From contig NC_079876.1 in assembly GCF_029227915.1 (NCBI RefSeq), positions 25,322,328 to 25,386,327 on the forward strand: a DNA stretch of 64,000 nt, read 5' to 3'. Positions 1 through 64,000 of this stretch are shown piece by piece (the first letter of the stretch is position 1; each line of letters starts with the position of its first letter). The notes below the pieces were generated by a model. The model made no database searches. It had not been told where the DNA came from and saw only the letters and a program-made list of their open reading frames with translations. The stretch is from Hydractinia symbiolongicarpus. Taxonomy: Eukaryota; Cnidaria; Hydrozoa; Anthoathecata; Hydractiniidae. The position numbers and the translations under genes are program-made.

Positions 1-655
1 ACACACCATTGTAGTGTCACATGACTTGACTGTCACATATATCTTAAAAAATAACTTTCCCGCAACAAAAGCTGAAATAAAAACAGAGTTTACAAAGCGT
101 TGTTTCTCCGTCATAGCAAAAAAAATTAGTCAATATTATTTTATAAGTTTCAGTATATATTAAGAAATTATTAGTGACACTGGACTGGATGCTTAGTATG
201 GCTAAACCGTGTCACACATGAGTTAATAGCGTATAAAACCATTTTCCAAAAAAACTGTATCGCAACAGTTAAAATAAAAACAGAGAAAACGTTTTTTGGA
301 AAATGTTTTTGGTGAAAGCTTAGTACAGTTAAACGGTGTTGCACGGGCGTATAAAGATAATGCCATTTTAAAACACAGTTTCTTGCAGACTGTGTTTAAA
401 TAAAAACACAAAAAGAAGTCCTTTGCTTTGTAAGCCCAGTAAACAGTGCTGCACATCCGTACAGGTGTGATTCGCGAGAAAGTTTAAAAATTAATTGTCA
501 CAGTGGGCTGACCCCTTAGTACAGGTAAACCACATCGCACATGCGGCTAGGCGTAACAGCCTTTTCTAAAAAACAGTCCGTTGTTGTCAGTTTAAATAAA
601 AACAAACACGGGATAGGCACATAGCACAGGTACTCCGTGTCTCATTAATAAACTT
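1..655. repeat. Degenerate tandem repeat array, units about 110-120 bp
   Basis: At least four diverged copies of one unit follow each other, starting near 180, 315, 425 and 500. Each carries a variant of CTTAGTACAGTTAAACxGTG, then GCACAxGCGTATA, then a stretch ending in GTTTAAATAAAAACA. A related array lies at 2825-3400 in the same orientation, and the flanking stretch 35-150 also recurs at 3005-3105. There is no credible coding frame. It is probably an eroded satellite or the repetitive end of a mobile element. Confidence 0.6.
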
Positions 656-1245
656 TTGACTTTTGCTAAAGTTTATATTACAGTAAAGTGGTAGCTAACT
701 ACTTAATTGCATTTAGTATGAAAAAGATTACTTAAAAATTCTGTTGCAGTCAACTGTATTTGGTTACTTTTGCATTTTAGCTAGAGGTGGCTAACTCCAG
801 TCACAACCAAGTAAAAATCAGATTGGCTAAGGTAACACAAAAATCAGAAATGTTAGCTAATATCTACGTTGGTAGCCAGAATCTTAAAATTGGTTTTGTT
901 TAAGATTAATATATGGCTAGAGAACGTGACAGTAAGAGGCAAATAAAACTAATACAAATCTTTAGGTGGCTGAATAGTAGCTTAGCTAGTAGCTAGCCAG
1001 CTAACTATAAAGTATAGGTGAATAAACATGTAAACAAATAGTAATAATACCCAAAAGTAGTTTTAAATGAAACTGCGATTTTGTTAGAATATAAATAGAA
1101 GTATCAGAAAGAAAATATGAACCAAACAGCGATGATTGGTTCCTGCTTGCCAAATTTCGGACCGAATCGTAAAAATCGTTGCTAAGAAATATAAAGAGCT
1201 TTAGCTTCTGATTGGTCATTTATATAAAACTCTGCTCCTGATTGG
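656..1245. other. No gene seen
   Basis: AT-rich non-coding stretch. Around 690-1010 there is a loose run of GCTAGCTAAC-like words, but no consistent repeat unit, no splice-supported coding exon and no RNA gene that I recognise. Confidence 0.5.
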
Positions 1246-1432
1246 ACCAGCGGGAACCCGTCTCTGTGCGAGTAGGGGCCCGACGGATTTCTCGTCCCTG
1301 CGTATTTTGCATTTCGTGCGTGTTTAACACAAGTCGCTTTTGACGCACGAACAGACAGACGGAATACGGCTATTATTAAAGAGACACTAGCCGTTAGCCC
1401 GTGGAACAAATCTACGGGAATTCATCGGTCAT
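1246..1432. repeat. Single copy of the 128-bp family repeat
   Basis: Carries the same ordered landmarks as the tandem array at 12.85-13.19 kb: a GCATTTCGTG-like stretch, GCACGAACAGACAGACGGA, then ATACGGCTATTATTAAAG, then a CCGTGGAA...TCTACGGG inverted pair. This shows the unit is dispersed as well as tandem. Short open frames across it are not coding. Confidence 0.65.
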
Positions 1433-2744
1433 ACGTACTTCTTGCATCGGTATTCCGCGAATCTTTTTTTATCTGGTATGAAATTACTCTATGGTAGTCT
1501 TATGGCCACTAAGGTATTAAAAAGAACAAGTTTTTATTTTCATTAGAACCTGTAGTTTATCAAAAAATTTAGACTAACATTAAGCTGAGAAAATATTAAA
1601 CTATACTGAGTCTCAATTGACTTTTTAAGCTTAGTAAAATTTACAAAAAGAAAACAAGGTAGGGTCACATCCCTCCCGCGTAAAAGATATATATGTAGCA
1701 ATAATGATTGAATTTTTACTAGAACGCAAAGCTGGAAATAGTTTTCAAAATTTTAAAATTGACATTCACCTACACTTTTAAAGATTGTTTAAGAACATAA
1801 TCACACGATGACCTATTTTTTTTGTTTGTGGCTTCTTCTACAGTGCAAATTATAACGTTATTTCTTAATTGCACTCTGGAATCTTAACTGTATTCTTTAA
1901 GGAGCGCCGATAATTTAAAAAATATATGATGTTATAAATTCGAACTCAACTCGTTATGTTTTTTATTTTTTTCTAAATGGAACATCCTGTTATTGTAAAA
2001 GATATCTTTACAATAAATCGAACTAATTATAAATCGGGTAATAAAAGAATCAAAACATTGAAATTGATATCCTTTGCTACACTTACAAAAATAGTTCATT
2101 GTGTGATTAGCTCGTAATCGAACGTTTACTCGTGCAATTGTAAATAATCGAACTCGTAATTTTTTTGCATTTTAAATTTGTCATCGTCCTAACAGACTCG
2201 GAAAATTAGAAGCAAAAAAATACTCGTTCGAATATTTTGTAATTGCACTCGTAAACGTGTGATTACATATACCAATTAAACAAATTTTAGCAAAAAATAA
2301 GTACTCCCAGCCTCGGTGATCTTAAAAAAGAAATCTATGGTATGATCAAACAAAATTTACGAAGGAATAAATTCGAATTTATAAATAGTAAATATAAATT
2401 GTTATCGTTAGGCAGAAATAAAATAGTCAACAAACAAAAAATCCACTTACAAAAACGTCTTAAAATTTACTTCTGATCATAAATTTGTTAATTTCTTACA
2501 AAAGGCGCAAATAATTCTTTAATAAAATAGACAACGCAATGTTAATTGTCCGCAATCTTGACTGTGTAGTTATCTAAAACAAAGAAACAGCATCGAGAGA
2601 ACAATAAAAGTTAATTATCCTTGACTTTGGTATCAGAAACGTTTTAAATTAAACTTTTGTGAAACCACGCAAAAGACAAAATCAAAATCAAAATCAAAAT
2701 TTAAAATAGCGTTTTTAAAAGATCAAAGAGCTGTGCGCAGCTAT
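1433..2744. other. No gene seen
   Basis: AT-rich intergenic DNA with low-complexity runs, for example CAAAAT iterated near 2680-2700. No coding exon, RNA gene or transposon end recognised. Confidence 0.5.
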
Positions 2745-3400
2745 TTCGTGTGTCCATAAAACAAATTTTTTCTTCCGCACAAACAGACAGACGGAATTCG
2801 TATATTTTAAACGAGAAGGCCAGGTTAATCCACAAAGTGACCCGGTGTTGAACGCCACGTTGAGCGCTTAATAAAGCACTTAATCAAGCCGTAAACTGTG
2901 ACATATATCCGGGTGGAGCGCTTTTGTACAAGTATAAAGCATGTCATAATTGAGTAAAGTGCACACAACATTATGTGTACCGTGTTTAAGTATAATATAT
3001 TTGATAAAATAAAACTTTCCTGCAACTTTAGCTGAAATGGAAACATAGTTTACAAATCGTTGTTATGCCGTCATAACAAAAACAATTAGTCAATATTATT
3101 TTATTCTACGGAATAAATTTCCGTGAAAAGTTAAAAAATTAATAGTGGCACCGGCTGAGCGGATAGTAACTACAGATAAACCCACATCTGTACAGGCGTA
3201 ATACCCTTTTCCAATAAACTTTATCACAGCTATGGGTTAAATTAAAACACATAAATCAGTCCGTTGTTAACACCAGGCTAATCGCTTAGTACAGTTAACC
3301 AGTGTTGCACAGGCTTATAGGCGTAATACCCTTTTCCCGAAAAACTCCATCGCCACTTTGGTTTAAAAAAAACAGCCCGTTGTTACACTGTCTAGCTATA
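2745..3400. repeat. Second degenerate array, related to 1-655
   Basis: Begins with a diverged piece of the 128-bp repeat (GCACAAACAGACAGACGGAA near 2776). It continues with copies of the 110-120 bp unit seen at 1-655, for example near 3150-3260 and 3275-3380. The collinear similarity of 35-300 and 3005-3260 suggests a segmental duplication about 3 kb apart. No coding potential seen. Confidence 0.55.
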
Positions 3401-3834
3401 AAAATCACACAGCAACTTTACTTAGTGGAATAAGTTTTTGTGACAGTACGCATAAAAGTTAAGCAGGGTGTTGCCTTGAAATCTATATTCGTAGCCCTAA
3501 TTTTAAAATTGGTTTGTTTGTTTAAGATTTCAACATGGCTAGAAGAAGTGGTGATACATTCATCTCAACATGTGAAAACATAAAAGAAATAACTATTAAA
3601 GTATATCGAAGAGAAATATGTTAAAACCTGACACCATCACTTTCAAACCTTCGCAGCATGGTTTCCTTTTTTGGGTTCTGCCGTGATTGTTTTATGCAAC
3701 CAAAAAAGTCCTTAAAAATCGGGTTCTGTAGGAGTTTTTGATACACAGCTGCGGCGCAACTCCTGAACAGAATACAGCTCTTATTAAAGAGATATATATC
3801 ATAATGTTCAATGCCTAATCCTTCATAATGACCG

Positions 3835-4100
3835 ATTTTGCCTTTGATAGGTCACAGCGTACTACTTTAATGTCGTTTAAAAAAGGCAAAGTTGTGATTG
3901 GTAGTTCGTTTGCTAAAACTCAAGCAGTTTTTACTCTCCGAATAACCTGTTCCACCAGTATTCATAATTTTGCAATATCGCTCATTTTTACTTCTGTTGG
4001 AGTCATTTGTGACGTTTCTCGTTTTCCAGGTAGTACAGTAAAATATGTACTACTGGCAGCACATTCATTGGCGATATTGAAATCTTTTGTAACACTATGA
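3835..4100 (-). pseudogene. DDE_Tnp_4-like (PIF/Harbinger or ISL2EU type) transposase fragment
   Basis: Read on the minus strand, this gives a collinear match to the C-terminal part of DDE_Tnp_4-clan transposases. The landmarks are a PGKRETSQMTPTEV stretch, then a MSDIAKL...LVEQVIRRVKTA helix region, then LANELPITTLPFLNDI. Two TGA stops interrupt the frame, one at a site where the family usually has Arg in (I)A..RI.VE. No start, DDE core or termini are visible, so this is a dead fragment. The 90-aa open frame on the opposite strand is its shadow. Assignment within the clan is inferred from remembered family motifs. Confidence 0.6.
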
Positions 4101-5855
4101 CTATCCAGTATAAGGTTCTGCTACAAAAATTGTAGATGAATTTAGAGTAACTTAAATGAGAAACTTCATCGTATTAGTATGTTTATAATCAGACTACGTA
4201 GCGCTCTGTAGCGCCAGTTTTTTTTGGGTCTTTATAAAAATCTCTAAGCAATCAATAATTTTGAAACGCTTCGGCATATTTTTTGTCGTATATTTTTTTG
4301 ATCTGATATCCGACAGAAAAATGTTTTAGAAGTTTAAACAGTAATAATCACAGTCTCAACTTTATCACAACCAACAGGAACTCGTCCTTGAAACATCAAT
4401 TAAGCATTCAACCAAATTTCTTTAACTTATTTTTTTCAGTTTCTGTATGATGAAATGCTTTAATGTATCATAAAAATACTTAAATGTTTATGTTTGTATA
4501 AAAGTTACATTTTTTTATCATATGTTATTATTTCTTTATAAACATATACACTCTTACAAACAAAGATATGTTCAGTTCTTTTTTGTAAGTTCGTTTAGTT
4601 AAGCAAATGTGATAGCTTTTAAGTTTTAGCCTGAAGCCTTTATGTTAGCCTGAAGACTTTATGTTGTTATTTTTAAGTTCTGTGTTTTCTCTGTCTACAT
4701 TTGAATACCTTTTAAAAAACATCACAATGAGAGCAACAAAACTTGCTATTATCATTGTTAAGTGAACAAAGCTGTTGATGCTGTTATCCATACACATATT
4801 CGGTTGTTTGTAGGCACTTATCAGCATCAACATGTATTTTTATTTTTGAGGTCTTCTCTGCAAAGGTGATATGTAAGGTTTTCTTTCGAGAATCATAACC
4901 CAGATTTTCAGTAGGATCAGGATTACACCGGTGGACTTTCCATCAATTAATTGTTTACTACAAACTCTTGCATCTTTTCTGGCCACAAACAACTTGACTT
5001 TGGAACCAAGGGCAAGTCGATTAAGTAGTTTTATCCAAATCTTTCTCTTTTAAGATTTTTTTTATTGTTGGGAATGAATAAAGTCTAAATGGTGGTTCAC
5101 AAAAGCAAAACTTCGGTCGTTTTACTCAAAATTTTCGTGCGCTTGTTAGCACCGATTCAAACTGCGTAAAACCCAGACAATTTTAGTTTCCGATGTCCCC
5201 CAGCTACGGGGAGGAAAAAAAAACTTCAAAGTTTGGAATGAAATATGGAATAAAAGACACTGTAATTTACAAATACCCGCAGTGTATGTTTTAAATTTCT
5301 TTGTTAGAGTGTTTTAATCATGCGCGATGGATCTTTCTTCAATGTGGAAAACAGAAAAAAAAAATAACTTAAAATCCTTAGCAAACAAGAAGAAACAATT
5401 CACACAAGCAAAAGTGTAACTGTTAAAAAACTAGAATGTATATTTCGGTGGCAAAGAAATTTTGTATCGCTTTCATGCTCAACAAACCGTTTTTTTGTTT
5501 ACTTGTTCAAATCTTGTGAAAATGAAGTAGTTCTAACTTTAGGCTAGTTTAGGCCGAAAGTAGTACTTAAGTGACAAAAGAGCATTTTTTTGTTCACTGT
5601 GTCAACTTTTGTTCCAAACGAAGCAGGAATAAATTTTGAACCAAACTTAAATAAACCAGTTTTGAGGTACCAAAAAGTTTCAACATTCACAATCAACTTC
5701 AGCATGCTTTTTATGTTCATTGTGCCAAATGTAACAATAACAAAGCAGTCTTAATTTTCAGACTACTTTTTACATCATTAACATTAAGATGTTTTATTAA
5801 ACAAGAATGTACGAATATTATTAGAATGGTACAAATAGGAATATTCTGTTATGTT
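4101..5855. other. No supported gene
   Basis: Intergenic, downstream of gene 1. A 62-codon minus-strand open frame at 4645-4833 contains one hydrophobic segment (SFVHLTMIIASFVALIVMFF) followed by a polar tail. It has no partner exon, promoter or homology that I can name, so it is not called as a gene. Confidence 0.4.
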
Positions 5856-5910
5856 ACGATTTTTTTTATTTAAGATTTATAAATACATGTAAGAAAATTT
5901 GCAATTAAAC

Positions 5911-6916
5911 TCATTGCTCATCTCCGTACGCTTTGCGTCCATAACCAGAACCCCCATGACCACCATATCCGCCTCTACCTCCACCATATCCGCCTCTGCC
6001 ACCACCGTATCCGTACCCGCCACCATAACCACGTCCTCCATAACCTCCGTACCCGTGTCCACTTCCGTATCCGTATGTTGGATCACCATATGCCTTGTGT
6101 CCGTAGCCATATCCACCATATCCGCCTGTTACACTTCCATATCCGTAACCGCTTCCATAGCCTCGTCCTCCGTAACCACCAAGTCCGTATCCACTTCCAT
6201 ATCCACTTCCATGTCCACTTCCGTAATTGTATGATGGGTCACCATATGCTTTGTGTCCATATCCATATCCACCATATCCGCCAGTTACACCTCCATATCC
6301 GTAACCGCTTCCATAACCTCGTCCTCCATAACCACCAAGTCCGTATCCACTTCCATATCCACTTCCATAATTGTATGATGGGTCACCATATGCTTTGTGT
6401 CCATATCCATATCCACCATATCCGCCAGTTACACCTCCATATCCGTAGCCGCTTCCATAACCTCGTCCTCCATAACCACCAAGTGCGTATCCACTTCCAT
6501 ATCCGTATGTTGGATCACCATATGCTTTGTGTCCGTAGCCAGAGTATCCACGCCTTCCGTAGTTTCCATATCCTGCTCCGTATCTGGCACCTGCGTAACC
6601 GCCTAAGCCACCATATCGTCCGCCATATCCATGACCGCCATATCTTGCTCCGTGGCTACCATAAGTATACACGTTTTTATAGATGTACGAACTAGGATCG
6701 CTTTCCTCCTCTATAAAATAAATATAAGTAACGATTATTAGATTTAATACATGACACAGTTTTTTTTTGTTTCGCAAGTAATGTACAATAATAGTGATAA
6801 AGAATGCTGTCCATTGTTATTGTTAAGGTGTATATGTATATTCTGTTACGAAACGAGTTACACTTACCCGCAAATGCTCCAGCAAGGAAGCAAACGAGAA
6901 GAATCCAAAGTTGCAT
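5911..6916 (-). CDS. Gene 1: secreted Gly/Tyr-rich KAYGDP-repeat protein
   Basis: Two coding exons, 6868-6916 and 5911-6710, are joined across a 157-bp GTAAGT...TATAG intron in phase 1. They give 282 residues. Exon one encodes a 16-residue signal peptide, MQLWILLVCFLAGAFA. The mature part starts EEESDPSSY. It then has a 50-residue Arg/Tyr/Gly segment and modules running from DP(S/T)Y to HKAYG, with KAYGDP four times and a final KAYGDEQ before TGA. Repeats are built of [16 protein letters not shown] and [11 protein letters not shown]. The mature chain has no Cys, Met or Trp. The start is the first ATG after the leader-exon acceptor at 6923/6924, and it matches the five paralogues. It is likely an extracellular structural protein cross-linkable through Tyr; that role is inferred from composition. 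It is the most isolated member of the cluster and the only one ending in Q and TGA. Confidence 0.85.
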
Positions 6917-7039
6917 GTTGAATCTAAAAATGAAGCACACAAGCAGGTAAAAATTAAATGCCAATAGACATTGCTGTACAAAATGGAAAGTGTTGTTATG
7001 AACACATTCAATAATCTTAAGCATGGTTTGAAAACTAAC

Positions 7040-7117
7040 CTTTTTCACTAAACAGCACGTACAAGGCTCTTTCAAGTGAGAATGATTTCTAGATATTCCG
7101 CTACTCCTATATATACC
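7040..7117 (-). promoter_or_regulatory. Gene 1 TATA box and non-coding leader exon
   Basis: TATATATA at 7108-7115 is followed about 25 bp downstream by the family initiator/leader motif AATCATTCTCACTTGAAAG (minus strand, within 7066-7088). A donor G|GTTAGT follows at 7039/7040. The acceptor at 6924-6925 (TTTTAG|ATTCAAC) sits just before the ATG. The transcription start is inferred to lie near 7085. Confidence 0.7.
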
Positions 7118-7127
7118 TTTTTGTAGA

Positions 7128-7228
7128 GAATGCCATGCTGTCAAATGAACTCTTAAAAAACGATTCGGTTCAGTGATGATATATAAACGCATGTGGAACA
7201 CATCTTAAAGTGCACTTTGTGGACCTTC
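7128..7228 (-). promoter_or_regulatory. Gene 1 upstream conserved module
   Basis: Contains, in order on the plus strand, TGCCATGCTG, AAATGAA, CGATTCGGTTCAGTGATG, ACGCATGTGGAAC and GTGCACTTTGTGGAC. The same order recurs upstream of genes 4 and 5 and more weakly gene 6. The sequence is non-coding and lies 15-110 bp upstream of the TATA box, which suggests an enhancer or proximal promoter element. Confidence 0.55.
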
Positions 7229-7239
7229 TGTGGTGGCAT

Positions 7240-9120
7240 TTTTTATGTCAACGAAGTCAAAACAAGGATGTAGATTGGAAGCGTTATTTAATGACAGTTG
7301 TAACCAACGAGACCAATTAGTTAATGATGCAAAACAGTTATTGAAGCAAGTTTTAAACTTGCAAAAACGTACGTGATAAAAAATTATACTTTTTTTAATA
7401 CTGATCCATAAGATTAGGAGCTAAGATTATTTACTAAAATTACCTTTTTTAATAAATATGACAGCTTAATGGAGCTAAAGAACGGTAACACTCCGTATTA
7501 AGTCTGCAAAAAAAAATCTTCAATAGATAATATGCATTTGCCAGCATCACGACATGGGAATCTCATTTTACCATGTAAAATAAGATAGATGTGGATAAAG
7601 TCGAGGTAAAAAAGTGAAAGGTTTTCTTTGTAAGCAGTATTTGCAAAGAACGCATCTAATTTTATTTAACCCGATATGAATGACTTGCCAGTATTTACAA
7701 AAGTTCATAACAGTTTGCACAGGTTTGTACAATTGCGCGCATTCTGGTAGGTAAAGAGAAAGATCGTATAATATGGCTATTCATGAAGATTTAAAGACCT
7801 TTTAAGTAAAGTGGCCCGTGGTTTATATGTCCATAAGTCTTAATTATAACATTATGTTGCACGAAAAGTCCTGTATAATTATATCCATAACTTTCTAAAT
7901 AAAAACATTCTTCGTGCAGATTTAAATATAAAAAACATTTAGCTAGATATCAAAACATGTTTCTGCCTACACCATCTCCCTTAATGTTAACTGGGTAACA
8001 TATGCAAGCACTTAAAACTGCAATTGACTGCGAAATGTACAAGATTTGGTTTGTCTGTCTTAAATATTTCAAAATAGAAGTGATTCACCAAATTTGCTGA
8101 GAAAGAGTGTTCAAACAATACCAACTCATTATACGAAGCTGGGTAGTAACAAATACCATTTTTACGGTCAGATTGTAGCTAAGTCTCGTGAGATAAATAT
8201 ACATTGAAACACAAAAATGTTTATCAGGAATAAACGAAACGAACAAATTTTTCTGGAGCTGGATGTGCCTATTTTTATCACTTTCTCAGTTTTAACAATT
8301 CTTATTTGCGTTCTTTCTAAAAATTGGCATATGATTAAGTTCACGATAATATTTTTTTCTTGAGATTGGAAGAAATAGAGAGTATTGAAATTACCTTCTT
8401 TGTAAACACATATTTATATAGCATTACAAAGAATAAAAAATAGTTGTTCAAAACTTTGTTTGTTTTTCTAGACTCTTGATCTTTTATTCGATGAAGGTAT
8501 TCAGACCAAGTGCGGTCTATATGCTCCTAATCCTTAGAAAAATATTAGCCTATTATGCCAAAAATATGTACAGTTTTTGAAAATTGACGAATAAAATCAC
8601 CTTATTTCTTAATTCGATTTATTTACTTGTATTCAGTAATATAATCAGTCAGGTTAGTCAACCCAGTAAAGTGTACAAGAAGTTTCTATGTGTCAACTGT
8701 TGGCAAAACTGTGTTAGGTATGGTAGGAGGGTCTCAAAGTCACTATTGGCGTGTGAAAGTCCCTTTCTATATACTTGGTCACATGTGTTTTAAGTAGCTA
8801 TTCAAGTTAGCATATCTGTAAATAAATGCATTGACCAATACTTCACAGCAGGTAATCAAAATTCTACTTTTGCGAAAACATAGGGCAGGCAAACAGCTTA
8901 TTGTGCTTTGTAATTTTCCCGCAACTACCTATATTAAGACCAAAACTGGGTGAAACTGCAGAATATGCACTTTACTGATATCTGAGGACTCTTAGTTAAG
9001 TGAACCTGGAGAAGTTTACAAAGCGGGTGGCTAATGCGACAAGAATTTGAATGTTGGGCGGATATTTAAACAGGATTGGTAATTAAGGTATAGTTTGGAA
9101 CTAGGGAGAATTTATGACGC
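7240..9120. other. No gene seen
   Basis: AT-rich intergenic DNA. The open frame at 8584-8793 (69 codons) has no recognisable domain, promoter or splice support and looks like chance. Confidence 0.45.
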
Positions 9121-9127
9121 CGCGAGT

Positions 9128-9193
9128 GCCTAGCATCAGACAACATTGATATGACTATACCTAGCATCGGACAACATTGATATGACTAGACGT
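9128..9193. repeat. Two-copy direct repeat, about 32 bp
   Basis: CCTAGCATCxGACAACATTG followed by ATATGACTA occurs twice in tandem with one or two differences. It looks like a local slippage or duplication product. Confidence 0.8.
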
Positions 9194-9569
9194 AGTAAAT
9201 GCTGCTGCACAAAAGATGGAATTAGAATCCATTTAACACATTAAAATCAGTATTATACCACAGTTCCTTAAATAGTTTTCATGAACCAAAAACGAAGAAA
9301 GAAATAAAATAAAAAAAGGGCACAGCAACATGAGAAAACATTGTATTCGATGTTACTGTAATATGGGCTACAGAGACATTCCTATTCTCCCTATCCTTCG
9401 GTATCACGGTTATAAAATAATTAAAAGTCAGGCTATATTCTACTTTCTTTTACGGGTTAATCTCATAGATTTAGAACTGGTAGCAAGCACAATGGTAGCT
9501 GAAAATGTAAAACAAGCAACATTGCGGAAAAATCGCGAAAAGGTACACTCATTATTTTTTATAAGCATA

Positions 9570-9985
9570 CGGGTAAATTGGGCTCAAGCTTAATATGCTT
9601 AAGATTTTCCCAATTTGAGCCTGAAATTATGCTTAACGTATGCTTAATTTCAAAACTCATTTCATAGTCTGATACATATTGCGTTTGATATGAACACTGC
9701 AATGATCTCTTTAACATTCGAATCTTTCTTACTAGCTACTGGACTGAGTTAAATATTTTGTTCCATTTATTTGTACATAGTTTAGTTCAAAAGATTATTT
9801 CATGCAAAAATGCTGTTTCCTATCACTTAACCTCGTTTTTTGTGTGATACTATTTTTTACACTTGATTTGGGAAGAAATGGAAGTGAGGGAAAAAAATTC
9901 CAAGGCTGGGAAATATGCTTAGTATATGCTTATTTTTTAAAACATGTGAGCTTAAGTATGCTTATAAACTTTATGCTTATAAAAA
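9570..9985. repeat. ATGCTTA-rich repeat region
   Basis: An inverted pair, GGGCTCAAGC (about 9577) and TTTGAGCC (about 9615), is followed by scattered ATGCTTA words at 9594, 9629, 9640, 9914, 9926, 9957 and 9973. It could be the remains of a small inverted-repeat element. Limits are uncertain. Confidence 0.35.
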
Positions 9986-12455
9986 ATAATGAGTGTATCT
10001 CTATTACTCACAGTTTTATTTACACTATCTATGTATAAATAAATTCACTTCAAACAGTTTTCTGAAAGTCACAAACAATACCAGTTAAATTAACATTTTT
10101 AACAACATTCGTCCATTTACATTTCTAAGTTAAGTTGTCTTAAAAACATTAAAAGTTTGAAATCAAGCTATGTTAACGATTTGGTATAATGGTATTTGGC
10201 ACGAAATGTCCTTCACAAAACATCACAAGTCGTAAATCAATGTTATCTGGAAATTTTATTAATCTTAAATCTAATTTCTGAATTGTGCATGTATAAAGAT
10301 CACAACCACAACAAGAAAGCGTTGTTTGTTTTGTTTCGTAGTCAGACGAAAAATAAACATTTGTTAAAAGTTTTTTTGAAAAGTTTAACATATGGAGTCA
10401 TATGAAGAATACTTTCCACTTCACTTCAGCGCTAGTCCAACGAGTACAATATTTGATGTAATATTCTATGTGAAATTATTATGTATAATGTCTATGTCAA
10501 GTTATGTGCACTGAAAAAAAAAGATAAAAGTGAACCGAGGATGAAGTGAACCAAAGATGTTGTAAAGGATAATTTCCCCTGCTACAGCATATTGCACACT
10601 ACGCTACCGTGTATGCTTGTTAATATATCATTTATCATTCACTCTTTATATATTTAAAAAAGAAAACTTGGCAGAACCAATTCCATGTATTATTTGCAGT
10701 TGTTTTTCATCGGGCATAAAACTTACTATAAAAAAACCTCAAAATTTCTGATATATTAATTTTTGCCGGTGATATTATAAAATCCACGTAAAAAAAACTA
10801 CCTTCAATGTTAGTTTCGTATAATTGCTTGGAATTTAGTTACACAAATGGCAGAGAAAAAAAAGCAACCTAACAATAAAAATTCTCCTAAAGTTGATAAA
10901 AACTATCGCCTCAGTGTCCATAAACTTTAACAAGAAACAGTTACAATGGCAACACCTTCAAATATTTCAAAAAAAAAAATATGTAAAATTAAAACTAAGC
11001 AAAAGTTGGGGGAAAGTAAAATTACTAGGTGTAACGTACATGAAGAGGATAACATATTTTTTATTGAATGTAAGATGATTTTGCCGTAAAAAAAAGCGCA
11101 TGTGGCAGAGACCGAACATTGTTTTCTCTTTATGCCGTGCCATAACTGTGCTAAATTATAAACAATATATTATCGTTTTCTCTCTATAACTGTGTCAAAT
11201 TATTAACAATGTACTAAAGCTAATCCAACTCTATAGCGTCAAATGTTACTTTAATTCTAGAATGACTTCTACCATAATTCAGGTAAGGTTAATACAGTCT
11301 GAATTATTGAGTTGTAAATAAAAAGAGCAAGTGTAAATATACTATTATGTGAATAGATATAATGCTTTTTCTTGTGGCTCACATTCCTTCTCAAAAATCG
11401 TTCAACCCATCAATTCCTTGAATTATTTGGGTAAAATCGAGCCAAACAGCGCCAGTATTAACCGCCATAATTCCCGCAGACTAGTTTATCACGAGAAGTG
11501 CGTCCATGTTTCAGAAAGAGGATGAATTAAGCTACTTAATGGTAGCAAATATGAACAGGCATGTTGTCCACATTCTGCAATCGTGATTCAAGTTTCCAGG
11601 AGCATACAATGTTTTGGTGAAAAAAGAGTTCTTTATAAACATGCCGTCCTTTAGGAGTCATATTGAGGGTTACAGCCTAAGCTGTTGTCGTCAATGGGGA
11701 TAACTGAAATAAATAAGGCGAAAATTCAGGTAATCTGAGTGTGAAAAAAGTTTAGGAATGCCTGTGTTTAGTACGAAAACAGTGTTAGAAGTCTCATTCC
11801 AGGGGAAATTCTTTGAAAGGCACCTTATCAACGTATTATCTACGTATTATTTAGTTGCAAATTATATTAATCCTAGTCTTTAGAATTAAATTTCGAACTG
11901 TATTATTTAAAAAAAAATTCTCCATAGCTATAATCCTGTGTAAAAATAATGGCAACCCCTTTTTACATGTTTAGCAACGGCAAGGTAACTACGAACTTCG
12001 CACGCCTTTTTATACCCAATATCATGTTCTCGTTCTGACCCATGCCCAAAGATTGATACTGGAGGAGAAGGGGTAAGAAAGAAATATACTCTAATTTTTG
12101 TAGCTTACTGCCAAAAAATGTTCGGAACTGTAGCTCCGCGTTATGCATGATTTGAGATGTCTAACTTATATAAATGCAGCTGAGTAAAATTCATGAATTT
12201 TAAGTTATCCCTTCATTGATCTAAATATAAAAAAGCACACCTTTTTTGTTTAGTTTTAAGTTTTTTGCTGGCCTAGAAATTTTACTCATTGATAGGAATG
12301 ATATTGCATAATTTCTCACCATCATTAACTTTATGAGTAATTAGGGGCACTTTCCACGCCACAATATATTGGATACAGTTAACGCACAATTGTAGAGACT
12401 TGTGCAATATATTTATCAAAGCACAAAATACTGTCGCTTTAAAGCACAATGTTTT
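9986..12455. other. No gene seen
   Basis: AT-rich intergenic DNA. Overlapping opposite-strand open frames near 10.2-10.4 kb and one at 11.96-12.15 kb lack domains and splice or promoter context. No RNA gene recognised. Confidence 0.45.
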
Positions 12456-12487
12456 TTTCGTATCAAGTCAGTTGACTTGATACGAAA
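12456..12487. repeat. Perfect palindrome, 15-bp arms
   Basis: Arms TTTCGTATCAAGTCA and TGACTTGATACGAAA are separated by GT. They would form a cruciform or hairpin, and the arms carry no mismatch. No associated coding sequence or T-run makes it look like a terminator. Confidence 0.85.
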
Positions 12488-12664
12488 CTGCATAGATTTT
12501 CCTATTTGAATTACCACGTTTCAGGCGCATATGTTTTCATATGAATAAACTTCTGATAGCCTTATTGTATATAATTATGTAGTAATGGGAAGTAAACCTA
12601 CTATGAGTTGACTGTAACTTCATGTATTATATTTTAGCAGAGAAAAGTGTTCCTTCAAAATTGT

Positions 12665-13195
12665 CTTAACCCGTGGAAAATTCCATGAGGTGTTACCCCT
12701 CGTACATGTATTCCGCTTTCGCTATTTTTTTGTTCCTTGTCGGTCTGTTGACATAAAGTAAAGAAATACGAACGGGGTTATTATTATAATTATAGGTGCA
12801 ATGATTGTGCTATTTTCGATTACAAAACCCATGATTTTTACTTCAGCTCACAGGCGGACAATCCACGGGTTCACCGTTCTTTATATATTGCATTTCATGT
12901 TTCCGTAATACGACTTCTTTCTCGCGCGCAAGCAGACAGACTGAACACGGTTATTATTAAAGGATAGTCGTTAACCCGTGGAAAAATCCACAGGGTCGCT
13001 CGTCCTTTATATATCGCATTTTGTGTTTCCGTAACACAAAGACAAAGAGACGCACGAACAGACAGACGGAATACGGCTATTATTAAAGAGACTAGTCGGT
13101 ATGCCGTGGATAAATCCAGGGGTTCACCCGCTTTTTTATATAGCATTTCGTGTTCTATAACACGAGTTTTTCTCGCTTCTCGTTTTTTTGAGCGT
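12665..13195. repeat. Tandem array of the 128-bp family repeat
   Basis: Three consecutive units start near 12848, 12976 and 13104, with a weaker partial unit near 12668. Each has an inverted CCGTGGAxAAATCCACGGG-like head, a TTTATATAxxGCATTTxxTGT stretch with CCGTAAxACG, then GACAGACxGAAxACGG and TATTATTAAAG. Spacing between matching landmarks is about 128 bp. Single copies lie near 1.25-1.43 kb, and fragments near 2.78, 3.75, 37.12 and 40.64 kb. Confidence 0.75.
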
Positions 13196-14790
13196 GTATA
13201 CAGTAGTTTTAACGGATTAATTTTGTGTTGATCTGTCGATTTTCTTTAATAACATTACTAAATCTGTCCTAATTTTGGCGCCTTTTGTTAATTTCTGGTC
13301 AAAAGTCAACGTATTAGTAACACTCGTAAAACACAGACAACGTGCGTAAAGATATTTATTGTGGTGATGAGTCAGGAATATTTATTTTGCAAATTTCTTG
13401 TCCGCTATGATTTTGTTGTCATGACTCGGTCAAGAGCACATTTGCTGACATTGTTGTCACGCGTAAGAAACAATATATTGATCCAGTAAATTTGTTCTTG
13501 TTTCTCTTTTAATTTTTTTCTCCATAATGTATTTCAGCACAGTCACAGTCTCCAATTACAATTAGTAGTGTATTCCCAATAATTTTTTGCTTGGCTTTGG
13601 TCGTAAGATGTTATGTACCCCAAACTTTTAGATTTAGATTGATTCTACTCAAAAAATGAACTTAAAACAATCAGGAGAAATTATAAAGCTTGGCACGAGC
13701 CCCTATATAGGGATTAGGGATACAGGGAGTTCAAAATATCAAGATCTTAACAGACTAATGTGTAATATTAATTTCACAAATTAAATAAAAAACGGCCTTT
13801 TTAAAAAATTTTGTGTCCAACATAGTCCGAGAAAGTAGTTTTAGTTTTTTTTTCTGATTTTAATGATTTTTATAAGAATGTTTATTTAGTTGACGCTGTA
13901 CGATTCGTTTAGTCACCTATGTTAGCATATAGCACACATTCAGGCTACAAAACGTTTACAGAAGCCAGTAAACATAGTAATAAGTGACACAATGCTTAGA
14001 AATTTTGGAATTATGTTTTTTCATATTTCTCGTGCAAAAATATACCATATGCCGTTCATTTAGGAGCAAAAAACAAAAACAAACTAATACTTTAAAATAC
14101 CCAGACTGAGTAACATATTTTTAATTAACTCTGTAATTTAAGTCTGTAACATCAAGACTAAAGACGCAAGCATCCCGTCAATTTGAAGTTAAGTAATCAT
14201 TCAATAATCTAGCATATGCCTTTAATGTTTACTTAGCCATGTATTGTGGAAAGTATCGATAGCTTAACAACCAATATAATTCATCGCCTAGCAACAATTT
14301 AAGTATTCGCATGCTGTTATAATTACTGTTGGTAAGGTTGTATTTTTTAAAAGAAAAGTTACGAATGTATTTTCTTTTGATGTGCCGCAGAAGCAGATGA
14401 AGTAGTCTGAAGAAAATAATCAATGTTGCATTGTAGTGATATATCATTTATCAGAATAAAATGCAACCATAAAGACTTTTTCGTCGAAGCATTCTTGTTT
14501 TTTTTATTTCAACACCCTAAATTTTTCCACCCTTTCACGCCCTGTCTGTTTATTTCGTACTCTAAGTACGCTAATAACTTCCGTAGCTACAGACTAAACA
14601 TATCTCTCTTTCAAACAGGTTTTAAAGAAAAGTTTTTCCTTTAAATTTAATTTTAATTCGAATTTTCATCGCAACGTTTTAACAGTTGTTGTGTTGGGAT
14701 GTTGAAAATATAAATAAATGATAGACGTTCCCATCTTTCAATAAGTGCGCACCCTGAAATCATTTCTGATAAATAAGTCTTGGAAGCCTA
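13196..14790. other. No gene seen
   Basis: AT-rich intergenic DNA. Two 72-73-codon open frames on opposite strands (14229-14447 and 14423-14644) have no recognisable features. Confidence 0.45.
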
Positions 14791-14825
14791 GGGTATTGAT
14801 ACAGTGTTTATTGCTCTTGATACGA

Positions 14826-15005
14826 ACTTCTAATCGGAAGATTAAAATCACGTTGAAGAATTTTGAGCAAGATAGTTGATTTAGAACTTGATTTTACAGT
14901 CAGTATGATTTACAGCTGCTTTGTTTTGCACAATCTTTGTGAAAGAAACAAGGAATGTGTACCGCCAGACCTTTTGCAGATTGTAATGGCAAATGAAAAA
15001 CATTG
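14826..15005 (+). pseudogene. PIF/Harbinger-type transposase C-terminal fragment
   Basis: The plus-strand frame reads YELLIGRLKSR, a TGA where the family has Trp, then RILSKIVDLELDFTVS followed by MIYSCFVLHNLCERNKE. This matches the family pattern FGRLK.RWR.L...D....... .I..C..LHN.CE near the transposase C terminus. No start, catalytic core or inverted termini are visible. The minus-strand open frame over the same bases is a shadow. It is a dead fragment. Confidence 0.65.
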
Positions 15006-16145
15006 TCAATATTGTTGTCACCATCAACAGATAATGAAATTGTATTCGTACAATAGTGTGCAGGGGTTTTGTAGCAGAATATTTATATACCAACAAATAT
15101 GTATAACAAATCACAAAACACAAAAATATTTGTAAATATTTTTTCTCTTTTCCAAACACAAACAAAATATATTACTATTTACCTTCATTTTTGACTCACA
15201 TTCTCCGCATATGATAGATTACAAAAATAGTACCTGTGCAAAGTATATCAATCGACTGTGGAGTTTTTTCATCTTCTCCAGTCACCGCACTTTCTCCACA
15301 CCATATCCCCAATGGCATTTCTATCTACTGTAGATTAATTTCCTGTTTTTTTTTCTTTTCTATCTGTTCCACCATCCCCGTTTGATCTCAACTCCTTTGG
15401 CAATTGTTGTATTCCTCTCTGCTGGTGGCTATGAGAACAATAAGAGGTTTTCTTTAACATTGACTTGTTTTTTCAAAATTTTGAATGGCTGCGTTACCTC
15501 TTATCTCATTCTGTACCTTTTTTTGTAGATTGCTGCTTTTTGAACCGTTTTACAGCATCATAACTGCTATCTTGTTGACTCATCTTTGACTTTCTCTTGT
15601 AATATCTTGTATTGTGCTTGTCTTCTTATTGTGTCTCCTGCAGCTCAAAGGTACTATTATGTTTCGGTGCATAAAAAATGAAATCCCAGTACGGATTCCC
15701 TGTTTACATAATTTTTGTCTGTTTACATAGGTAGCTAGAACGAGCAAAGTCTGGATTTGTTGATATATATAGAGGCTAGAACATTTGACCTCAGGAGCCT
15801 TCAATCATCTCAAAAGACAATGAGAATGACTTCTTTCACGAATAATGTGCATTCTTCGTGTGACCACAACGTTCCGTATACAGCAAAAGCCATAAGGAAA
15901 AGTTATAACTTTATTTACACCTTTTACTTGGTACATAACAAACAATCAAAGTAACATAGTCTCCGTCCTTAATTGTATTTACCAAGTGTTGACAATTTCA
16001 GGTCTAGGTGAGAAGCTTCCTCTTCTTTGTGACAAACATTGTGGCCTGATACCTGATAGCTTTATTCTTCTCATTTGTATTTTTGATGTGACGAAATTAT
16101 TATTTTTATTTTATACTTACTAAAAAAATTTGCGATTAAAAATAA
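15006..16145. other. No gene seen
   Basis: Intergenic, with pyrimidine-rich stretches around 15240-15560. Opposite-strand open frames at 15580-15954 carry no recognisable domain. Confidence 0.45.
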
Positions 16146-16444
16146 AACATTCGAGAATAAAGATGAAGACACGATATTGCGCGTTCAATTCAGTCTTGGG
16201 TCTGTAAATTTATTAAATTTAGTGCCATCTCAGCATACCAAACTTTATCGTTTGATGCTCTAGTATTTTGTGGAAAAGGGACGATATATAGATAACATGA
16301 TATGAAATATAGTTATTTATTTGTTATTATAGTATTTATCTTAGTAGATTTTAGGATTTGGAAATGCATAAAGTTTTCCCCGCTTAAAATGTTTCTGACT
16401 GCCACAAAATAATATTTGTTTCCCTTTCCTTTAAGTACAGAGAA

Positions 16445-17015
16445 TACAAGTGCAATATCATCACCGAAGTCCAAAATAATTTGATTTGTTTTTTGTTTCT
16501 TCCATTGTGTATCCTAATCACTTAGACTATAATCAAAAACAATGGGGAATGTTGTCACCTTGTAGGACAGCTGCTAAAATGTAGAACAACTCTATATCGA
16601 TGATAGTACTCGAGTTGCAGTATCCATTCACAGTTCTTCTATTTTTTATCATCCTTATCATTTTTTATCATTGTTTTGAAATCTATAAATACTATCATTG
16701 CTTCTAGTTTCTCTTTAACTGTTCTCTCTAACTCTATTATAAATATTTTCAAAGCTAATATTTGCGAGGTAGGCGAGCTTCCAAGAAAATTTGTGATGCC
16801 AGTGTAAAACAGGATGAATTCGATTTCAGCTGTCAAAAATAACCCAGTAACATTTATTTTTGCTGAAATTTCGTGTATAGTAAGAAGACTCGTAAGAATA
16901 GGAATGTCATTAAATTATAAAATAATGTCATGTACAGCACATCTGCAAAGTACATTCGAAGGTATACCATCGCGTCCTGCCGCCGTACACTCTTTAATGT
17001 TGGTGTTAACAACTA
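16445..17015 (-). pseudogene. Dead non-LTR retrotransposon reverse transcriptase
   Basis: Minus-strand fragments appear in the correct RT order. The first is an ECTAAGRDGIPSNVL stretch (family AAGPDGIP), then a broken frame. Next come SSPTSQILALKIFIIELER and EKLEAMIVFIDFKTM (family FIDF.KAFD), and last LDFGDDIALVFS near 16450-16480 (family LDFADDIALLS, with A changed to G before the catalytic DD). Several stops and frameshifts separate the pieces. The order and motifs support an RTE/CR1-like LINE; the clade is not secure. It is inactive. Confidence 0.65.
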
Positions 17016-17564
17016 TAGGTTTTTAAGATATGGGTATATTTGATGATCTTGTTTTTCCCATATTCTTTTTAGATTTTCAAGGTTTACCTCAGATTCCAGG
17101 ACTTTCACTTTTTTGGAAATTTTTGTTTGCTAACGGCGGTACCTTTAGGCTGTAGAGTTTCTTGTTAGTAATTAAAGTCGATTTGCTTTACATACGGAGA
17201 GAAATGCTGATTCTTCCAACATATAATAGCAAAGACAAATTTTTAAAGATTCAACGATGTGAATGAGTTTTTTTTTTTTGCTGTTACTTTCTCCATCTTC
17301 TCTTGACCCAATTAATACTTCACGCAATGCTTGTCAAATTCCTATTTTCCTTGAAAGGCATTTTTGTTCTTAGATTAACCGGCACCAAAAATGACACCAG
17401 ATAAGCATTTTTTAGCTTTTTCAAAAAGCAAGATTTCCAATCTTACTTTTTGAAAGCCATTAATCTTAAAGTTAACTTTATTTTGAATTTTCAGGAGAAA
17501 ATGGCGTCTTCTTTTTGTTCAAAATATACTCCCTTACAACAAAAAAGAGAAAGATACCAAACCA

Positions 17565-17700
17565 TCAAGTAAGTTCTCCCTACTTCCATCATCATTTTGT
17601 TACAAAGCATTAAGACTCTTTAACTCGATTCCCAGAAAACTTAGATTTAACGTGGTCTACAGTAGAAAAGTTTAAAACTTGTCTTAATAACGGAAGGACC
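17565..17700 (+). pseudogene. Possible LINE C-terminal tail remnant
   Basis: The plus strand gives SFCYKALRLFNSIPRKLR, and after a frameshift DLTWSTVEKFKTCLNNG. This resembles the common LINE ORF2 tail pattern R..RLWNSLP..L.....+..FK..L. It is opposite in orientation to the RT relic at 16.4-17.0 kb, so it would belong to a different insertion. Short and tentative. Confidence 0.35.
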
Positions 17701-18211
17701 GAACGAAAATTTCAGGGAAATTAATTTTAGCGAAGAATACATTTCTACTAATTTTGCGAAAGTTTTTTTTAAAAAATGACACATTTTGATATTTGTTAGG
17801 CAGGAAAAAAATTGGCAAAATTCAAAAAAGTTAACGTAGGAATGTATCAATTTAAGGTAAGAAATACAATTTATAAAAGTAATAAACTGAGAATTTAGCC
17901 CTTAGCCCTCAAAAAAATACACAGGCAAAAAATGGGCCCTCTGTTAATATAATAGTGCTTAGAAAGTTAGGGCGATTTTGCTGATTTTAATAACACAGAT
18001 ACTGTGTTTATTACCACCATATTAGTACCCGTGTGTCTGCAAGAAAAAAGACGTGATACAGGTACGCAAAATAGCAAATGCGATATGTTTTTATCTACTT
18101 TGTTAACACGGGCATATTTCCGTGGTTTTAAAGGACTGACGACCACGGGCTAACAACTAGTTAATTAACAAGTAAAGTGATTCGTAATAAAAGAATTGTT
18201 ATTCGCGTATT

Positions 18212-18249
18212 TTTTTGGTTGTTAGTGTATTTACACTAACAACCAAAAA
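18212..18249. repeat. Perfect palindrome, 18-bp arms
   Basis: TTTTTGGTTGTTAGTGTA and its exact reverse complement flank a TT centre. It lies inside the 16.15-18.85 kb inverted-repeat element and may be part of an old terminal inverted repeat. It is not a terminator for any gene I can see. Confidence 0.85.
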
Positions 18250-18959
18250 TTTCAGCGGAAAAAATTTCCGCATGATTTTTAGAATTCTGTGAAATATGAT
18301 GAATCTATGTAATTTTAGAAAATCGAAGCGAGATATTAGGTGGGAATTAAAGAAGGACGAACAAATAAATATTTTATGCCAGTCACAAAATAAACTTTAA
18401 GCCAGAGATAGAAAAAAACACAAAATATTTCTAAATCCTAAAACCCACTAAGGTAACTACTATAATAACAAATAAAAATTATATTTCACAACAAAGTATC
18501 TATATATCTTCCTAGTAACAATTTTGCAGAATTTTTATGGCTTTAAAGGTTGCAAGTATCAAAAATATGAACTTTAACTTAAGATAATCAAAAATATTTT
18601 ATATACAATCGTAGTGCCAGAGTTTTGTAACCTTGGGTAATATTTCCTGGAACTTTATAAATATATGTCTCTGCCAATAACAAGAATCTTTTATTTTCCA
18701 TTTTCAAAACATGCGTCTAAATTCGAACAATAAGATTTCTTATGATAAAAATGGCGCCAAATTTAATAAATTTACAGACTGAAAAGGTTCAACAACAAAT
18801 CGAACGCGCGATATGGTGGGTTCATCTTTATTTACGAATCTTTACTTTCTTCATATTTAAGACGGGACCAAATTAAACTTCCAAGGTTTGATGAAATCGG
18901 ATTTTCCATTTGCGTCAATTCATTAACACATTCGAATTATCTGGGACCCTTTCATTTTC

Positions 18960-19240
18960 AAAAATGCAAAATGGCGGCGGCTGATTTAACAAAACTTGAT
19001 GTGTTGAGTGAGCTAATATATTTTGATGATGGAAAGCCTCACCGAGGGAAAACACGCAATTGATTCAAACGAAGAGGTAAAGAGGCTTCATCAATATTAT
19101 AAAAAATTATAAAAGGTCGATTTCGGTTGCGAAATATGTTCCCAATGACCATAGATGATTTTGAGTTCATTTTAAGGCAGATTTAGGATGATGACAATTT
19201 TTCAGAAAGGTTTTTTCACTGCACTTATTGGCACTATGAA
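18960..19240 (+). pseudogene. Possible PIF/Harbinger transposase N-terminal remnant
   Basis: The plus-strand frame contains KGRFRLRNMFPMTIDDFEFI followed by LRQI and a stop, then DDDNFSERFF. This resembles the N-terminal (F/Y)(R/M)M....F..LL..I segment of Harbinger-type transposases. The evidence is one short collinear stretch with an in-frame stop. No DDE core was found downstream. Confidence 0.4.
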
Positions 19241-20890
19241 AACGTTTGTTTTTTGTCACAAAATCAAATATTCGAACGCCAAAACGTTCGAAAGAACCTT
19301 CATCATCCATATTTTGCAGTGGTTATAAAACAACTATTTAATGGAATTTGATTCGAATGCGTCAAACAGCCATCAAACATCAAAATGTGATTTGATAAAC
19401 TCAGTTTTTTTGATAAAAAGTTTGGTCGCGAACAAACTTCATCAACTTTACGATTATTCTACTTTTTTTCACTTTTTGAAGAAAAAAAAGTGTTTGATAG
19501 TTCATCTCAATAACGTCAAACTTTCCATTAAACTTAAAAATTTTCATGTTACTTCATGAAAAAAGCTCAATTTTCGTGAAAGTTACTAAAGACAAAAACC
19601 ACCAACTCGTTTTGTAACCCCTTTAAAATCAGCACTGGAAAATCAACATCGTAACTAAATCAATTGATATAAAGTAAAATTTAGTTAAATGAGCAAAAAT
19701 TTGGACATAGAACATAGGAATTAAAAAACCAAAACAAATCCAGCTCAATTTTTGCTGACTAAATAAGTTATACGACTAACTTTCGGCCTTTTATGTCGAC
19801 ATTTTGACGTGGAAATTCTTTGGTCTCTAATCCGGTTTATGGAGGTTCAAATACTTCTTCTTTTGGTTCAATATTTAGCATGTAATAAGGAGGACTTTGA
19901 AAAAGAAAGATTGCAAAAAACCGATCTTCTCACGATAGAGTGCGACTGCTTTTACGGCAGGAGGTAAAGTTCGAACGACAAAGACTACTAATGAACGATT
20001 TTGTTTAAACCTCTTATTAATAACAGCAATGATGTCAAGATGTTGTTGTACGAACAGAGAAAAGACTATTACCGAATAGCCTAAATTGAATTTAGCATGA
20101 ACAAAAAACGTGCAAAACTTCAGCTTAATTTGATATCAACAATTGCTCCTTCATTGGCGTTATTTTTGCCGCCAAAGCTCACTGGTCAAGGTGTGCCTCA
20201 ATTTGAAGCAGAGGTCACCTTCGATCGAATTACAATATAATTTTTAAATTTTTGGTCTTGTCAATTTTTTGGTAAGGATTTATGAAAAAATCCAATTTCT
20301 GGCAAAAATTTTTAGAACAAGATGGGGAACATCAAAGCAAATTTATTCAGGAAGTTTCTTTTTAAGATTTAAGTGCGTTAGAAATTCTTTCGGTGGACTC
20401 TTCTTAAACGTATGGACTTAAAAAAAGCTTCAGGGCTCAAGATTTGCCTCTAATCCTAAAACGATTCACTATCATTCGTAAATTTGACTCTTTAATTCCC
20501 CTTTTTTTTGGAACGAACACACAAAAAGTATTTAAGAGTGAAATAGAGCAATTTAGAACTGCAATTTAGACAGCTTTATATATAAAAAAGTGTATCCATA
20601 AGAATCCTTGAGATAGGTACATCGTTTCAATGATAGTGACAAATAAAATTCTTGTCTAGGCCTGCCTAAGGTTCTAAAAGTAGAGGACTAGAAACTCTAA
20701 TTTCTATGGCATTTAAGAAAGATGCACAAAAGGCAGTGGACATGCCTTGGCATGCTTTAGGTAACTTGACAAATTAAACTGGCGCCAAAAGCGCGCACAA
20801 TAAATTCCCAAGTGAATTATCCAAATATAAAAATGAAATTTGGAAAATCGAAATAACAAAATCTGTACGAAGACACTTGGACTAGTTAAG
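19241..20890. other. No intact gene seen
   Basis: Intergenic or decayed element interior. The 72-codon open frame at 19341-19559 has no recognisable domain. I see no RNA gene or clear repeat here. Confidence 0.4.
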
Positions 20891-20892
20891 CA

Positions 20893-21235
20893 ATGGAGAT
20901 GGATAGCGTTAAAGAAGTAGAAGCCGCTTTGAAACTAAGAAAAATTGCTGCGGAATACGAGAAAAAAGAAGAAGTAAATGAATCTATGGATTTTGCTGAA
21001 AGCCTCTGCGTTTTCGCCTCAATATGTCTCTTTTGCTACGTCTGCTGTTGCAAGGAAATATAAGAACATATAGTGAATGACCGTAGTGTTTTCTGCTACT
21101 CTTATAGCTGCATTGCAAATATTAAGAAGAAGACAAGTCGATGATGAAATTATTTCCACGTTGCTGAACCGCGTTGAAGGGAGACATGGATTTTGCGTAG
21201 TCAAAGCAGAAAATTACAAAAAAGAAATACTTTAA
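20893..21235 (+). CDS. Two adjacent short open frames, unknown; possible transposon remnant
   Basis: Frame a (20893-21063, 56 aa) starts MEMDSVKEVEAALKLRKIAA, has a Lys/Glu-rich helix and ends in a hydrophobic Cys-rich tail, CLFCYVCCCKEI. Frame b (21077-21235, 52 aa) reads ATLIAALQILRRRQVDDE and then LLNRVEGRHGFCVVKAENYK. Frame b resembles the Arg-rich N-terminal start of some Harbinger transposases, which fits the relic at 18.96-19.24 kb. No promoter or splice sites are evident. It could instead be chance open reading. Confidence 0.25.
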
Positions 21236-21299
21236 AATATTAAAATATTAGTTTGTAATACAGAATGTAAATATTATAATTTTAGCTATAATTTTAAAG

Positions 21300-22325
21300 G
21301 AATATTAAATTCAAAATGATTCCCTTTTTGTGCGTATTTCTGATATTAGTTAACCGCTTTCTTTTCCGCCCAATATGTCAATTCCTGCTCACTGTATAAA
21401 CAGGTTTTTATAACTGCAATAGCGGTGATATTAATGCAGTAATTCTGTTATTTTCACTAACTAAGGCATGCTAACTGTGTTTATTTGGAGATTCTATGCA
21501 ACACTTCTTTAGCCCGTAATTGCGATGATGTTTCGCAATCGTCATCGTTTTTGTTATGTTTTTTGCGAGTTGCAGCACAAGTGTTAGCAACCGAATGGAT
21601 AAATCATATCTTTCTTATTTATGTTCCGCCAAAAAATAAACCACAACAATATGGAAGTTTTGGAACCATTGAAATTTTTGCTATTTTTTTCCTCAAAAGT
21701 ATTACCCGATATGAATAAGAATAATTGGTTCATAATGGTGGACTGATGTCTTGAATTAAGTTTTTTCGCCAATGTAAGAAAGATTTAGAGACGATATACG
21801 ATGATATATAGCGATAAACGTCAAAAGTGACGTCATAACATATTTTTAGTTGATTTGTTACACAAAAGGCATATGATATAAAAAAAAACAATGTGGTGAA
21901 GTTTTTTGGCATAGCCGTCAAGCAGCGTTGCAATTTTTGTCCAGGTACGGTGTGTGTTTAAAAGAGGTGTGTCCAAGTAAGAAATACTTATTTAGTCTTT
22001 TAACCTTTTTTGTGAGGGGGAGGGTTGGTCATGTTTTTAGTCAGGGGGAGGGGTCCTAATTTTACCTCTGCCATAAGTATATTAGTGATTTGCTAAAAAA
22101 TCACTATTCTTAAACCAAATGACGTATTTCTCATCTTAGCATTTGATGGCAGCCTTCTGTGATAACTTATACTTCCTTTCATACTCTTAGCTTGGATTTT
22201 TTTAAACACTTACATCAAAATCAATCACGCTATATAAAGCAGCTAGACCTTTCCACTGTGGTCGATTAGAAATAAAGTCAAACCCTTCAATGCTCTTTCT
22301 CTACGGTCAATGCTGTGTTGTTTGA
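21300..22325. other. No gene seen
   Basis: Intergenic. G-rich stretches GGGGGAGGG and GGGGGAGGGG occur near 22013 and 22050 but are too far apart for a standard quadruplex. Open frames at 21485-21933 on both strands are unsupported. Confidence 0.45.
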
Positions 22326-22419
22326 ATGATGTAACGAAAAGCAAAAACTTCGTGGTTATTATCAATTCATTTCAATCACCTAAATATAGATATTTATATG
22401 TTTCTACAAAAATTTCTAT

Positions 22420-23373
22420 TTATTCCTCATCTCCATAAGCGTTATGTCCATATCCACCATAGTTTGATCCATAACCACCATAGCTGCCGTATCCAGTACT
22501 TCCATAACCTGTGTATCCGGAATTACCATATCCATAGGTATAAGATGGGTCGCCATAAGCTTTATGACCGTAACCGGCATAACCATGTCCTCCATAGTTT
22601 CCGTATCCGGCACCGTATGATCCTTGATTTCCATACCCAGAGTTTCCGTAACTGCCATAACTGCTTCCAAGTCCATATGAGTAGGTTGGATCACCATATG
22701 CCTTGTGTCCGTATCCGGAATATCCATGTCCGGCGTAATTTCCGTATCCGGCACCGTATAATCCTTGATTCCCATATCCAGAGTTTCCATAACTGCCATA
22801 ACTGCTTCCAAGTCCGTATGAGTAGGTTGGGTCACCATATGCTTTGTGTCCGTAACCACTGTAGCCGTTTCCACCGTAGTTTCCAGACACTACACCGTAT
22901 GAACCGTAACCATATCCACCATACCCAGCACTGTTTCCGTTATATCCGTAGTTGCTTCCAGCATGACCGTATGTATAGCTGGGGTCTCCATAAACCTTAT
23001 TTCCGCCATATCCTAGTCCATTGTGACCGTTATATCCATACCCATTTCCATAACTTCCATAGGAGGAGCCTTGTCCATATCCGTATCCACCATAGTTTGA
23101 ATATCCATATACACTAGGATCACTTTCTTCTTCTAAAAAGAGAAAAAACATGAAATCAGGAGCAAGTTTAGACTTTTTTACTTAAGTAATTTTTTTTATG
23201 ACAGTTATAATTGTTAGAGACAAAAGGGCAATGCCTGGGAGGATATTTTTATTTCCTACTAACAATATATTTTACGTCACCTATGCAAAGTCGCCTGTTT
23301 GCAGCAGAATTGTAAAATACTCACCGGCTAATATGCCAACAAAGAGGCAAGCAAGTGCGATCAAAAGCTTCAT
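22420..23373 (-). CDS. Gene 2: secreted Gly/Tyr/Asn-rich KAYGDP-repeat protein
   Basis: Coding exons 23325-23373 and 22420-23132 are joined over a 192-bp phase-1 intron (GTGAGT...TTTTTAG). They give 253 residues. The signal peptide is MKLLIALACLFVGILA and the mature start is EEESDPSVYGYSNYGG. One variant module ends in NKVYGDP and three end in HKAYGDP; the chain ends HNAYGDEE. Compared with genes 1, 4 and 5, the filler is richer in Ser and Asn (SSYGSYGNSGYGNQG) and lacks the GGRGYG blocks, so it has few charged residues. There is no mature Cys. AATAAA overlaps the TAA stop. It is nearly a mirror copy of gene 3, with the same length and order of modules. A structural matrix role with Tyr cross-linking is inferred from composition and signal peptide. 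The long plus-strand open frames over it are shadows. Confidence 0.87.
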
Positions 23374-23467
23374 GTTGATCCTACACAAACAAATAAGTGA
23401 CGAGATAATTCACAAACATACAGCGAGTTTTCTTAGCTTTTTTCAATGTTATTAGCTGGTGACATAC

Positions 23468-23550
23468 CTTTGTATTCTTCTCTTGAAGCAGTACGTTTAA
23501 AGCTCTTTCAATTGAGAATGATTTTTGGTTGCCTCAAACTTGCTTATATA
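23468..23550 (-). promoter_or_regulatory. Gene 2 TATA box and leader exon
   Basis: TATATAAG (plus 23543-23550 as CTTATATA) is followed by CAACCAAAAATCATTC and CAATTGAAAGAGCTTT, then ACGTACTGCTTCAAGAG, ending at a CAAAG|GTATG donor (23467/23468). The acceptor GTGTAG|GATCAAC lies at 23381-23382. From TATA start to donor it spans 83 bp, the same as genes 3, 4 and 6. Confidence 0.75.
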
Positions 23551-23759
23551 CTATTGGAAAGGAAATCGAAGAACGTGATTTGGTTTATTAATTGCATTGC
23601 CAGCGTTAGAATCCAACACATGTTTGAATGCATCACACGCGCGGTCGTGCAACTTGAGGTTAAACTTTGTGGAAATACTGTATTGCTCAACATTTTGGAA
23701 ACTTGGTTATACGAAAAAGAAATAATAATTTGTGCAAATAACTCTCTTTAATTGCAGAA

Positions 23760-25840
23760 CCATTTACACTTTATTCATCGACCTTTGCATTATCGAAAAT
23801 AGTTATCGAAGTATATGAAGAATTACACTGTCCCTCAACGGAACTTCTGCGAGGCTATAAAAAGAAAACAAAGTAACTCAAAAATGTAGAAATGATGGAT
23901 TCTAATTAGGGCTCTAAACTGTCATGTTGGATAGCGCAATATAGATAATCACGAATTGAATTTTTTGAAAATTTCTATGTGTTATTAAGAAGCATACCTG
24001 CTACTTGATATTAATTCATATATTTGTAACTCACGACGCTACTGACACACTAGCGTGCATGAGAAGAAAATGGACAGACTATATTCTGTGTTAAAAAGGT
24101 CTACAACTTAAATATAATAGTTATTGATTTATTGACTGCTGATTTGTTTTCATATCAAGCATATATGCTTTCAAAAAGGGATACATTTCCAATCTTAGAA
24201 TTGTTCAGAAATTTGGCTTATAGTGTATTGAATCTTTTTTTTTCTTAAACATTTACTTTGTGCAAATAATATAACTCGTTCGCGAATAAATTATAACGAG
24301 TGTGACAGAACTACAAACAGACACAAATTACGGTGAAAATAGGTGACAAATTTCCCAGTTCGATGCAACAAGATATACTGGGCTGATTCTATGTGAATTA
24401 GTCCATCTACTAATTAACTAATTAACTTGTCCAGTTGACAAAGTCTTCTCACACATGGAACTTATGGATAAAGATCTTAGTTTATTTGGTTAGATCCAAA
24501 GTTTTTTAAAATGTCCTTTAGGTTTGCTATTTTTCTCAAAATTCAGGGTCTCTGTGGCTTCACAAATATTTAATGCGACAAAATTGTTCTAAAGGACAAA
24601 TTGAATTTTAAACGTTGCTCACCTAACCTATGCGTCTGCAATAGTAGAGAACTTGCAACTGAATGTTTTTTTATCACTTCGTACAATTTCTCAAGAAGTG
24701 TCGCTGTCTCGATATTTTTGTGGGGAATTGTGTAATGTCAAGGCCATTATTATAAAGAAAAGGAAAGCGACTTAAACGAAATTTCATAGACCAAGAAAGA
24801 GATTAGGTTAATATGGTTAATTTTTTCTTTATAATTGTATGTAAAAGAATGCCAATATACGATTCAAATTATTATTATAAACATAGATAAGTGATTAATA
24901 AAAGTACAAAATATAAAATTCTTGTAAAATAAAACAATAAAGAAACAAACAAAAAAAATTAGTATCATAGATCAACACCGGGGAGGATGTTGAAGAGTAG
25001 AGAAAGAATAGTTTCTTGTAACAATTAGGAAAACTAACACTTAAAACTAACACATAAAAATTACCATAGCAAGGTGAATTATATTCATTTCCTTTGGCTG
25101 GCCATTTAACTATGGAATCCAAGACTATGTTGTGAGCTACATTCTGAAGTTTTACACTTAACGAAAGTCTTTTTAAGATTTACATTGGTGTTTTGTGTCT
25201 TCATTTTTCCCCCTTTCCCAGCATATCCTCATTTAGGTGACTAAATGCATTTTTTAAAAAAAACAACAACAAATGAAATAAATCTGCAAAAACAACATTT
25301 GGCTAAATGAATAAATTTAAAAAACCCCGTTTCCGCCATTATGAGTAGTTTTTCAATATTTGATTGGCACTTCCAATCTTTGAAAATCTTTCACGCACCA
25401 ACCAAAAATGTTTTTGGTATGGGATATATAGCATATATATTCCCTTCCCTTTTCTCTTCCTAACCTTGAGGAAAGGAATTTTGACGTTTAGAAGTGTAAC
25501 AATGCAGAGGTACATTTAGGAGAGTATAATATTTTTATTTATTTTTATTTCTCCTTCCTTGCCTTGGATGAAGTAACCGCTACACATTGTAGGAAAAATC
25601 ATTATTAATTACGCATGTATCATCAATCAAACATGATTGCATATAATTCCCACAAACGCATTACTTCATTGCTAATGATTTCGCAATTGGATTTTCTTTT
25701 GCGACGAAATGCTGTTTATATTTAGCCGAAAATATGGCATCAAGTTTTTTAGAAATCAATGAATTTGGAAAACATTATCTTTGTTAGTTGCATTTCTCTT
25801 AAAAACGAAATATACTTTTTTAAGGTTTTCCAGTTTAACA
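23760..25840. other. No gene seen between genes 2 and 3 (left half)
   Basis: AT-rich intergenic DNA. The 75-codon minus-strand frame at 24895-25122 is unsupported. No RNA gene recognised. Confidence 0.45.
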
Positions 25841-25842
25841 TA

Positions 25843-26348
25843 AATGCTCGATTAAACGCCTACACTAATATAAGCGCCCTTCTCGAATAAACGCCCAACC
25901 TTTTCTGTAATTTTTGTTATAAGCACCGCTTCCAAATATGTTATTAAAATATAATATTACAGCTTCAACAGGCGCCTATTTGAGAAAATCAAAAGAACGT
26001 AAATTTTACTCCAAAACATCTTTGTTCTTTAAATGATCTATAATATAAATGGCCATATGTTTATATCTATTTTTCGTTGCAGTTTGTTATCATCTCATTG
26101 ACGGAGAGAAAATTTAACCATAAACATTTGTGCTTAGGCACACGTTGCTTATAAATAACACATATCTATCTTCTGTTTTTAATTTTTTATATTTTACAAC
26201 TATTATAGTTTCCTAAAAAGAAAGCTTTACACATTACAAAAATGAATTTCTTTCATAAGCGCTTATCGATTTATCTCTCATCTCAAATAAGCGCTTAACC
26301 TAAAAGTCAAAATTTGAAATAATCACCCAAGGCGCTTAATCGAGCATT
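25843..26348. mobile_element. MITE with AATGCTCGATTAA...GCGCTTAATCGAGCATT ends
   Basis: The terminal inverted repeat AATGCTCGATTAAxCGCC at 25843 pairs with GGCGCTTAATCGAGCATT at 26331-26348. Further AAGCGCC / GGCGCxT words repeat sub-terminally on both sides (AAGCGCCCTT, GGCGCCTATTTGAG, AAGCGCTTA). The element is about 505 bp and has no coding frame, which fits a non-autonomous DNA transposon. No target-site duplication was identified with confidence. Confidence 0.7.
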
Positions 26349-26349
26349 A

Positions 26350-28305
26350 AGGGTATTAAGTAAACTGGTATTGATTCCATCAGAAACAGTGTTAACCTAG
26401 GTATTATTAATTTTAACCATTTACTTATCGACATGTTCTTAAGTACTGTTATTTTTACAAGCTTGGCAGAAGGAGTAGTACTTTAAAATTACAAGGCATA
26501 CAGTAATAATAGCCTAACGAATATATTTATATTGTCACTGCGGCTTCTTCAACTACCAACATTGCCCGCAAGACATGCACTACTATGCAGTGGTCAAATG
26601 ACATGTCATTAAGTAATTGGAACATTTTAGTGCTTCACTTTAATAAATTTGATATGTCGTTTTGCTCATCTCTTAAATCCACATGGTAAAAACGTAGGGT
26701 AGGAGGTAGAAGCTGAGCATACACCACAATATTCACATGTTTTTGATTTTTTACCTGTGAATATCCATATTTGAAATTAGTTTTAAATGTTTTTTTAGAA
26801 ATATTAAATGATGTGATACTTTAAATTGATTAATTTGATTTTAAGCATATAAAACTCACCAGGAAACTGTTGTTATTTGTTTTTTTTAGTATCACAACTT
26901 TCTCTCACTTTCTGTTTGAGTAACGAAAAATATACCCTCTCCCGTCACCAATACCCCATACCTGAAAATAAAAATCTGAAGGGTAAAGCGAATAGATAAC
27001 AAAAATCAAAATGTTAAACACTTTTGTAGCAAAAAGTTTATCACTCTACGAATTAAGAAAATAAAACACGAATTTTGAGCTGAAATCCTTTAACAAAATA
27101 CTGAAAGAACGGCGTTTTCTTGGCCACTTTGCTAAAAGTTATAACAAGCATCAGCTTGCAAAATCTGGGCAGCTAGTACGCTGCAGAAATGCGACATTTT
27201 GAGATTCGTAGGTTAGGTAAGAAGTGTTTAAATTGCGTCTACTAAGGGTACCAGGAATTTTCAAAAAAATCGGACATGTTGACTTTAGCAATAATAAGCA
27301 TATAATAAGGGTTTAGATATAATAAATCCCTGTCGTAGGTTCAAATTGCGTGATTGCCACCTAGTCTCAATATAATTGGTGAGGAGGTATTGCAGGTTGA
27401 AAGATTGAATCTGAATTAAACATCTATAATGATTTATTCCCACTTTGTTGATACAGAGTTTCTCTACTGAGCACGACTAAATAATCTACGTCAGATTAAA
27501 CCTTGTAATATATGTATCTAATATTCAACATTTAGAACATGATTTTCTTTTTATTTCATTCAGTTTGTCAAGTTTAATTTGTCAATGTGCAGAGCGGACT
27601 TAGTACTTACCATTTTTTTTCGTTTTTTGGTTAAATTCAAGTCCTCGAACTGTACTACTTGTTGTTGATGACTTTTATACATGAATTTCGGGACCCAACA
27701 TGCGCTACTGGGAAACTTAACAAACTGTCCAACTAGCCATTTTGCAACATGCTAGGTGCAGGGCATTAGACATTTTACGTCCAAGAATGTAGCTGTTGGA
27801 AAATAAATGCATATATTAAAGACAGTTACAGTTTATATCACATTCCAATCACGTTTTATAAAAACAAAATGCAAAAGCATGATGATAATTTTAATACAGC
27901 ACAACCTTTGATCTAAGATTTAATCTAAGATTAAAAATATGTCGTTATTGAATCGGTACATTTCTGCTAATTCCACTTAAAGAGTGAGGATCTACATTCA
28001 TTTAATGCTATTATATTCTGTTTTTCTAAGCTCACAGAAACCCATCAATCAATTTTTTTGTTACAATTTGCAATGTTATTCACTGTGTATCCAAAAGATT
28101 GTCGCATTAAAATAAAAACAAAATGTTAGAAAATTTACAAAGTTTAAGCAAAACCTTAGTTTTTACTTATATTCTGTTCAAAATAGTAGCCAATTTTTTA
28201 CTTTGTATTAAAGAACTAATTTTTGGATCGGAAAAATAGGACAGGCGTGGATTTTTCACGTGCTAAAGCCTAGTGTTATATAACCAAAATTGCAGTTGCA
28301 AAATG
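26350..28305. other. No gene seen between genes 2 and 3 (right half)
   Basis: AT-rich intergenic DNA, including the likely symmetry centre of the gene 2/3 inverted duplication near 26.0 kb. No coding exon or RNA gene recognised. Confidence 0.45.
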
Positions 28306-28480
28306 GTAGCCTCACGACGGATAACCAAACTTCCAAAATATTGAGCAATACAGTATTTCTTTACAATTCAACCTCAAATTGCAAGATCGCACATGTGACG
28401 CCTTTAAACATGTGTTGGATTCTAACGCTGACAAAGTAATTAGTAGACCAAATCACTCTGCGTAACTTCCTGTGTAGCAG

Positions 28481-28563
28481 TATATAAGCTGGTTAGCGAC
28501 AACCAAAAATCATTCCTACTTGAAAGAGCTTTAAACGTACTGCTTCAAGAGAAGAATACAAAG
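28481..28563 (+). promoter_or_regulatory. Gene 3 TATA box and leader exon
   Basis: TATATAAG is at 28481-28488, followed by CAACCAAAAATCATTCCTAC at 28500 onward, then TTGAAAGAGCTTTAAACG and TACTGCTTCAAGAGAAG. The CAAAG|GTATGC donor is at 28563/28564 and the GTTTAG acceptor ends at 28701. The transcription start probably lies near 28508. Confidence 0.75.
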
Positions 28564-28708
28564 GTATGCCACCAGCTAACAACATTGAAAAAAGCTATGC
28601 TACGGTTTTAAACTAACAAAACTAAAAAACAAATCAGAATTGAGCACAACATTGAACTCATCGTTGTATGTTTGTAAATTATTGATTGATTTATTGTTTA
28701 GAATCAAC

Positions 28709-29612
28709 ATGAAGCTTCTGATCGCACTTGCTTGCTTATTTGTCGGCATATTAGCCGGTAAGTTTCGCAAAATTCGTTACTACAAAACTTTATTTTTTTC
28801 TTTATTTATTGTCCTGTATAATTATAATAAAATTATTGAATGCTAAAGGACTGAAAAAAAAATTAACTAGCTTCTGATTTTTTTTTATTTTATCTTTAGA
28901 AGAAGAAAGCGACCCCAGTGTATATGGATATTCAAACTATGGTGGTTACGGATATGGACAAGGTTCCTCCTATGGAAGTTATGGAAATGGATATGGATAT
29001 AACAGTCACAATGGACTAGGATATGGGGGAAATAAGGTTTATGGAGACCCCAGCTATACATACGGACATGCGGGCAGCAACTACGGATATAACGGAAACA
29101 GTGCTGGGTACGGTGGATATGGTTACGGTTCATATGGAGTAGTGTCTGGAAACTACGCTGGAAACGGCTACAGTGGGTACGGACACAAAGCATATGGTGA
29201 CCCAACCTACACATACGGACTTGGAAGCAGTTATGGCAGTTATGGAAACTCTGGGTATGGTAATCAAGGATTATACGGTGCTGGATACGGAAACTACGCC
29301 GGACATGGATATTCCGGATACGGACACAAAGCATATGGTGACCCAACCTACTCATATGGACTTGGAAGCAGTTATGGCAGCTACGGAAACTCTGGATATG
29401 GGAATCAAGGATTATATGGTGCAGGACACGGAAACTATGGAGGACATGGTTATGCCGGTTACGGGCATAAAGCTTATGGCGATCCATCTTATACCTATGG
29501 ATACGGCAGTTCCGGTTATGCAGGTTATGGAAGTACTGGACACGGTAGCTATAGTGGTTATGGATCAAACTATGGTGGATATGGACATAATGCTTATGGA
29601 GATGAGGAATAA
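28709..29612 (+). CDS. Gene 3: secreted Gly/Tyr/Asn-rich KAYGDP-repeat protein
   Basis: Coding exons 28709-28757 and 28900-29612 are joined over a 142-bp phase-1 intron. They give 253 residues, the same length as gene 2. The signal peptide is MKLLIALACLFVGILA, identical to that of gene 2, followed by EEESDPSVYGYSNYGG. There is one NKVYGDP module, three HKAYGDP modules and a terminal HNAYGDEE. Differences from gene 2 are scattered substitutions without indels, for example VSGNYAGNGYSG in place of VSGNYGGNGYSG. This points to recent duplication or continuing gene conversion. There is no mature Cys. AATAAA overlaps the TAA stop at 29608-29613. A secreted matrix role is inferred. A short open frame running through the signal exon into the intron is not the real product. 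Confidence 0.88.
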
Positions 29613-29700
29613 ATAAAAATATTTGAAGAAACATATAAATATATATTTTGGTGATTGAAATGAATCGATAATAAACATTAAAGTTTTTGTTTTTCGTTAC

Positions 29701-30479
29701 ATGGCCAAAAGGGGAGTGGTATTATATAATACCTATGAATGTTCTGCCTTTTTTACGTTATTGTTTGCTCTGTTAACAATTGAAACGCGCTGCTTAAAAA
29801 CAGGCCTAAAAAATCTTGGAATGGGGTTTACAAACGGGAAGTACGGCTTACAAACCGGTTCACTTAACAGACGTGCTTAAAAAAGCGTTGTGTCGTTCAC
29901 AAACAGGCCGGCGAAGCGTTACAAAACGAAATAACGTTTACTACACGGATTGATCAGTTCCACAGTTCCTTAGCAACCTAGCTTTCTTGTTACAACTTAA
30001 TACGACGGAAAAAGGAACGGACATTTAATTAAAAATCATTGCAAAATATTTTACCTACTTAAAAAAAGAAACAATAAAAAAACTTGATAATGCAGCACCT
30101 CTCAACGTTTTCCTGCAACACGTTGGGAGGTGCGTTGTAACATACTGAAGGTGATTGTAACATTTTCTTTCTGTTTGATGCAGATCCAACATTATACCTT
30201 TATAACTTTGGCTGCTTGCTAAGGCTGTCATCCCAGTATAGCCTCCGGTTCTAAAGAGGCACTGACATCCGCAGTGATTTCTGCTGAATATCTATCTGAC
30301 TGCCAGCTTTGGCCACTTTTTTCAAAATTATATTATAAAAAAATAGCAAGCTGTTGAGCAAGCGGAGCAGTGTATAACGTGAGTTAGCTGATTCAGCCCC
30401 CCTCTTAAATTTTTAAATTTGGTGACTTTAATTTAGCTTTTTTTTCCAAAAATTTTGGCCCAAAAAAAATAAATGTACT
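29701..30479. other. No gene seen; short hairpin at 30095-30133
   Basis: Intergenic. GCACCTCTCAACG (30095-30107) and CGTTGGGAGGTGC (30121-30133) form an inverted pair with one mismatch around a 13-nt loop. It has no RNA family signature that I recognise. Confidence 0.5.
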
Positions 30480-32335
30480 TAAACTTTATTTGTATTTCAT
30501 GATATCGTCCTTTACCAGAAAATAAGAAGTTATAGCAAGAGACCGATCAATTAAAGTTTCACTTTCAAATTAAAACTGATCCTAAATCCTATACTCTAGG
30601 GATTTAATAAAAATGTTTTCTTAATATGCTCTCGAAATGTAGATGAGAAAAACATGGTATCATTATTTTCAGTTAGTTTATGATTCAAAATAGGCATGCA
30701 TTAAAATAGTTTTTATGTTTGCGTGTTCTAGTTCCTTTTCTTTTTTTAACTTTCAGATTAAATTTCAATATTTCTGCGAATTCCTCGCGTTGTTATGTTT
30801 GCACCATACCTCTAGCAAATAAGAGCTCGGTCAGTTATCGAAGCATAACCTTGCTTACAGAATATAGCGCGATGTTTAATACGCTGAAATCTTTTATTTT
30901 AGCAAATTCAACATTGTTACTTCGGTTATAAAGTTGTACCTAATAATGGATCATGAGCTAGTAATGGTTAAGCCAATTGCTTTCTTAGTCTAGCATTGGT
31001 GAAATTTGCGTACACAGTATCTTACTTAACATAAAGATTATTGAGCGATTCGTATACAAGAGTCGCACAACTGACTTGAAAAAAACGACCATTTTATCAA
31101 ACTTTCTCAGGTTCAGCATTCCATTTTATTATATTTTATTTGAGGCTCGAGCTATAAGATTATGTTATTAATAAGTCTGAAGCTAAATATTCTTATCCAC
31201 GTCATGCTATAGAAAAGCGTTGGCGATGTTTGCATGACCTTTCACTGCTTCCTGCATTATAAATCAGCTCCACAAATTTTTAGCGATTCTTGCTTCTACA
31301 AAGTTCAAACCTGAAGTTTTTCTGCACTCTAGATTATTTTTGGAAACTACATGCATCACGTTGACCATTACATTCTGTCACTGTCGAATACTTACAACAA
31401 ATGTAAAATATCCGCAGTTGCATAGTCCTATTTAGCAAAATAAATCTTTTGGTAACTGTAGTAGGTATAAGACGAGAGAAACGTAAACGATTTTTATGTA
31501 GGCTGCTGTGTAATAAAACCGAGGAGCTATAGCAGCTACCAGAAAATTAAATCATGAATGCACTGGAGAGAATCGCATTAGTGCAACCCGCAGCAAAATT
31601 ATGAAAAAAACACAGCACCTGTTTTTCTGCCGTGGCACAGTTGAAAAAGGTTAAAACAAATTAGAAACAAGTTTTATGTAAGAATTCATGAGAAATATTG
31701 GAGGTTGACTGATGGAAGTATGCATGAGTCTAAATCATGTCAAGTATGAGAAATAATGATTAAAAACAACATGTTTTTAAAATAAGATTTTTGATCTGAA
31801 AAACGATCTCTACAATTCCTGAGGTGCTGGCTGAAGTCATATTTTTATTGAGCCATGGGTTTTCTGCATGTATGGAGAACGACTGCCTCACATTAGCCTG
31901 AACCATAAAAAGATGATTCTTGTTGTTAATCACCTAATGTGATTAAAACGTTTGATAGCAGCATAATATTTTATGAAAAGAGGTATATTTTTTCTCATCA
32001 TGGGCACACAAAAATAGTCTTTATTCAAAAAGTTATTGCGCAAAAGGAGTAATTACAATATGCTAACATTGGTTTAGTGAATGTTAAGTATGTTATCATA
32101 TGGCTACTGTTAGGGCTTGCAGTCCCGTAATAATAAACAGTAATCATTCCAATCGCTGTTAACTGCACAGTTAACAGCGATTGGAATGATTACTGTTTAT
32201 TATTACGGGACTGCAAGCTGGGAATTACCATATATCATTATCACACAGTACAAAAACGATCTAAAATCTGCTCAAAGTAACAGTTTTTGTCCAGGACAAT
32301 TTCGAAACCTGGCGTTTTTAAATGGTTTTGTTTTA
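30480..32335 (+). repeat. Non-coding block B, copy 1 (longest)
   Basis: Shares collinear sequence with 36190-37100 (same strand) and 38170-39930 (inverted). Landmarks are CCAGAAAATAAGAAGTTATAGC at about 30518, TAATAATGGATCATGAG at about 30941, AAAAGCGTTGGCGATG at about 31214, CATGCATCACGTTGACCATT at about 31350, and TTGCGCAAAAGGAGTAATTA at about 32036. No long open frame is conserved. It may be a mobile element or part of the duplicated locus. Confidence 0.65.
32115..32218. repeat. Perfect 104-bp palindrome, 51-bp arms
   Basis: Left arm 32115-32165 is the exact reverse complement of right arm 32168-32218 around a 2-nt CA centre. The homologous block B copy at about 38250-38310 (inverted) contains only the right-arm sequence in diverged form, so the left arm appears to be a later inverted copy. 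Confidence 0.9.
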
Positions 32336-33415
32336 GTTGCAAAACAAACTTTTTGTATAGCAATAAAAACGTATTTTAACCTTTAAATTTGTTTTAATGT
32401 AAAAAAAACGAAGCTTTTTGTGTATACTTCATCATGTTAAAATTAAAAGAAATCTTTATATACACAAATGTTTAAAGTGTAAAAACCACTCAGGTGAAGA
32501 ACAAAAACGGTCCCTCCCCCGTATTGTTTCTTCTGCCCTTTTGAGAAGTACGCGAGTGAGACGAACGCTTGATAATAAGGGCATTTGTGATTTTGAGGCA
32601 ACATCGGGCACTATTCAGTGACACGCACATCCTTGAATGTCACACATTCAAACATTCGTGATAATCGTAGCCCCTTCTGAAGAAACAGATTTAAGTATAG
32701 TGAATAACGGAAGTTAAAAGTTTTTACTGAGGCATATAAACAGAAACGACTAAAGTTTGTTTTGAAGAATGTCAGCGTGTTTTGGACTGCTTAAGAAATA
32801 TTGTTTTACTTAGACGGTGTAGGTTTTGACCATAGAAATAATCCCAACGCGTAAGCTAGAGCGTTTCATTAATGGGATGTAGCCGGGCTATGGATTGTCA
32901 ATGACAACGAAAAGGACAGGGGAAGTAATGTAAGTGTTACCATTTAATAAACGTAAGTGTCAAATGAGTCCCAAGCAATCCAATTTTCCGATTAATTGTT
33001 ATACCGAAATGGTCAATTGATAACTTCAAGATCTTTGAAAATCTCTATGTATTACTCAAGGAAACATCAAAACATCTGCAATAAGTTCAAATCATTTCAA
33101 AAGCAAAATAATAGATTTCAAACTGCGATTTGAGTAAATTAAATCCACAGGGACAGCGATAGTGACACGATGTCACTGGATACACTAAAACTCTTTTACA
33201 ACTCTTTACGAATCACTTTACGCAAGCTTAGCAGAAGATATGGCCAAATATTTAATAAATCCAACCGAAAATAACATGATTACATAGTTTTCATTATAAT
33301 TTATGACAGAGATGGATCAAAATTACCAGTACTACCACTTGCGATAGAGGTCACGTATTACATACACAGTTAATTTAGGTGAAGCTGTTAACCTTTACAA
33401 ACTTAAAACGTTTTA
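32336..33415. other. No gene seen
   Basis: Intergenic. The 67-codon frame at 32418-32621 has no recognisable domain or splice support. Confidence 0.45.
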
Positions 33416-33905
33416 ACTTCTTCTGCTCATAGCTAAGATGAGACACAACTAGTCGAAGTTCTTGAGTCTTTTCCGTCTCAAAAATTAGAGAAAAAAATCA
33501 GGTTGTTCTTGGTTAAGCGCAACACATTAGAAAATACTTTAACTTTTTTATATGCATGATGCTCAAGGTTCGTAGAAAGCATGCAAAGGCTCACATGCCA
33601 CTCAAAACCTTAACATTTAAACTATTAGTTTATCCCAGATACAGTAACCGCAGCATTGGGCCCAAGGATATGATTCCCCCAGACTGGGGTTTTTCGCATC
33701 CAACATATTTACGATTTCAGAAACGTTTCAGTTGTAATTAAATGGTTGTATTGTAGTTCAAAAGAGATATAGATGCAATATATTGCGTTACAGCTAACGA
33801 TAGCATACGGTTCTCGTAAGTCTTTCCTGTCTCAGAAAATTGGAAAAATAAGTAAGGTTATTTTCCGTTGAGCGCAGTAAATTGGAAAAGAAATGTAAAA
33901 ATATG
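33415..33905. repeat. Diverged direct repeat pair
   Basis: Sequence at about 33425-33545 (AGCTAAGATGAGACACA, AGTCTTTTCCGTCTCA, GGTTAAGCGCAACACATTAG) recurs diverged at about 33795-33890 (AGCTAACGATAGCATAC, AGTCTTTCCTGTCTCA, CGTTGAGCGCAGTAAATTGG). Spacing is about 370 bp. Origin unknown. Confidence 0.5.
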
Positions 33906-33983
33906 CCATTTTACTTTCTACACAGCTGACGAGATATACATTACAATATTTTTTTTTAGTTTTAAAAGCTGATATTTGTTAAA

Positions 33984-34280
33984 ATGGAGCACACAAACGC
34001 TGTAAAATCAAATAATCTAAAGAAGCTCCCTCTATCGATAACAGATAATCTCAAAATTCATCGAAGAAAAAAACACTTAAGGAAGCAAATCATATTATTA
34101 GGAAGACTCAAGCAGAGTAGACATCTCATGAACAAAAACAAAAAATCCAAGCTAAAAAACATATCATACTGCATCATAATAACGTTTAACCCTCCATTAA
34201 AAAAAGATGAAAAAACAACAATATTTTTGCAGACTGTTGACAAGCACATCCCGAAAACTATAGAAAATATTAAACTGTAA
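33984..34280 (+). CDS. 98-codon open frame, unknown, doubtful
   Basis: A Lys/Asn/Ile-rich frame starting MEHTNAVKSNNLKKLPLSIT. There is no signal peptide, domain or promoter. Its 3' half lies in sequence that is mirrored beyond gene 5 (41.88-42.05 kb), where the frame is not kept. That argues against selection on the protein. Most likely chance. Confidence 0.15.
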   Translation: MEHTNAVKSNNLKKLPLSITDNLKIHRRKKHLRKQIILLGRLKQSRHLMNKNKKSKLKNISYCIIITFNPPLKKDEKTTIFLQTVDKHIPKTIENIKL

Positions 34281-34790
34281 AAAAAATGAGTTGCAGTTGC
34301 ATCAGTAACGCTACAAAAATAATAAAAGATTCGTAATTCGAAAGTCATAGCTTATACTTTGCATAAGAAAACCTTACGAAGTTCTGAATCAACATTCCCA
34401 GTTCAATCTTTTGCTTATATACTTTAGGTTACTTGACAAAAGTTAAATCAAAAGAAAGAAGGCTATTTATATGTAATATTAATAATTTTGGCCGTCTTTT
34501 TACAAGAGTGTGCCAAAGAATTGCTGAAAAGCTGCCGCTAAATCACTAGATTTTTTCCAACAAATCTTTAAGAAAAACAGCCTAGCATAAGACAAAATAT
34601 GATCAACAATTTGGAACAATAAGAGAATAATGCAACTGCTGCTGCAGGTTTTATGTAAATATGTTACTATAAAAAGCAAATTTGTCAATAAAGAACAGCA
34701 TGAACTGTCAGCGAAAACATTTTGGGTATATTGTGTTTTCATTTATTCAAGCTCCATTTTATTAATATTTATAAAAATATACAATTTTAT

Positions 34791-35633
34791 TTATTCTTCA
34801 TCTCCATATGCTTTATGTCCGTAGCCATATCCACCATAACCGCCACGAGCACCGCCATAACCTCCACGAGCACCACCATAACCATACCCGCTTCCATATC
34901 CTCGTCCTCCATAGCCACCAATTCCGTATCCACTTCCATATCCATTTCTGTATCCGTATGTTGGGTCACCATATGCTTTGTGTCCGTATCCATATCCACC
35001 ATATCCTCCTGTTACACCTCCATATCCGTAACCGCTTCCATAACCTCGTCCTCCGTAACCTCCAAGTCCGTATCCACTTCCACTTCCATATCCACTTCCG
35101 TAACCGTATGATGGGTCACCGTATGCTTTGTGTCCGTATCCATATCCACCATATCCGCCTGTTACACCTCCATATCCGTAACCGCTTCCATAACCTCGTC
35201 CTCCGTAACCACCAAGTCCGTATCCACTTCCATATCCACTTCCATATCCACTTCCGTAGCTGTATGATGGGTCACCATATGCTTTGTGTCCGTAACCATA
35301 TCCACCATATCCGCCTGTTACACCTCCATATCCGTAACCGCTTCCATAACCTCGTCCTCCGTAACCACCAAGTCCGTATCCACTTCCATATCCACTTCCA
35401 TGTCCACTTCCGTAACTGTATGATGGGTCACCATATGCTTTGTGTCCATATCCATATCCACCATATCCGCCTGTTACACCTCCATATCCGTAACCGCTTC
35501 CATAGCCACGTCCTCCATAACCACCATATCCGTATCCGCTTCCATATCCGCTTCCATATCCGCTACCGCGGTTACCGTGATGATAGGCAAGTGTGCCGAC
35601 AAGAAAGCAAGCAAGAAGGATCAAAAGCTTCAT
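34791..35633 (-). CDS. Gene 4: secreted Gly/Tyr-rich KAYGDP-repeat protein, intron lost
   Basis: A single coding exon gives 280 residues. The signal peptide [16 protein letters not shown] runs straight into [13 protein letters not shown]. The intron present at this point in the other five genes and the acidic EESDP leader are both missing. Four modules end in HKAYGDP and the chain ends HKAYGDEE. Filler is [17 protein letters not shown] and [15 protein letters not shown], as in genes 1 and 5, with many Gly and Tyr residues and no mature Cys. The ATG chosen aligns with the paralogues. An upstream in-frame ATG at 35648 lies before the leader-intron acceptor (35641-35642) and would be in intron. 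AATAAA overlaps the stop. It is the mirror-image partner of gene 5. Role inferred: extracellular structural protein. Confidence 0.85.
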
Positions 35634-35727
35634 CTTGATTCTAAACAAGGAAAGTCAATTAAATTTATGTGAAGATTGGAGTACAATTAAACGTTGATAT
35701 GAAGAAAAATATAAAAAACTTGCTAAC

Positions 35728-35810
35728 CTGTGTTTTCTACCTTGAAAGCAATAAGAGTAAAGCTTTTTTAAGTGAAACTGATTTTTAACATTTTTATTCG
35801 TCTTTTATAC
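35728..35810 (-). promoter_or_regulatory. Gene 4 TATA box and leader exon
   Basis: TATAAAAG (minus; plus 35803-35810) is followed by AAAAATCAGTTTCAC, TTAAAAAAGCTTTACTC and TTGCTTTCAAGGTAG, then an ACACAG|GTTAGC donor (35727/35728). The acceptor GTTTAG|AATCAAG lies at 35641-35642. TATA start to donor is 83 bp. The leader intron is kept although the coding intron is lost. Confidence 0.72.
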
Positions 35811-35821
35811 TTTTTTGGAGT

Positions 35822-35925
35822 GGATGCCATGCTGGTAAATGAATGATTAGAAATATAATTTTGGTCTAGCGATGGCATATTAACACATGTGGAAGATGTT
35901 AATGTGCGTTTTGTGGGACTCGTGC
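35822..35925 (-). promoter_or_regulatory. Gene 4 upstream conserved module with CACATGTG
   Basis: Plus-strand order: ATGCCATGCTGGTAAATGAA, TTTTGGTCTAGCGATGGC, ATATTAACACATGTGGAAGA, AATGTGCGTTTTGTGGGAC. It is mirrored almost unchanged upstream of gene 5 and recognisable upstream of gene 1. CACATGTG is a palindromic E-box (CANNTG) core. Confidence 0.6.
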
Positions 35926-36189
35926 GATAGAGTGTAATTAAACTAACAAAAAAGAAGTAAAATCAGTTTAAAAAACAGAATTGGTTTGTAGAAATATAAG
36001 CTGTTGCCCACAAAGTCAAATATCAGATTATTAGCAACGTAAATGAGTTGTTTTGGAGAATACAAACATCCGTTTCTAACACAACCGTTTCAGCAGCAAC
36101 ACTAGATGTTCTTTAACAGTGCGTTGAATGGAATTGTATGCTGATAATTCAATGTACATGACAATTACTTCAGCGTTCAAGATAGCGTT

Positions 36190-37100
36190 CAGTAAACTTC
36201 TACCAGAAAATAGGAAGTTATAGCGAAAAATTGATCAATTGAAGTCTTTTTTTTAACATTAAGAGTTCAGATTACCTAACCCAACTCCTCTGGGAATTAT
36301 CAAAAATGTGATACGTGAAGTGAATTGATATTCCATTTTTGCTTTTATGAAACGTTAAACTTTAATATGTTCCCAAATCATAGATGAGAAAGACCTGATG
36401 TCATTATTTTAATTTTTTTTACGATGTGTCGGGAAAGATTATTAAATTTAGAAATTAGTTTTTTATCTTTTTTTGTTCCTCTGAAACAAACTTCTTTTTC
36501 CTGCAAACTTAGGAAAATATTTAGAGTTCCTTCTCTTTCATTAAATATCAGAGCAGATTTCATTTTCTAATAAGAGAAGTTAAATAATCTAGTTGATTAA
36601 TGTTTGTGTTTGATCGTATCATTGATTTAAAAATATTTGGGGCTAAATTTCACCTGCATTTCTCACATCCTTATCTTTCCACCGAACTTCCAGCCAGCAA
36701 GAGCACAGTCAGTTATTGACGTCTAGCTTTGTGTGTTTGATCATAGGTTCGTTTAGTTTAGCGTACTTAACATATTGAAGTTCCTGTAGGTTGTGTATTG
36801 TGTTTTTGTGATTATAAAATTGTAATAATGGATTATGCCGAGATTCAACCAACTGCTTCCTCAGTTTATCGTTTGTGAAATTGGTCATTTTGCGTAATAC
36901 AGCTATCTTCCCATAAAGGGTCGGTTTCCTTTAACATAAAAATTGTTGAGCAACTGTTGTACAACAAACAAACAGCTATGACTTTGATGGAAACACATGT
37001 TGCACAACAAAACCGACAAAAAATATGATACTCAACCAACGTTGCAGATATCTCTACAAGAGTTGCTAAAACTACTGACGGACTGTAATAGAAATCTTTA
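36190..37100 (+). repeat. Block B, copy 2 (partial)
   Basis: Contains CCAGAAAATAGGAAGTTATAGC at about 36205, GATGAGAAAGACCTGATGTC at about 36384, TAATAATGGATTATGCCG at about 36823 and GCGTAATACAGCTATCTTCC at about 36892. All are collinear with block B copy 1 (30.48 kb onward) and inverse to 39.1-39.93 kb. Similarity fades beyond about 37.1 kb. Confidence 0.6.
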
Positions 37101-38165
37101 GAAATTTCTCAGGTTTATGTAGCAGGACCAGGCAACAGCTATTATTAGAGAGATTACCCGGGTTAAGCCACCAGTAGCAATAAAAAGTATTGTTATGTAA
37201 TTTTAGCATATCTCAGAGGCAAAAACTTTGACAGGACGTGCTGTATTAACAAATATGTTTTAAGTATTATCTACAAAAAAGGTACAAAAACAACGATTAA
37301 AGTATAGGACAGGTTCACGCTTGCTGATTACTCAAATATTCACGGTGTCTGTGTTACCTGGTTCTAATAGGGGTAATCAAATTTGTTAACAGGATCAAAA
37401 GACAAGGTAATCCATAATTTTAACCTTCATTGTGGCCAGCTTTTAATCGAAACATTAAGACAATTAACAGTACAACTTAGAATATTTGAAGATAACGCTG
37501 ATAATAAAGTAATGTAATGTGCAAAATCCTGCAAATTTAGACGTCGTAGAATAGAAGAATAGAATTCTTTTGTGTGTAAGAACATAGTAATGCCTCAATG
37601 GAATAAATTTTAGCAAGAATTAAATTTCGCGAATTTTTTTGCATTAGCGGAATGCTTTAATTGCCAATGTGGTCATTCGCGAAAGTATGTTCCATTTTTT
37701 CGGTTTCACTATTCGCGAAATTCATTTTTTCAAAACTAGTTTGGCAACATCTTTGAGAAAAATAACGTCCATCAATCGGAATGCTTTCGCAATGATGTTG
37801 CAAGGACCGGAAATTAACGGAAGTGTTTTGTATAAACATACAACACTCACAATCGAGACCCAAGTTTTGCTATTGTTAAAAAATGGTGTCATTTGAGACA
37901 TATTTTAAAATTTTAACTTCTAATTTATATTATAATATCCGTATAAGTCCGTCTGTCACGCAAAGTGATGACTGCTATAACAAGAGAAAGTAAAGGCAAT
38001 AAATAAAAGACTGGCGAACCCGTCAATTATCCACCTGTAATGGACTAGTTGCTATATATTTTTCTATACAGCTGCTTAAAAGAAAGAGTTTTAATTTAAC
38101 TTGACAATGTGTATACAGGAAAACATATAAATTTTAAGGTCAACATATGACTTTTATTGCTATAC
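37101..38165. other. Centre of the gene 4/5 inverted duplication; no gene
   Basis: Unique-looking spacer. A fragment of the 128-bp repeat tail (CAACAGCTATTATTAGAGAG) lies near 37135. Words like GCGAAATT...TTCGCG near 37625-37730 suggest a small palindromic element. Opposite-strand open frames at 37657-37896 are unsupported. Confidence 0.45.
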
Positions 38166-38169
38166 AATA

Positions 38170-39930
38170 AAGTTGTTGTGTAACATTAAACAATACCATC
38201 TGAAAACCTTGGGGTTTAAAACCTATTACTGTAAGCAGAAATCGGAGATTGTGTGATAATGATACATAGCTTGTAGTGTCGTAATATTAAACATTGATCA
38301 TTTTAATCGTAGTTACAGTAACTATGTCTTAATAATCTCTAAACCAATGTTAGTAGATTTTAATTACTCCTTTTGCGCAATAACATTTTCAGTACATTCT
38401 ATTTTTGTGTGGTCATGATGAGTAAAAAATCAACGTGTTCTCTTCCATAAAATTTTATAGTCAGCTCCTATCATATTTACTCACAATAGCATATTATCAG
38501 CGTGAATCATTTTTCAATGATGCAGCTTAAATGTGAAGCAGACAAACATATTCCAACATTGTTCATTAAGTCTTACTCCAAATGTTTTATTTTTCAACTG
38601 TACTACGGTAAAAATAAAGGTGCCGTGTTTTTCCATAATTTTGCTGCAGGTTACAGTTATGCGATTTGAAGGTTTGACATGTTGGATACACGTCAAACCT
38701 TCAATATTTGAAGTAGTTGCTATAACTCCTCGGTTTAAATACACGGCAGCTGACATATATATCGTTAACGTTTGTGTCGTCTTATGCTAATTACAGTTAC
38801 CAAAAGATGTATTTTGCTAAATTGGACTATCCACCTGCATATATTTTACATTTTATAACAGTATTCGCCAGTAACATAGTCTAATGGTCAACGTGATGCA
38901 TGTAGTTCCTGAAAAATAATTTAACGTGGAGGCAAAATTTAAGGAATTTTAGGTCAGGTTTAAAGTTAAAAAAACAACAAGAAACGCAAAAATTTGTAGA
39001 GATTGTCTATAATGCAGGAAACAGTTAAAGGTCATGTAAGCATCGCCAACGCTTTTTATGACATGACATGGATAATAATATTTGGCTTCAGATTTACCAA
39101 TAACATTATTATATAGATTGAGCCTCAACATTGCCGATTAATTGAAAAAATGTTAGAATGGAATACTGAACGTGAGAAAATCTGATGTAAGTGCTAAGGG
39201 AAGCTGTATTACGAATAGTTTGACTAGTGCTAATCTGAAAAAGCAGTGACTTGAATCTTTGAGATAATCCATTATTACAACTGCATAATCTCAATGACAT
39301 AATTGCAATAAAGAAAGCTGTTAAATACACTAAAAAAAATATCTACCTATGACTTAACATACACACGACTAGACTTTGGTCACTGGCTGCGCACTGCTGG
39401 CTGAAAGTGCGGTGCAAAGATAATAACAAGAAATAAAGAAGAAATTTAGACCTAAATAATTAACTAAACTAAACTAAAAACAAGACTAAAATAATTCTTT
39501 AATTATTAATACGATCAACAATTAGATTATTAAACGTCTCTCATTTTTAATTACAACTTTGTGATTGTGCAGAATCAAGATTTAATAAATCAATACTATA
39601 AATCATAACAAATTAAAATAATGACACCATGTATTTCTCATCTACAATTCGGGAACAAATCAAGAGAAAAGGTTTATTGTTAAATAAAAGCAAAAATCTA
39701 AATCTAATTCAGCCCATCTATCACATTCTTGCTAATTCCTAGGGGATAGGATTTGAGAATAACTCCACAACTTATCCTGAACCCTTAATATGCGAAAAAG
39801 ACTTCGTAGATCCCGCTATAAGGCTTTATTATCTGATAATATAATGTTGCTTCTGTAAAAATTGTGGGAGGAACAAACGTGTGTGTTCTTAAAAACAATT
39901 CATTTACGTTGCTCATAAAGTAATACTTGA
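38170..39930 (-). repeat. Block B, copy 3 (inverted)
   Basis: Reverse complement of block B copy 1. Landmarks are TTACTCCTTTTGCGCAATAA (about 38365), AATGGTCAACGTGATGCATG (about 38883), CATCGCCAACGCTTTT (about 39040), ATAATCCATTATTACAA (about 39264) and ATTCCTAGGGGATAGGATTT (about 39736). It also holds an unrelated 13-bp-arm hairpin at 38666-38704. The left arm of the 32.1-kb palindrome is absent here. Confidence 0.65.
38666..38704. repeat. Hairpin, 13-bp perfect arms
   Basis: TTGAAGGTTTGAC and GTCAAACCTTCAA flank a 13-nt loop. It lies within block B copy 3. No RNA gene family recognised. Confidence 0.8.
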
Positions 39931-40021
39931 CTTTGTGGGGAACATCTTAAATTTTAAAGAACTAGTACTGATGTGTTTAATGATTTCGGCTTGATATTGT
40001 TAGTTTAATAAAACTCCATGA

Positions 40022-40127
40022 CACGAGTTCCACAAAACGCACATTACCATTTTCCACATGGGTTAATATGCTATCGCTAGACCAAAATTATATTTCTAAT
40101 CATTCATTTACCAGCATGGCGTCTACT
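40022..40127 (+). promoter_or_regulatory. Gene 5 upstream conserved module
   Basis: Mirror image of the gene 4 module: GTTCCACAAAACGCACATTA, TTTTCCACATGGGTTAATAT, GCTATCGCTAGACCAAAATT, TCATTTACCAGCATGGC. The palindromic CACATGTG of gene 4 is reduced here to CACATG. Confidence 0.6.
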
Positions 40128-40135
40128 CAAAAAAG

Positions 40136-40222
40136 TATAAAAGACGAATGAAAATGTTGAAAATCAGTTCCACTTTAAAAAAGCTTTAAACGTACTGCTT
40201 TCAGAGTAGAAAACACACACAG
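40136..40222 (+). promoter_or_regulatory. Gene 5 TATA box and leader exon
   Basis: TATAAAAG is at 40136-40143, then TTGAAAATCAGTTCCAC, TTTAAAAAAGCTTTAAACG and TACTGCTTTCAGAGTAG, and an ACACAG|GTTAGC donor at 40222/40223. The acceptor GTTTAG ends at 40334. TATA start to donor is 87 bp because of an extra ACAC. Confidence 0.72.
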
Positions 40223-40341
40223 GTTAGCAAGTTTGTAATATATCAGTTTCTGTATACTTTTCTCTATCTTCTCTATAGCAACGTGCATTTGTACTCTTAT
40301 TTTTAAATAAATTCAATTGAGTTATTTTGTTTAGGATCAAG

Positions 40342-41392
40342 ATGAAGATTTGCATCCTTCTTGCTTGCTTTCTCGTTGGAACATTTGCAGGTAAAGACAA
40401 GTTGTTTCATATCAAAGTACAGCTTATTTAATAAATTTAAGTTTAACTTACATGTTTGATTAAGGCACAATAATAGCCCTTTTATTAGTGAGGTTGATTT
40501 TGTTTTAGCATTTATTATTGTTATTGGGCAATAGGCGTTAGCCAGTTAAGAAGTCATGGAAATTTACCAAACACAGCAAGGACTATAAAATTATATTGCA
40601 ATTCGTAGTTTGAGGTTTTCTGCGTGGTTAGAACGTTGGTCGACAAATAAAATACGGCTGTTGTTAAAAAGATTTTTTAAATAACAAAATCTCATATTAA
40701 AGCTAAACATTTATACTAAAATTTATTGTGCAGATGAGGAAAGTGATCCAACATACGGATATGGAAGTGGATATGGAAGTGGATACGGACTTGGCAGTTA
40801 TGGAGGACGAGGATATGGAAGCGGCTACGGATATGGAGGCGTAACCGGCGGACATGGCGGATATGGATATGGACACAAAGCATATGGTGACCCAACATAC
40901 AGTTACGGAAGCGGATATGGAAGTGGTTATGGAAGTGGATATGGAAGTGGATACGGACTTGGTGGTTCTGGAGGACGAGGATATGGAAGCGGTTACGGAT
41001 ATGGAGGCGTAACAGGGGGGCATGGTGGGTATGGATATGGACACAAAGCATATGGTGACCCATCATACGGTTATGGAAGCGGATATGGAAGTGGATATGG
41101 AAGCGGATATGGAAGTGGATACGGACTTGGTGGTTCTGGAGGACGAGGATATGGAAGCGGTTACGGATATGGAGGCGTAACAGGTGGACATGGTGGTTAT
41201 GGATATGGACACAAAGCATATGGTGACCCATCATACGGTTACGGAAGTGGTTATGGAAGTGGTTATGGAAGTGGATATACACTTGGTGGTCATGGAGGAC
41301 GAGGATATGGAAGCGGATACGGTTATGGTGGTGCTCGTGGCAGTTATGGTGGATATGGCTACGGACATAAGGCATATGGAGATGAAGAATAA
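40342..41392 (+). CDS. Gene 5: secreted Gly/Tyr-rich KAYGDP-repeat protein
   Basis: Coding exons 40342-40390 and 40734-41392 are joined over a 343-bp phase-1 intron (GTAAAG...TGTGCAG), the longest in the family. They give 235 residues, the shortest member. The signal peptide is [16 protein letters not shown] and the mature start is [13 protein letters not shown]. Three modules end in HKAYGDP and the chain ends HKAYGDEE. Filler matches genes 1 and 4 but has His and Ser substitutions ([21 protein letters not shown]). The frame is open throughout and the large exon contains no Met codon in frame, so a start-to-stop search misses it. The intron carries a piece of the 128-bp repeat tail (AATACGGCTGTTGTTAAA, about 40651). 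AATAAA overlaps the TAA stop. Function inferred as for the paralogues. Long minus-strand frames here are shadows. Confidence 0.85.
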
Positions 41393-41399
41393 ATAAAAT

Positions 41400-42030
41400 T
41401 GTATACTTTTATAAATATTAATAGATTGGAGCTTGAATAAATGAAAACAGAATTTACCCAAAGGTTTTCGCTGAAAGTTTATGCTGTTGTTCATTGAAAA
41501 AATTGCTATTTATAGTAACATTTTCACCAAACAGTTGCGGCAGCAGTAGCTATCTCTTGTCGTGACAAATTGTGCAACGCTTTCTTTACTTGAAAACTTG
41601 TTGGAAAAGATGTAATGAATTTCCGATTGTTTCTTTGAGCAATTTTTTGTAACAAGATAGCCGGAATTATTACTATTACATATAAATAACCAGCTTTCTT
41701 TTGAGTTAACTTTTTTGGTAACTTGAGGTATGTAACCAAAAGATTGAACAAGGAATGTTGTTTTATAACTATACATTGTTCAGCTGTAAGCGCGATGTTT
41801 TAGCAATGCAAAATATGTCTTAATCAGTTAATGATCCAAGTACGTTATTTCAAAAAACAATAAATTTCGAAATATGACCGTTTGTTACTGGTGCAACTGT
41901 AATTCACATTTACAGTGTTAAGGTTTAAGATCTTCTTTATATTGTTTTCTTTTGGGGAGTGCTTGTCAAAAACCTGCAGAAACATTTACGCAGCGTTTGT
42001 TTGTGCATCTTTGTTAAGTGGAGTGTTGAG
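41400..42030 (+). repeat. 3' flank of gene 5, right arm of inverted duplication
   Basis: GGAGCTTGAATAAATGAAAA, GTTTTCGCTGAAAGTTTATG and GCTATTTATAGTAACAT mirror the 3' flank of gene 4 (34.66-34.76 kb). GTGCTTGTCAAAAACCTGCA near 41960 mirrors 34.23-34.26 kb. Open frames here, including 41915-42169 (84 codons), are not conserved between arms. Confidence 0.6.
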
Positions 42031-43185
42031 TCGCATTGTGTTACAGTACCTATTGCGTCTTGGTTTTGTGTTTTCGCTTTTACAAACAATATGTGCGTCA
42101 TTACCGCTCAGTTTGAGTGATTTCTCGTTGCATGTTTTATGCCTCGTTAAAGATTGTTTCGTTGAATGAATTTTGAGTATATATCTGATATAGGGAGAAG
42201 AAGCTGCTTCATAATACTGAGTGGACGACTTGATTTTTTATTTATGTACCGGTTAATTTCGTTTGATTTTTTGTAAGTTTTTGGTGTCCATATGCAAATC
42301 TCCACCGTCTTAATAGTGCTTACGAATTACCCAATTGTAAGATGTAGAGGAATTACCTGGAGCTTCTGATAGGCCAAATCTACTTCCACAGGTAGTTGCA
42401 TCAGAGGTAACATAACAAGCTTCAGTCCTGCGCAGAGTAGATGTTCATGAACAAGGTATCCACTTTAAGTACCTTTATCTAGAAATAACAATTTTATTCC
42501 CTCCCCTTTTTAAATGTGAGTTCTGGAATTTAATAGCTCCACAATGTCCGCATTGAGGAGCTATTAAATTCCAAAACGAGAAATATTTTAAATGTTGTCA
42601 TGCGGGAAAGGCTCTTCTTGCCTTGTTGGAATTCACTGCTGAAAGTCCCAGCGAAACACTTTCGTTATTATAAGGCGTACAATAATGCATTTACTTTTGT
42701 TTATTTGTCATAAAATCTTCCAATACGATGTCAAGAACCTCCCAGTTGGGGGATATGTGGTTAGTTATTCCACAGGTACGTGGTGTTCCACAGGTACAGG
42801 TGCTTTATTACCCGTTCGAAATAAAGTGCCTAATTATAATAAATTGTATATTACAATGGGTTCTAATGCATTAAATATGCACATCGAGAATCGAACACAC
42901 ACTGATTTTAAATAAGAAACACTGCAAATGATTTAAAATGTTCTCGTGAATTAAGAATGAGGGATTTTCCGTGTTCTGCAGTTTATAATAAAATAGCTGT
43001 AATGAAATGCAAAGATAGAGCCAGGGCAGCGGTGGAAAACAGAACACCTCCTGTTGTAAGATGGTAATGCGTCAGGGTAATGCTCGTAGAACGTATAATA
43101 AAACTTTACATCAGCAATGAAGTTCAATGATATATTAATTAACACCATGTGGTATGCCACAACACTGCTTTAACGTTTAAGTCGG
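42031..43185. other. No intact gene; hairpin at 42524-42573
   Basis: TGGAATTTAATAGCTCC (42524-42540) and GGAGCTATTAAATTCCA (42557-42573) are perfect 17-bp arms around 16 nt. The 76-codon frame at 42685-42915 has no recognisable domain. It may be upstream debris of the helicase relic that follows. Confidence 0.5.
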
Positions 43186-43189
43186 ATGT

Positions 43190-43425
43190 GTTGCAATGCT
43201 TTTTAGGAATCTGCCTCTAAAGGATGGTTTTTAAAATGGTACAAGGCCAATCGTTTGTATCTTCCGATGTTACTGATTGTTAGATTCTTACTGGCAATTG
43301 CAGTTTCCTTTATAATGTATTATGGATTCACCATAAAGAAGGTTGGTATATATTTGCGTAGACCTTTCTTTAAGCCTGGCCAATTGCATGCTGCTTTTCA
43401 CGTGTACGGTTATTTGATTCAGTAA
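43190..43425 (+). pseudogene. PIF1/Helitron-like helicase C-terminal fragment
   Basis: Two frames match the end of PIF1-like helicases. The first, VAMLFRNLPLKDGF-stop-NGTRPIVCIF, corresponds to the family MLLRNL....GLCNGTRLIV. The next frame reads MYYGFTIKKVGIYLRRPFFK followed by PGQLHAAFHVYGY, corresponding to the family .TINK.QGQT...VGIYL..P.F.HGQLYVA.SRV. The NK.QGQ Walker-type segment is deleted, and stops and frameshifts are present, so it is inactive. A Helitron or a host PIF1 pseudogene are both possible; no Rep/HUH part is visible. Confidence 0.65.
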
Positions 43426-43449
43426 AAGTAAAGATTGTTAATACTTACC

Positions 43450-45105
43450 TGGACCGATTGCTACGTAGAGAAAGAGCGAACAACGACGAAGCATGCTGGA
43501 ACGAGTATAAAGTTCAGCGTAATCGGTGTACCAGTGCTGTGCGGAAAGTCAAAGCATCTTACAATCAAAGAATGCTCAATGATAACCGCCTGAACTCGCG
43601 CAAGTTCTTGAATACTATCAAGTCAATTTTTCCAACCAAGCCCAAAGTATCTTCTCCAAGAACTGATGATGCAAAACACCGCGTAAATTGCTTTGCTGAG
43701 TATTTTTCGACCGTTTTTTCTGTTTTGAAAAAAACAGCTTATCCTCTGATTGACTTTGTATGGCGGTATCCGAAAAAAAAACCCCGACACCATCGGTCAC
43801 AGTATTCTACTCGAAAAATTAATGTTGTATGGAATCAGTGGACCTGAGCTGTCATGGTTTACTGACTACTTGTTCAACAGATCCCAACATGTTGAGCTAA
43901 ATGGTTTACTTTCGAATACCTGCTGTGTTACTGGCGTACAATCTTAGGTCCCCTCCTATTCATCACGTTCTTCAATGATACAAAAGAAAGTATCAGCAAG
44001 TGTGATATCTTTCAGTACGCGGATGACACTGTTCTCTTGTTTGCTGGTAAAGACATTCAAACCACCCTGAACGTGGATATGACAAGTGTGAGTAGATACT
44101 GTGAACAAAATGAACTGTTGCTGAACCTTAAAAAGGGAAGACGGAAGTTATGCTGTTTGGAACTTCCCAACGACTGAAAAGAAACGGAAGGGAACTCAAT
44201 ACCGTTTACAACAACACCCGCATCAACTTCGTTACTGAGTATGTCTATCTTGGTAACCTGCTTGATAACCACCTGTCTTTAACAGCCAACTTCGATCGAG
44301 CCGTCAAGAAAGCATGTGGTCGATTGAGAATCCTGTCCAACGTACAAAAGAGCCTTACCATCGAGGCTGCCACTCTCATCTACAAGATGATGATGTTGCC
44401 GATCATAACCTACAGCTCACTATCAAGACCTGCTTCACCGAAACCCAACGACGGAAGTTCTCTTCGATTGAACGCCGTGCTGAAAGGAGAGTTGGAACAC
44501 CAGTTCAGCCTATCGTAAGAGTTTTGAACAACAAGTCCGTTCTCTGGTTATAAAATGTCTAAACAAAGAGTTATGTCACGAAACCTTTGACAAATACTTT
44601 GAGGTTCAATGACACAAAAAAAGGGACGAGAAATAACGATCTCTGTCTAAAATTGCCAGCATTGAAGCTTGAATTCACAAGATCTGGTGCTAAATTATTT
44701 AATAATTTAGCTTTAACAGAACGAAAATCGCTTCTACAATAATTATTCTGATCTTATTTTAATACTATTCTCTTTCGATTTCTATGTATGCTGAACAGAC
44801 TTTTATCTTATGTTTGTCATAACTTAATTTTTCCCGAGTTTATCTGGAGTTAATTTCCACAATTCACTGTCTTTTTCCATATCTTATTCGTAATGATTTT
44901 TTCAGTATTCTTACCTATTTTACCCTTTAATTTACAATTTCAGTCTTTTCTACCTTTATGCTGTTTCTGTTTTAATTTTTAGCATATAACAGGACAAACA
45001 CTGATAACAGTTTCTTTATATAAAATATTTTGTAAATATGTATTTAGAAACTGAAGTTTTTTATCCTGTATAGATATTTGCGAATAAATAAATAAATAAA
45101 TAAAG
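43450..45105 (+). pseudogene. Broken CR1/L2-like LINE with reverse transcriptase
   Basis: Pieces occur in ORF2 order on the plus strand. First is a Lys/Arg-rich linker after the missing endonuclease (43458 onward, AVRKVKASYNQRMLND). Next are LMLYGISGPELSWFTDYLFN (about 43818), GPLLFITFFND, QYADDTVLLFAGKD with the catalytic YADD (about 44015), and ELLLNLKKG. After a frameshift come MLFGTS and FVTEYVYLGNLLDNHLS, and finally a tail, GTRNNDLCLKLPALKLEFTR and SGAKLFNNL, ending near 44732. The endonuclease and RT fingers are missing. Several frameshifts and an internal deletion near 43.75 kb make it dead. The 3' end has the microsatellite (AATA)n at about 45085-45103, as many CR1/L2-type LINEs do. 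Confidence 0.8.
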
Positions 45106-45560
45106 ATTATGTAGGGAATAGGTGCTACACAAAATACGTTTTTTATCCACAAGTGTTATATCTATAGTAATTACCGAAACTATCAGACAACAAGTTTTTT
45201 GTTTACATCTAGAAAAGTATGTATATATGTTTTTAATTCCGTATACATTACAGCAAGTAATTGTTTACCTTGACAGTGTTTTATGCCGATTTTCAATGAA
45301 AACTAAAACAATAAAGGGAAACTTTATCATTCTGATATTCTATCTGGTAAGAAATTCATTACAAAGTGTACTGGTCGAAACAGGTTTAAATTATGAGTAA
45401 CAAGAAGGACTTGCTTTTACTAATTCAAGAAAGGTGCTTTTTCACGTAATGGGTAAAGGCAATAAACAAAATACTGCTCGAGCAATTATTGCTAAAAAAT
45501 TAGATATTCTTTTTAAAACAATATAATGTGGCGTAAATAATAGGTTCCATTAGCCAAATG
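45106..45560. other. No gene seen
   Basis: Intergenic. The 92-codon frame at 45122-45400 starts at a non-ATG codon and has no recognisable domain. Confidence 0.4.
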
Positions 45561-46275
45561 TTTGGTTGGTGCATTTTGGTCATCGTCCCAAGGATGAGGG
45601 GAGAAAAATGCAATTAGGAGACGTTAAAATTAGAGAGGAAGTTTTCAACAAGATACAGAAAAAAGCACGAAAACTTGAAATAGTGTAAGAGCACTGTGTC
45701 ACAAAAGGTCATTTATTCCGAAAGCATTTGGAAGTGATAGGTGTCAAGTAATAATATTCAAGGACCATGTTTTACATTGCCCTAGTAAAAGGTGTAAAGA
45801 AAGATTCTCCCTTTTTTCTTACAAATTTGTCATAAACATAATTTGAAATATGCCTTAATAAAATCTGGCACTTCCCAAACTAAGTTACCAAAGGGTCTGT
45901 TGGCGAATTCATGAGTAGTTTAAAGAAAGAATTAGAAAGTAACACAGCAGACAAAGTTTAAAATCGTAGCACTCGAATAGCAACTGTTACTAACCAAGAT
46001 ATAAATCCTTTAAAAAAGGTTTAAAGAGTTACAACGTTACAACACGGCTTCAATATCCCCCCAAAAATATATGATGTTATCTCATCTCGCTCTGGTCAAA
46101 GTAACTCAATTTTACAAACAATTCAACAACAGCTTCTACAAAATTGGAGTTTGAAAAACTATTTTTTGAAAGAGCTTCGATAAATAACTGTACATTTGCC
46201 ACAAACTTTGGTCCAGATCTAATTTCTTCGCCTCGCAAGCGACGAAGTGTAATTTTAGAAGATAATAGTCAATAA
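45560..46275 (+). pseudogene. Possible eroded coding sequence, unidentified
   Basis: Plus-strand frames broken by stops read like old protein: GHRPKDEGRKMQLGDVKIRE and VFNKIQKKARKLEIV (about 45575-45690), KGSVGEFMSSLKKELESNTA (about 45893), then TLQHGFNIPPKIYDVISSRS (about 46035) and ILQTIQQQLLQNWSLKN, and FGPDLISSPRKRRSVILEDN near 46210-46270. I do not recognise the family. Its position after a LINE suggests transposon origin, but a host pseudogene is possible. Confidence 0.35.
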
Positions 46276-46279
46276 GAAA

Positions 46280-47990
46280 CAACTAATTTTATTTTTCTTT
46301 GTTTTAAACATGACTAAATTTACTCAAAAACTTTATATTGTACAATAAAAACATTCAATGTTTACGTGATATTCGATTTCGAAAATATATTTTTTAGTTC
46401 AAATGCGCGTTTCATAAAAGACATGTTTTCAATAAAAAGATGGTTTCTACATCGTGATATTTTCTGTTGTAATATATTAGTATTATATGTAGTTATTATA
46501 TTGAATATATTCCATATAATAACTATGTATTTCGGGCCATACCTTCCAATATTGACCTCTGTCATGTATTCTTTGACGTTGGTCAATACTGTCCCGTATT
46601 TTCCTTCTTTTTTACTATGCTGCTTGTTTATGCTGCGAATTTTTATATTTTTTATTACACCCGCATGGCACATTTATAAATCCCATGCCTTTTAAAACCT
46701 TAGATATTGGCCATTAGTCGAAACTACCCCTAATAGTCTAAGACATCTATTTAATTTAAAGAAGTTAATAACTAAATGTAATAAGATTATTTTTAGAACT
46801 TGAAACTCAAAAGAGAGATTTATTTCATCAAGAGGAATCATTCTGCAAATTTTGGACACCTGATTACCTTAAGGGCGTAAATCTTTGCGGTCACAAAATG
46901 TTGCGGAACTTATTTTTGAAAAATCGCAATATTTGATTTCGCGGAACTAAAAAAAATTTGCGTGTTGCAAAATTTAATCTCGTATTTTCTAAAGTTAACC
47001 TAAAAGTCTAGTTGAGTAGAAGTTAAAAAAAATGTAGAGAATCTTTATTCCCTACCTATTTTTTATGTCAATTATCATATTTGAAAAATAATGAAAATAC
47101 AACAGTATAAAAATAGAATTCGTTACAATATATTATCTTTCTTTTTTTCAGAATCACTCAGTTCTATGGTACTACTGACAGACCTTGTTCTTTCTTTAAT
47201 TTTCGTTTTTTCGGGTTCTGGGTTCCGATTTTTTTGGCAGAATATGAACTAAATAAAATAGAATATCTTTATGATATTTTGAAGGAAAAAAATCTTCAAA
47301 ATATTGAAATCGCAAAAATAAGTTCCCTAATTATCTCCTAGGAAGACAGATTCGCAAAAATTAATTCCGCAATTCACAACTCTTTTAAGGCGTCAATCAG
47401 AAAAATTTGTTCCGCAAATAATTCTATTATTAAGGCATTCTGATTATTTGATATTTGATAAAGTGCTGCCAATTTGTTCCTTTCACTACGTAGCATAAGT
47501 ATAAAAAGTTTGATTTGATTCAAAAGAAGGGTAAAGTTGAAGTCCGCCTCCCTGCTGCCAAACTTTCAATTGCTGACACTCCTTAAGATTTTTATGTAGT
47601 TATGGAAAAAGGTGGAACTGGGAACAAAGAAAACACTGAAGTAGTAGTTAAAATCAATCCAATAAAGAGACAAGAACCAACTTTTTTGTCTTGGATTTCA
47701 AAAAGTTAACCAAAAAATAAAAATGTTCCTTATAGTACAATTTTAACTACGGCATCAAACAAAGAAACCTCGTAACTTTTTACTTGTTTCATTAAAATTA
47801 AATTTCCTCATTCGTTATTGCTACTTATTATAACTGCTAATTTCGCAATATAAGTGAATTTGTTCAAAACAGAGGGTATTACTTTTTGTGCCTTTTTGAA
47901 TTTCATAAATGCTTAATAGATAGACATGTTTACAATCTTTTACGAAAAAGAAATAAAAATGTTTTAGTAGATAATATATCTATTCAAGCT
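46280..47990. repeat. Intergenic with candidate GCGGAA/TTCCGC inverted-repeat element
   Basis: Near 46875-46985, words such as GGCGTAAATC, TTGCGGAACTTATTTTTG and TTTCGCGGAAC face inverted counterparts near 47305-47430 (GCAAAAATAAGTTCCC, TTAATTCCGCAA, GTTCCGCAAA). A 560-bp MITE-like element is possible. The 103-codon minus frame at 46362-46673 has no recognisable domain. Otherwise nothing seen. Confidence 0.4.
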
Positions 47991-48023
47991 CCAATCTAGT
48001 TACAATTATTAAAATACAAAAAT

Positions 48024-49429
48024 TTATTCTTCATCGCCATACGCCTTGCGTCCATAGCCGTATCCACCATATCCTCCTCGACCACCATAGCCATAACCGT
48101 TCCTATAGCCGCGTCCACCATAACCACCATATCCGTATCCGCTTCCGTAACCGTAAGTAGGGTCGCCGTATGCTTTATGACCGTAGCCATACCCACCATA
48201 TCCTCCTCGACCACCATAACCATAACCACTTCCATAGCCGCGTCCTCCATAACCACCATATCCGTATCCGCTTCCGTATCCGTATGTTGGATCACCGTAT
48301 GCTTTGTGTCCGTAACCAGAATATCCACGTGTTCCGTAGCTTCCATAACCTACTCCGTATTTACCATGCCCATAACCTCCATATCGGCTTCCGTAACCAC
48401 CATATCTTCCGCCATACCCGCCAAGTCTTCCAGCATAACCGCCATATCTGCCTCCGTGTTTTTTGTATGGATAGACGCTCTTGTATACTTTATAAGATGG
48501 ATCGCCATATGCTTTACGTCCGTAACCAGAGTATCCACGTCCTCCGTAGCTTCCATAACCTACTCCGTATTTACCATGTCCATAACCTCCATATCGGCCT
48601 CCGTAACCACCATATCTTCCGCCATACCCACCAAGTCTTCCTGCATAACCGCCATATCTGGCTCCGTGTTTTTTGTAAGGATAGACGCTCTTGTATGCTT
48701 TGTAAGATGGATCGCCATATGCTTTACGTCCGTATCCAGAGTATCCACGTCCTCCGTAGCTTCCGTAACCTACTCCGTATTTACCATGTCCATAACCTCC
48801 ATATCGGCGTCCGTAACCACCATATCTTCCGCCATACCCACCAAGTCTTCCTGCATAACCGCCATACCTGCCTCCGTGTTTTTTGTATGGATAGACGCTC
48901 TTGTATACTTTGTAGGATGGGTCACCATATGCTTTATGTCCGTAGCCAGAGTATCCACGTCCTCCGTAACTTCCGTAACCCACTCCGTATTTACCATGTC
49001 CATAACCTCCATATCGGCTTCCGTAACCACCATATCCGCCACGTCTTCCTGCATAACCGCCATACCGACTTCCGTGTTTGCCATAAGGATAAACTTTGTA
49101 GGTATATGTACTAGGATCGCTCTCTTCGTCTATGTGTAGAACCAAAAAAGTATAAATTTATCAGCTCTGACAAAATCGAAGTATTCTTTTTACTGAAGTT
49201 TGGTGCATTACGAAATACGCAATAGAAATCATTACCCTCATCCTGACTGGGGACATCTTCTTCTGCAAATACTAAAACAAATAAAAAAAACTTCCTAACA
49301 CAGTGTCGGTATGCCACAGGGACTTAAAATTATTGAAGTTGCCAATGTCTTATAAGCTGTACTTTGTGCGCTGTACTTACCAGCTAGTGTTCCAACAAGG
49401 AAGCAAGCAAGAAGTATCCAAAGCTTCAT
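48024..49429 (-). CDS. Gene 6: secreted Gly/Tyr-rich KAYGDP-repeat protein with microexon
   Basis: Three coding exons, 49381-49429, 49236-49262 (27 nt) and 48024-49129, all joined in phase 1, give 393 residues, the largest member. The signal peptide is [16 protein letters not shown]. The microexon encodes EEDVPSQDE, and the large exon continues DEESDPSTYTYKVYPYG. The first two-thirds is four Lys/Arg-rich modules of about 65 residues ([39 protein letters not shown]) ending in (H/R)KAYGDP. The last third is two gene-1-like modules and a terminal RKAYGDEE. There is no mature Cys. Microexon borders are TTTGCAG|AAG and AGG|GTAATG; skipping it keeps the frame. AATAAA overlaps the TAA stop. Role inferred: strongly basic extracellular structural protein. 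The 314- and 320-codon plus-strand frames are shadows. Confidence 0.85.
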
Positions 49430-49536
49430 CTTGAATCTACAACAAAAAAATAAAAAATGTATATCGAGAAGCAGGATATCACTGAGTAATTTTACAAGTG
49501 AACATCAGACATTTTCAAATTGAGCACATTACCTAC

Positions 49537-49619
49537 CTGGTGTTTCCAACTCTTGAAGAAGCCTGCTTATAGCTCTTTCAAGTGAAAATGATTTTTTACC
49601 AGTTTTTTCGCCTTTTATA
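49537..49619 (-). promoter_or_regulatory. Gene 6 TATA box and leader exon
   Basis: TATAAAAG (plus 49612-49619 as CTTTTATA) is followed by AAAAAATCATTTTCACTTG and AAAGAGCTATAAGC, then GGCTTCTTCAAGAGTTGG, with a CCAG|GTAGGT donor at 49536/49537. The acceptor TTGTAG|ATTCAAG lies at 49437-49438. TATA start to donor is 83 bp. Confidence 0.72.
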
Positions 49620-49632
49620 CTTTCTCGAAGAC

Positions 49633-49720
49633 GACACCATGCTGATTTTGGAATGAAAATAAGTGTCGTTTTGGTCGACTAATCACAATAGCATCGTTTA
49701 TAACGCATGGCCGGTCGTTT
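49633..49720 (-). promoter_or_regulatory. Gene 6 upstream module, diverged
   Basis: Keeps ACACCATGCTG, GTTTTGGTCGACTAATC, AGCATCGTTTATAACGCATGG in the same order as upstream of genes 1, 4 and 5, with weaker identity. The CACATGTG core is reduced to GCATGG. Confidence 0.4.
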
Positions 49721-51884
49721 GAGGTTGGATGGGAAGTGGTATTAGGAACCAATAATTATGAAGTATCAGTACCTCAAAAATTGGCATCGCAAAGCTTAAA
49801 ATTCTCTATGAGGAACAATATAACAAAAATATAAAAATATACTAAAAATAGAATGGAAAGGTAACGTATTGTTCTTATAGGTAAAACAAAAGCATGTTTT
49901 TTGCGTTACTAAATTTCTTGTTATAAGGCCACTTTACTTTTGTGTGTTTTACATAAATTACTATTTTATAATATTTTAACTAGTCTATATTATATTGCTA
50001 GTCTATAATACTAATCCGCGCAACGAAAAAACAAACAGGTTTGTTTTGTGTACGCAAGAACATGAACGCTGAATGTTAACTACTTAATTTTGTATAATAA
50101 CAATTTCAAATTAAACAAAAGACAAAAAAAACACAAAACACAAAGTACATATTTAATATTTGACAAATGTGAAATGTTACTGTGGCTATTTCTCTAAACA
50201 AGGCATTTACTTTTTCTTTGATACACACACACAGATTTTTTGTACTTGCTTATCATCAAATACATAAATTTGTACGAAGAAAGTTCATTCGGTCATTATA
50301 ATACATTTTAAAAAGAAGGTGCTTCTGATTTGAGTTAAAAATGCATTTGAGGTAAAGAAGTATACTAATAGTATCCAAAAGGTACTACAATGCAAATGAA
50401 ATGATATTCTGGTGGTCTATAATCCAAGCGGAATCATATTCTGGTTGCCTACAGGATCTAAAAGACCTATCAGCGTCTACTCTATTGCCGGGCTGTTGTC
50501 AAGAATTACGTTGTAAGAAAGACAAGGACAAGACTTTTAGAACAAGGCCGTCGATGCTGGGACCTAGAGAATGTCAATGGTCCCTTCTCTTTGGCCCATT
50601 AAATTTTTCTTGAAATCACTGTTATGCTCTATATTGCTAAGATGAATAATTTTCATTATGAAAATGGTCTATAAGCCATGTAATCAGCATTATTGTTGTT
50701 AAAATTTCCTAAAAGGAACACCTTCCTTATTCGCTCGCTGTATTTTTATGTGATTTTTAGAGTAACAAGAATTGTAATAGGCCGAAAATGAACACTTTAA
50801 AATTGCATAAAACAAAGCGGAGTAGATCTTTTTTCGCATTCTAGAAGGTTAATTTTTGTAACTCCCCTTTAGCGCGCTGGAACTAAATGCGATAAGTTCT
50901 CTACCTCATCAAAATATGTCTCCTTTACTTTTACTCGACAGCTATGGGAAAGACATACTAAAAACTGGAAAAGGGATTAAATATGTGCACGGTGGTAAAT
51001 AGAGTATGAATTTGCAATTCGAAAAAATAAGAACAAACAAGTCAGTGAAATATGGTCATTATGTCATGGTTATTATTGTCCCGCTTAAAACTCTACTCAG
51101 AGAAGTCGTGCACAGACCCTGCGAATTAATTTTAAAAGCTTGGGGACTAAATAGGTTCGGCATGTAAGGAGACCACACCATGGTTGAAACTGACAAGTGA
51201 AAAAATATTTCAGATTTTACCTTTCTAGATTGGCTAAAATTTAGTCCAGATTCTAAAACTTCGCGTTCAGATTTCTAAAATAACCCTCAAAATCTAAGTG
51301 TTAAAATGTTTGTGTTTCAAAGATGGGTAATGATTTTCAACTCAAAAATAAAGGATAAATAACAAAAAATTCTGTAAATATCCTTCTATGGATGGTCGCA
51401 ACCAAAACAGAACATTTCTTCATGCACACAGCGTGTTTTGGCACAGAAAAGTGTTTTCTTGTCTTGGGGAAATATTTAAAATCAATTAGAAAAAATGAAT
51501 TCTTAGGAAAAAGTTGTGGCAGGTAGCCAGTCTACTCCAGGCTGCGTGTCTTATGCTTTTACTTTATTTTATCACTACAAAGAGTCAACAAAGAGCATAT
51601 ATAACACATAAGTAACACATGAGTAATATGTATTCTTATGAGAAAAATTACAATTTTTTAATATTATGTAATATATTATTCACAGACGTAATCTATTTTT
51701 TTAATGTTTATTTATCGACAACACATGGCAATTAAATCCAATTACCTTCTGAGTACTTTGAAATTTGCATACACCAACACAACGTGCTAGGTATGATGTT
51801 GCTTTTAGTTCCTGTTGTGGATCCGCCAAATAAACTATAATCTAATATAGTACTTGATACCCCAATATCATGTCTGACTAAACT
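49721..51884. other. No gene seen
   Basis: AT-rich intergenic DNA. The 70-codon frame at 50401-50613 includes a less AT-rich stretch (RTRPSMLGPRECQWSLLFG) that might be old mobile-element sequence, but I cannot name it. Confidence 0.4.
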
Positions 51885-52043
51885 TACCTCACCTTTTACT
51901 TGTAGAAAGACATAAAATCTATTACAAGAAGTTATCTGCAGTGTATATAATGACAGCTAATCCTTTTTAGGCTGGGCTTTTTTTGGACTCTGGAAAGCTG
52001 GGGTATGGGCTCACTCGCCCTACCCTCCACGAGTTATAAAGGA
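51885..52043. repeat. 160-bp direct repeat, copy 1
   Basis: Contains TACCTCACCTTTTACTTGTA, AAGACATAAAATCTATTACA, TGACAGCTAATCCT, GGCTGGGCTTTTT and CTCGCCCTACCCTCCACGAG. It is collinear with 52755-52913 at high identity. The pair could be short LTRs of a miniature retrotransposon, or two insertions of a short element. I saw no primer-binding site. Confidence 0.65.
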
Positions 52044-52754
52044 GACATCGATTGCCACTAAAACTTGACAAAAATACTTTGTTCGGAAATTGGAAGACAG
52101 TTGCCATTAAAATCTTTTGGATAACGTCATCGAGTTCAAAATGACCTTATCATACACTTCAGAACCTAAAAACAGGCCAAGACAGCAAAACGTCAGCTTT
52201 AAAACCACAAAACTTGCTTTAAACCTTTTGGATGCATAAAATTAGTTGATAGAATCATAAAAAGGCTAAAGTATGCATTTAGAAGTGTTAAAAAGGATAT
52301 TTTAAAAAAACAATTTGACGATTTTTTATTTGCGACCACCGATCGCCGAAGAGTCATTTCGACAGCAGACGCTACACCAAAAATCTTTCAACTATCCTGA
52401 AGCTAATTGACAATGATGAAAAGTCACCAAATTTCAACCCCTGAAATAGGGGTTAAACAATGATAATGTTAAACAGATTATAAGAAAATTAACAACATTC
52501 TACCTCATCCAAATGATTATAAACTGATTTAACACGTATCCTAGGGATAGAAATATAAACAAAATTACATTAAAACACTCAATTGTAACAATTGTAACAA
52601 TATAACCAATAAGAAACCACTTTCATTTAACATTTAATCTTCTAATTCCATTGTGGGCATACTATTTCAGTTTATTCTCCTTAAAACGCAAAGTGAGAGC
52701 ATTTTTCAATAGGTTTTAAAACTTGTTTTGTTATAAAGTCCAAATAGATATTTT
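52044..52754. other. Spacer between the 160-bp direct repeats
   Basis: About 710 bp without an open frame of note. No gag, protease, RT or integrase motif recognised. If the repeats are LTRs, this would be a non-coding miniature element. Confidence 0.45.
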
Positions 52755-52913
52755 ACTGACCTCACCTTTTGCTTGTAAAAAGACATAAAATCTATTGCAA
52801 GAAGTTATCTGTAGTGAATACAATGACAGCTAATCCTATTTAGGCTGGGCTTTTTCTGGGCTCTGGAAAACTTGGGTATGGCTCACTCGCCCTACCCTCC
52901 ACGAGTGATAAAT
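52755..52913. repeat. 160-bp direct repeat, copy 2
   Basis: Same ordered landmarks as copy 1, with substitutions (TTTTGCTTGTAAAAAGAC, AGTGAATACAATGACAG, TTTTTCTGGGCTCTGG) and single-base indels. Same orientation as copy 1. Confidence 0.65.
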
Positions 52914-54235
52914 GAGTTTTAGAACAGGGAATTTTACTTAGTTAAAGTAAAGTTTGTCTTAATCAGTTGAAACAGCAAGTGATTCCAGAGGATGATAATA
53001 TAATAAACAAGCTTGAAAATCTCGTTATTGTACAATTTTGTACATTTCAGTGACTTTTTGTTCTTCGTTTCAAACGACGCTTCTAGAGGTTTGAATGTGT
53101 ATTCAAAGGTTGGCTAGCTAATTGTTTCTACCAAACTTGGCGCACGTTGCCATTACAACAAAGAGATTTAAAAAACGATGACGGCAATTGTAGCATTAAT
53201 AATTAATGTTAATGTACAAGCACACGGTGATATAAGTTGTATTACAGCTGTGGTTGGCTTCTCATCATGCAATACAGAATGGTTGACGGGAAGAGGATTC
53301 TAAAACATACCTCGACAAAATTCTGCTGAGTTATTTTTGGTTATTTTCCTTAAAGCTTAATACTTGAAACTTGTTCAGAGTTGTGCATGAAATTGATAAT
53401 AAAAAGTTAACTCCAATGTAAGTTTTAACGTAAAAATAACAGCCATACTCCTTTTTACATTATCGATATAGTATCTTTTTGCATATACAAAAGCAAATAT
53501 CCATGGGTCCTTTTAGGTTTGATTACATTTAAAATTTGTTAAAAGCAACAGACAAAAGCAATTGAATCAAAACTTAAACACTTTGGACAACTTGTCCCTG
53601 TTTCCTGTATGACTTTTAACAGGCATTTGCAAATTAATTCAAACTTGGCACAGCCATAGTATGTCATGAAAGAAACATAATGGCAACGATAACTTTTTTC
53701 TGATCACTTTTTCTGTGACGTCGGAAGTTTAAAACTTGTCTCCACAATCTACTTGACTTCACAAGTTCCTAAACGAATTTTAACATTTCATTTAAAGTTC
53801 CGGACAGTCAAATATAAGTTATTTAAGAAATTCTTAGGTTCAAAATCCGTTTTCTTTTTTGATTTTCAGGTAAAATCCGAATATATCATGAAATCGCTCT
53901 AGGAAAGTGTCCAAAATGTGCAGTATGATCTCCTCAATGAAATAAATCTGTGTTCTGCGTTTCAGGTTCTAAGGATAATCCTACCGAAAGTTGTTATATT
54001 TTCCCGATTATAAGGATTTCATAGAAATTTTAGGGGATAGTTAGTGCAATTAACTAAAGCTCTGAGAGGTATGGGACCTAAAATTTGAGATGAAAGTGTC
54101 TAACAGACAAATATGGAAACCTAGTAGAGCGGGCGACCTCCCTCCCCCCTGAACCGAATGGAACAAATTATCCAGGTGCTTTTTTTTAGTGTAATAACTT
54201 TTGCAGCATACAGTTGTAGAGATTTGATTTGGATG
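52914..54235. other. No gene seen
   Basis: AT-rich intergenic DNA. Open frames in this interval, and the one overlapping its end on the minus strand (54050-54250), have no recognisable domains. Confidence 0.45.
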
Positions 54236-54239
54236 AGTT

Positions 54240-56312
54240 TTATTTAACATTGATTTGACGTCGAATTCTGGTCGGGACGTCGCAACCCTAAATTCAACAT
54301 CTTTTCAACGTTGAATTTGCAATGTCGATGCGACTGACGCAAATCCAACGTCTTTTCAACGTCCAAACCCAACTTCTTTTCAACTTTGGGTTTGAAACGT
54401 CGATGACGTATATCCAACGTCATTTCAACGTTGGGTTCGCAACGTCGATGAGTTGGATTCGTTTACAAAAAAACATGTTTATTAAACATCGCGTCCGACA
54501 TTTTGGTAAGATTGTTTATTTATTTTACTTCATCTCAGCTGGTTTGCAAAGTCATATTTCAAAAGACGTTGATAGACGTATTATTCAACAACTGTCCAAC
54601 AAAATAACGAAATGTACTCGATATTTTTGTTATACTAGTATCCTATTCTTCATGCACCAAAACTGTCTTATTAACAACAACACACATTTCACTTAATCAT
54701 TATATGCGTAATTTGTCAGCCATTGGTTTATTATGCCGACGCAATGTTTTGTTTTTTATATGTACAGTGAATTATCTCTATCTCGAACTCGCAAGGGCCC
54801 AAGAAATTTGTTTGAGATAGAGAAAGTTCGAGATAACAAAGGGAAATACCTTAGGCGGACCACAAAGGGACCGAGACTTTAGTTTGAGTTAGAGAGAGTT
54901 TGAGATAGAAAATAGTCGAGACAGAAAGATTTTGCGGCGTTTTTTTTTTATAAAATGTTATTATTTGTGTTTTAACTTTTCACACTCATTAAATGAAACA
55001 TACACAAACATTCAACAGCGCGTACTAAACGTTCGATATATTTCTTCAAAAAGTTGTCAGGGGGTTTGCGTCTTCGTATTTCATGCGAAACATTTAGTTC
55101 AAATTGTATTTTGGATGTTTAACATCTAAAATACAATCAAAACTATCAAATTATAGTTTATCATACAATAATAACTCTTTATTTACTTCGCTCTCAAAAA
55201 ATTACACCGCTACTTTGTCGCGTGTAATAACCCTCGTAAGCATTGGCGGGAAACTTTGGTAAGAATTGTGAATTTCGTATCCCTTCACAAAGCGAAAAGG
55301 GCGGCAGACGATCCGCGGATGTAAGTATTTCTATGCAGTATGTACTAACTCGTAAACTTTGTTTCGGTCTTACTCGAATCCAAAGAAGATCGTTCAGTGT
55401 GCTATAAACTACTTTCATCAATACGCGATAGGATTTTGTATAATTTTATTACGTCAGAGAGACTGTTATTAAGCATTGAAGAGAAAATGCGGAAAATTAA
55501 ACTTTTTTAAAAAATAATTAACCGTATAAGCTGTTTGTAAACTTTACAAAAAGTTTACCTGGACTTGTTAATATTTAGTGAGCCTGTTTCTATTACGGAT
55601 TTGATTCCACTAAAATTGTGGATGCTTTTTGAGGAAATATAGTCCTGAGATATATCCATGCTATTTTCATTGTAATTTTTACAAATTTGATTCCACAAGG
55701 GCTTCTAATGTGGTTGATAATTTTTCATTGGACTGAAATACTAAAGATTTCTACATAAAACCCGTTATGAATAATTGACGCATCGCATAAATCTTCTGTT
55801 TTACAATTACAAAACTTTGCAACGTTTCATCATGGAAGTATAAAAGACGCCTTTTCTAACACCAGTATTTTATTTACCGTGTTTCTATTAGTTGTATATA
55901 CTGCTGATGATTATGTTAAAAACATCGTATACAGTGCAAACGATTTTATCTTTATTTAGAATAGTCATGTACCGAAACGTCGGGATGCTGGGCAGAGGAT
56001 ACGTGAACAATATTAAATGATTTTACCAAATCTCCAAATTTGTTGCTTCAACGTTGAAAAAAAAAATAACATAGAAACGACGTTGATTAGACGTCACAAG
56101 ACGTTGTTTCAACGTTGGAAAGAAGTTGAATAACGGTTGCGAGAACATTTTTAAACATAGTGAAGCGACATTGTTTTAACGTTAAGAAAACGTTGTTGGG
56201 TGACGTTGAATAGACGGCGGAAAAAAACGTTAAAAAACTTTCATTTTCAACGGAAAATCAACGCCTATTCAACGTGACATGCAACGTCTTTTCAACGTTA
56301 AAGTTTCTAGTT
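54240..56312. mobile_element. Candidate DNA element bounded by CAACGT repeat arrays
   Basis: Left array 54240-54465: seven or more diverged copies of a 19-22-bp unit, CAACGTCttTTCAACGTTG-like. Right array 56050-56312: similar units in both orientations, for example GACGTTGATTAGACG, TTTCAACGTTGGAAAG and GCAACGTCTTTTCAACGTTA. The half-unit CAACGTTG is itself palindromic. Nothing between the arrays encodes a recognisable transposase. A non-autonomous element with sub-terminal repeat arrays is the simplest reading. Two independent insertions of one terminus are possible. Confidence 0.5.
54766..54935. mobile_element. Tigger/pogo-like terminal repeat fragment
   Basis: TACAGTGAATTATCTCTATC then TCGAACTCGCAAGGG, with repeated (T)TTGAGATAGAGAAAGTTCGAGATAA variants, resembles terminal and sub-terminal sequence of pogo/Tigger elements, which begin CAGT at a TA target. 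No transposase is adjacent. It may be a non-autonomous copy nested in the CAACGT element. Assignment is from remembered family ends. Confidence 0.5.
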
Positions 56313-57550
56313 TTTTTACTGCTTTTCGCTTTTGTTGTTGACAATGTTAATATTTTAACAAATAAATCTAAACCTATTTATAGTAAATTATTAAATTTAC
56401 TATAAATAGATTGAGATTTTAAAGATATTTCAATGCTGTCTTCTATTTTCACTTTTCAGTACAGCCCTTTGTTAATTCTATCGATTTTTCATGTACTTTT
56501 TTCTGCCTTGCCTTCTCTTTCCTTCTTTTTTATCCCTAATTCCCTTTCTTGTTATGCCCTCGTTTTTTAGGACTTTTTACACTTCTGAATATCCTTGTTA
56601 CAACTTCTTTTCCTTTTTATTTTATAACGCAATTACTTATTTTTTGTTATTATTTAAAATAAGAACCATGTAATCCATACAAATATTAATACAAACATTT
56701 GTTCCTCGTCATTTTTCAAAGGGAAACTATATCAGAGCCATTCTTTATCAGATCTACTTGATGTCTGCCACGGTACCAGAAAATATTCATTTAAAATAAT
56801 TGCCACAAAGATAAAGAAGAACGAAGGAGGCACATACTAAACATTATCTTTTCAAATGTTTTCTTATTTTTTGCAAATCAAACACACATTTCAAATCATT
56901 GTAGTCTTTATATAACTTGTTCATATTTATGATAAGTAAACAAATGTAAAGTACGTAAAAGTAGGAAATAAAGCGTCTCTTTTTTTGATCAGTTTATAAT
57001 CTTTAAAAGCTTAAATTAATTCTTACTTTTTCTAGCAGGAAATAAGTTCTTGTAACTCTATATTTTTATTTTGTCTGGTATTATAACATATGTTTGTTTA
57101 AATAAGTGCTGCGTAATTACAGGAAACAAAAAATTAGGCAGCGCTTCACTTACAATTCTTTCCTGCAATTTAGCATCATAGTATCGAAAACATTATTGCT
57201 TAATATGCAATCGTTGTTGTATTCATTTGACATGCTGTTGCCAACGAAATCATCGTATCTCCTCATAGAAGTGTATTAAATCACATGTGTATCATGCAAT
57301 TTTGTCTAGCCCTGCTACATAAATTTTTTGGTTAATAAATTTGATGTTTAGGATGCCGTAGTAAAGAACGTAAATTATGGAAGTATTCAGTTCTGCATAG
57401 TATTTCCAGTCCAGTAAGCATTAAAAGCGTTTATGTATATCGATGAATACGTAACTAGTGGCTGCCACGGTTTTGGATAAGAACCAGAAAATTTTGTATT
57501 CGCATATTATTAAGGCTGGTTTCAATTCGACTGTATTGTCAGACATGTAG
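56313..57550. other. No gene seen; short palindrome at 56366-56401
   Basis: CTATTTATAGTAAAT and ATTTACTATAAATAG form a perfect 15-bp-arm inverted repeat. The rest is AT-rich intergenic DNA; the hydrophobic 60-codon frame at 56491-56673 is pyrimidine-rich chance sequence. Confidence 0.5.
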
Positions 57551-57553
57551 CCT

Positions 57554-57640
57554 AAAAAGCTCACGAACTTTTTTGTTGGCACGTGCATATTTTAAAAAAT
57601 ATAACATGCACACGTTAACAAAAAAATCGTGAGCTTTTTG
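57554..57640. mobile_element. Short hairpin MITE-like repeat
   Basis: AAAAAGCTCACGA, a T-run, TTGGCACGTGCATAT, a short AT spacer, then ATAACATGCACACGTTAACA, an A-run and TCGTGAGCTTTTT form nearly complementary arms of about 38 bp with a few mismatches. This fits a tiny palindromic transposon. No RNA family recognised. Confidence 0.6.
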
Positions 57641-59765
57641 AGCCATAGCGGAAAATGCATATGATTTTAAGCGAGCATTCACAAATCACTTAGTCTCATT
57701 TGGTTAATAAAAAACAGAATCATAAATTTCTTCCCTAAAAACAGTGTTACTACTGGTCACAACCCGGATTGCTTACAAAAGTTATTTATTCAGAGTCAAA
57801 CCTTAACCTTTCATTAGCCCGATTTTTTGTGAAAGCAAAGGAAATTACACAATAACTGCACAAGATGGGAAATTGTTATCACTTGTTATGTTTGCCTTGT
57901 GGTATTTAGACCAATAGAACAACAGAATTGGCTCCTCTTTGTCCTACTACTTATCAACGAGAATAATTATGGTACAGAAATCTACTAAAACGTAGCAAAA
58001 AAGTAACCAAAAAAAACTGAACGAAAACTTTCTGGTTATTACATCAAAAAATGTATTTTTTTTATTTCTACTATAATAACTCTTTTAGTAATTATACTCC
58101 AGTCTAGGAAAATTTGATAATTCTAACATTTTTTTAATTAATTTTAAGCACCAATGTTCTGAAAGTCATTAATAATTTACTAGAGAAACAGAGCAAAGGG
58201 CAGTTATTTTCCAACCAACTTTTATTATTATTATTATTGAAATTATTGACCCAGAATGACCTCATCAGTTCCTATTGGTACTGCTATCGACTAAAGGTCC
58301 AATTAGTTGAAAAGCAATGTGGGAGCAAAAAATATACATGCAAGATACACACACGACAGGGCAAGATGCAAATATTAATTCGAAAAAAATCAACAAACAG
58401 AAAAATTGTTCCTCTTAATAATTGTTTGTGTGGATAGATATAATTTGTTAAAAGAAACCTTACATTATGATCAATTTAGTCAATAGCATTTAAATGTTCA
58501 ATTTGACAAGCATATATTTCTTGTACTGATGAGAAACAAAAGGTGAAATTTTTAGATAGTTAGCCAAAAGCATTATTTTATCATTTATAGATTTATCATT
58601 TATTTAAAATTATTATTGAGCGTATATCTTTATTACGGACAAAACAAAAGGTGTGATATGGACAGGACTTTGTGTTTTTAAAATATCTTCATTATACATT
58701 GCTTTATTTCGCAATGTATATTGTCCTTCCATTAACGACACGCTATTATTGAAGAAATGTCTAAGAGAAATTACTAATTAAGCAATTACTGGGCAAGTAA
58801 TGGCTAATTTTAATTACCAGCGCATATTGCATAACTTTCATCGCTATTATTGTAACACAAAATTAGAAAAAGAATTATCTTTTTTAGATGAATTTATAGC
58901 GAAATAAAAGCACATCATGGTCAATACTTATTGATTGTCTATTCAACTGACGAAAACACCACCTACTGCAGGAATGTCTATTAACGTAACAGTCCACATT
59001 TTGGTTGAATTGTGACTCATGATGTTGTATTTTTTATATAATGACTCAAGCTTCTTAAATACCTAAGAATAAGCTAAGAAAACTTCTCCCAGTTTGTCCA
59101 AGAAAGCATAACCTTCTGAATACGCCACCATATGTAGTTTATAGCTTGCTATTAAAAATAATCCTATTTTAAAACAGGAGCGTTTACATGACGCCCACAT
59201 GCCTGTCCATCATTAAGTTAACTCCCCTCGTTGGATGTGCTGCATACTATGCAGTTTAACTCTTTGTGATTCCTGGTATTGTTCCAACTATTCTTTATAC
59301 CCAGTTAGACTTCATGCATAAATCATAGCACAGTAGATTCTATAACACCACTCTATAACACCACTCCAACCTTTTCTTAACTCAAATACCTTTTCTATTC
59401 GAACTTTTGTCCCATAGAATATTTTGTCTGTGTAACTGGAGCATTATGGTATCTTCTGCTTCACTTTATTCCAATGCCATTACAATTTCGTGGCCTTTGT
59501 TTATAATTACTGCTTATCTTTGCTTTGATATGCATTGGGGGCTTCCATGATTTGAATTTTATTCAATGTACTTCACCCATCGAACAGATTGTTTATGTAC
59601 TATTTGGATACAATTTGGACATGGCAAAATTTACAAAACTTTCATTACTTTTATTACTTGAACTGTAACTATGTATTCCAATGCTTTTTATTGTTCGGGT
59701 CATAGAGCGTTTACTTTCATATCTATGATTCTTGAACACAGGATAGCGTGTATGTGTGTGTGTGA
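57641..59765. other. No gene seen
   Basis: AT-rich intergenic DNA with a TTATTATTATTATTATTG run near 58223. The 66-codon frame at 58237-58437 has no recognisable domain. Confidence 0.45.
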
Positions 59766-59767
59766 AA

Positions 59768-59790
59768 GGAGGGGAAAGGGGAGGGGAGGG
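59768..59790 (+). other. Potential G-quadruplex tract
   Basis: GGGGAAAGGGGAGGGGAGGG satisfies the four-run G3+ with 1-3-nt loops pattern and follows a (TG)n microsatellite. It stands out in an AT-rich region. No gene is attached. Confidence 0.6.
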
Positions 59791-60500
59791 CTAGTTGGTT
59801 GGTAGACGGAAAGGGTGATGAGATGTTTAGATGGATTGAGAAAATGCATCAGTTTCGAACTATAACATTCTAACCAAATATATTTTGATTAAATTAGACG
59901 GATTTTTATAAAAAGCAAAACGAAAAAACAAACGAATAAAAAAGCGTACTATTTATGTCATTAAGTCATACTGTCTGTTCGACACAGATTAAATATTTTA
60001 AAAGGGAATTATAGAAAAGCTGAAGAAAAGGTGAAACACGTATATATTTTTTAATGTTTTCAAAATTAACGTGCTTTTAACCAACTCGGTGATGTAAATT
60101 CCATTAAATATCGGCCAGACTCAGTGTAAAACTAATTAATTGATTTTTAATTACTTCTGGACTCCTGCTAACTTTTTTTCTTTTCTTTTTTTTAACACTG
60201 TAATTTAGCTCTATTGTAATCCGCTATTACAAACCAACAAGTTTTATTTGCATAGAAAAAGTGCCAAAAAATGTAAAAGCTATTACCTAAAGTGACTAGC
60301 GGAGACACGGGAAACAAGTGCATCCTATTCTTTATCGGGTAATCCCATAGAAACATTTTATCGTTGCTGTAATTTATGCATTTCCAATCCCCCTGGAACA
60401 TGTATCCATTATTTAAACTATTTCTCGCCTCGAGGGTTAAGTAATCTTGCCTCCTTCTTTTTTGCTTTATGATAATCAAATTCATTTCTGGTTTTGTGGT
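59791..60500. other. No gene seen
   Basis: AT-rich intergenic DNA. The 97-codon minus frame at 60192-60485 has no recognisable domain. Confidence 0.4.
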
Positions 60501-60508
60501 AGCAAAGC

Positions 60509-60814
60509 ATGCTACTTAATAATAATAATAAATCTCATTATGAACCACAAAGAGCATGCGTGGAAGTAGCTGCCGATACTTATCACCATAGTGATGACTA
60601 TAATGTTTGTTTTAAATATATTACTCATCTCTATATTGGTAATATCTGCAGTGTATTCACAATGGTAGTCGAATTTGTAATTTGTGCTACGGATGCACGA
60701 AAATTGCGATGCCCAGGATATGTGGGACCAAGAGTGAACCAAATGATTGTTACAAAAACAAAGTGCAAACGTGTTGATACCTGCAACCACAAACGACGCA
60801 TTATGTGTCTGTAA
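60509..60814 (+). CDS. 101-codon open frame with Cys-rich C-terminal half, unknown
   Basis: The C-terminal half reads CATDARKLRCPGYVGP, then MIVTKTKCKRVDTCNHKRRI and MCL, with five Cys in 43 residues, and ends at TAA. AATAAA follows at about 60861. The N-terminal half is less protein-like, so an exon starting at a CTGCAG acceptor near 60645-60650 is possible. There is no signal peptide and no partner exon found. The opposite strand is also open for 102 codons, which weakens the case. It could be the last exon of a small secreted Cys-rich protein, or chance. Confidence 0.3.
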   Translation: MLLNNNNKSHYEPQRACVEVAADTYHHSDDYNVCFKYITHLYIGNICSVFTMVVEFVICATDARKLRCPGYVGPRVNQMIVTKTKCKRVDTCNHKRRIMCL

Positions 60815-61710
60815 CCACATCTAATTTCGTGTCAGTAGACGCATACAATATGTACATATAAAATAAATTTGCCTGCAATGCCCTGCGTGAATTAATGCTG
60901 GTGGATATTCCACTTGTTTTGATGTTTTCAGACAATTATTATTTTGTTTGTACCAATTGGTAGAGGTCAGTTTTGTAGAAAGCAGTTTATAAAATGCAAA
61001 TGTAACCTAAAATAAACAAAATTGCACATTGTCAGACATACTTCGTTGGTAGTGGTGAATGCATTTTATGGGGGATATTATGTTTGCAATAAGCTGCTCG
61101 TGATTTTTTTCAGCAAGGACATCTAATTTTTTTTTACTTATTGGTGAAGTGGAATGTTGATTCCAAATCATTCTAACCAGTTCACCCTAAACATTTTTTA
61201 ACTGATAGGGGGAAAAATGTTTGTTGTCATCGGCATTAGATACTAACATTGCAATTAGTTTCTATACTGTCCACAACAGCATTGTTTCACTGTCTTTCAA
61301 ATTTCAATGAAACAAATCGTAAGATTGGTAGAATGATGGATTCGGTAATTAAAACTGCAACAAAAAGCAATGTTTATAGCAGTCCCGGCATACAATCCGG
61401 TTTTCACTTGAAACTGTGAAACAACGTATTTTACTAAAGCCTAAGAGCATTAGTCGTGAGCAACCCATGTCCCTCAACTGAGTGTATCTATAAGTATGGG
61501 TGTAACGCCTTGGAACATGCAGTGTTTGACTGTTTTTACCTTCCTGTTTCCTTGACTGCCTTTGCCGTGCCCTTTCCTTGCCGTGCTTAATGCCTTTGCC
61601 TTAGCAACCTCTCCGCAACACTTTCTATATTGATTACAAAGTTTATACGAAGCTGTTCAGCAGACAGATCTTTAAAATTTCATCCATGCTACTCAGTTGA
61701 CCGAACGTAC
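60815..61710. other. No gene seen
   Basis: Intergenic. The compositionally distinct stretch at 61500-61610 repeats TGCCTTTGCCTT/CCTTTCCTTGCCGTGC words but has no frame of note. Confidence 0.45.
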
Positions 61711-61713
61711 CTT

Positions 61714-62366
61714 CTAGTGCTGCAAACGAATCGTCGGATGATAATGTGTCGTTGTGAATTTGGATAACGCATGCTTTTTTGAAGCAGTTTTGACGGTTCT
61801 TTCTGTAACCTTATGCCAAGCTGACACCAACATTTCATTGTATCTAACAGAGAATTTTTTTGGAAGTGCCTTTTTGTTGTTCATTTCATACATCATTTTT
61901 TTTCATGCGCTGAAGAGTGAATGTTGTGTTAGGAGGAAGGAAAAAAGGAGTGATTTTACTTCCCCAATTCTTAGATGAGGAGTACAATTGTCGATGATAA
62001 GAGCGATGTTTTGGTTCTTCTTCTCCATCTTGTTATCAAGCTCTTTTACCCATTCTCCAAAAAGCGTGGAAACCATCCAGATTTGCTTTTGATCTCGATA
62101 ACGACAAAGTAATTGTTTTAGATTTTTTAAAACATCTTGGTTTTTGTCATTTCCTGATAACGAACATTGGAAGTTTTTACCGTTCATGTTAACCAGACCA
62201 GTTACTCTGATTTTATTGTGTTTACCTCCACAGCATTTCTCATCTTTTAAATGGAGAGTTCTGTTCAATAATTCTTTGTAAAATAAACCTAACTCATCCG
62301 TGTTGTAAATATCGTCTTCCTTAAAATTGCTCAGAATGGTCATAAGTGTGGTTTCTTTCCAAGATG
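61714..62366 (-). pseudogene. Tigger/pogo (DDE_1) transposase fragment
   Basis: The minus strand reads LPSWKETTLMTILSNF, then EDDIYNTDELGLFYKELLN with the first catalytic Asp (family YN.DETGLFY). CCGGKHNKIRVTGLVNMNG follows, then WVKELDNKMEKKNQNIALII and DNCTPH with the second catalytic Asp. After a stop near 61904 the frame continues with VSAWHKVTERTVKTASKKHA, the family W..V...TI.NCF.KAG segment. The PPNTTS..QP.D region with the third catalytic acid is deleted and the N-terminal DNA-binding domain is absent, so it cannot be active. Confidence 0.8.
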
Positions 62367-62369
62367 GTA

Positions 62370-62835
62370 AGTCATTTTATCTGAACATCCTTTCCTTCAC
62401 CTAAATAATAGAAATAAATGTGTATGCCTAGAATACCAAAATACCAAAATAAAACTACCATTTTACCATTTTTGAAACATTTTTCTAACTTGACCCTGCA
62501 TTATGCTAATAAGTTTTACGCTTATAAAAATGTAGATACTTAGATAACTGGATTCGAATGTCATTCAAATGCTTTAAAGTGTATAAATTTTGATTTTTTT
62601 TAAAATATAAACATTGATATGTAGGTCATATTCTTTTCTCATAACCGAGTGCAGGTAGCATATAAAGTTTATCAAATGATACACAAATTTATATTGTTCG
62701 TGAAGAAGATATGAGAATAAGATCATTTGTGATAAGTTTTCACGAGTACAGGAGAATTTAGACGCTTAAGGAAAATTATGTCTTGCACGCCGGCGTGAAC
62801 AAAAAGGACAGATTTGCTGATTTAATTCTCGGGGA
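62370..62835. other. No gene seen
   Basis: AT-rich intergenic DNA. An AATACCAAAATACCAAAATAA microduplication lies at about 62433. No feature recognised. Confidence 0.45.
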
Positions 62836-62840
62836 GAAAA

Positions 62841-63068
62841 ATGCCATTGTTACCATTTAATGAAAGGCAAAAGTGGAAGATTTTCCAAAACGATTTTTTT
62901 TACTTTTCACAGGCCAGTGAATATTATTATTGTACGGTTTATGCCACCGGATATGTAGTTAACAAAGAAGATAAAAAAAGCATGAAAGTTCCATGTTTAT
63001 TAATGTTTAACGACCAAACAGGAGAATACACAGAGGTTTTAGATGTAAAACATAAAAGAAACATATAG
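62841..63068 (+). CDS. 75-codon open frame, unknown
   Basis: Starts MPLLPFNERQKWKIFQNDFF and contains YYYCTVYATGYVVNKEDKKS, ending VLDVKHKRNI. Mixed composition and codon use make it more protein-like than most open frames here. It has no signal peptide, identified domain, promoter or partner exon. AATAAA follows at about 63093. It may be an exon of a decayed mobile element or a small host gene. Confidence 0.25.
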   Translation: MPLLPFNERQKWKIFQNDFFYFSQASEYYYCTVYATGYVVNKEDKKSMKVPCLLMFNDQTGEYTEVLDVKHKRNI

Positions 63069-63099
63069 AAATGTATATAATAATATGTGAAAATAAAAA

Positions 63100-64000
63100 A
63101 AGTACCTGATTATGTTTTGAAAGGAACATTTTTCATTTTCTTTCAGCGATCGAGCCATATTAGTCAGGGAGGTATTTGGAGCAGAAAGTGTTTTACCTTG
63201 CAATCATATTAGGGAAATAAAAACCACATAGAAATGATCACAAAAATGCCATATATTATAATTTCTCTATTGGGATACACACATCAAGCAATATGTTGAA
63301 TTATAAACTCTTAATTCTTAAAAACAACCACACTTTATTTCATACAAGGTCGCCATTTTTCTTTTAAAATTAACATGCAATGAAACATGAAAAAAATGTT
63401 TAGGATTACATTAATTTAAAAATTGCTATTTTTAGTCATATTTTTATTAAAAAATTATTAAAAACCATGTATCTAGTTCTTTTCTACAAAAGAAAGAGTT
63501 TTTTCTGTTTCACTTCGACACTGGCGATAAAATCGGTGCTTATATAACTACAGACACCAATATTTCAAAAAATTCTGTTTTATGAGCAATTGATGGTCGA
63601 AAATGCAAACAAACATTGACGCGGGAAACTTTATTAATAATTTACATTTTTTTAAAGTCGTTTTTGTTTGAGAAAAAAGAAAAACATAAAAGGTAAAAAT
63701 AAGGACTGTTTATTCAACTTTTCTATTTATAACAACAAGCAATAACCTTTAATCAAGGGAATTACCCTGTACACCTTCATGTATCACTTTTTTTGAATTC
63801 GACAAAATTAAATTGGAATTTTTTTTATTATTATTTTTTTTTTTTTGAAATTGCGGAAAAAAAGATTTCGAATTGCTACTCCTGACTAGAAATTGCAGAA
63901 GAAAAGGCTCCAAATTTTGGCCAAATTCGCAATCTTTTCTTGTGCAATAATTTCTTTCCTTAAGATATACCCGTCTTTTGTTTTATTATTTTTATATTTC
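63100..64000. other. No gene seen
   Basis: AT-rich intergenic DNA with long T and A runs (for example 63819-63847). Nothing recognisable before the window ends. Confidence 0.5.

Follow-up and report, generated by a model that had tools for sequence, protein, structure and literature searches.

A cluster of six related genes, probably of an animal and located between positions 5911 and 49429 of the 64,000-nucleotide stretch of DNA analysed here (the window), raises the question of what proteins are built from Gly/Tyr-rich modules bordered by KAYGDP, and what material they could form. The first-pass annotation described the cluster as a lineage-specific toolkit of secreted structural proteins, perhaps for the hydrozoan perisarc, hardened through Tyr.

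Gene structure and promoters

Six intact coding sequences were found, and splicing and translation gave no internal stop in 6/6. The coding part of the signal-peptide exon was 49 nt long in every gene, which confirmed the shared exon reported at first pass; the same exon also holds 7 nt of 5' UTR ahead of the coding part. A predicted phase-1 intron with donor GT and acceptor AG precedes the single large repeat exon in five of the six genes. The loss of this junction in the fourth gene was likewise borne out: g4 has neither intron 2 nor the EESDP coding stretch, and the frame continues directly. Retroposition was considered as the cause of this loss and rejected, because the region upstream of g4, intron 1 included, still aligns with that of g5. 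The coding spans and net charges are as follows.

g1: 5911-6916, minus strand; signal exon 6868-6916, intron, repeat exon 5911-6710; 282 aa; charge +8.6
g2: 22420-23373, minus strand; signal exon 23325-23373, repeat exon 22420-23132; 253 aa; charge -6.5
g3: 28709-29612, plus strand; signal exon 28709-28757, repeat exon 28900-29612; 253 aa; charge -6.3
g4: 34791-35633, minus strand; one exon; 280 aa; charge +7.4
g5: 40342-41392, plus strand; signal exon 40342-40390, repeat exon 40734-41392; 235 aa; charge -0.6
g6: 48024-49429, minus strand; signal exon 49381-49429, repeat exon 48024-49129; 384 aa; charge +41.6

For all six genes, a noncoding first exon and intron 1 were predicted, and the distance between TATA and initiator is nearly constant. 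TATA lies at -30 to -32, and the initiator matches TCAKTY in 6/6. The predicted noncoding first exons are listed below.

g1: 7040-7083, minus strand; TATA at -32/-30
g2: 23468-23519, minus strand; TATA at -31
g3: 28512-28563, plus strand; TATA at -31
g4: 35728-35779, minus strand; TATA at -30
g5: 40166-40222, plus strand; TATA at -30
g6: 49537-49589, minus strand; TATA at -30

TCAKTY is the arthropod initiator consensus; its occurrence in six paralogous promoters is weak and non-independent evidence for a phylum other than that of the hydrozoans. The GC content of the window was 29-41% in 2-kb steps, and the CpG observed/expected ratio outside the repeat exons was 0.90; these values point to no one phylum. 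Within the window, the initiator motif had six matches at up to three mismatches, one per known gene, with no seventh copy, and self-comparison of the window revealed no additional repeat exon.

Modules, composition, and selection

The motif K[AV]YGDP occurred 4, 4, 4, 4, 3, and 5 times in g1 to g6 (24 in total), exactly as counted at first pass. Together with one terminal [KN]AYGDE per gene, this makes 30 motifs, compared to none in 5000 composition shuffles of the mature chains. Gly (31.6-46.6%) and Tyr (21.5-24.7%) together account for more than half of each chain, and the reported absence of Cys from the mature chains held in 6/6. The residue following GDP was Ser or Thr in 24/24 cases, and P(S/T)Y followed the border at 25 of 29 Asp-Pro sites. 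Of 33 Pro residues, 29 stand after Asp, all of these at module borders or in the N-terminal SDP, and four elsewhere; shuffled chains had a mean of 0.79 Asp-Pro and a maximum of 5 in 5000 shuffles, although the real counts are not independent, since the modules are duplicated. Asp was distributed in the same manner, with 29 of 37 residues in Asp-Pro, six in the terminal GDE, and two as the first mature residue. The chains end with GDEE or GDEQ.

The modules differ between the genes. Those of g1 form a mosaic, the first being nearest to the first module of g6 and the others nearest to the g4/g5 type. The modules of g2 are rich in Ser and Asn, and g6 has four Lys/Arg-rich modules of 65-70 aa followed by two short ones. 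Net charge ranges from -6.5 (g2) to about +42 (g6), and the pI is 5.45, 5.71, and 6.76 in g2, g3, and g5 and 8.99-9.72 in g1, g4, and g6.

The gene pairs are under purifying selection. The inverted pair g2/g3, located on opposite strands, was 96.4% identical with a dN/dS of 0.09; dN/dS was 0.28 for the inverted pair g4/g5 and 0.18-0.43 for the remaining 13 pairs.

All six proteins begin with a hydrophobic stretch of 16 residues ending with (L/F)A, which by eye resembles a signal peptide. The mature chain is predicted to be disordered, as modelled for g4 only: the mean pLDDT of its AlphaFold model was 34.7, 260 of 280 residues had pLDDT below 50, and the sole helix covered residues 3-19. A single-sequence model of a repeat protein carries little information on a cross-linked state.

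Relatives and known systems

No convincing relative, and none of known function, was found in the collections searched. Of the 7971 candidates scored against the g2 protein, none matched at E 1e-3, and g6 had a single match at E ≤10 among 7990, P0001 at 4.7e-4, which on reading proved to be a KR-delimited repeat without KAYGD and was rejected as a relative. A six-sequence profile gave six matches with E of 0.2-7.4 among 7979 scored, none with KAYGD on reading. These searches scored only the candidates with the largest number of shared words, among which other Gly/Tyr proteins may have crowded out true relatives. The only match of g4 among solved structures at E ≤0.1 was a nucleoporin at 0.036. 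With g4 as the query, six stretches of viral contigs fitted the peptide pattern, and with the profile 43 stretches of prokaryote genomes did; none encodes a relative, in searches where records near the window's own genome were possibly left out. The lineage specificity proposed at first pass is consistent with these results, in collections that seem poor in animals.

Stop-to-stop frames of five of the genes (all except g2) matched no Pfam family at an E-value limit of 1, the Rebers-Riddiford chitin-binding RR domain and the VWD domain included. The 17 distinct open frames of the window scanned with Pfam contained neither a tyrosinase or peroxidase domain nor one that binds chitin. The KAYGDP module, in several spellings, appeared in no paper of the full text searched, a body outside which most subscription journals, figures, and supplements lie.

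Trematode Gly-Tyr eggshell proteins, in which Tyr is cross-linked, resemble the KAYGDP proteins in their Gly/Tyr composition. Their genes are intronless, whereas five KAYGDP genes have three predicted exons, and we know of no KAYGDP module in them.

Silk-like structural proteins are a known class that has evolved recurrently in animals, defined by composition and not a homologous family (PMC4944945). SilkSlider recognizes them by a secretion signal together with a Gly content of 25% or more over 80 residues (PMC4944945). All six KAYGDP proteins have a signal, as judged by eye, and a maximum Gly fraction of 0.35-0.55 per 80-residue window. Like this class, they combine a secretion signal with Gly-rich repetitive modules and an apparently restricted lineage, and the cluster is a newly seen example of a class already known. 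The Gly/Tyr regions of the pearl oyster proteins prismalin-14 and KRMP-3, the latter with chitin binding shown, are likewise Gly/Tyr-rich, repetitive, and secreted; KRMP has a separate Lys-rich domain, whereas basic residues are spread through the KAYGDP modules (PMC4498902).

Proposed nature of the proteins

Very probably, the products of the cluster are silk-like structural proteins that are secreted and would be hardened through Tyr, possibly bound to chitin, as an extracellular covering or glue. The chains would be stored as a concentrated secretion, unfolded or as a coacervate, with Tyr and Arg/Lys acting as stickers and Gly as the spacer. On release, Tyr may be oxidized to DOPA, quinone, or dityrosine, which would harden a tube, a shell layer, a glue, or some other covering outside the cell, and the material might be chitin-bound. 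Paralogs of opposite charge (g6 at +42, g2 and g3 at -6.5 and -6.3) could allow the mixture to be tuned, and Asp-Pro at every module border would provide a regular break within the repeat. The secreted Gly/Tyr toolkit of the first-pass annotation fits the signal-like N-termini, the composition, the disorder of the one modelled chain, and the purifying selection; the Tyr hardening in it is proposed by analogy only.

The material may be a perisarc, cuticle, shell matrix, tube, byssus, or eggshell, and three possibilities were weighed as special cases of this explanation. Arthropod cuticle or chorion-like eggshell proteins appear unlikely. The TCAKTY initiator and the TATA position (-30 to -32) of 6/6 genes agree with them, and the CpG ratio of 0.90 would suit a little-methylated, arthropod-like genome. 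However, the five family frames scanned contain no Pfam cuticle domain, the promoters are paralogs of one another, and the initiator/TATA and CpG features are both non-diagnostic.

Hydrozoan perisarc proteins hardened via DOPA are unlikely. No feature of the window places it in Hydrozoa, its reverse transcriptase and transposase fragments are of widespread kinds that name no taxon, and the initiator fits the arthropod consensus. The Gly/Tyr composition would suit, and the hydroid exoskeleton is chitinous and tanned, with phenoloxidase reported in its cross-linking (PMC5316283). If the window is from a hydroid, the six proteins are candidate perisarc proteins, whose sclerotization chemistry is described as having advanced little since 1968 (PMC5316283). 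If it is not, the cluster represents one further apparent origin of silk-like structural proteins.

Bivalve shematrin-like shell proteins are improbable. Shematrins have a basic C-terminus of the RKKKY type, which is absent here. Both groups are multi-gene and secreted, with G(n)Y repeats in Gly-rich chains, and Dreissena polymorpha, whose shematrin-like proteins might be these very six, is reported to have six highly mantle-specific shematrin-like transcripts with such repeats and a genome with 35.1% GC (PMC9210306), compared to 29-41% in the window. The shematrins compared in that source, from zebra mussel and pearl oyster, are all basic, whereas three of the six KAYGDP proteins have a pI below 7, a comparison made by description only (PMC9210306).

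A more elaborate version of the structural explanation is rather unlikely. The cluster would then be a self-contained, tunable polymer kit of an undescribed animal covering or glue, in which shuffled-module paralogs of opposite charge are co-expressed under similar promoters and mixed in one complex coacervate, Asp-Pro borders and acidic ends serve as fixed punctuation, and P(S/T)Y marks the preferred sites of Tyr modification. If co-expressed, the six paralogs, with a common promoter layout and module and differing charge and module length, would form a natural series for learning which sequence features determine how soluble and how hard Gly/Tyr materials are and how they coacervate.

Alternative readings of the repeat

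Cleavage at Asp-Pro of a polyprotein precursor would free similar peptides of 42-70 residues, most of them P(S/T)...KAYGD. The concentration of Pro (29/33) and Asp (29/37) in Asp-Pro, all of it at module borders or in the N-terminal SDP, speaks for such a precursor, as does the autocatalytic cleavage of GDPH at Asp-Pro in VWD domains (PMC10880436). The sites here are GDP(S/T) and not GDPH, and the known cleavage takes place within a VWD domain and was inhibited by His to Asn replacement in GDPH (PMC10880436). The five frames scanned contain no Pfam domain, and the Asp-Pro counts are non-independent; we consider a polyprotein very improbable.

Secreted Gly/Tyr-rich antimicrobial peptides are known in nematodes, and the weak matches P0001, P0004, and P0007 are Gly/Tyr-rich chains broken by dibasic KR sites, but these are without KAYGD on reading. 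An antimicrobial role is extremely improbable: dibasic pairs are absent from four of the chains and number 2 in g1 and 8 in g6, which leaves no regular processing site of this kind.

Other features of the window

Rfam (at the gathering threshold) and tRNA scans of the window gave no match. Reverse transcriptase and transposase fragments were present. Long antisense frames, for example 48000-49139 on the plus strand, were set aside, as they probably arise from GGN and TAY codons read in reverse. One further exon was predicted inside intron 2 of g6 from its AG/GT borders and frame:

g6: 49236-49262, minus strand; 27-nt in-frame candidate exon

If used, it would add EEDVPSQDE. Given its likeness to the beginning of exon 3 in g2 and g3, it may be a relic.

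Organization of the gene cluster

The six clustered genes g1–g6, which encode signal-peptide-bearing Gly/Tyr-rich repeat proteins, form a real and intact cluster that is under selection and of a recognisable kind. The limits proposed by the first-pass annotation (5911..49429) run from the g1 stop to the g6 ATG.

Features of the cluster (window positions; all six coding spans without internal stop after splicing and translation)
6916-5911 (-): g1 coding span, spliced
23373-22420 (-): g2 coding span, spliced
28709-29612 (+): g3 coding span, spliced
35633-34791 (-): g4 coding span, one coding exon
40342-41392 (+): g5 coding span, spliced
49429-48024 (-): g6 coding span, spliced
49262-49236 (-): 27-nt in-frame stretch of g6 with AG and GT borders

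Upstream of the ATG of all six genes, the first T of TATA was located 30–32 nt 5′ of the A in a TCAKTY initiator. An extended initiator motif derived from the six promoters themselves had six matches in the whole window (≤3 mismatches), one per promoter and none elsewhere (shuffle control: mean 0.05, largest 1). Reading and alignment of g1–g6 predicted a noncoding exon 1 of 44–57 nt with its 3′ end at a GT donor and an intron 1 stopping 7 nt 5′ of the ATG. The previously described signal exon of 49 coding nt was seen in every gene, and the phase-1 intron following it (predicted junctions) was likewise recovered in five of the six and was gone from g4. The EESDP stretch was also missing from g4. 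Since the g4 upstream region still aligns with that of g5, both were lost more likely by local deletion than by retroposition. The 27-nt stretch of g6 could be an optional exon adding EEDVPSQDE; by reading, it is similar to the beginning of exon 3 in g2 and g3, so it may equally well be a relic.

Repeat modules, possible exchange, and selection

The first-pass annotation had reported Cys-free mature chains and K[AV]YGDP counts of 4, 4, 4, 4, 3, and 5 for g1–g6; both claims held (0 Cys; 24 motifs in total), and an extra terminal copy, [KN]AYGDE, closes every chain (6/6). The motif was absent from all 5000 composition shuffles of the mature chains. Residues of the 30 motifs were mostly constant (Asn replaced Lys in two, Val replaced Ala in two), and their synonymous codons differed. 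Asp preceded 29 of 33 Pro in the mature chains, the other four being YPY of g6, and the 37 Asp were found in DP (29), terminal GDE (6), and the N-terminal position of the g5 and g6 chains (2). Shuffles gave 0.79 DP on average (maximum 5) vs. 29 observed, Asp/Pro tallies being inflated by module duplication. DP was followed by S or T in 29/29 cases, with P(S/T)Y at 25/29.

The 30 modules were compared at the DNA level and sorted by reading into a Lys/Arg-rich kind of 61–70 residues (modules 1–4 of g6 and module 1 of g1), a GSGYG kind (g4, g5, modules 5–6 of g6, and most of g1), and a Ser/Asn kind (g2 and g3). g1 is a mosaic, its module 1 being closest to g6 module 1 (71%) and its module 4 to g4 module 2 (96%), which suggests exchange between genes. 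Self-comparison of the window revealed two inverted duplicate pairs, with dN/dS of 0.09 (g2/g3) and 0.28 (g4/g5); values for the other 13 pairs (0.18–0.43) are rough because aligning diverged repeat proteins is uncertain.

Inverted intergenic similarity was also observed between 30606-32390 and 38129-39678 (four pieces, 74–81% identity). Because its symmetry axis is distinct from the g4/g5 one, an additional rearrangement may have occurred here.

Protein properties and probable role

Mature chains were 219–368 residues long, with 31.6–46.6% Gly and 21.5–24.7% Tyr. The N-terminus was acidic, (E/D)EESDP, in 5/6 chains and the C-terminus was GDE(E/Q) in 6/6. Net charges at pH 7 were +8.6, -6.5, -6.3, +7.4, -0.6, and +41.6 from g1 to g6; the module and charge pattern of the family is distinctive. 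A single-sequence AlphaFold model of g4, alone of the six, had a mean pLDDT of 34.7, and its sole helix lay in the signal peptide.

All six chains possess a secretion signal (judged by eye) and an 80-residue window with ≥25% Gly, the SilkSlider sequence criteria for silk-like structural proteins, most of which the class authors judged independently evolved (PMC4944945). By analogy, the chains would be secreted unfolded and hardened through Tyr oxidation, and paralogs of differing charge would tune the mixture; the putative mechanism also includes a storage form, cross-linking, and chitin binding. Chitin binding was demonstrated for the Gly/Tyr-rich region of KRMP-3 (PMC4498902). Two findings weigh against self-cleavage at Asp-Pro, known from proteins with a VWD domain and GDPH motif: the five family frames scanned with Pfam (all but g2) contained no VWD domain, and the Asp-Pro sites lack the His of GDPH.

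None of the results pointed to hydrozoans, the group to whose perisarc the first-pass annotation had tentatively assigned the family. Shematrins are described as basic (PMC9210306); three of the six chains are not and so fall outside that description. No convincing relatives were detected among scored protein candidates, solved structures, viral DNA, or prokaryote DNA; since these collections seem animal-poor and the protein comparison was limited to scored candidates, newness of the family does not follow.

Other elements in the window

A broken retrotransposon, non-LTR by reading, occupies 43374-44515, with an RVT_1 reverse transcriptase domain in frame 43896-44174 (E 3.5e-7). A DDE_1 transposase fragment at 61903-62376 (-) (E 5.9e-6) is presumably Tigger/pogo-like. 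A repeat element at 12860-13163 has a unit of ~126 bases (12933-13163) and a related piece at 1303-1418. Direct repeats were found at 51882-52044 / 52755-52916 (~163 bases, 91% identity) and 37-369 / 2995-3335 (~350 bases, 69%), and a self-complementary stretch of 104 bases (98%) at 32115-32218.
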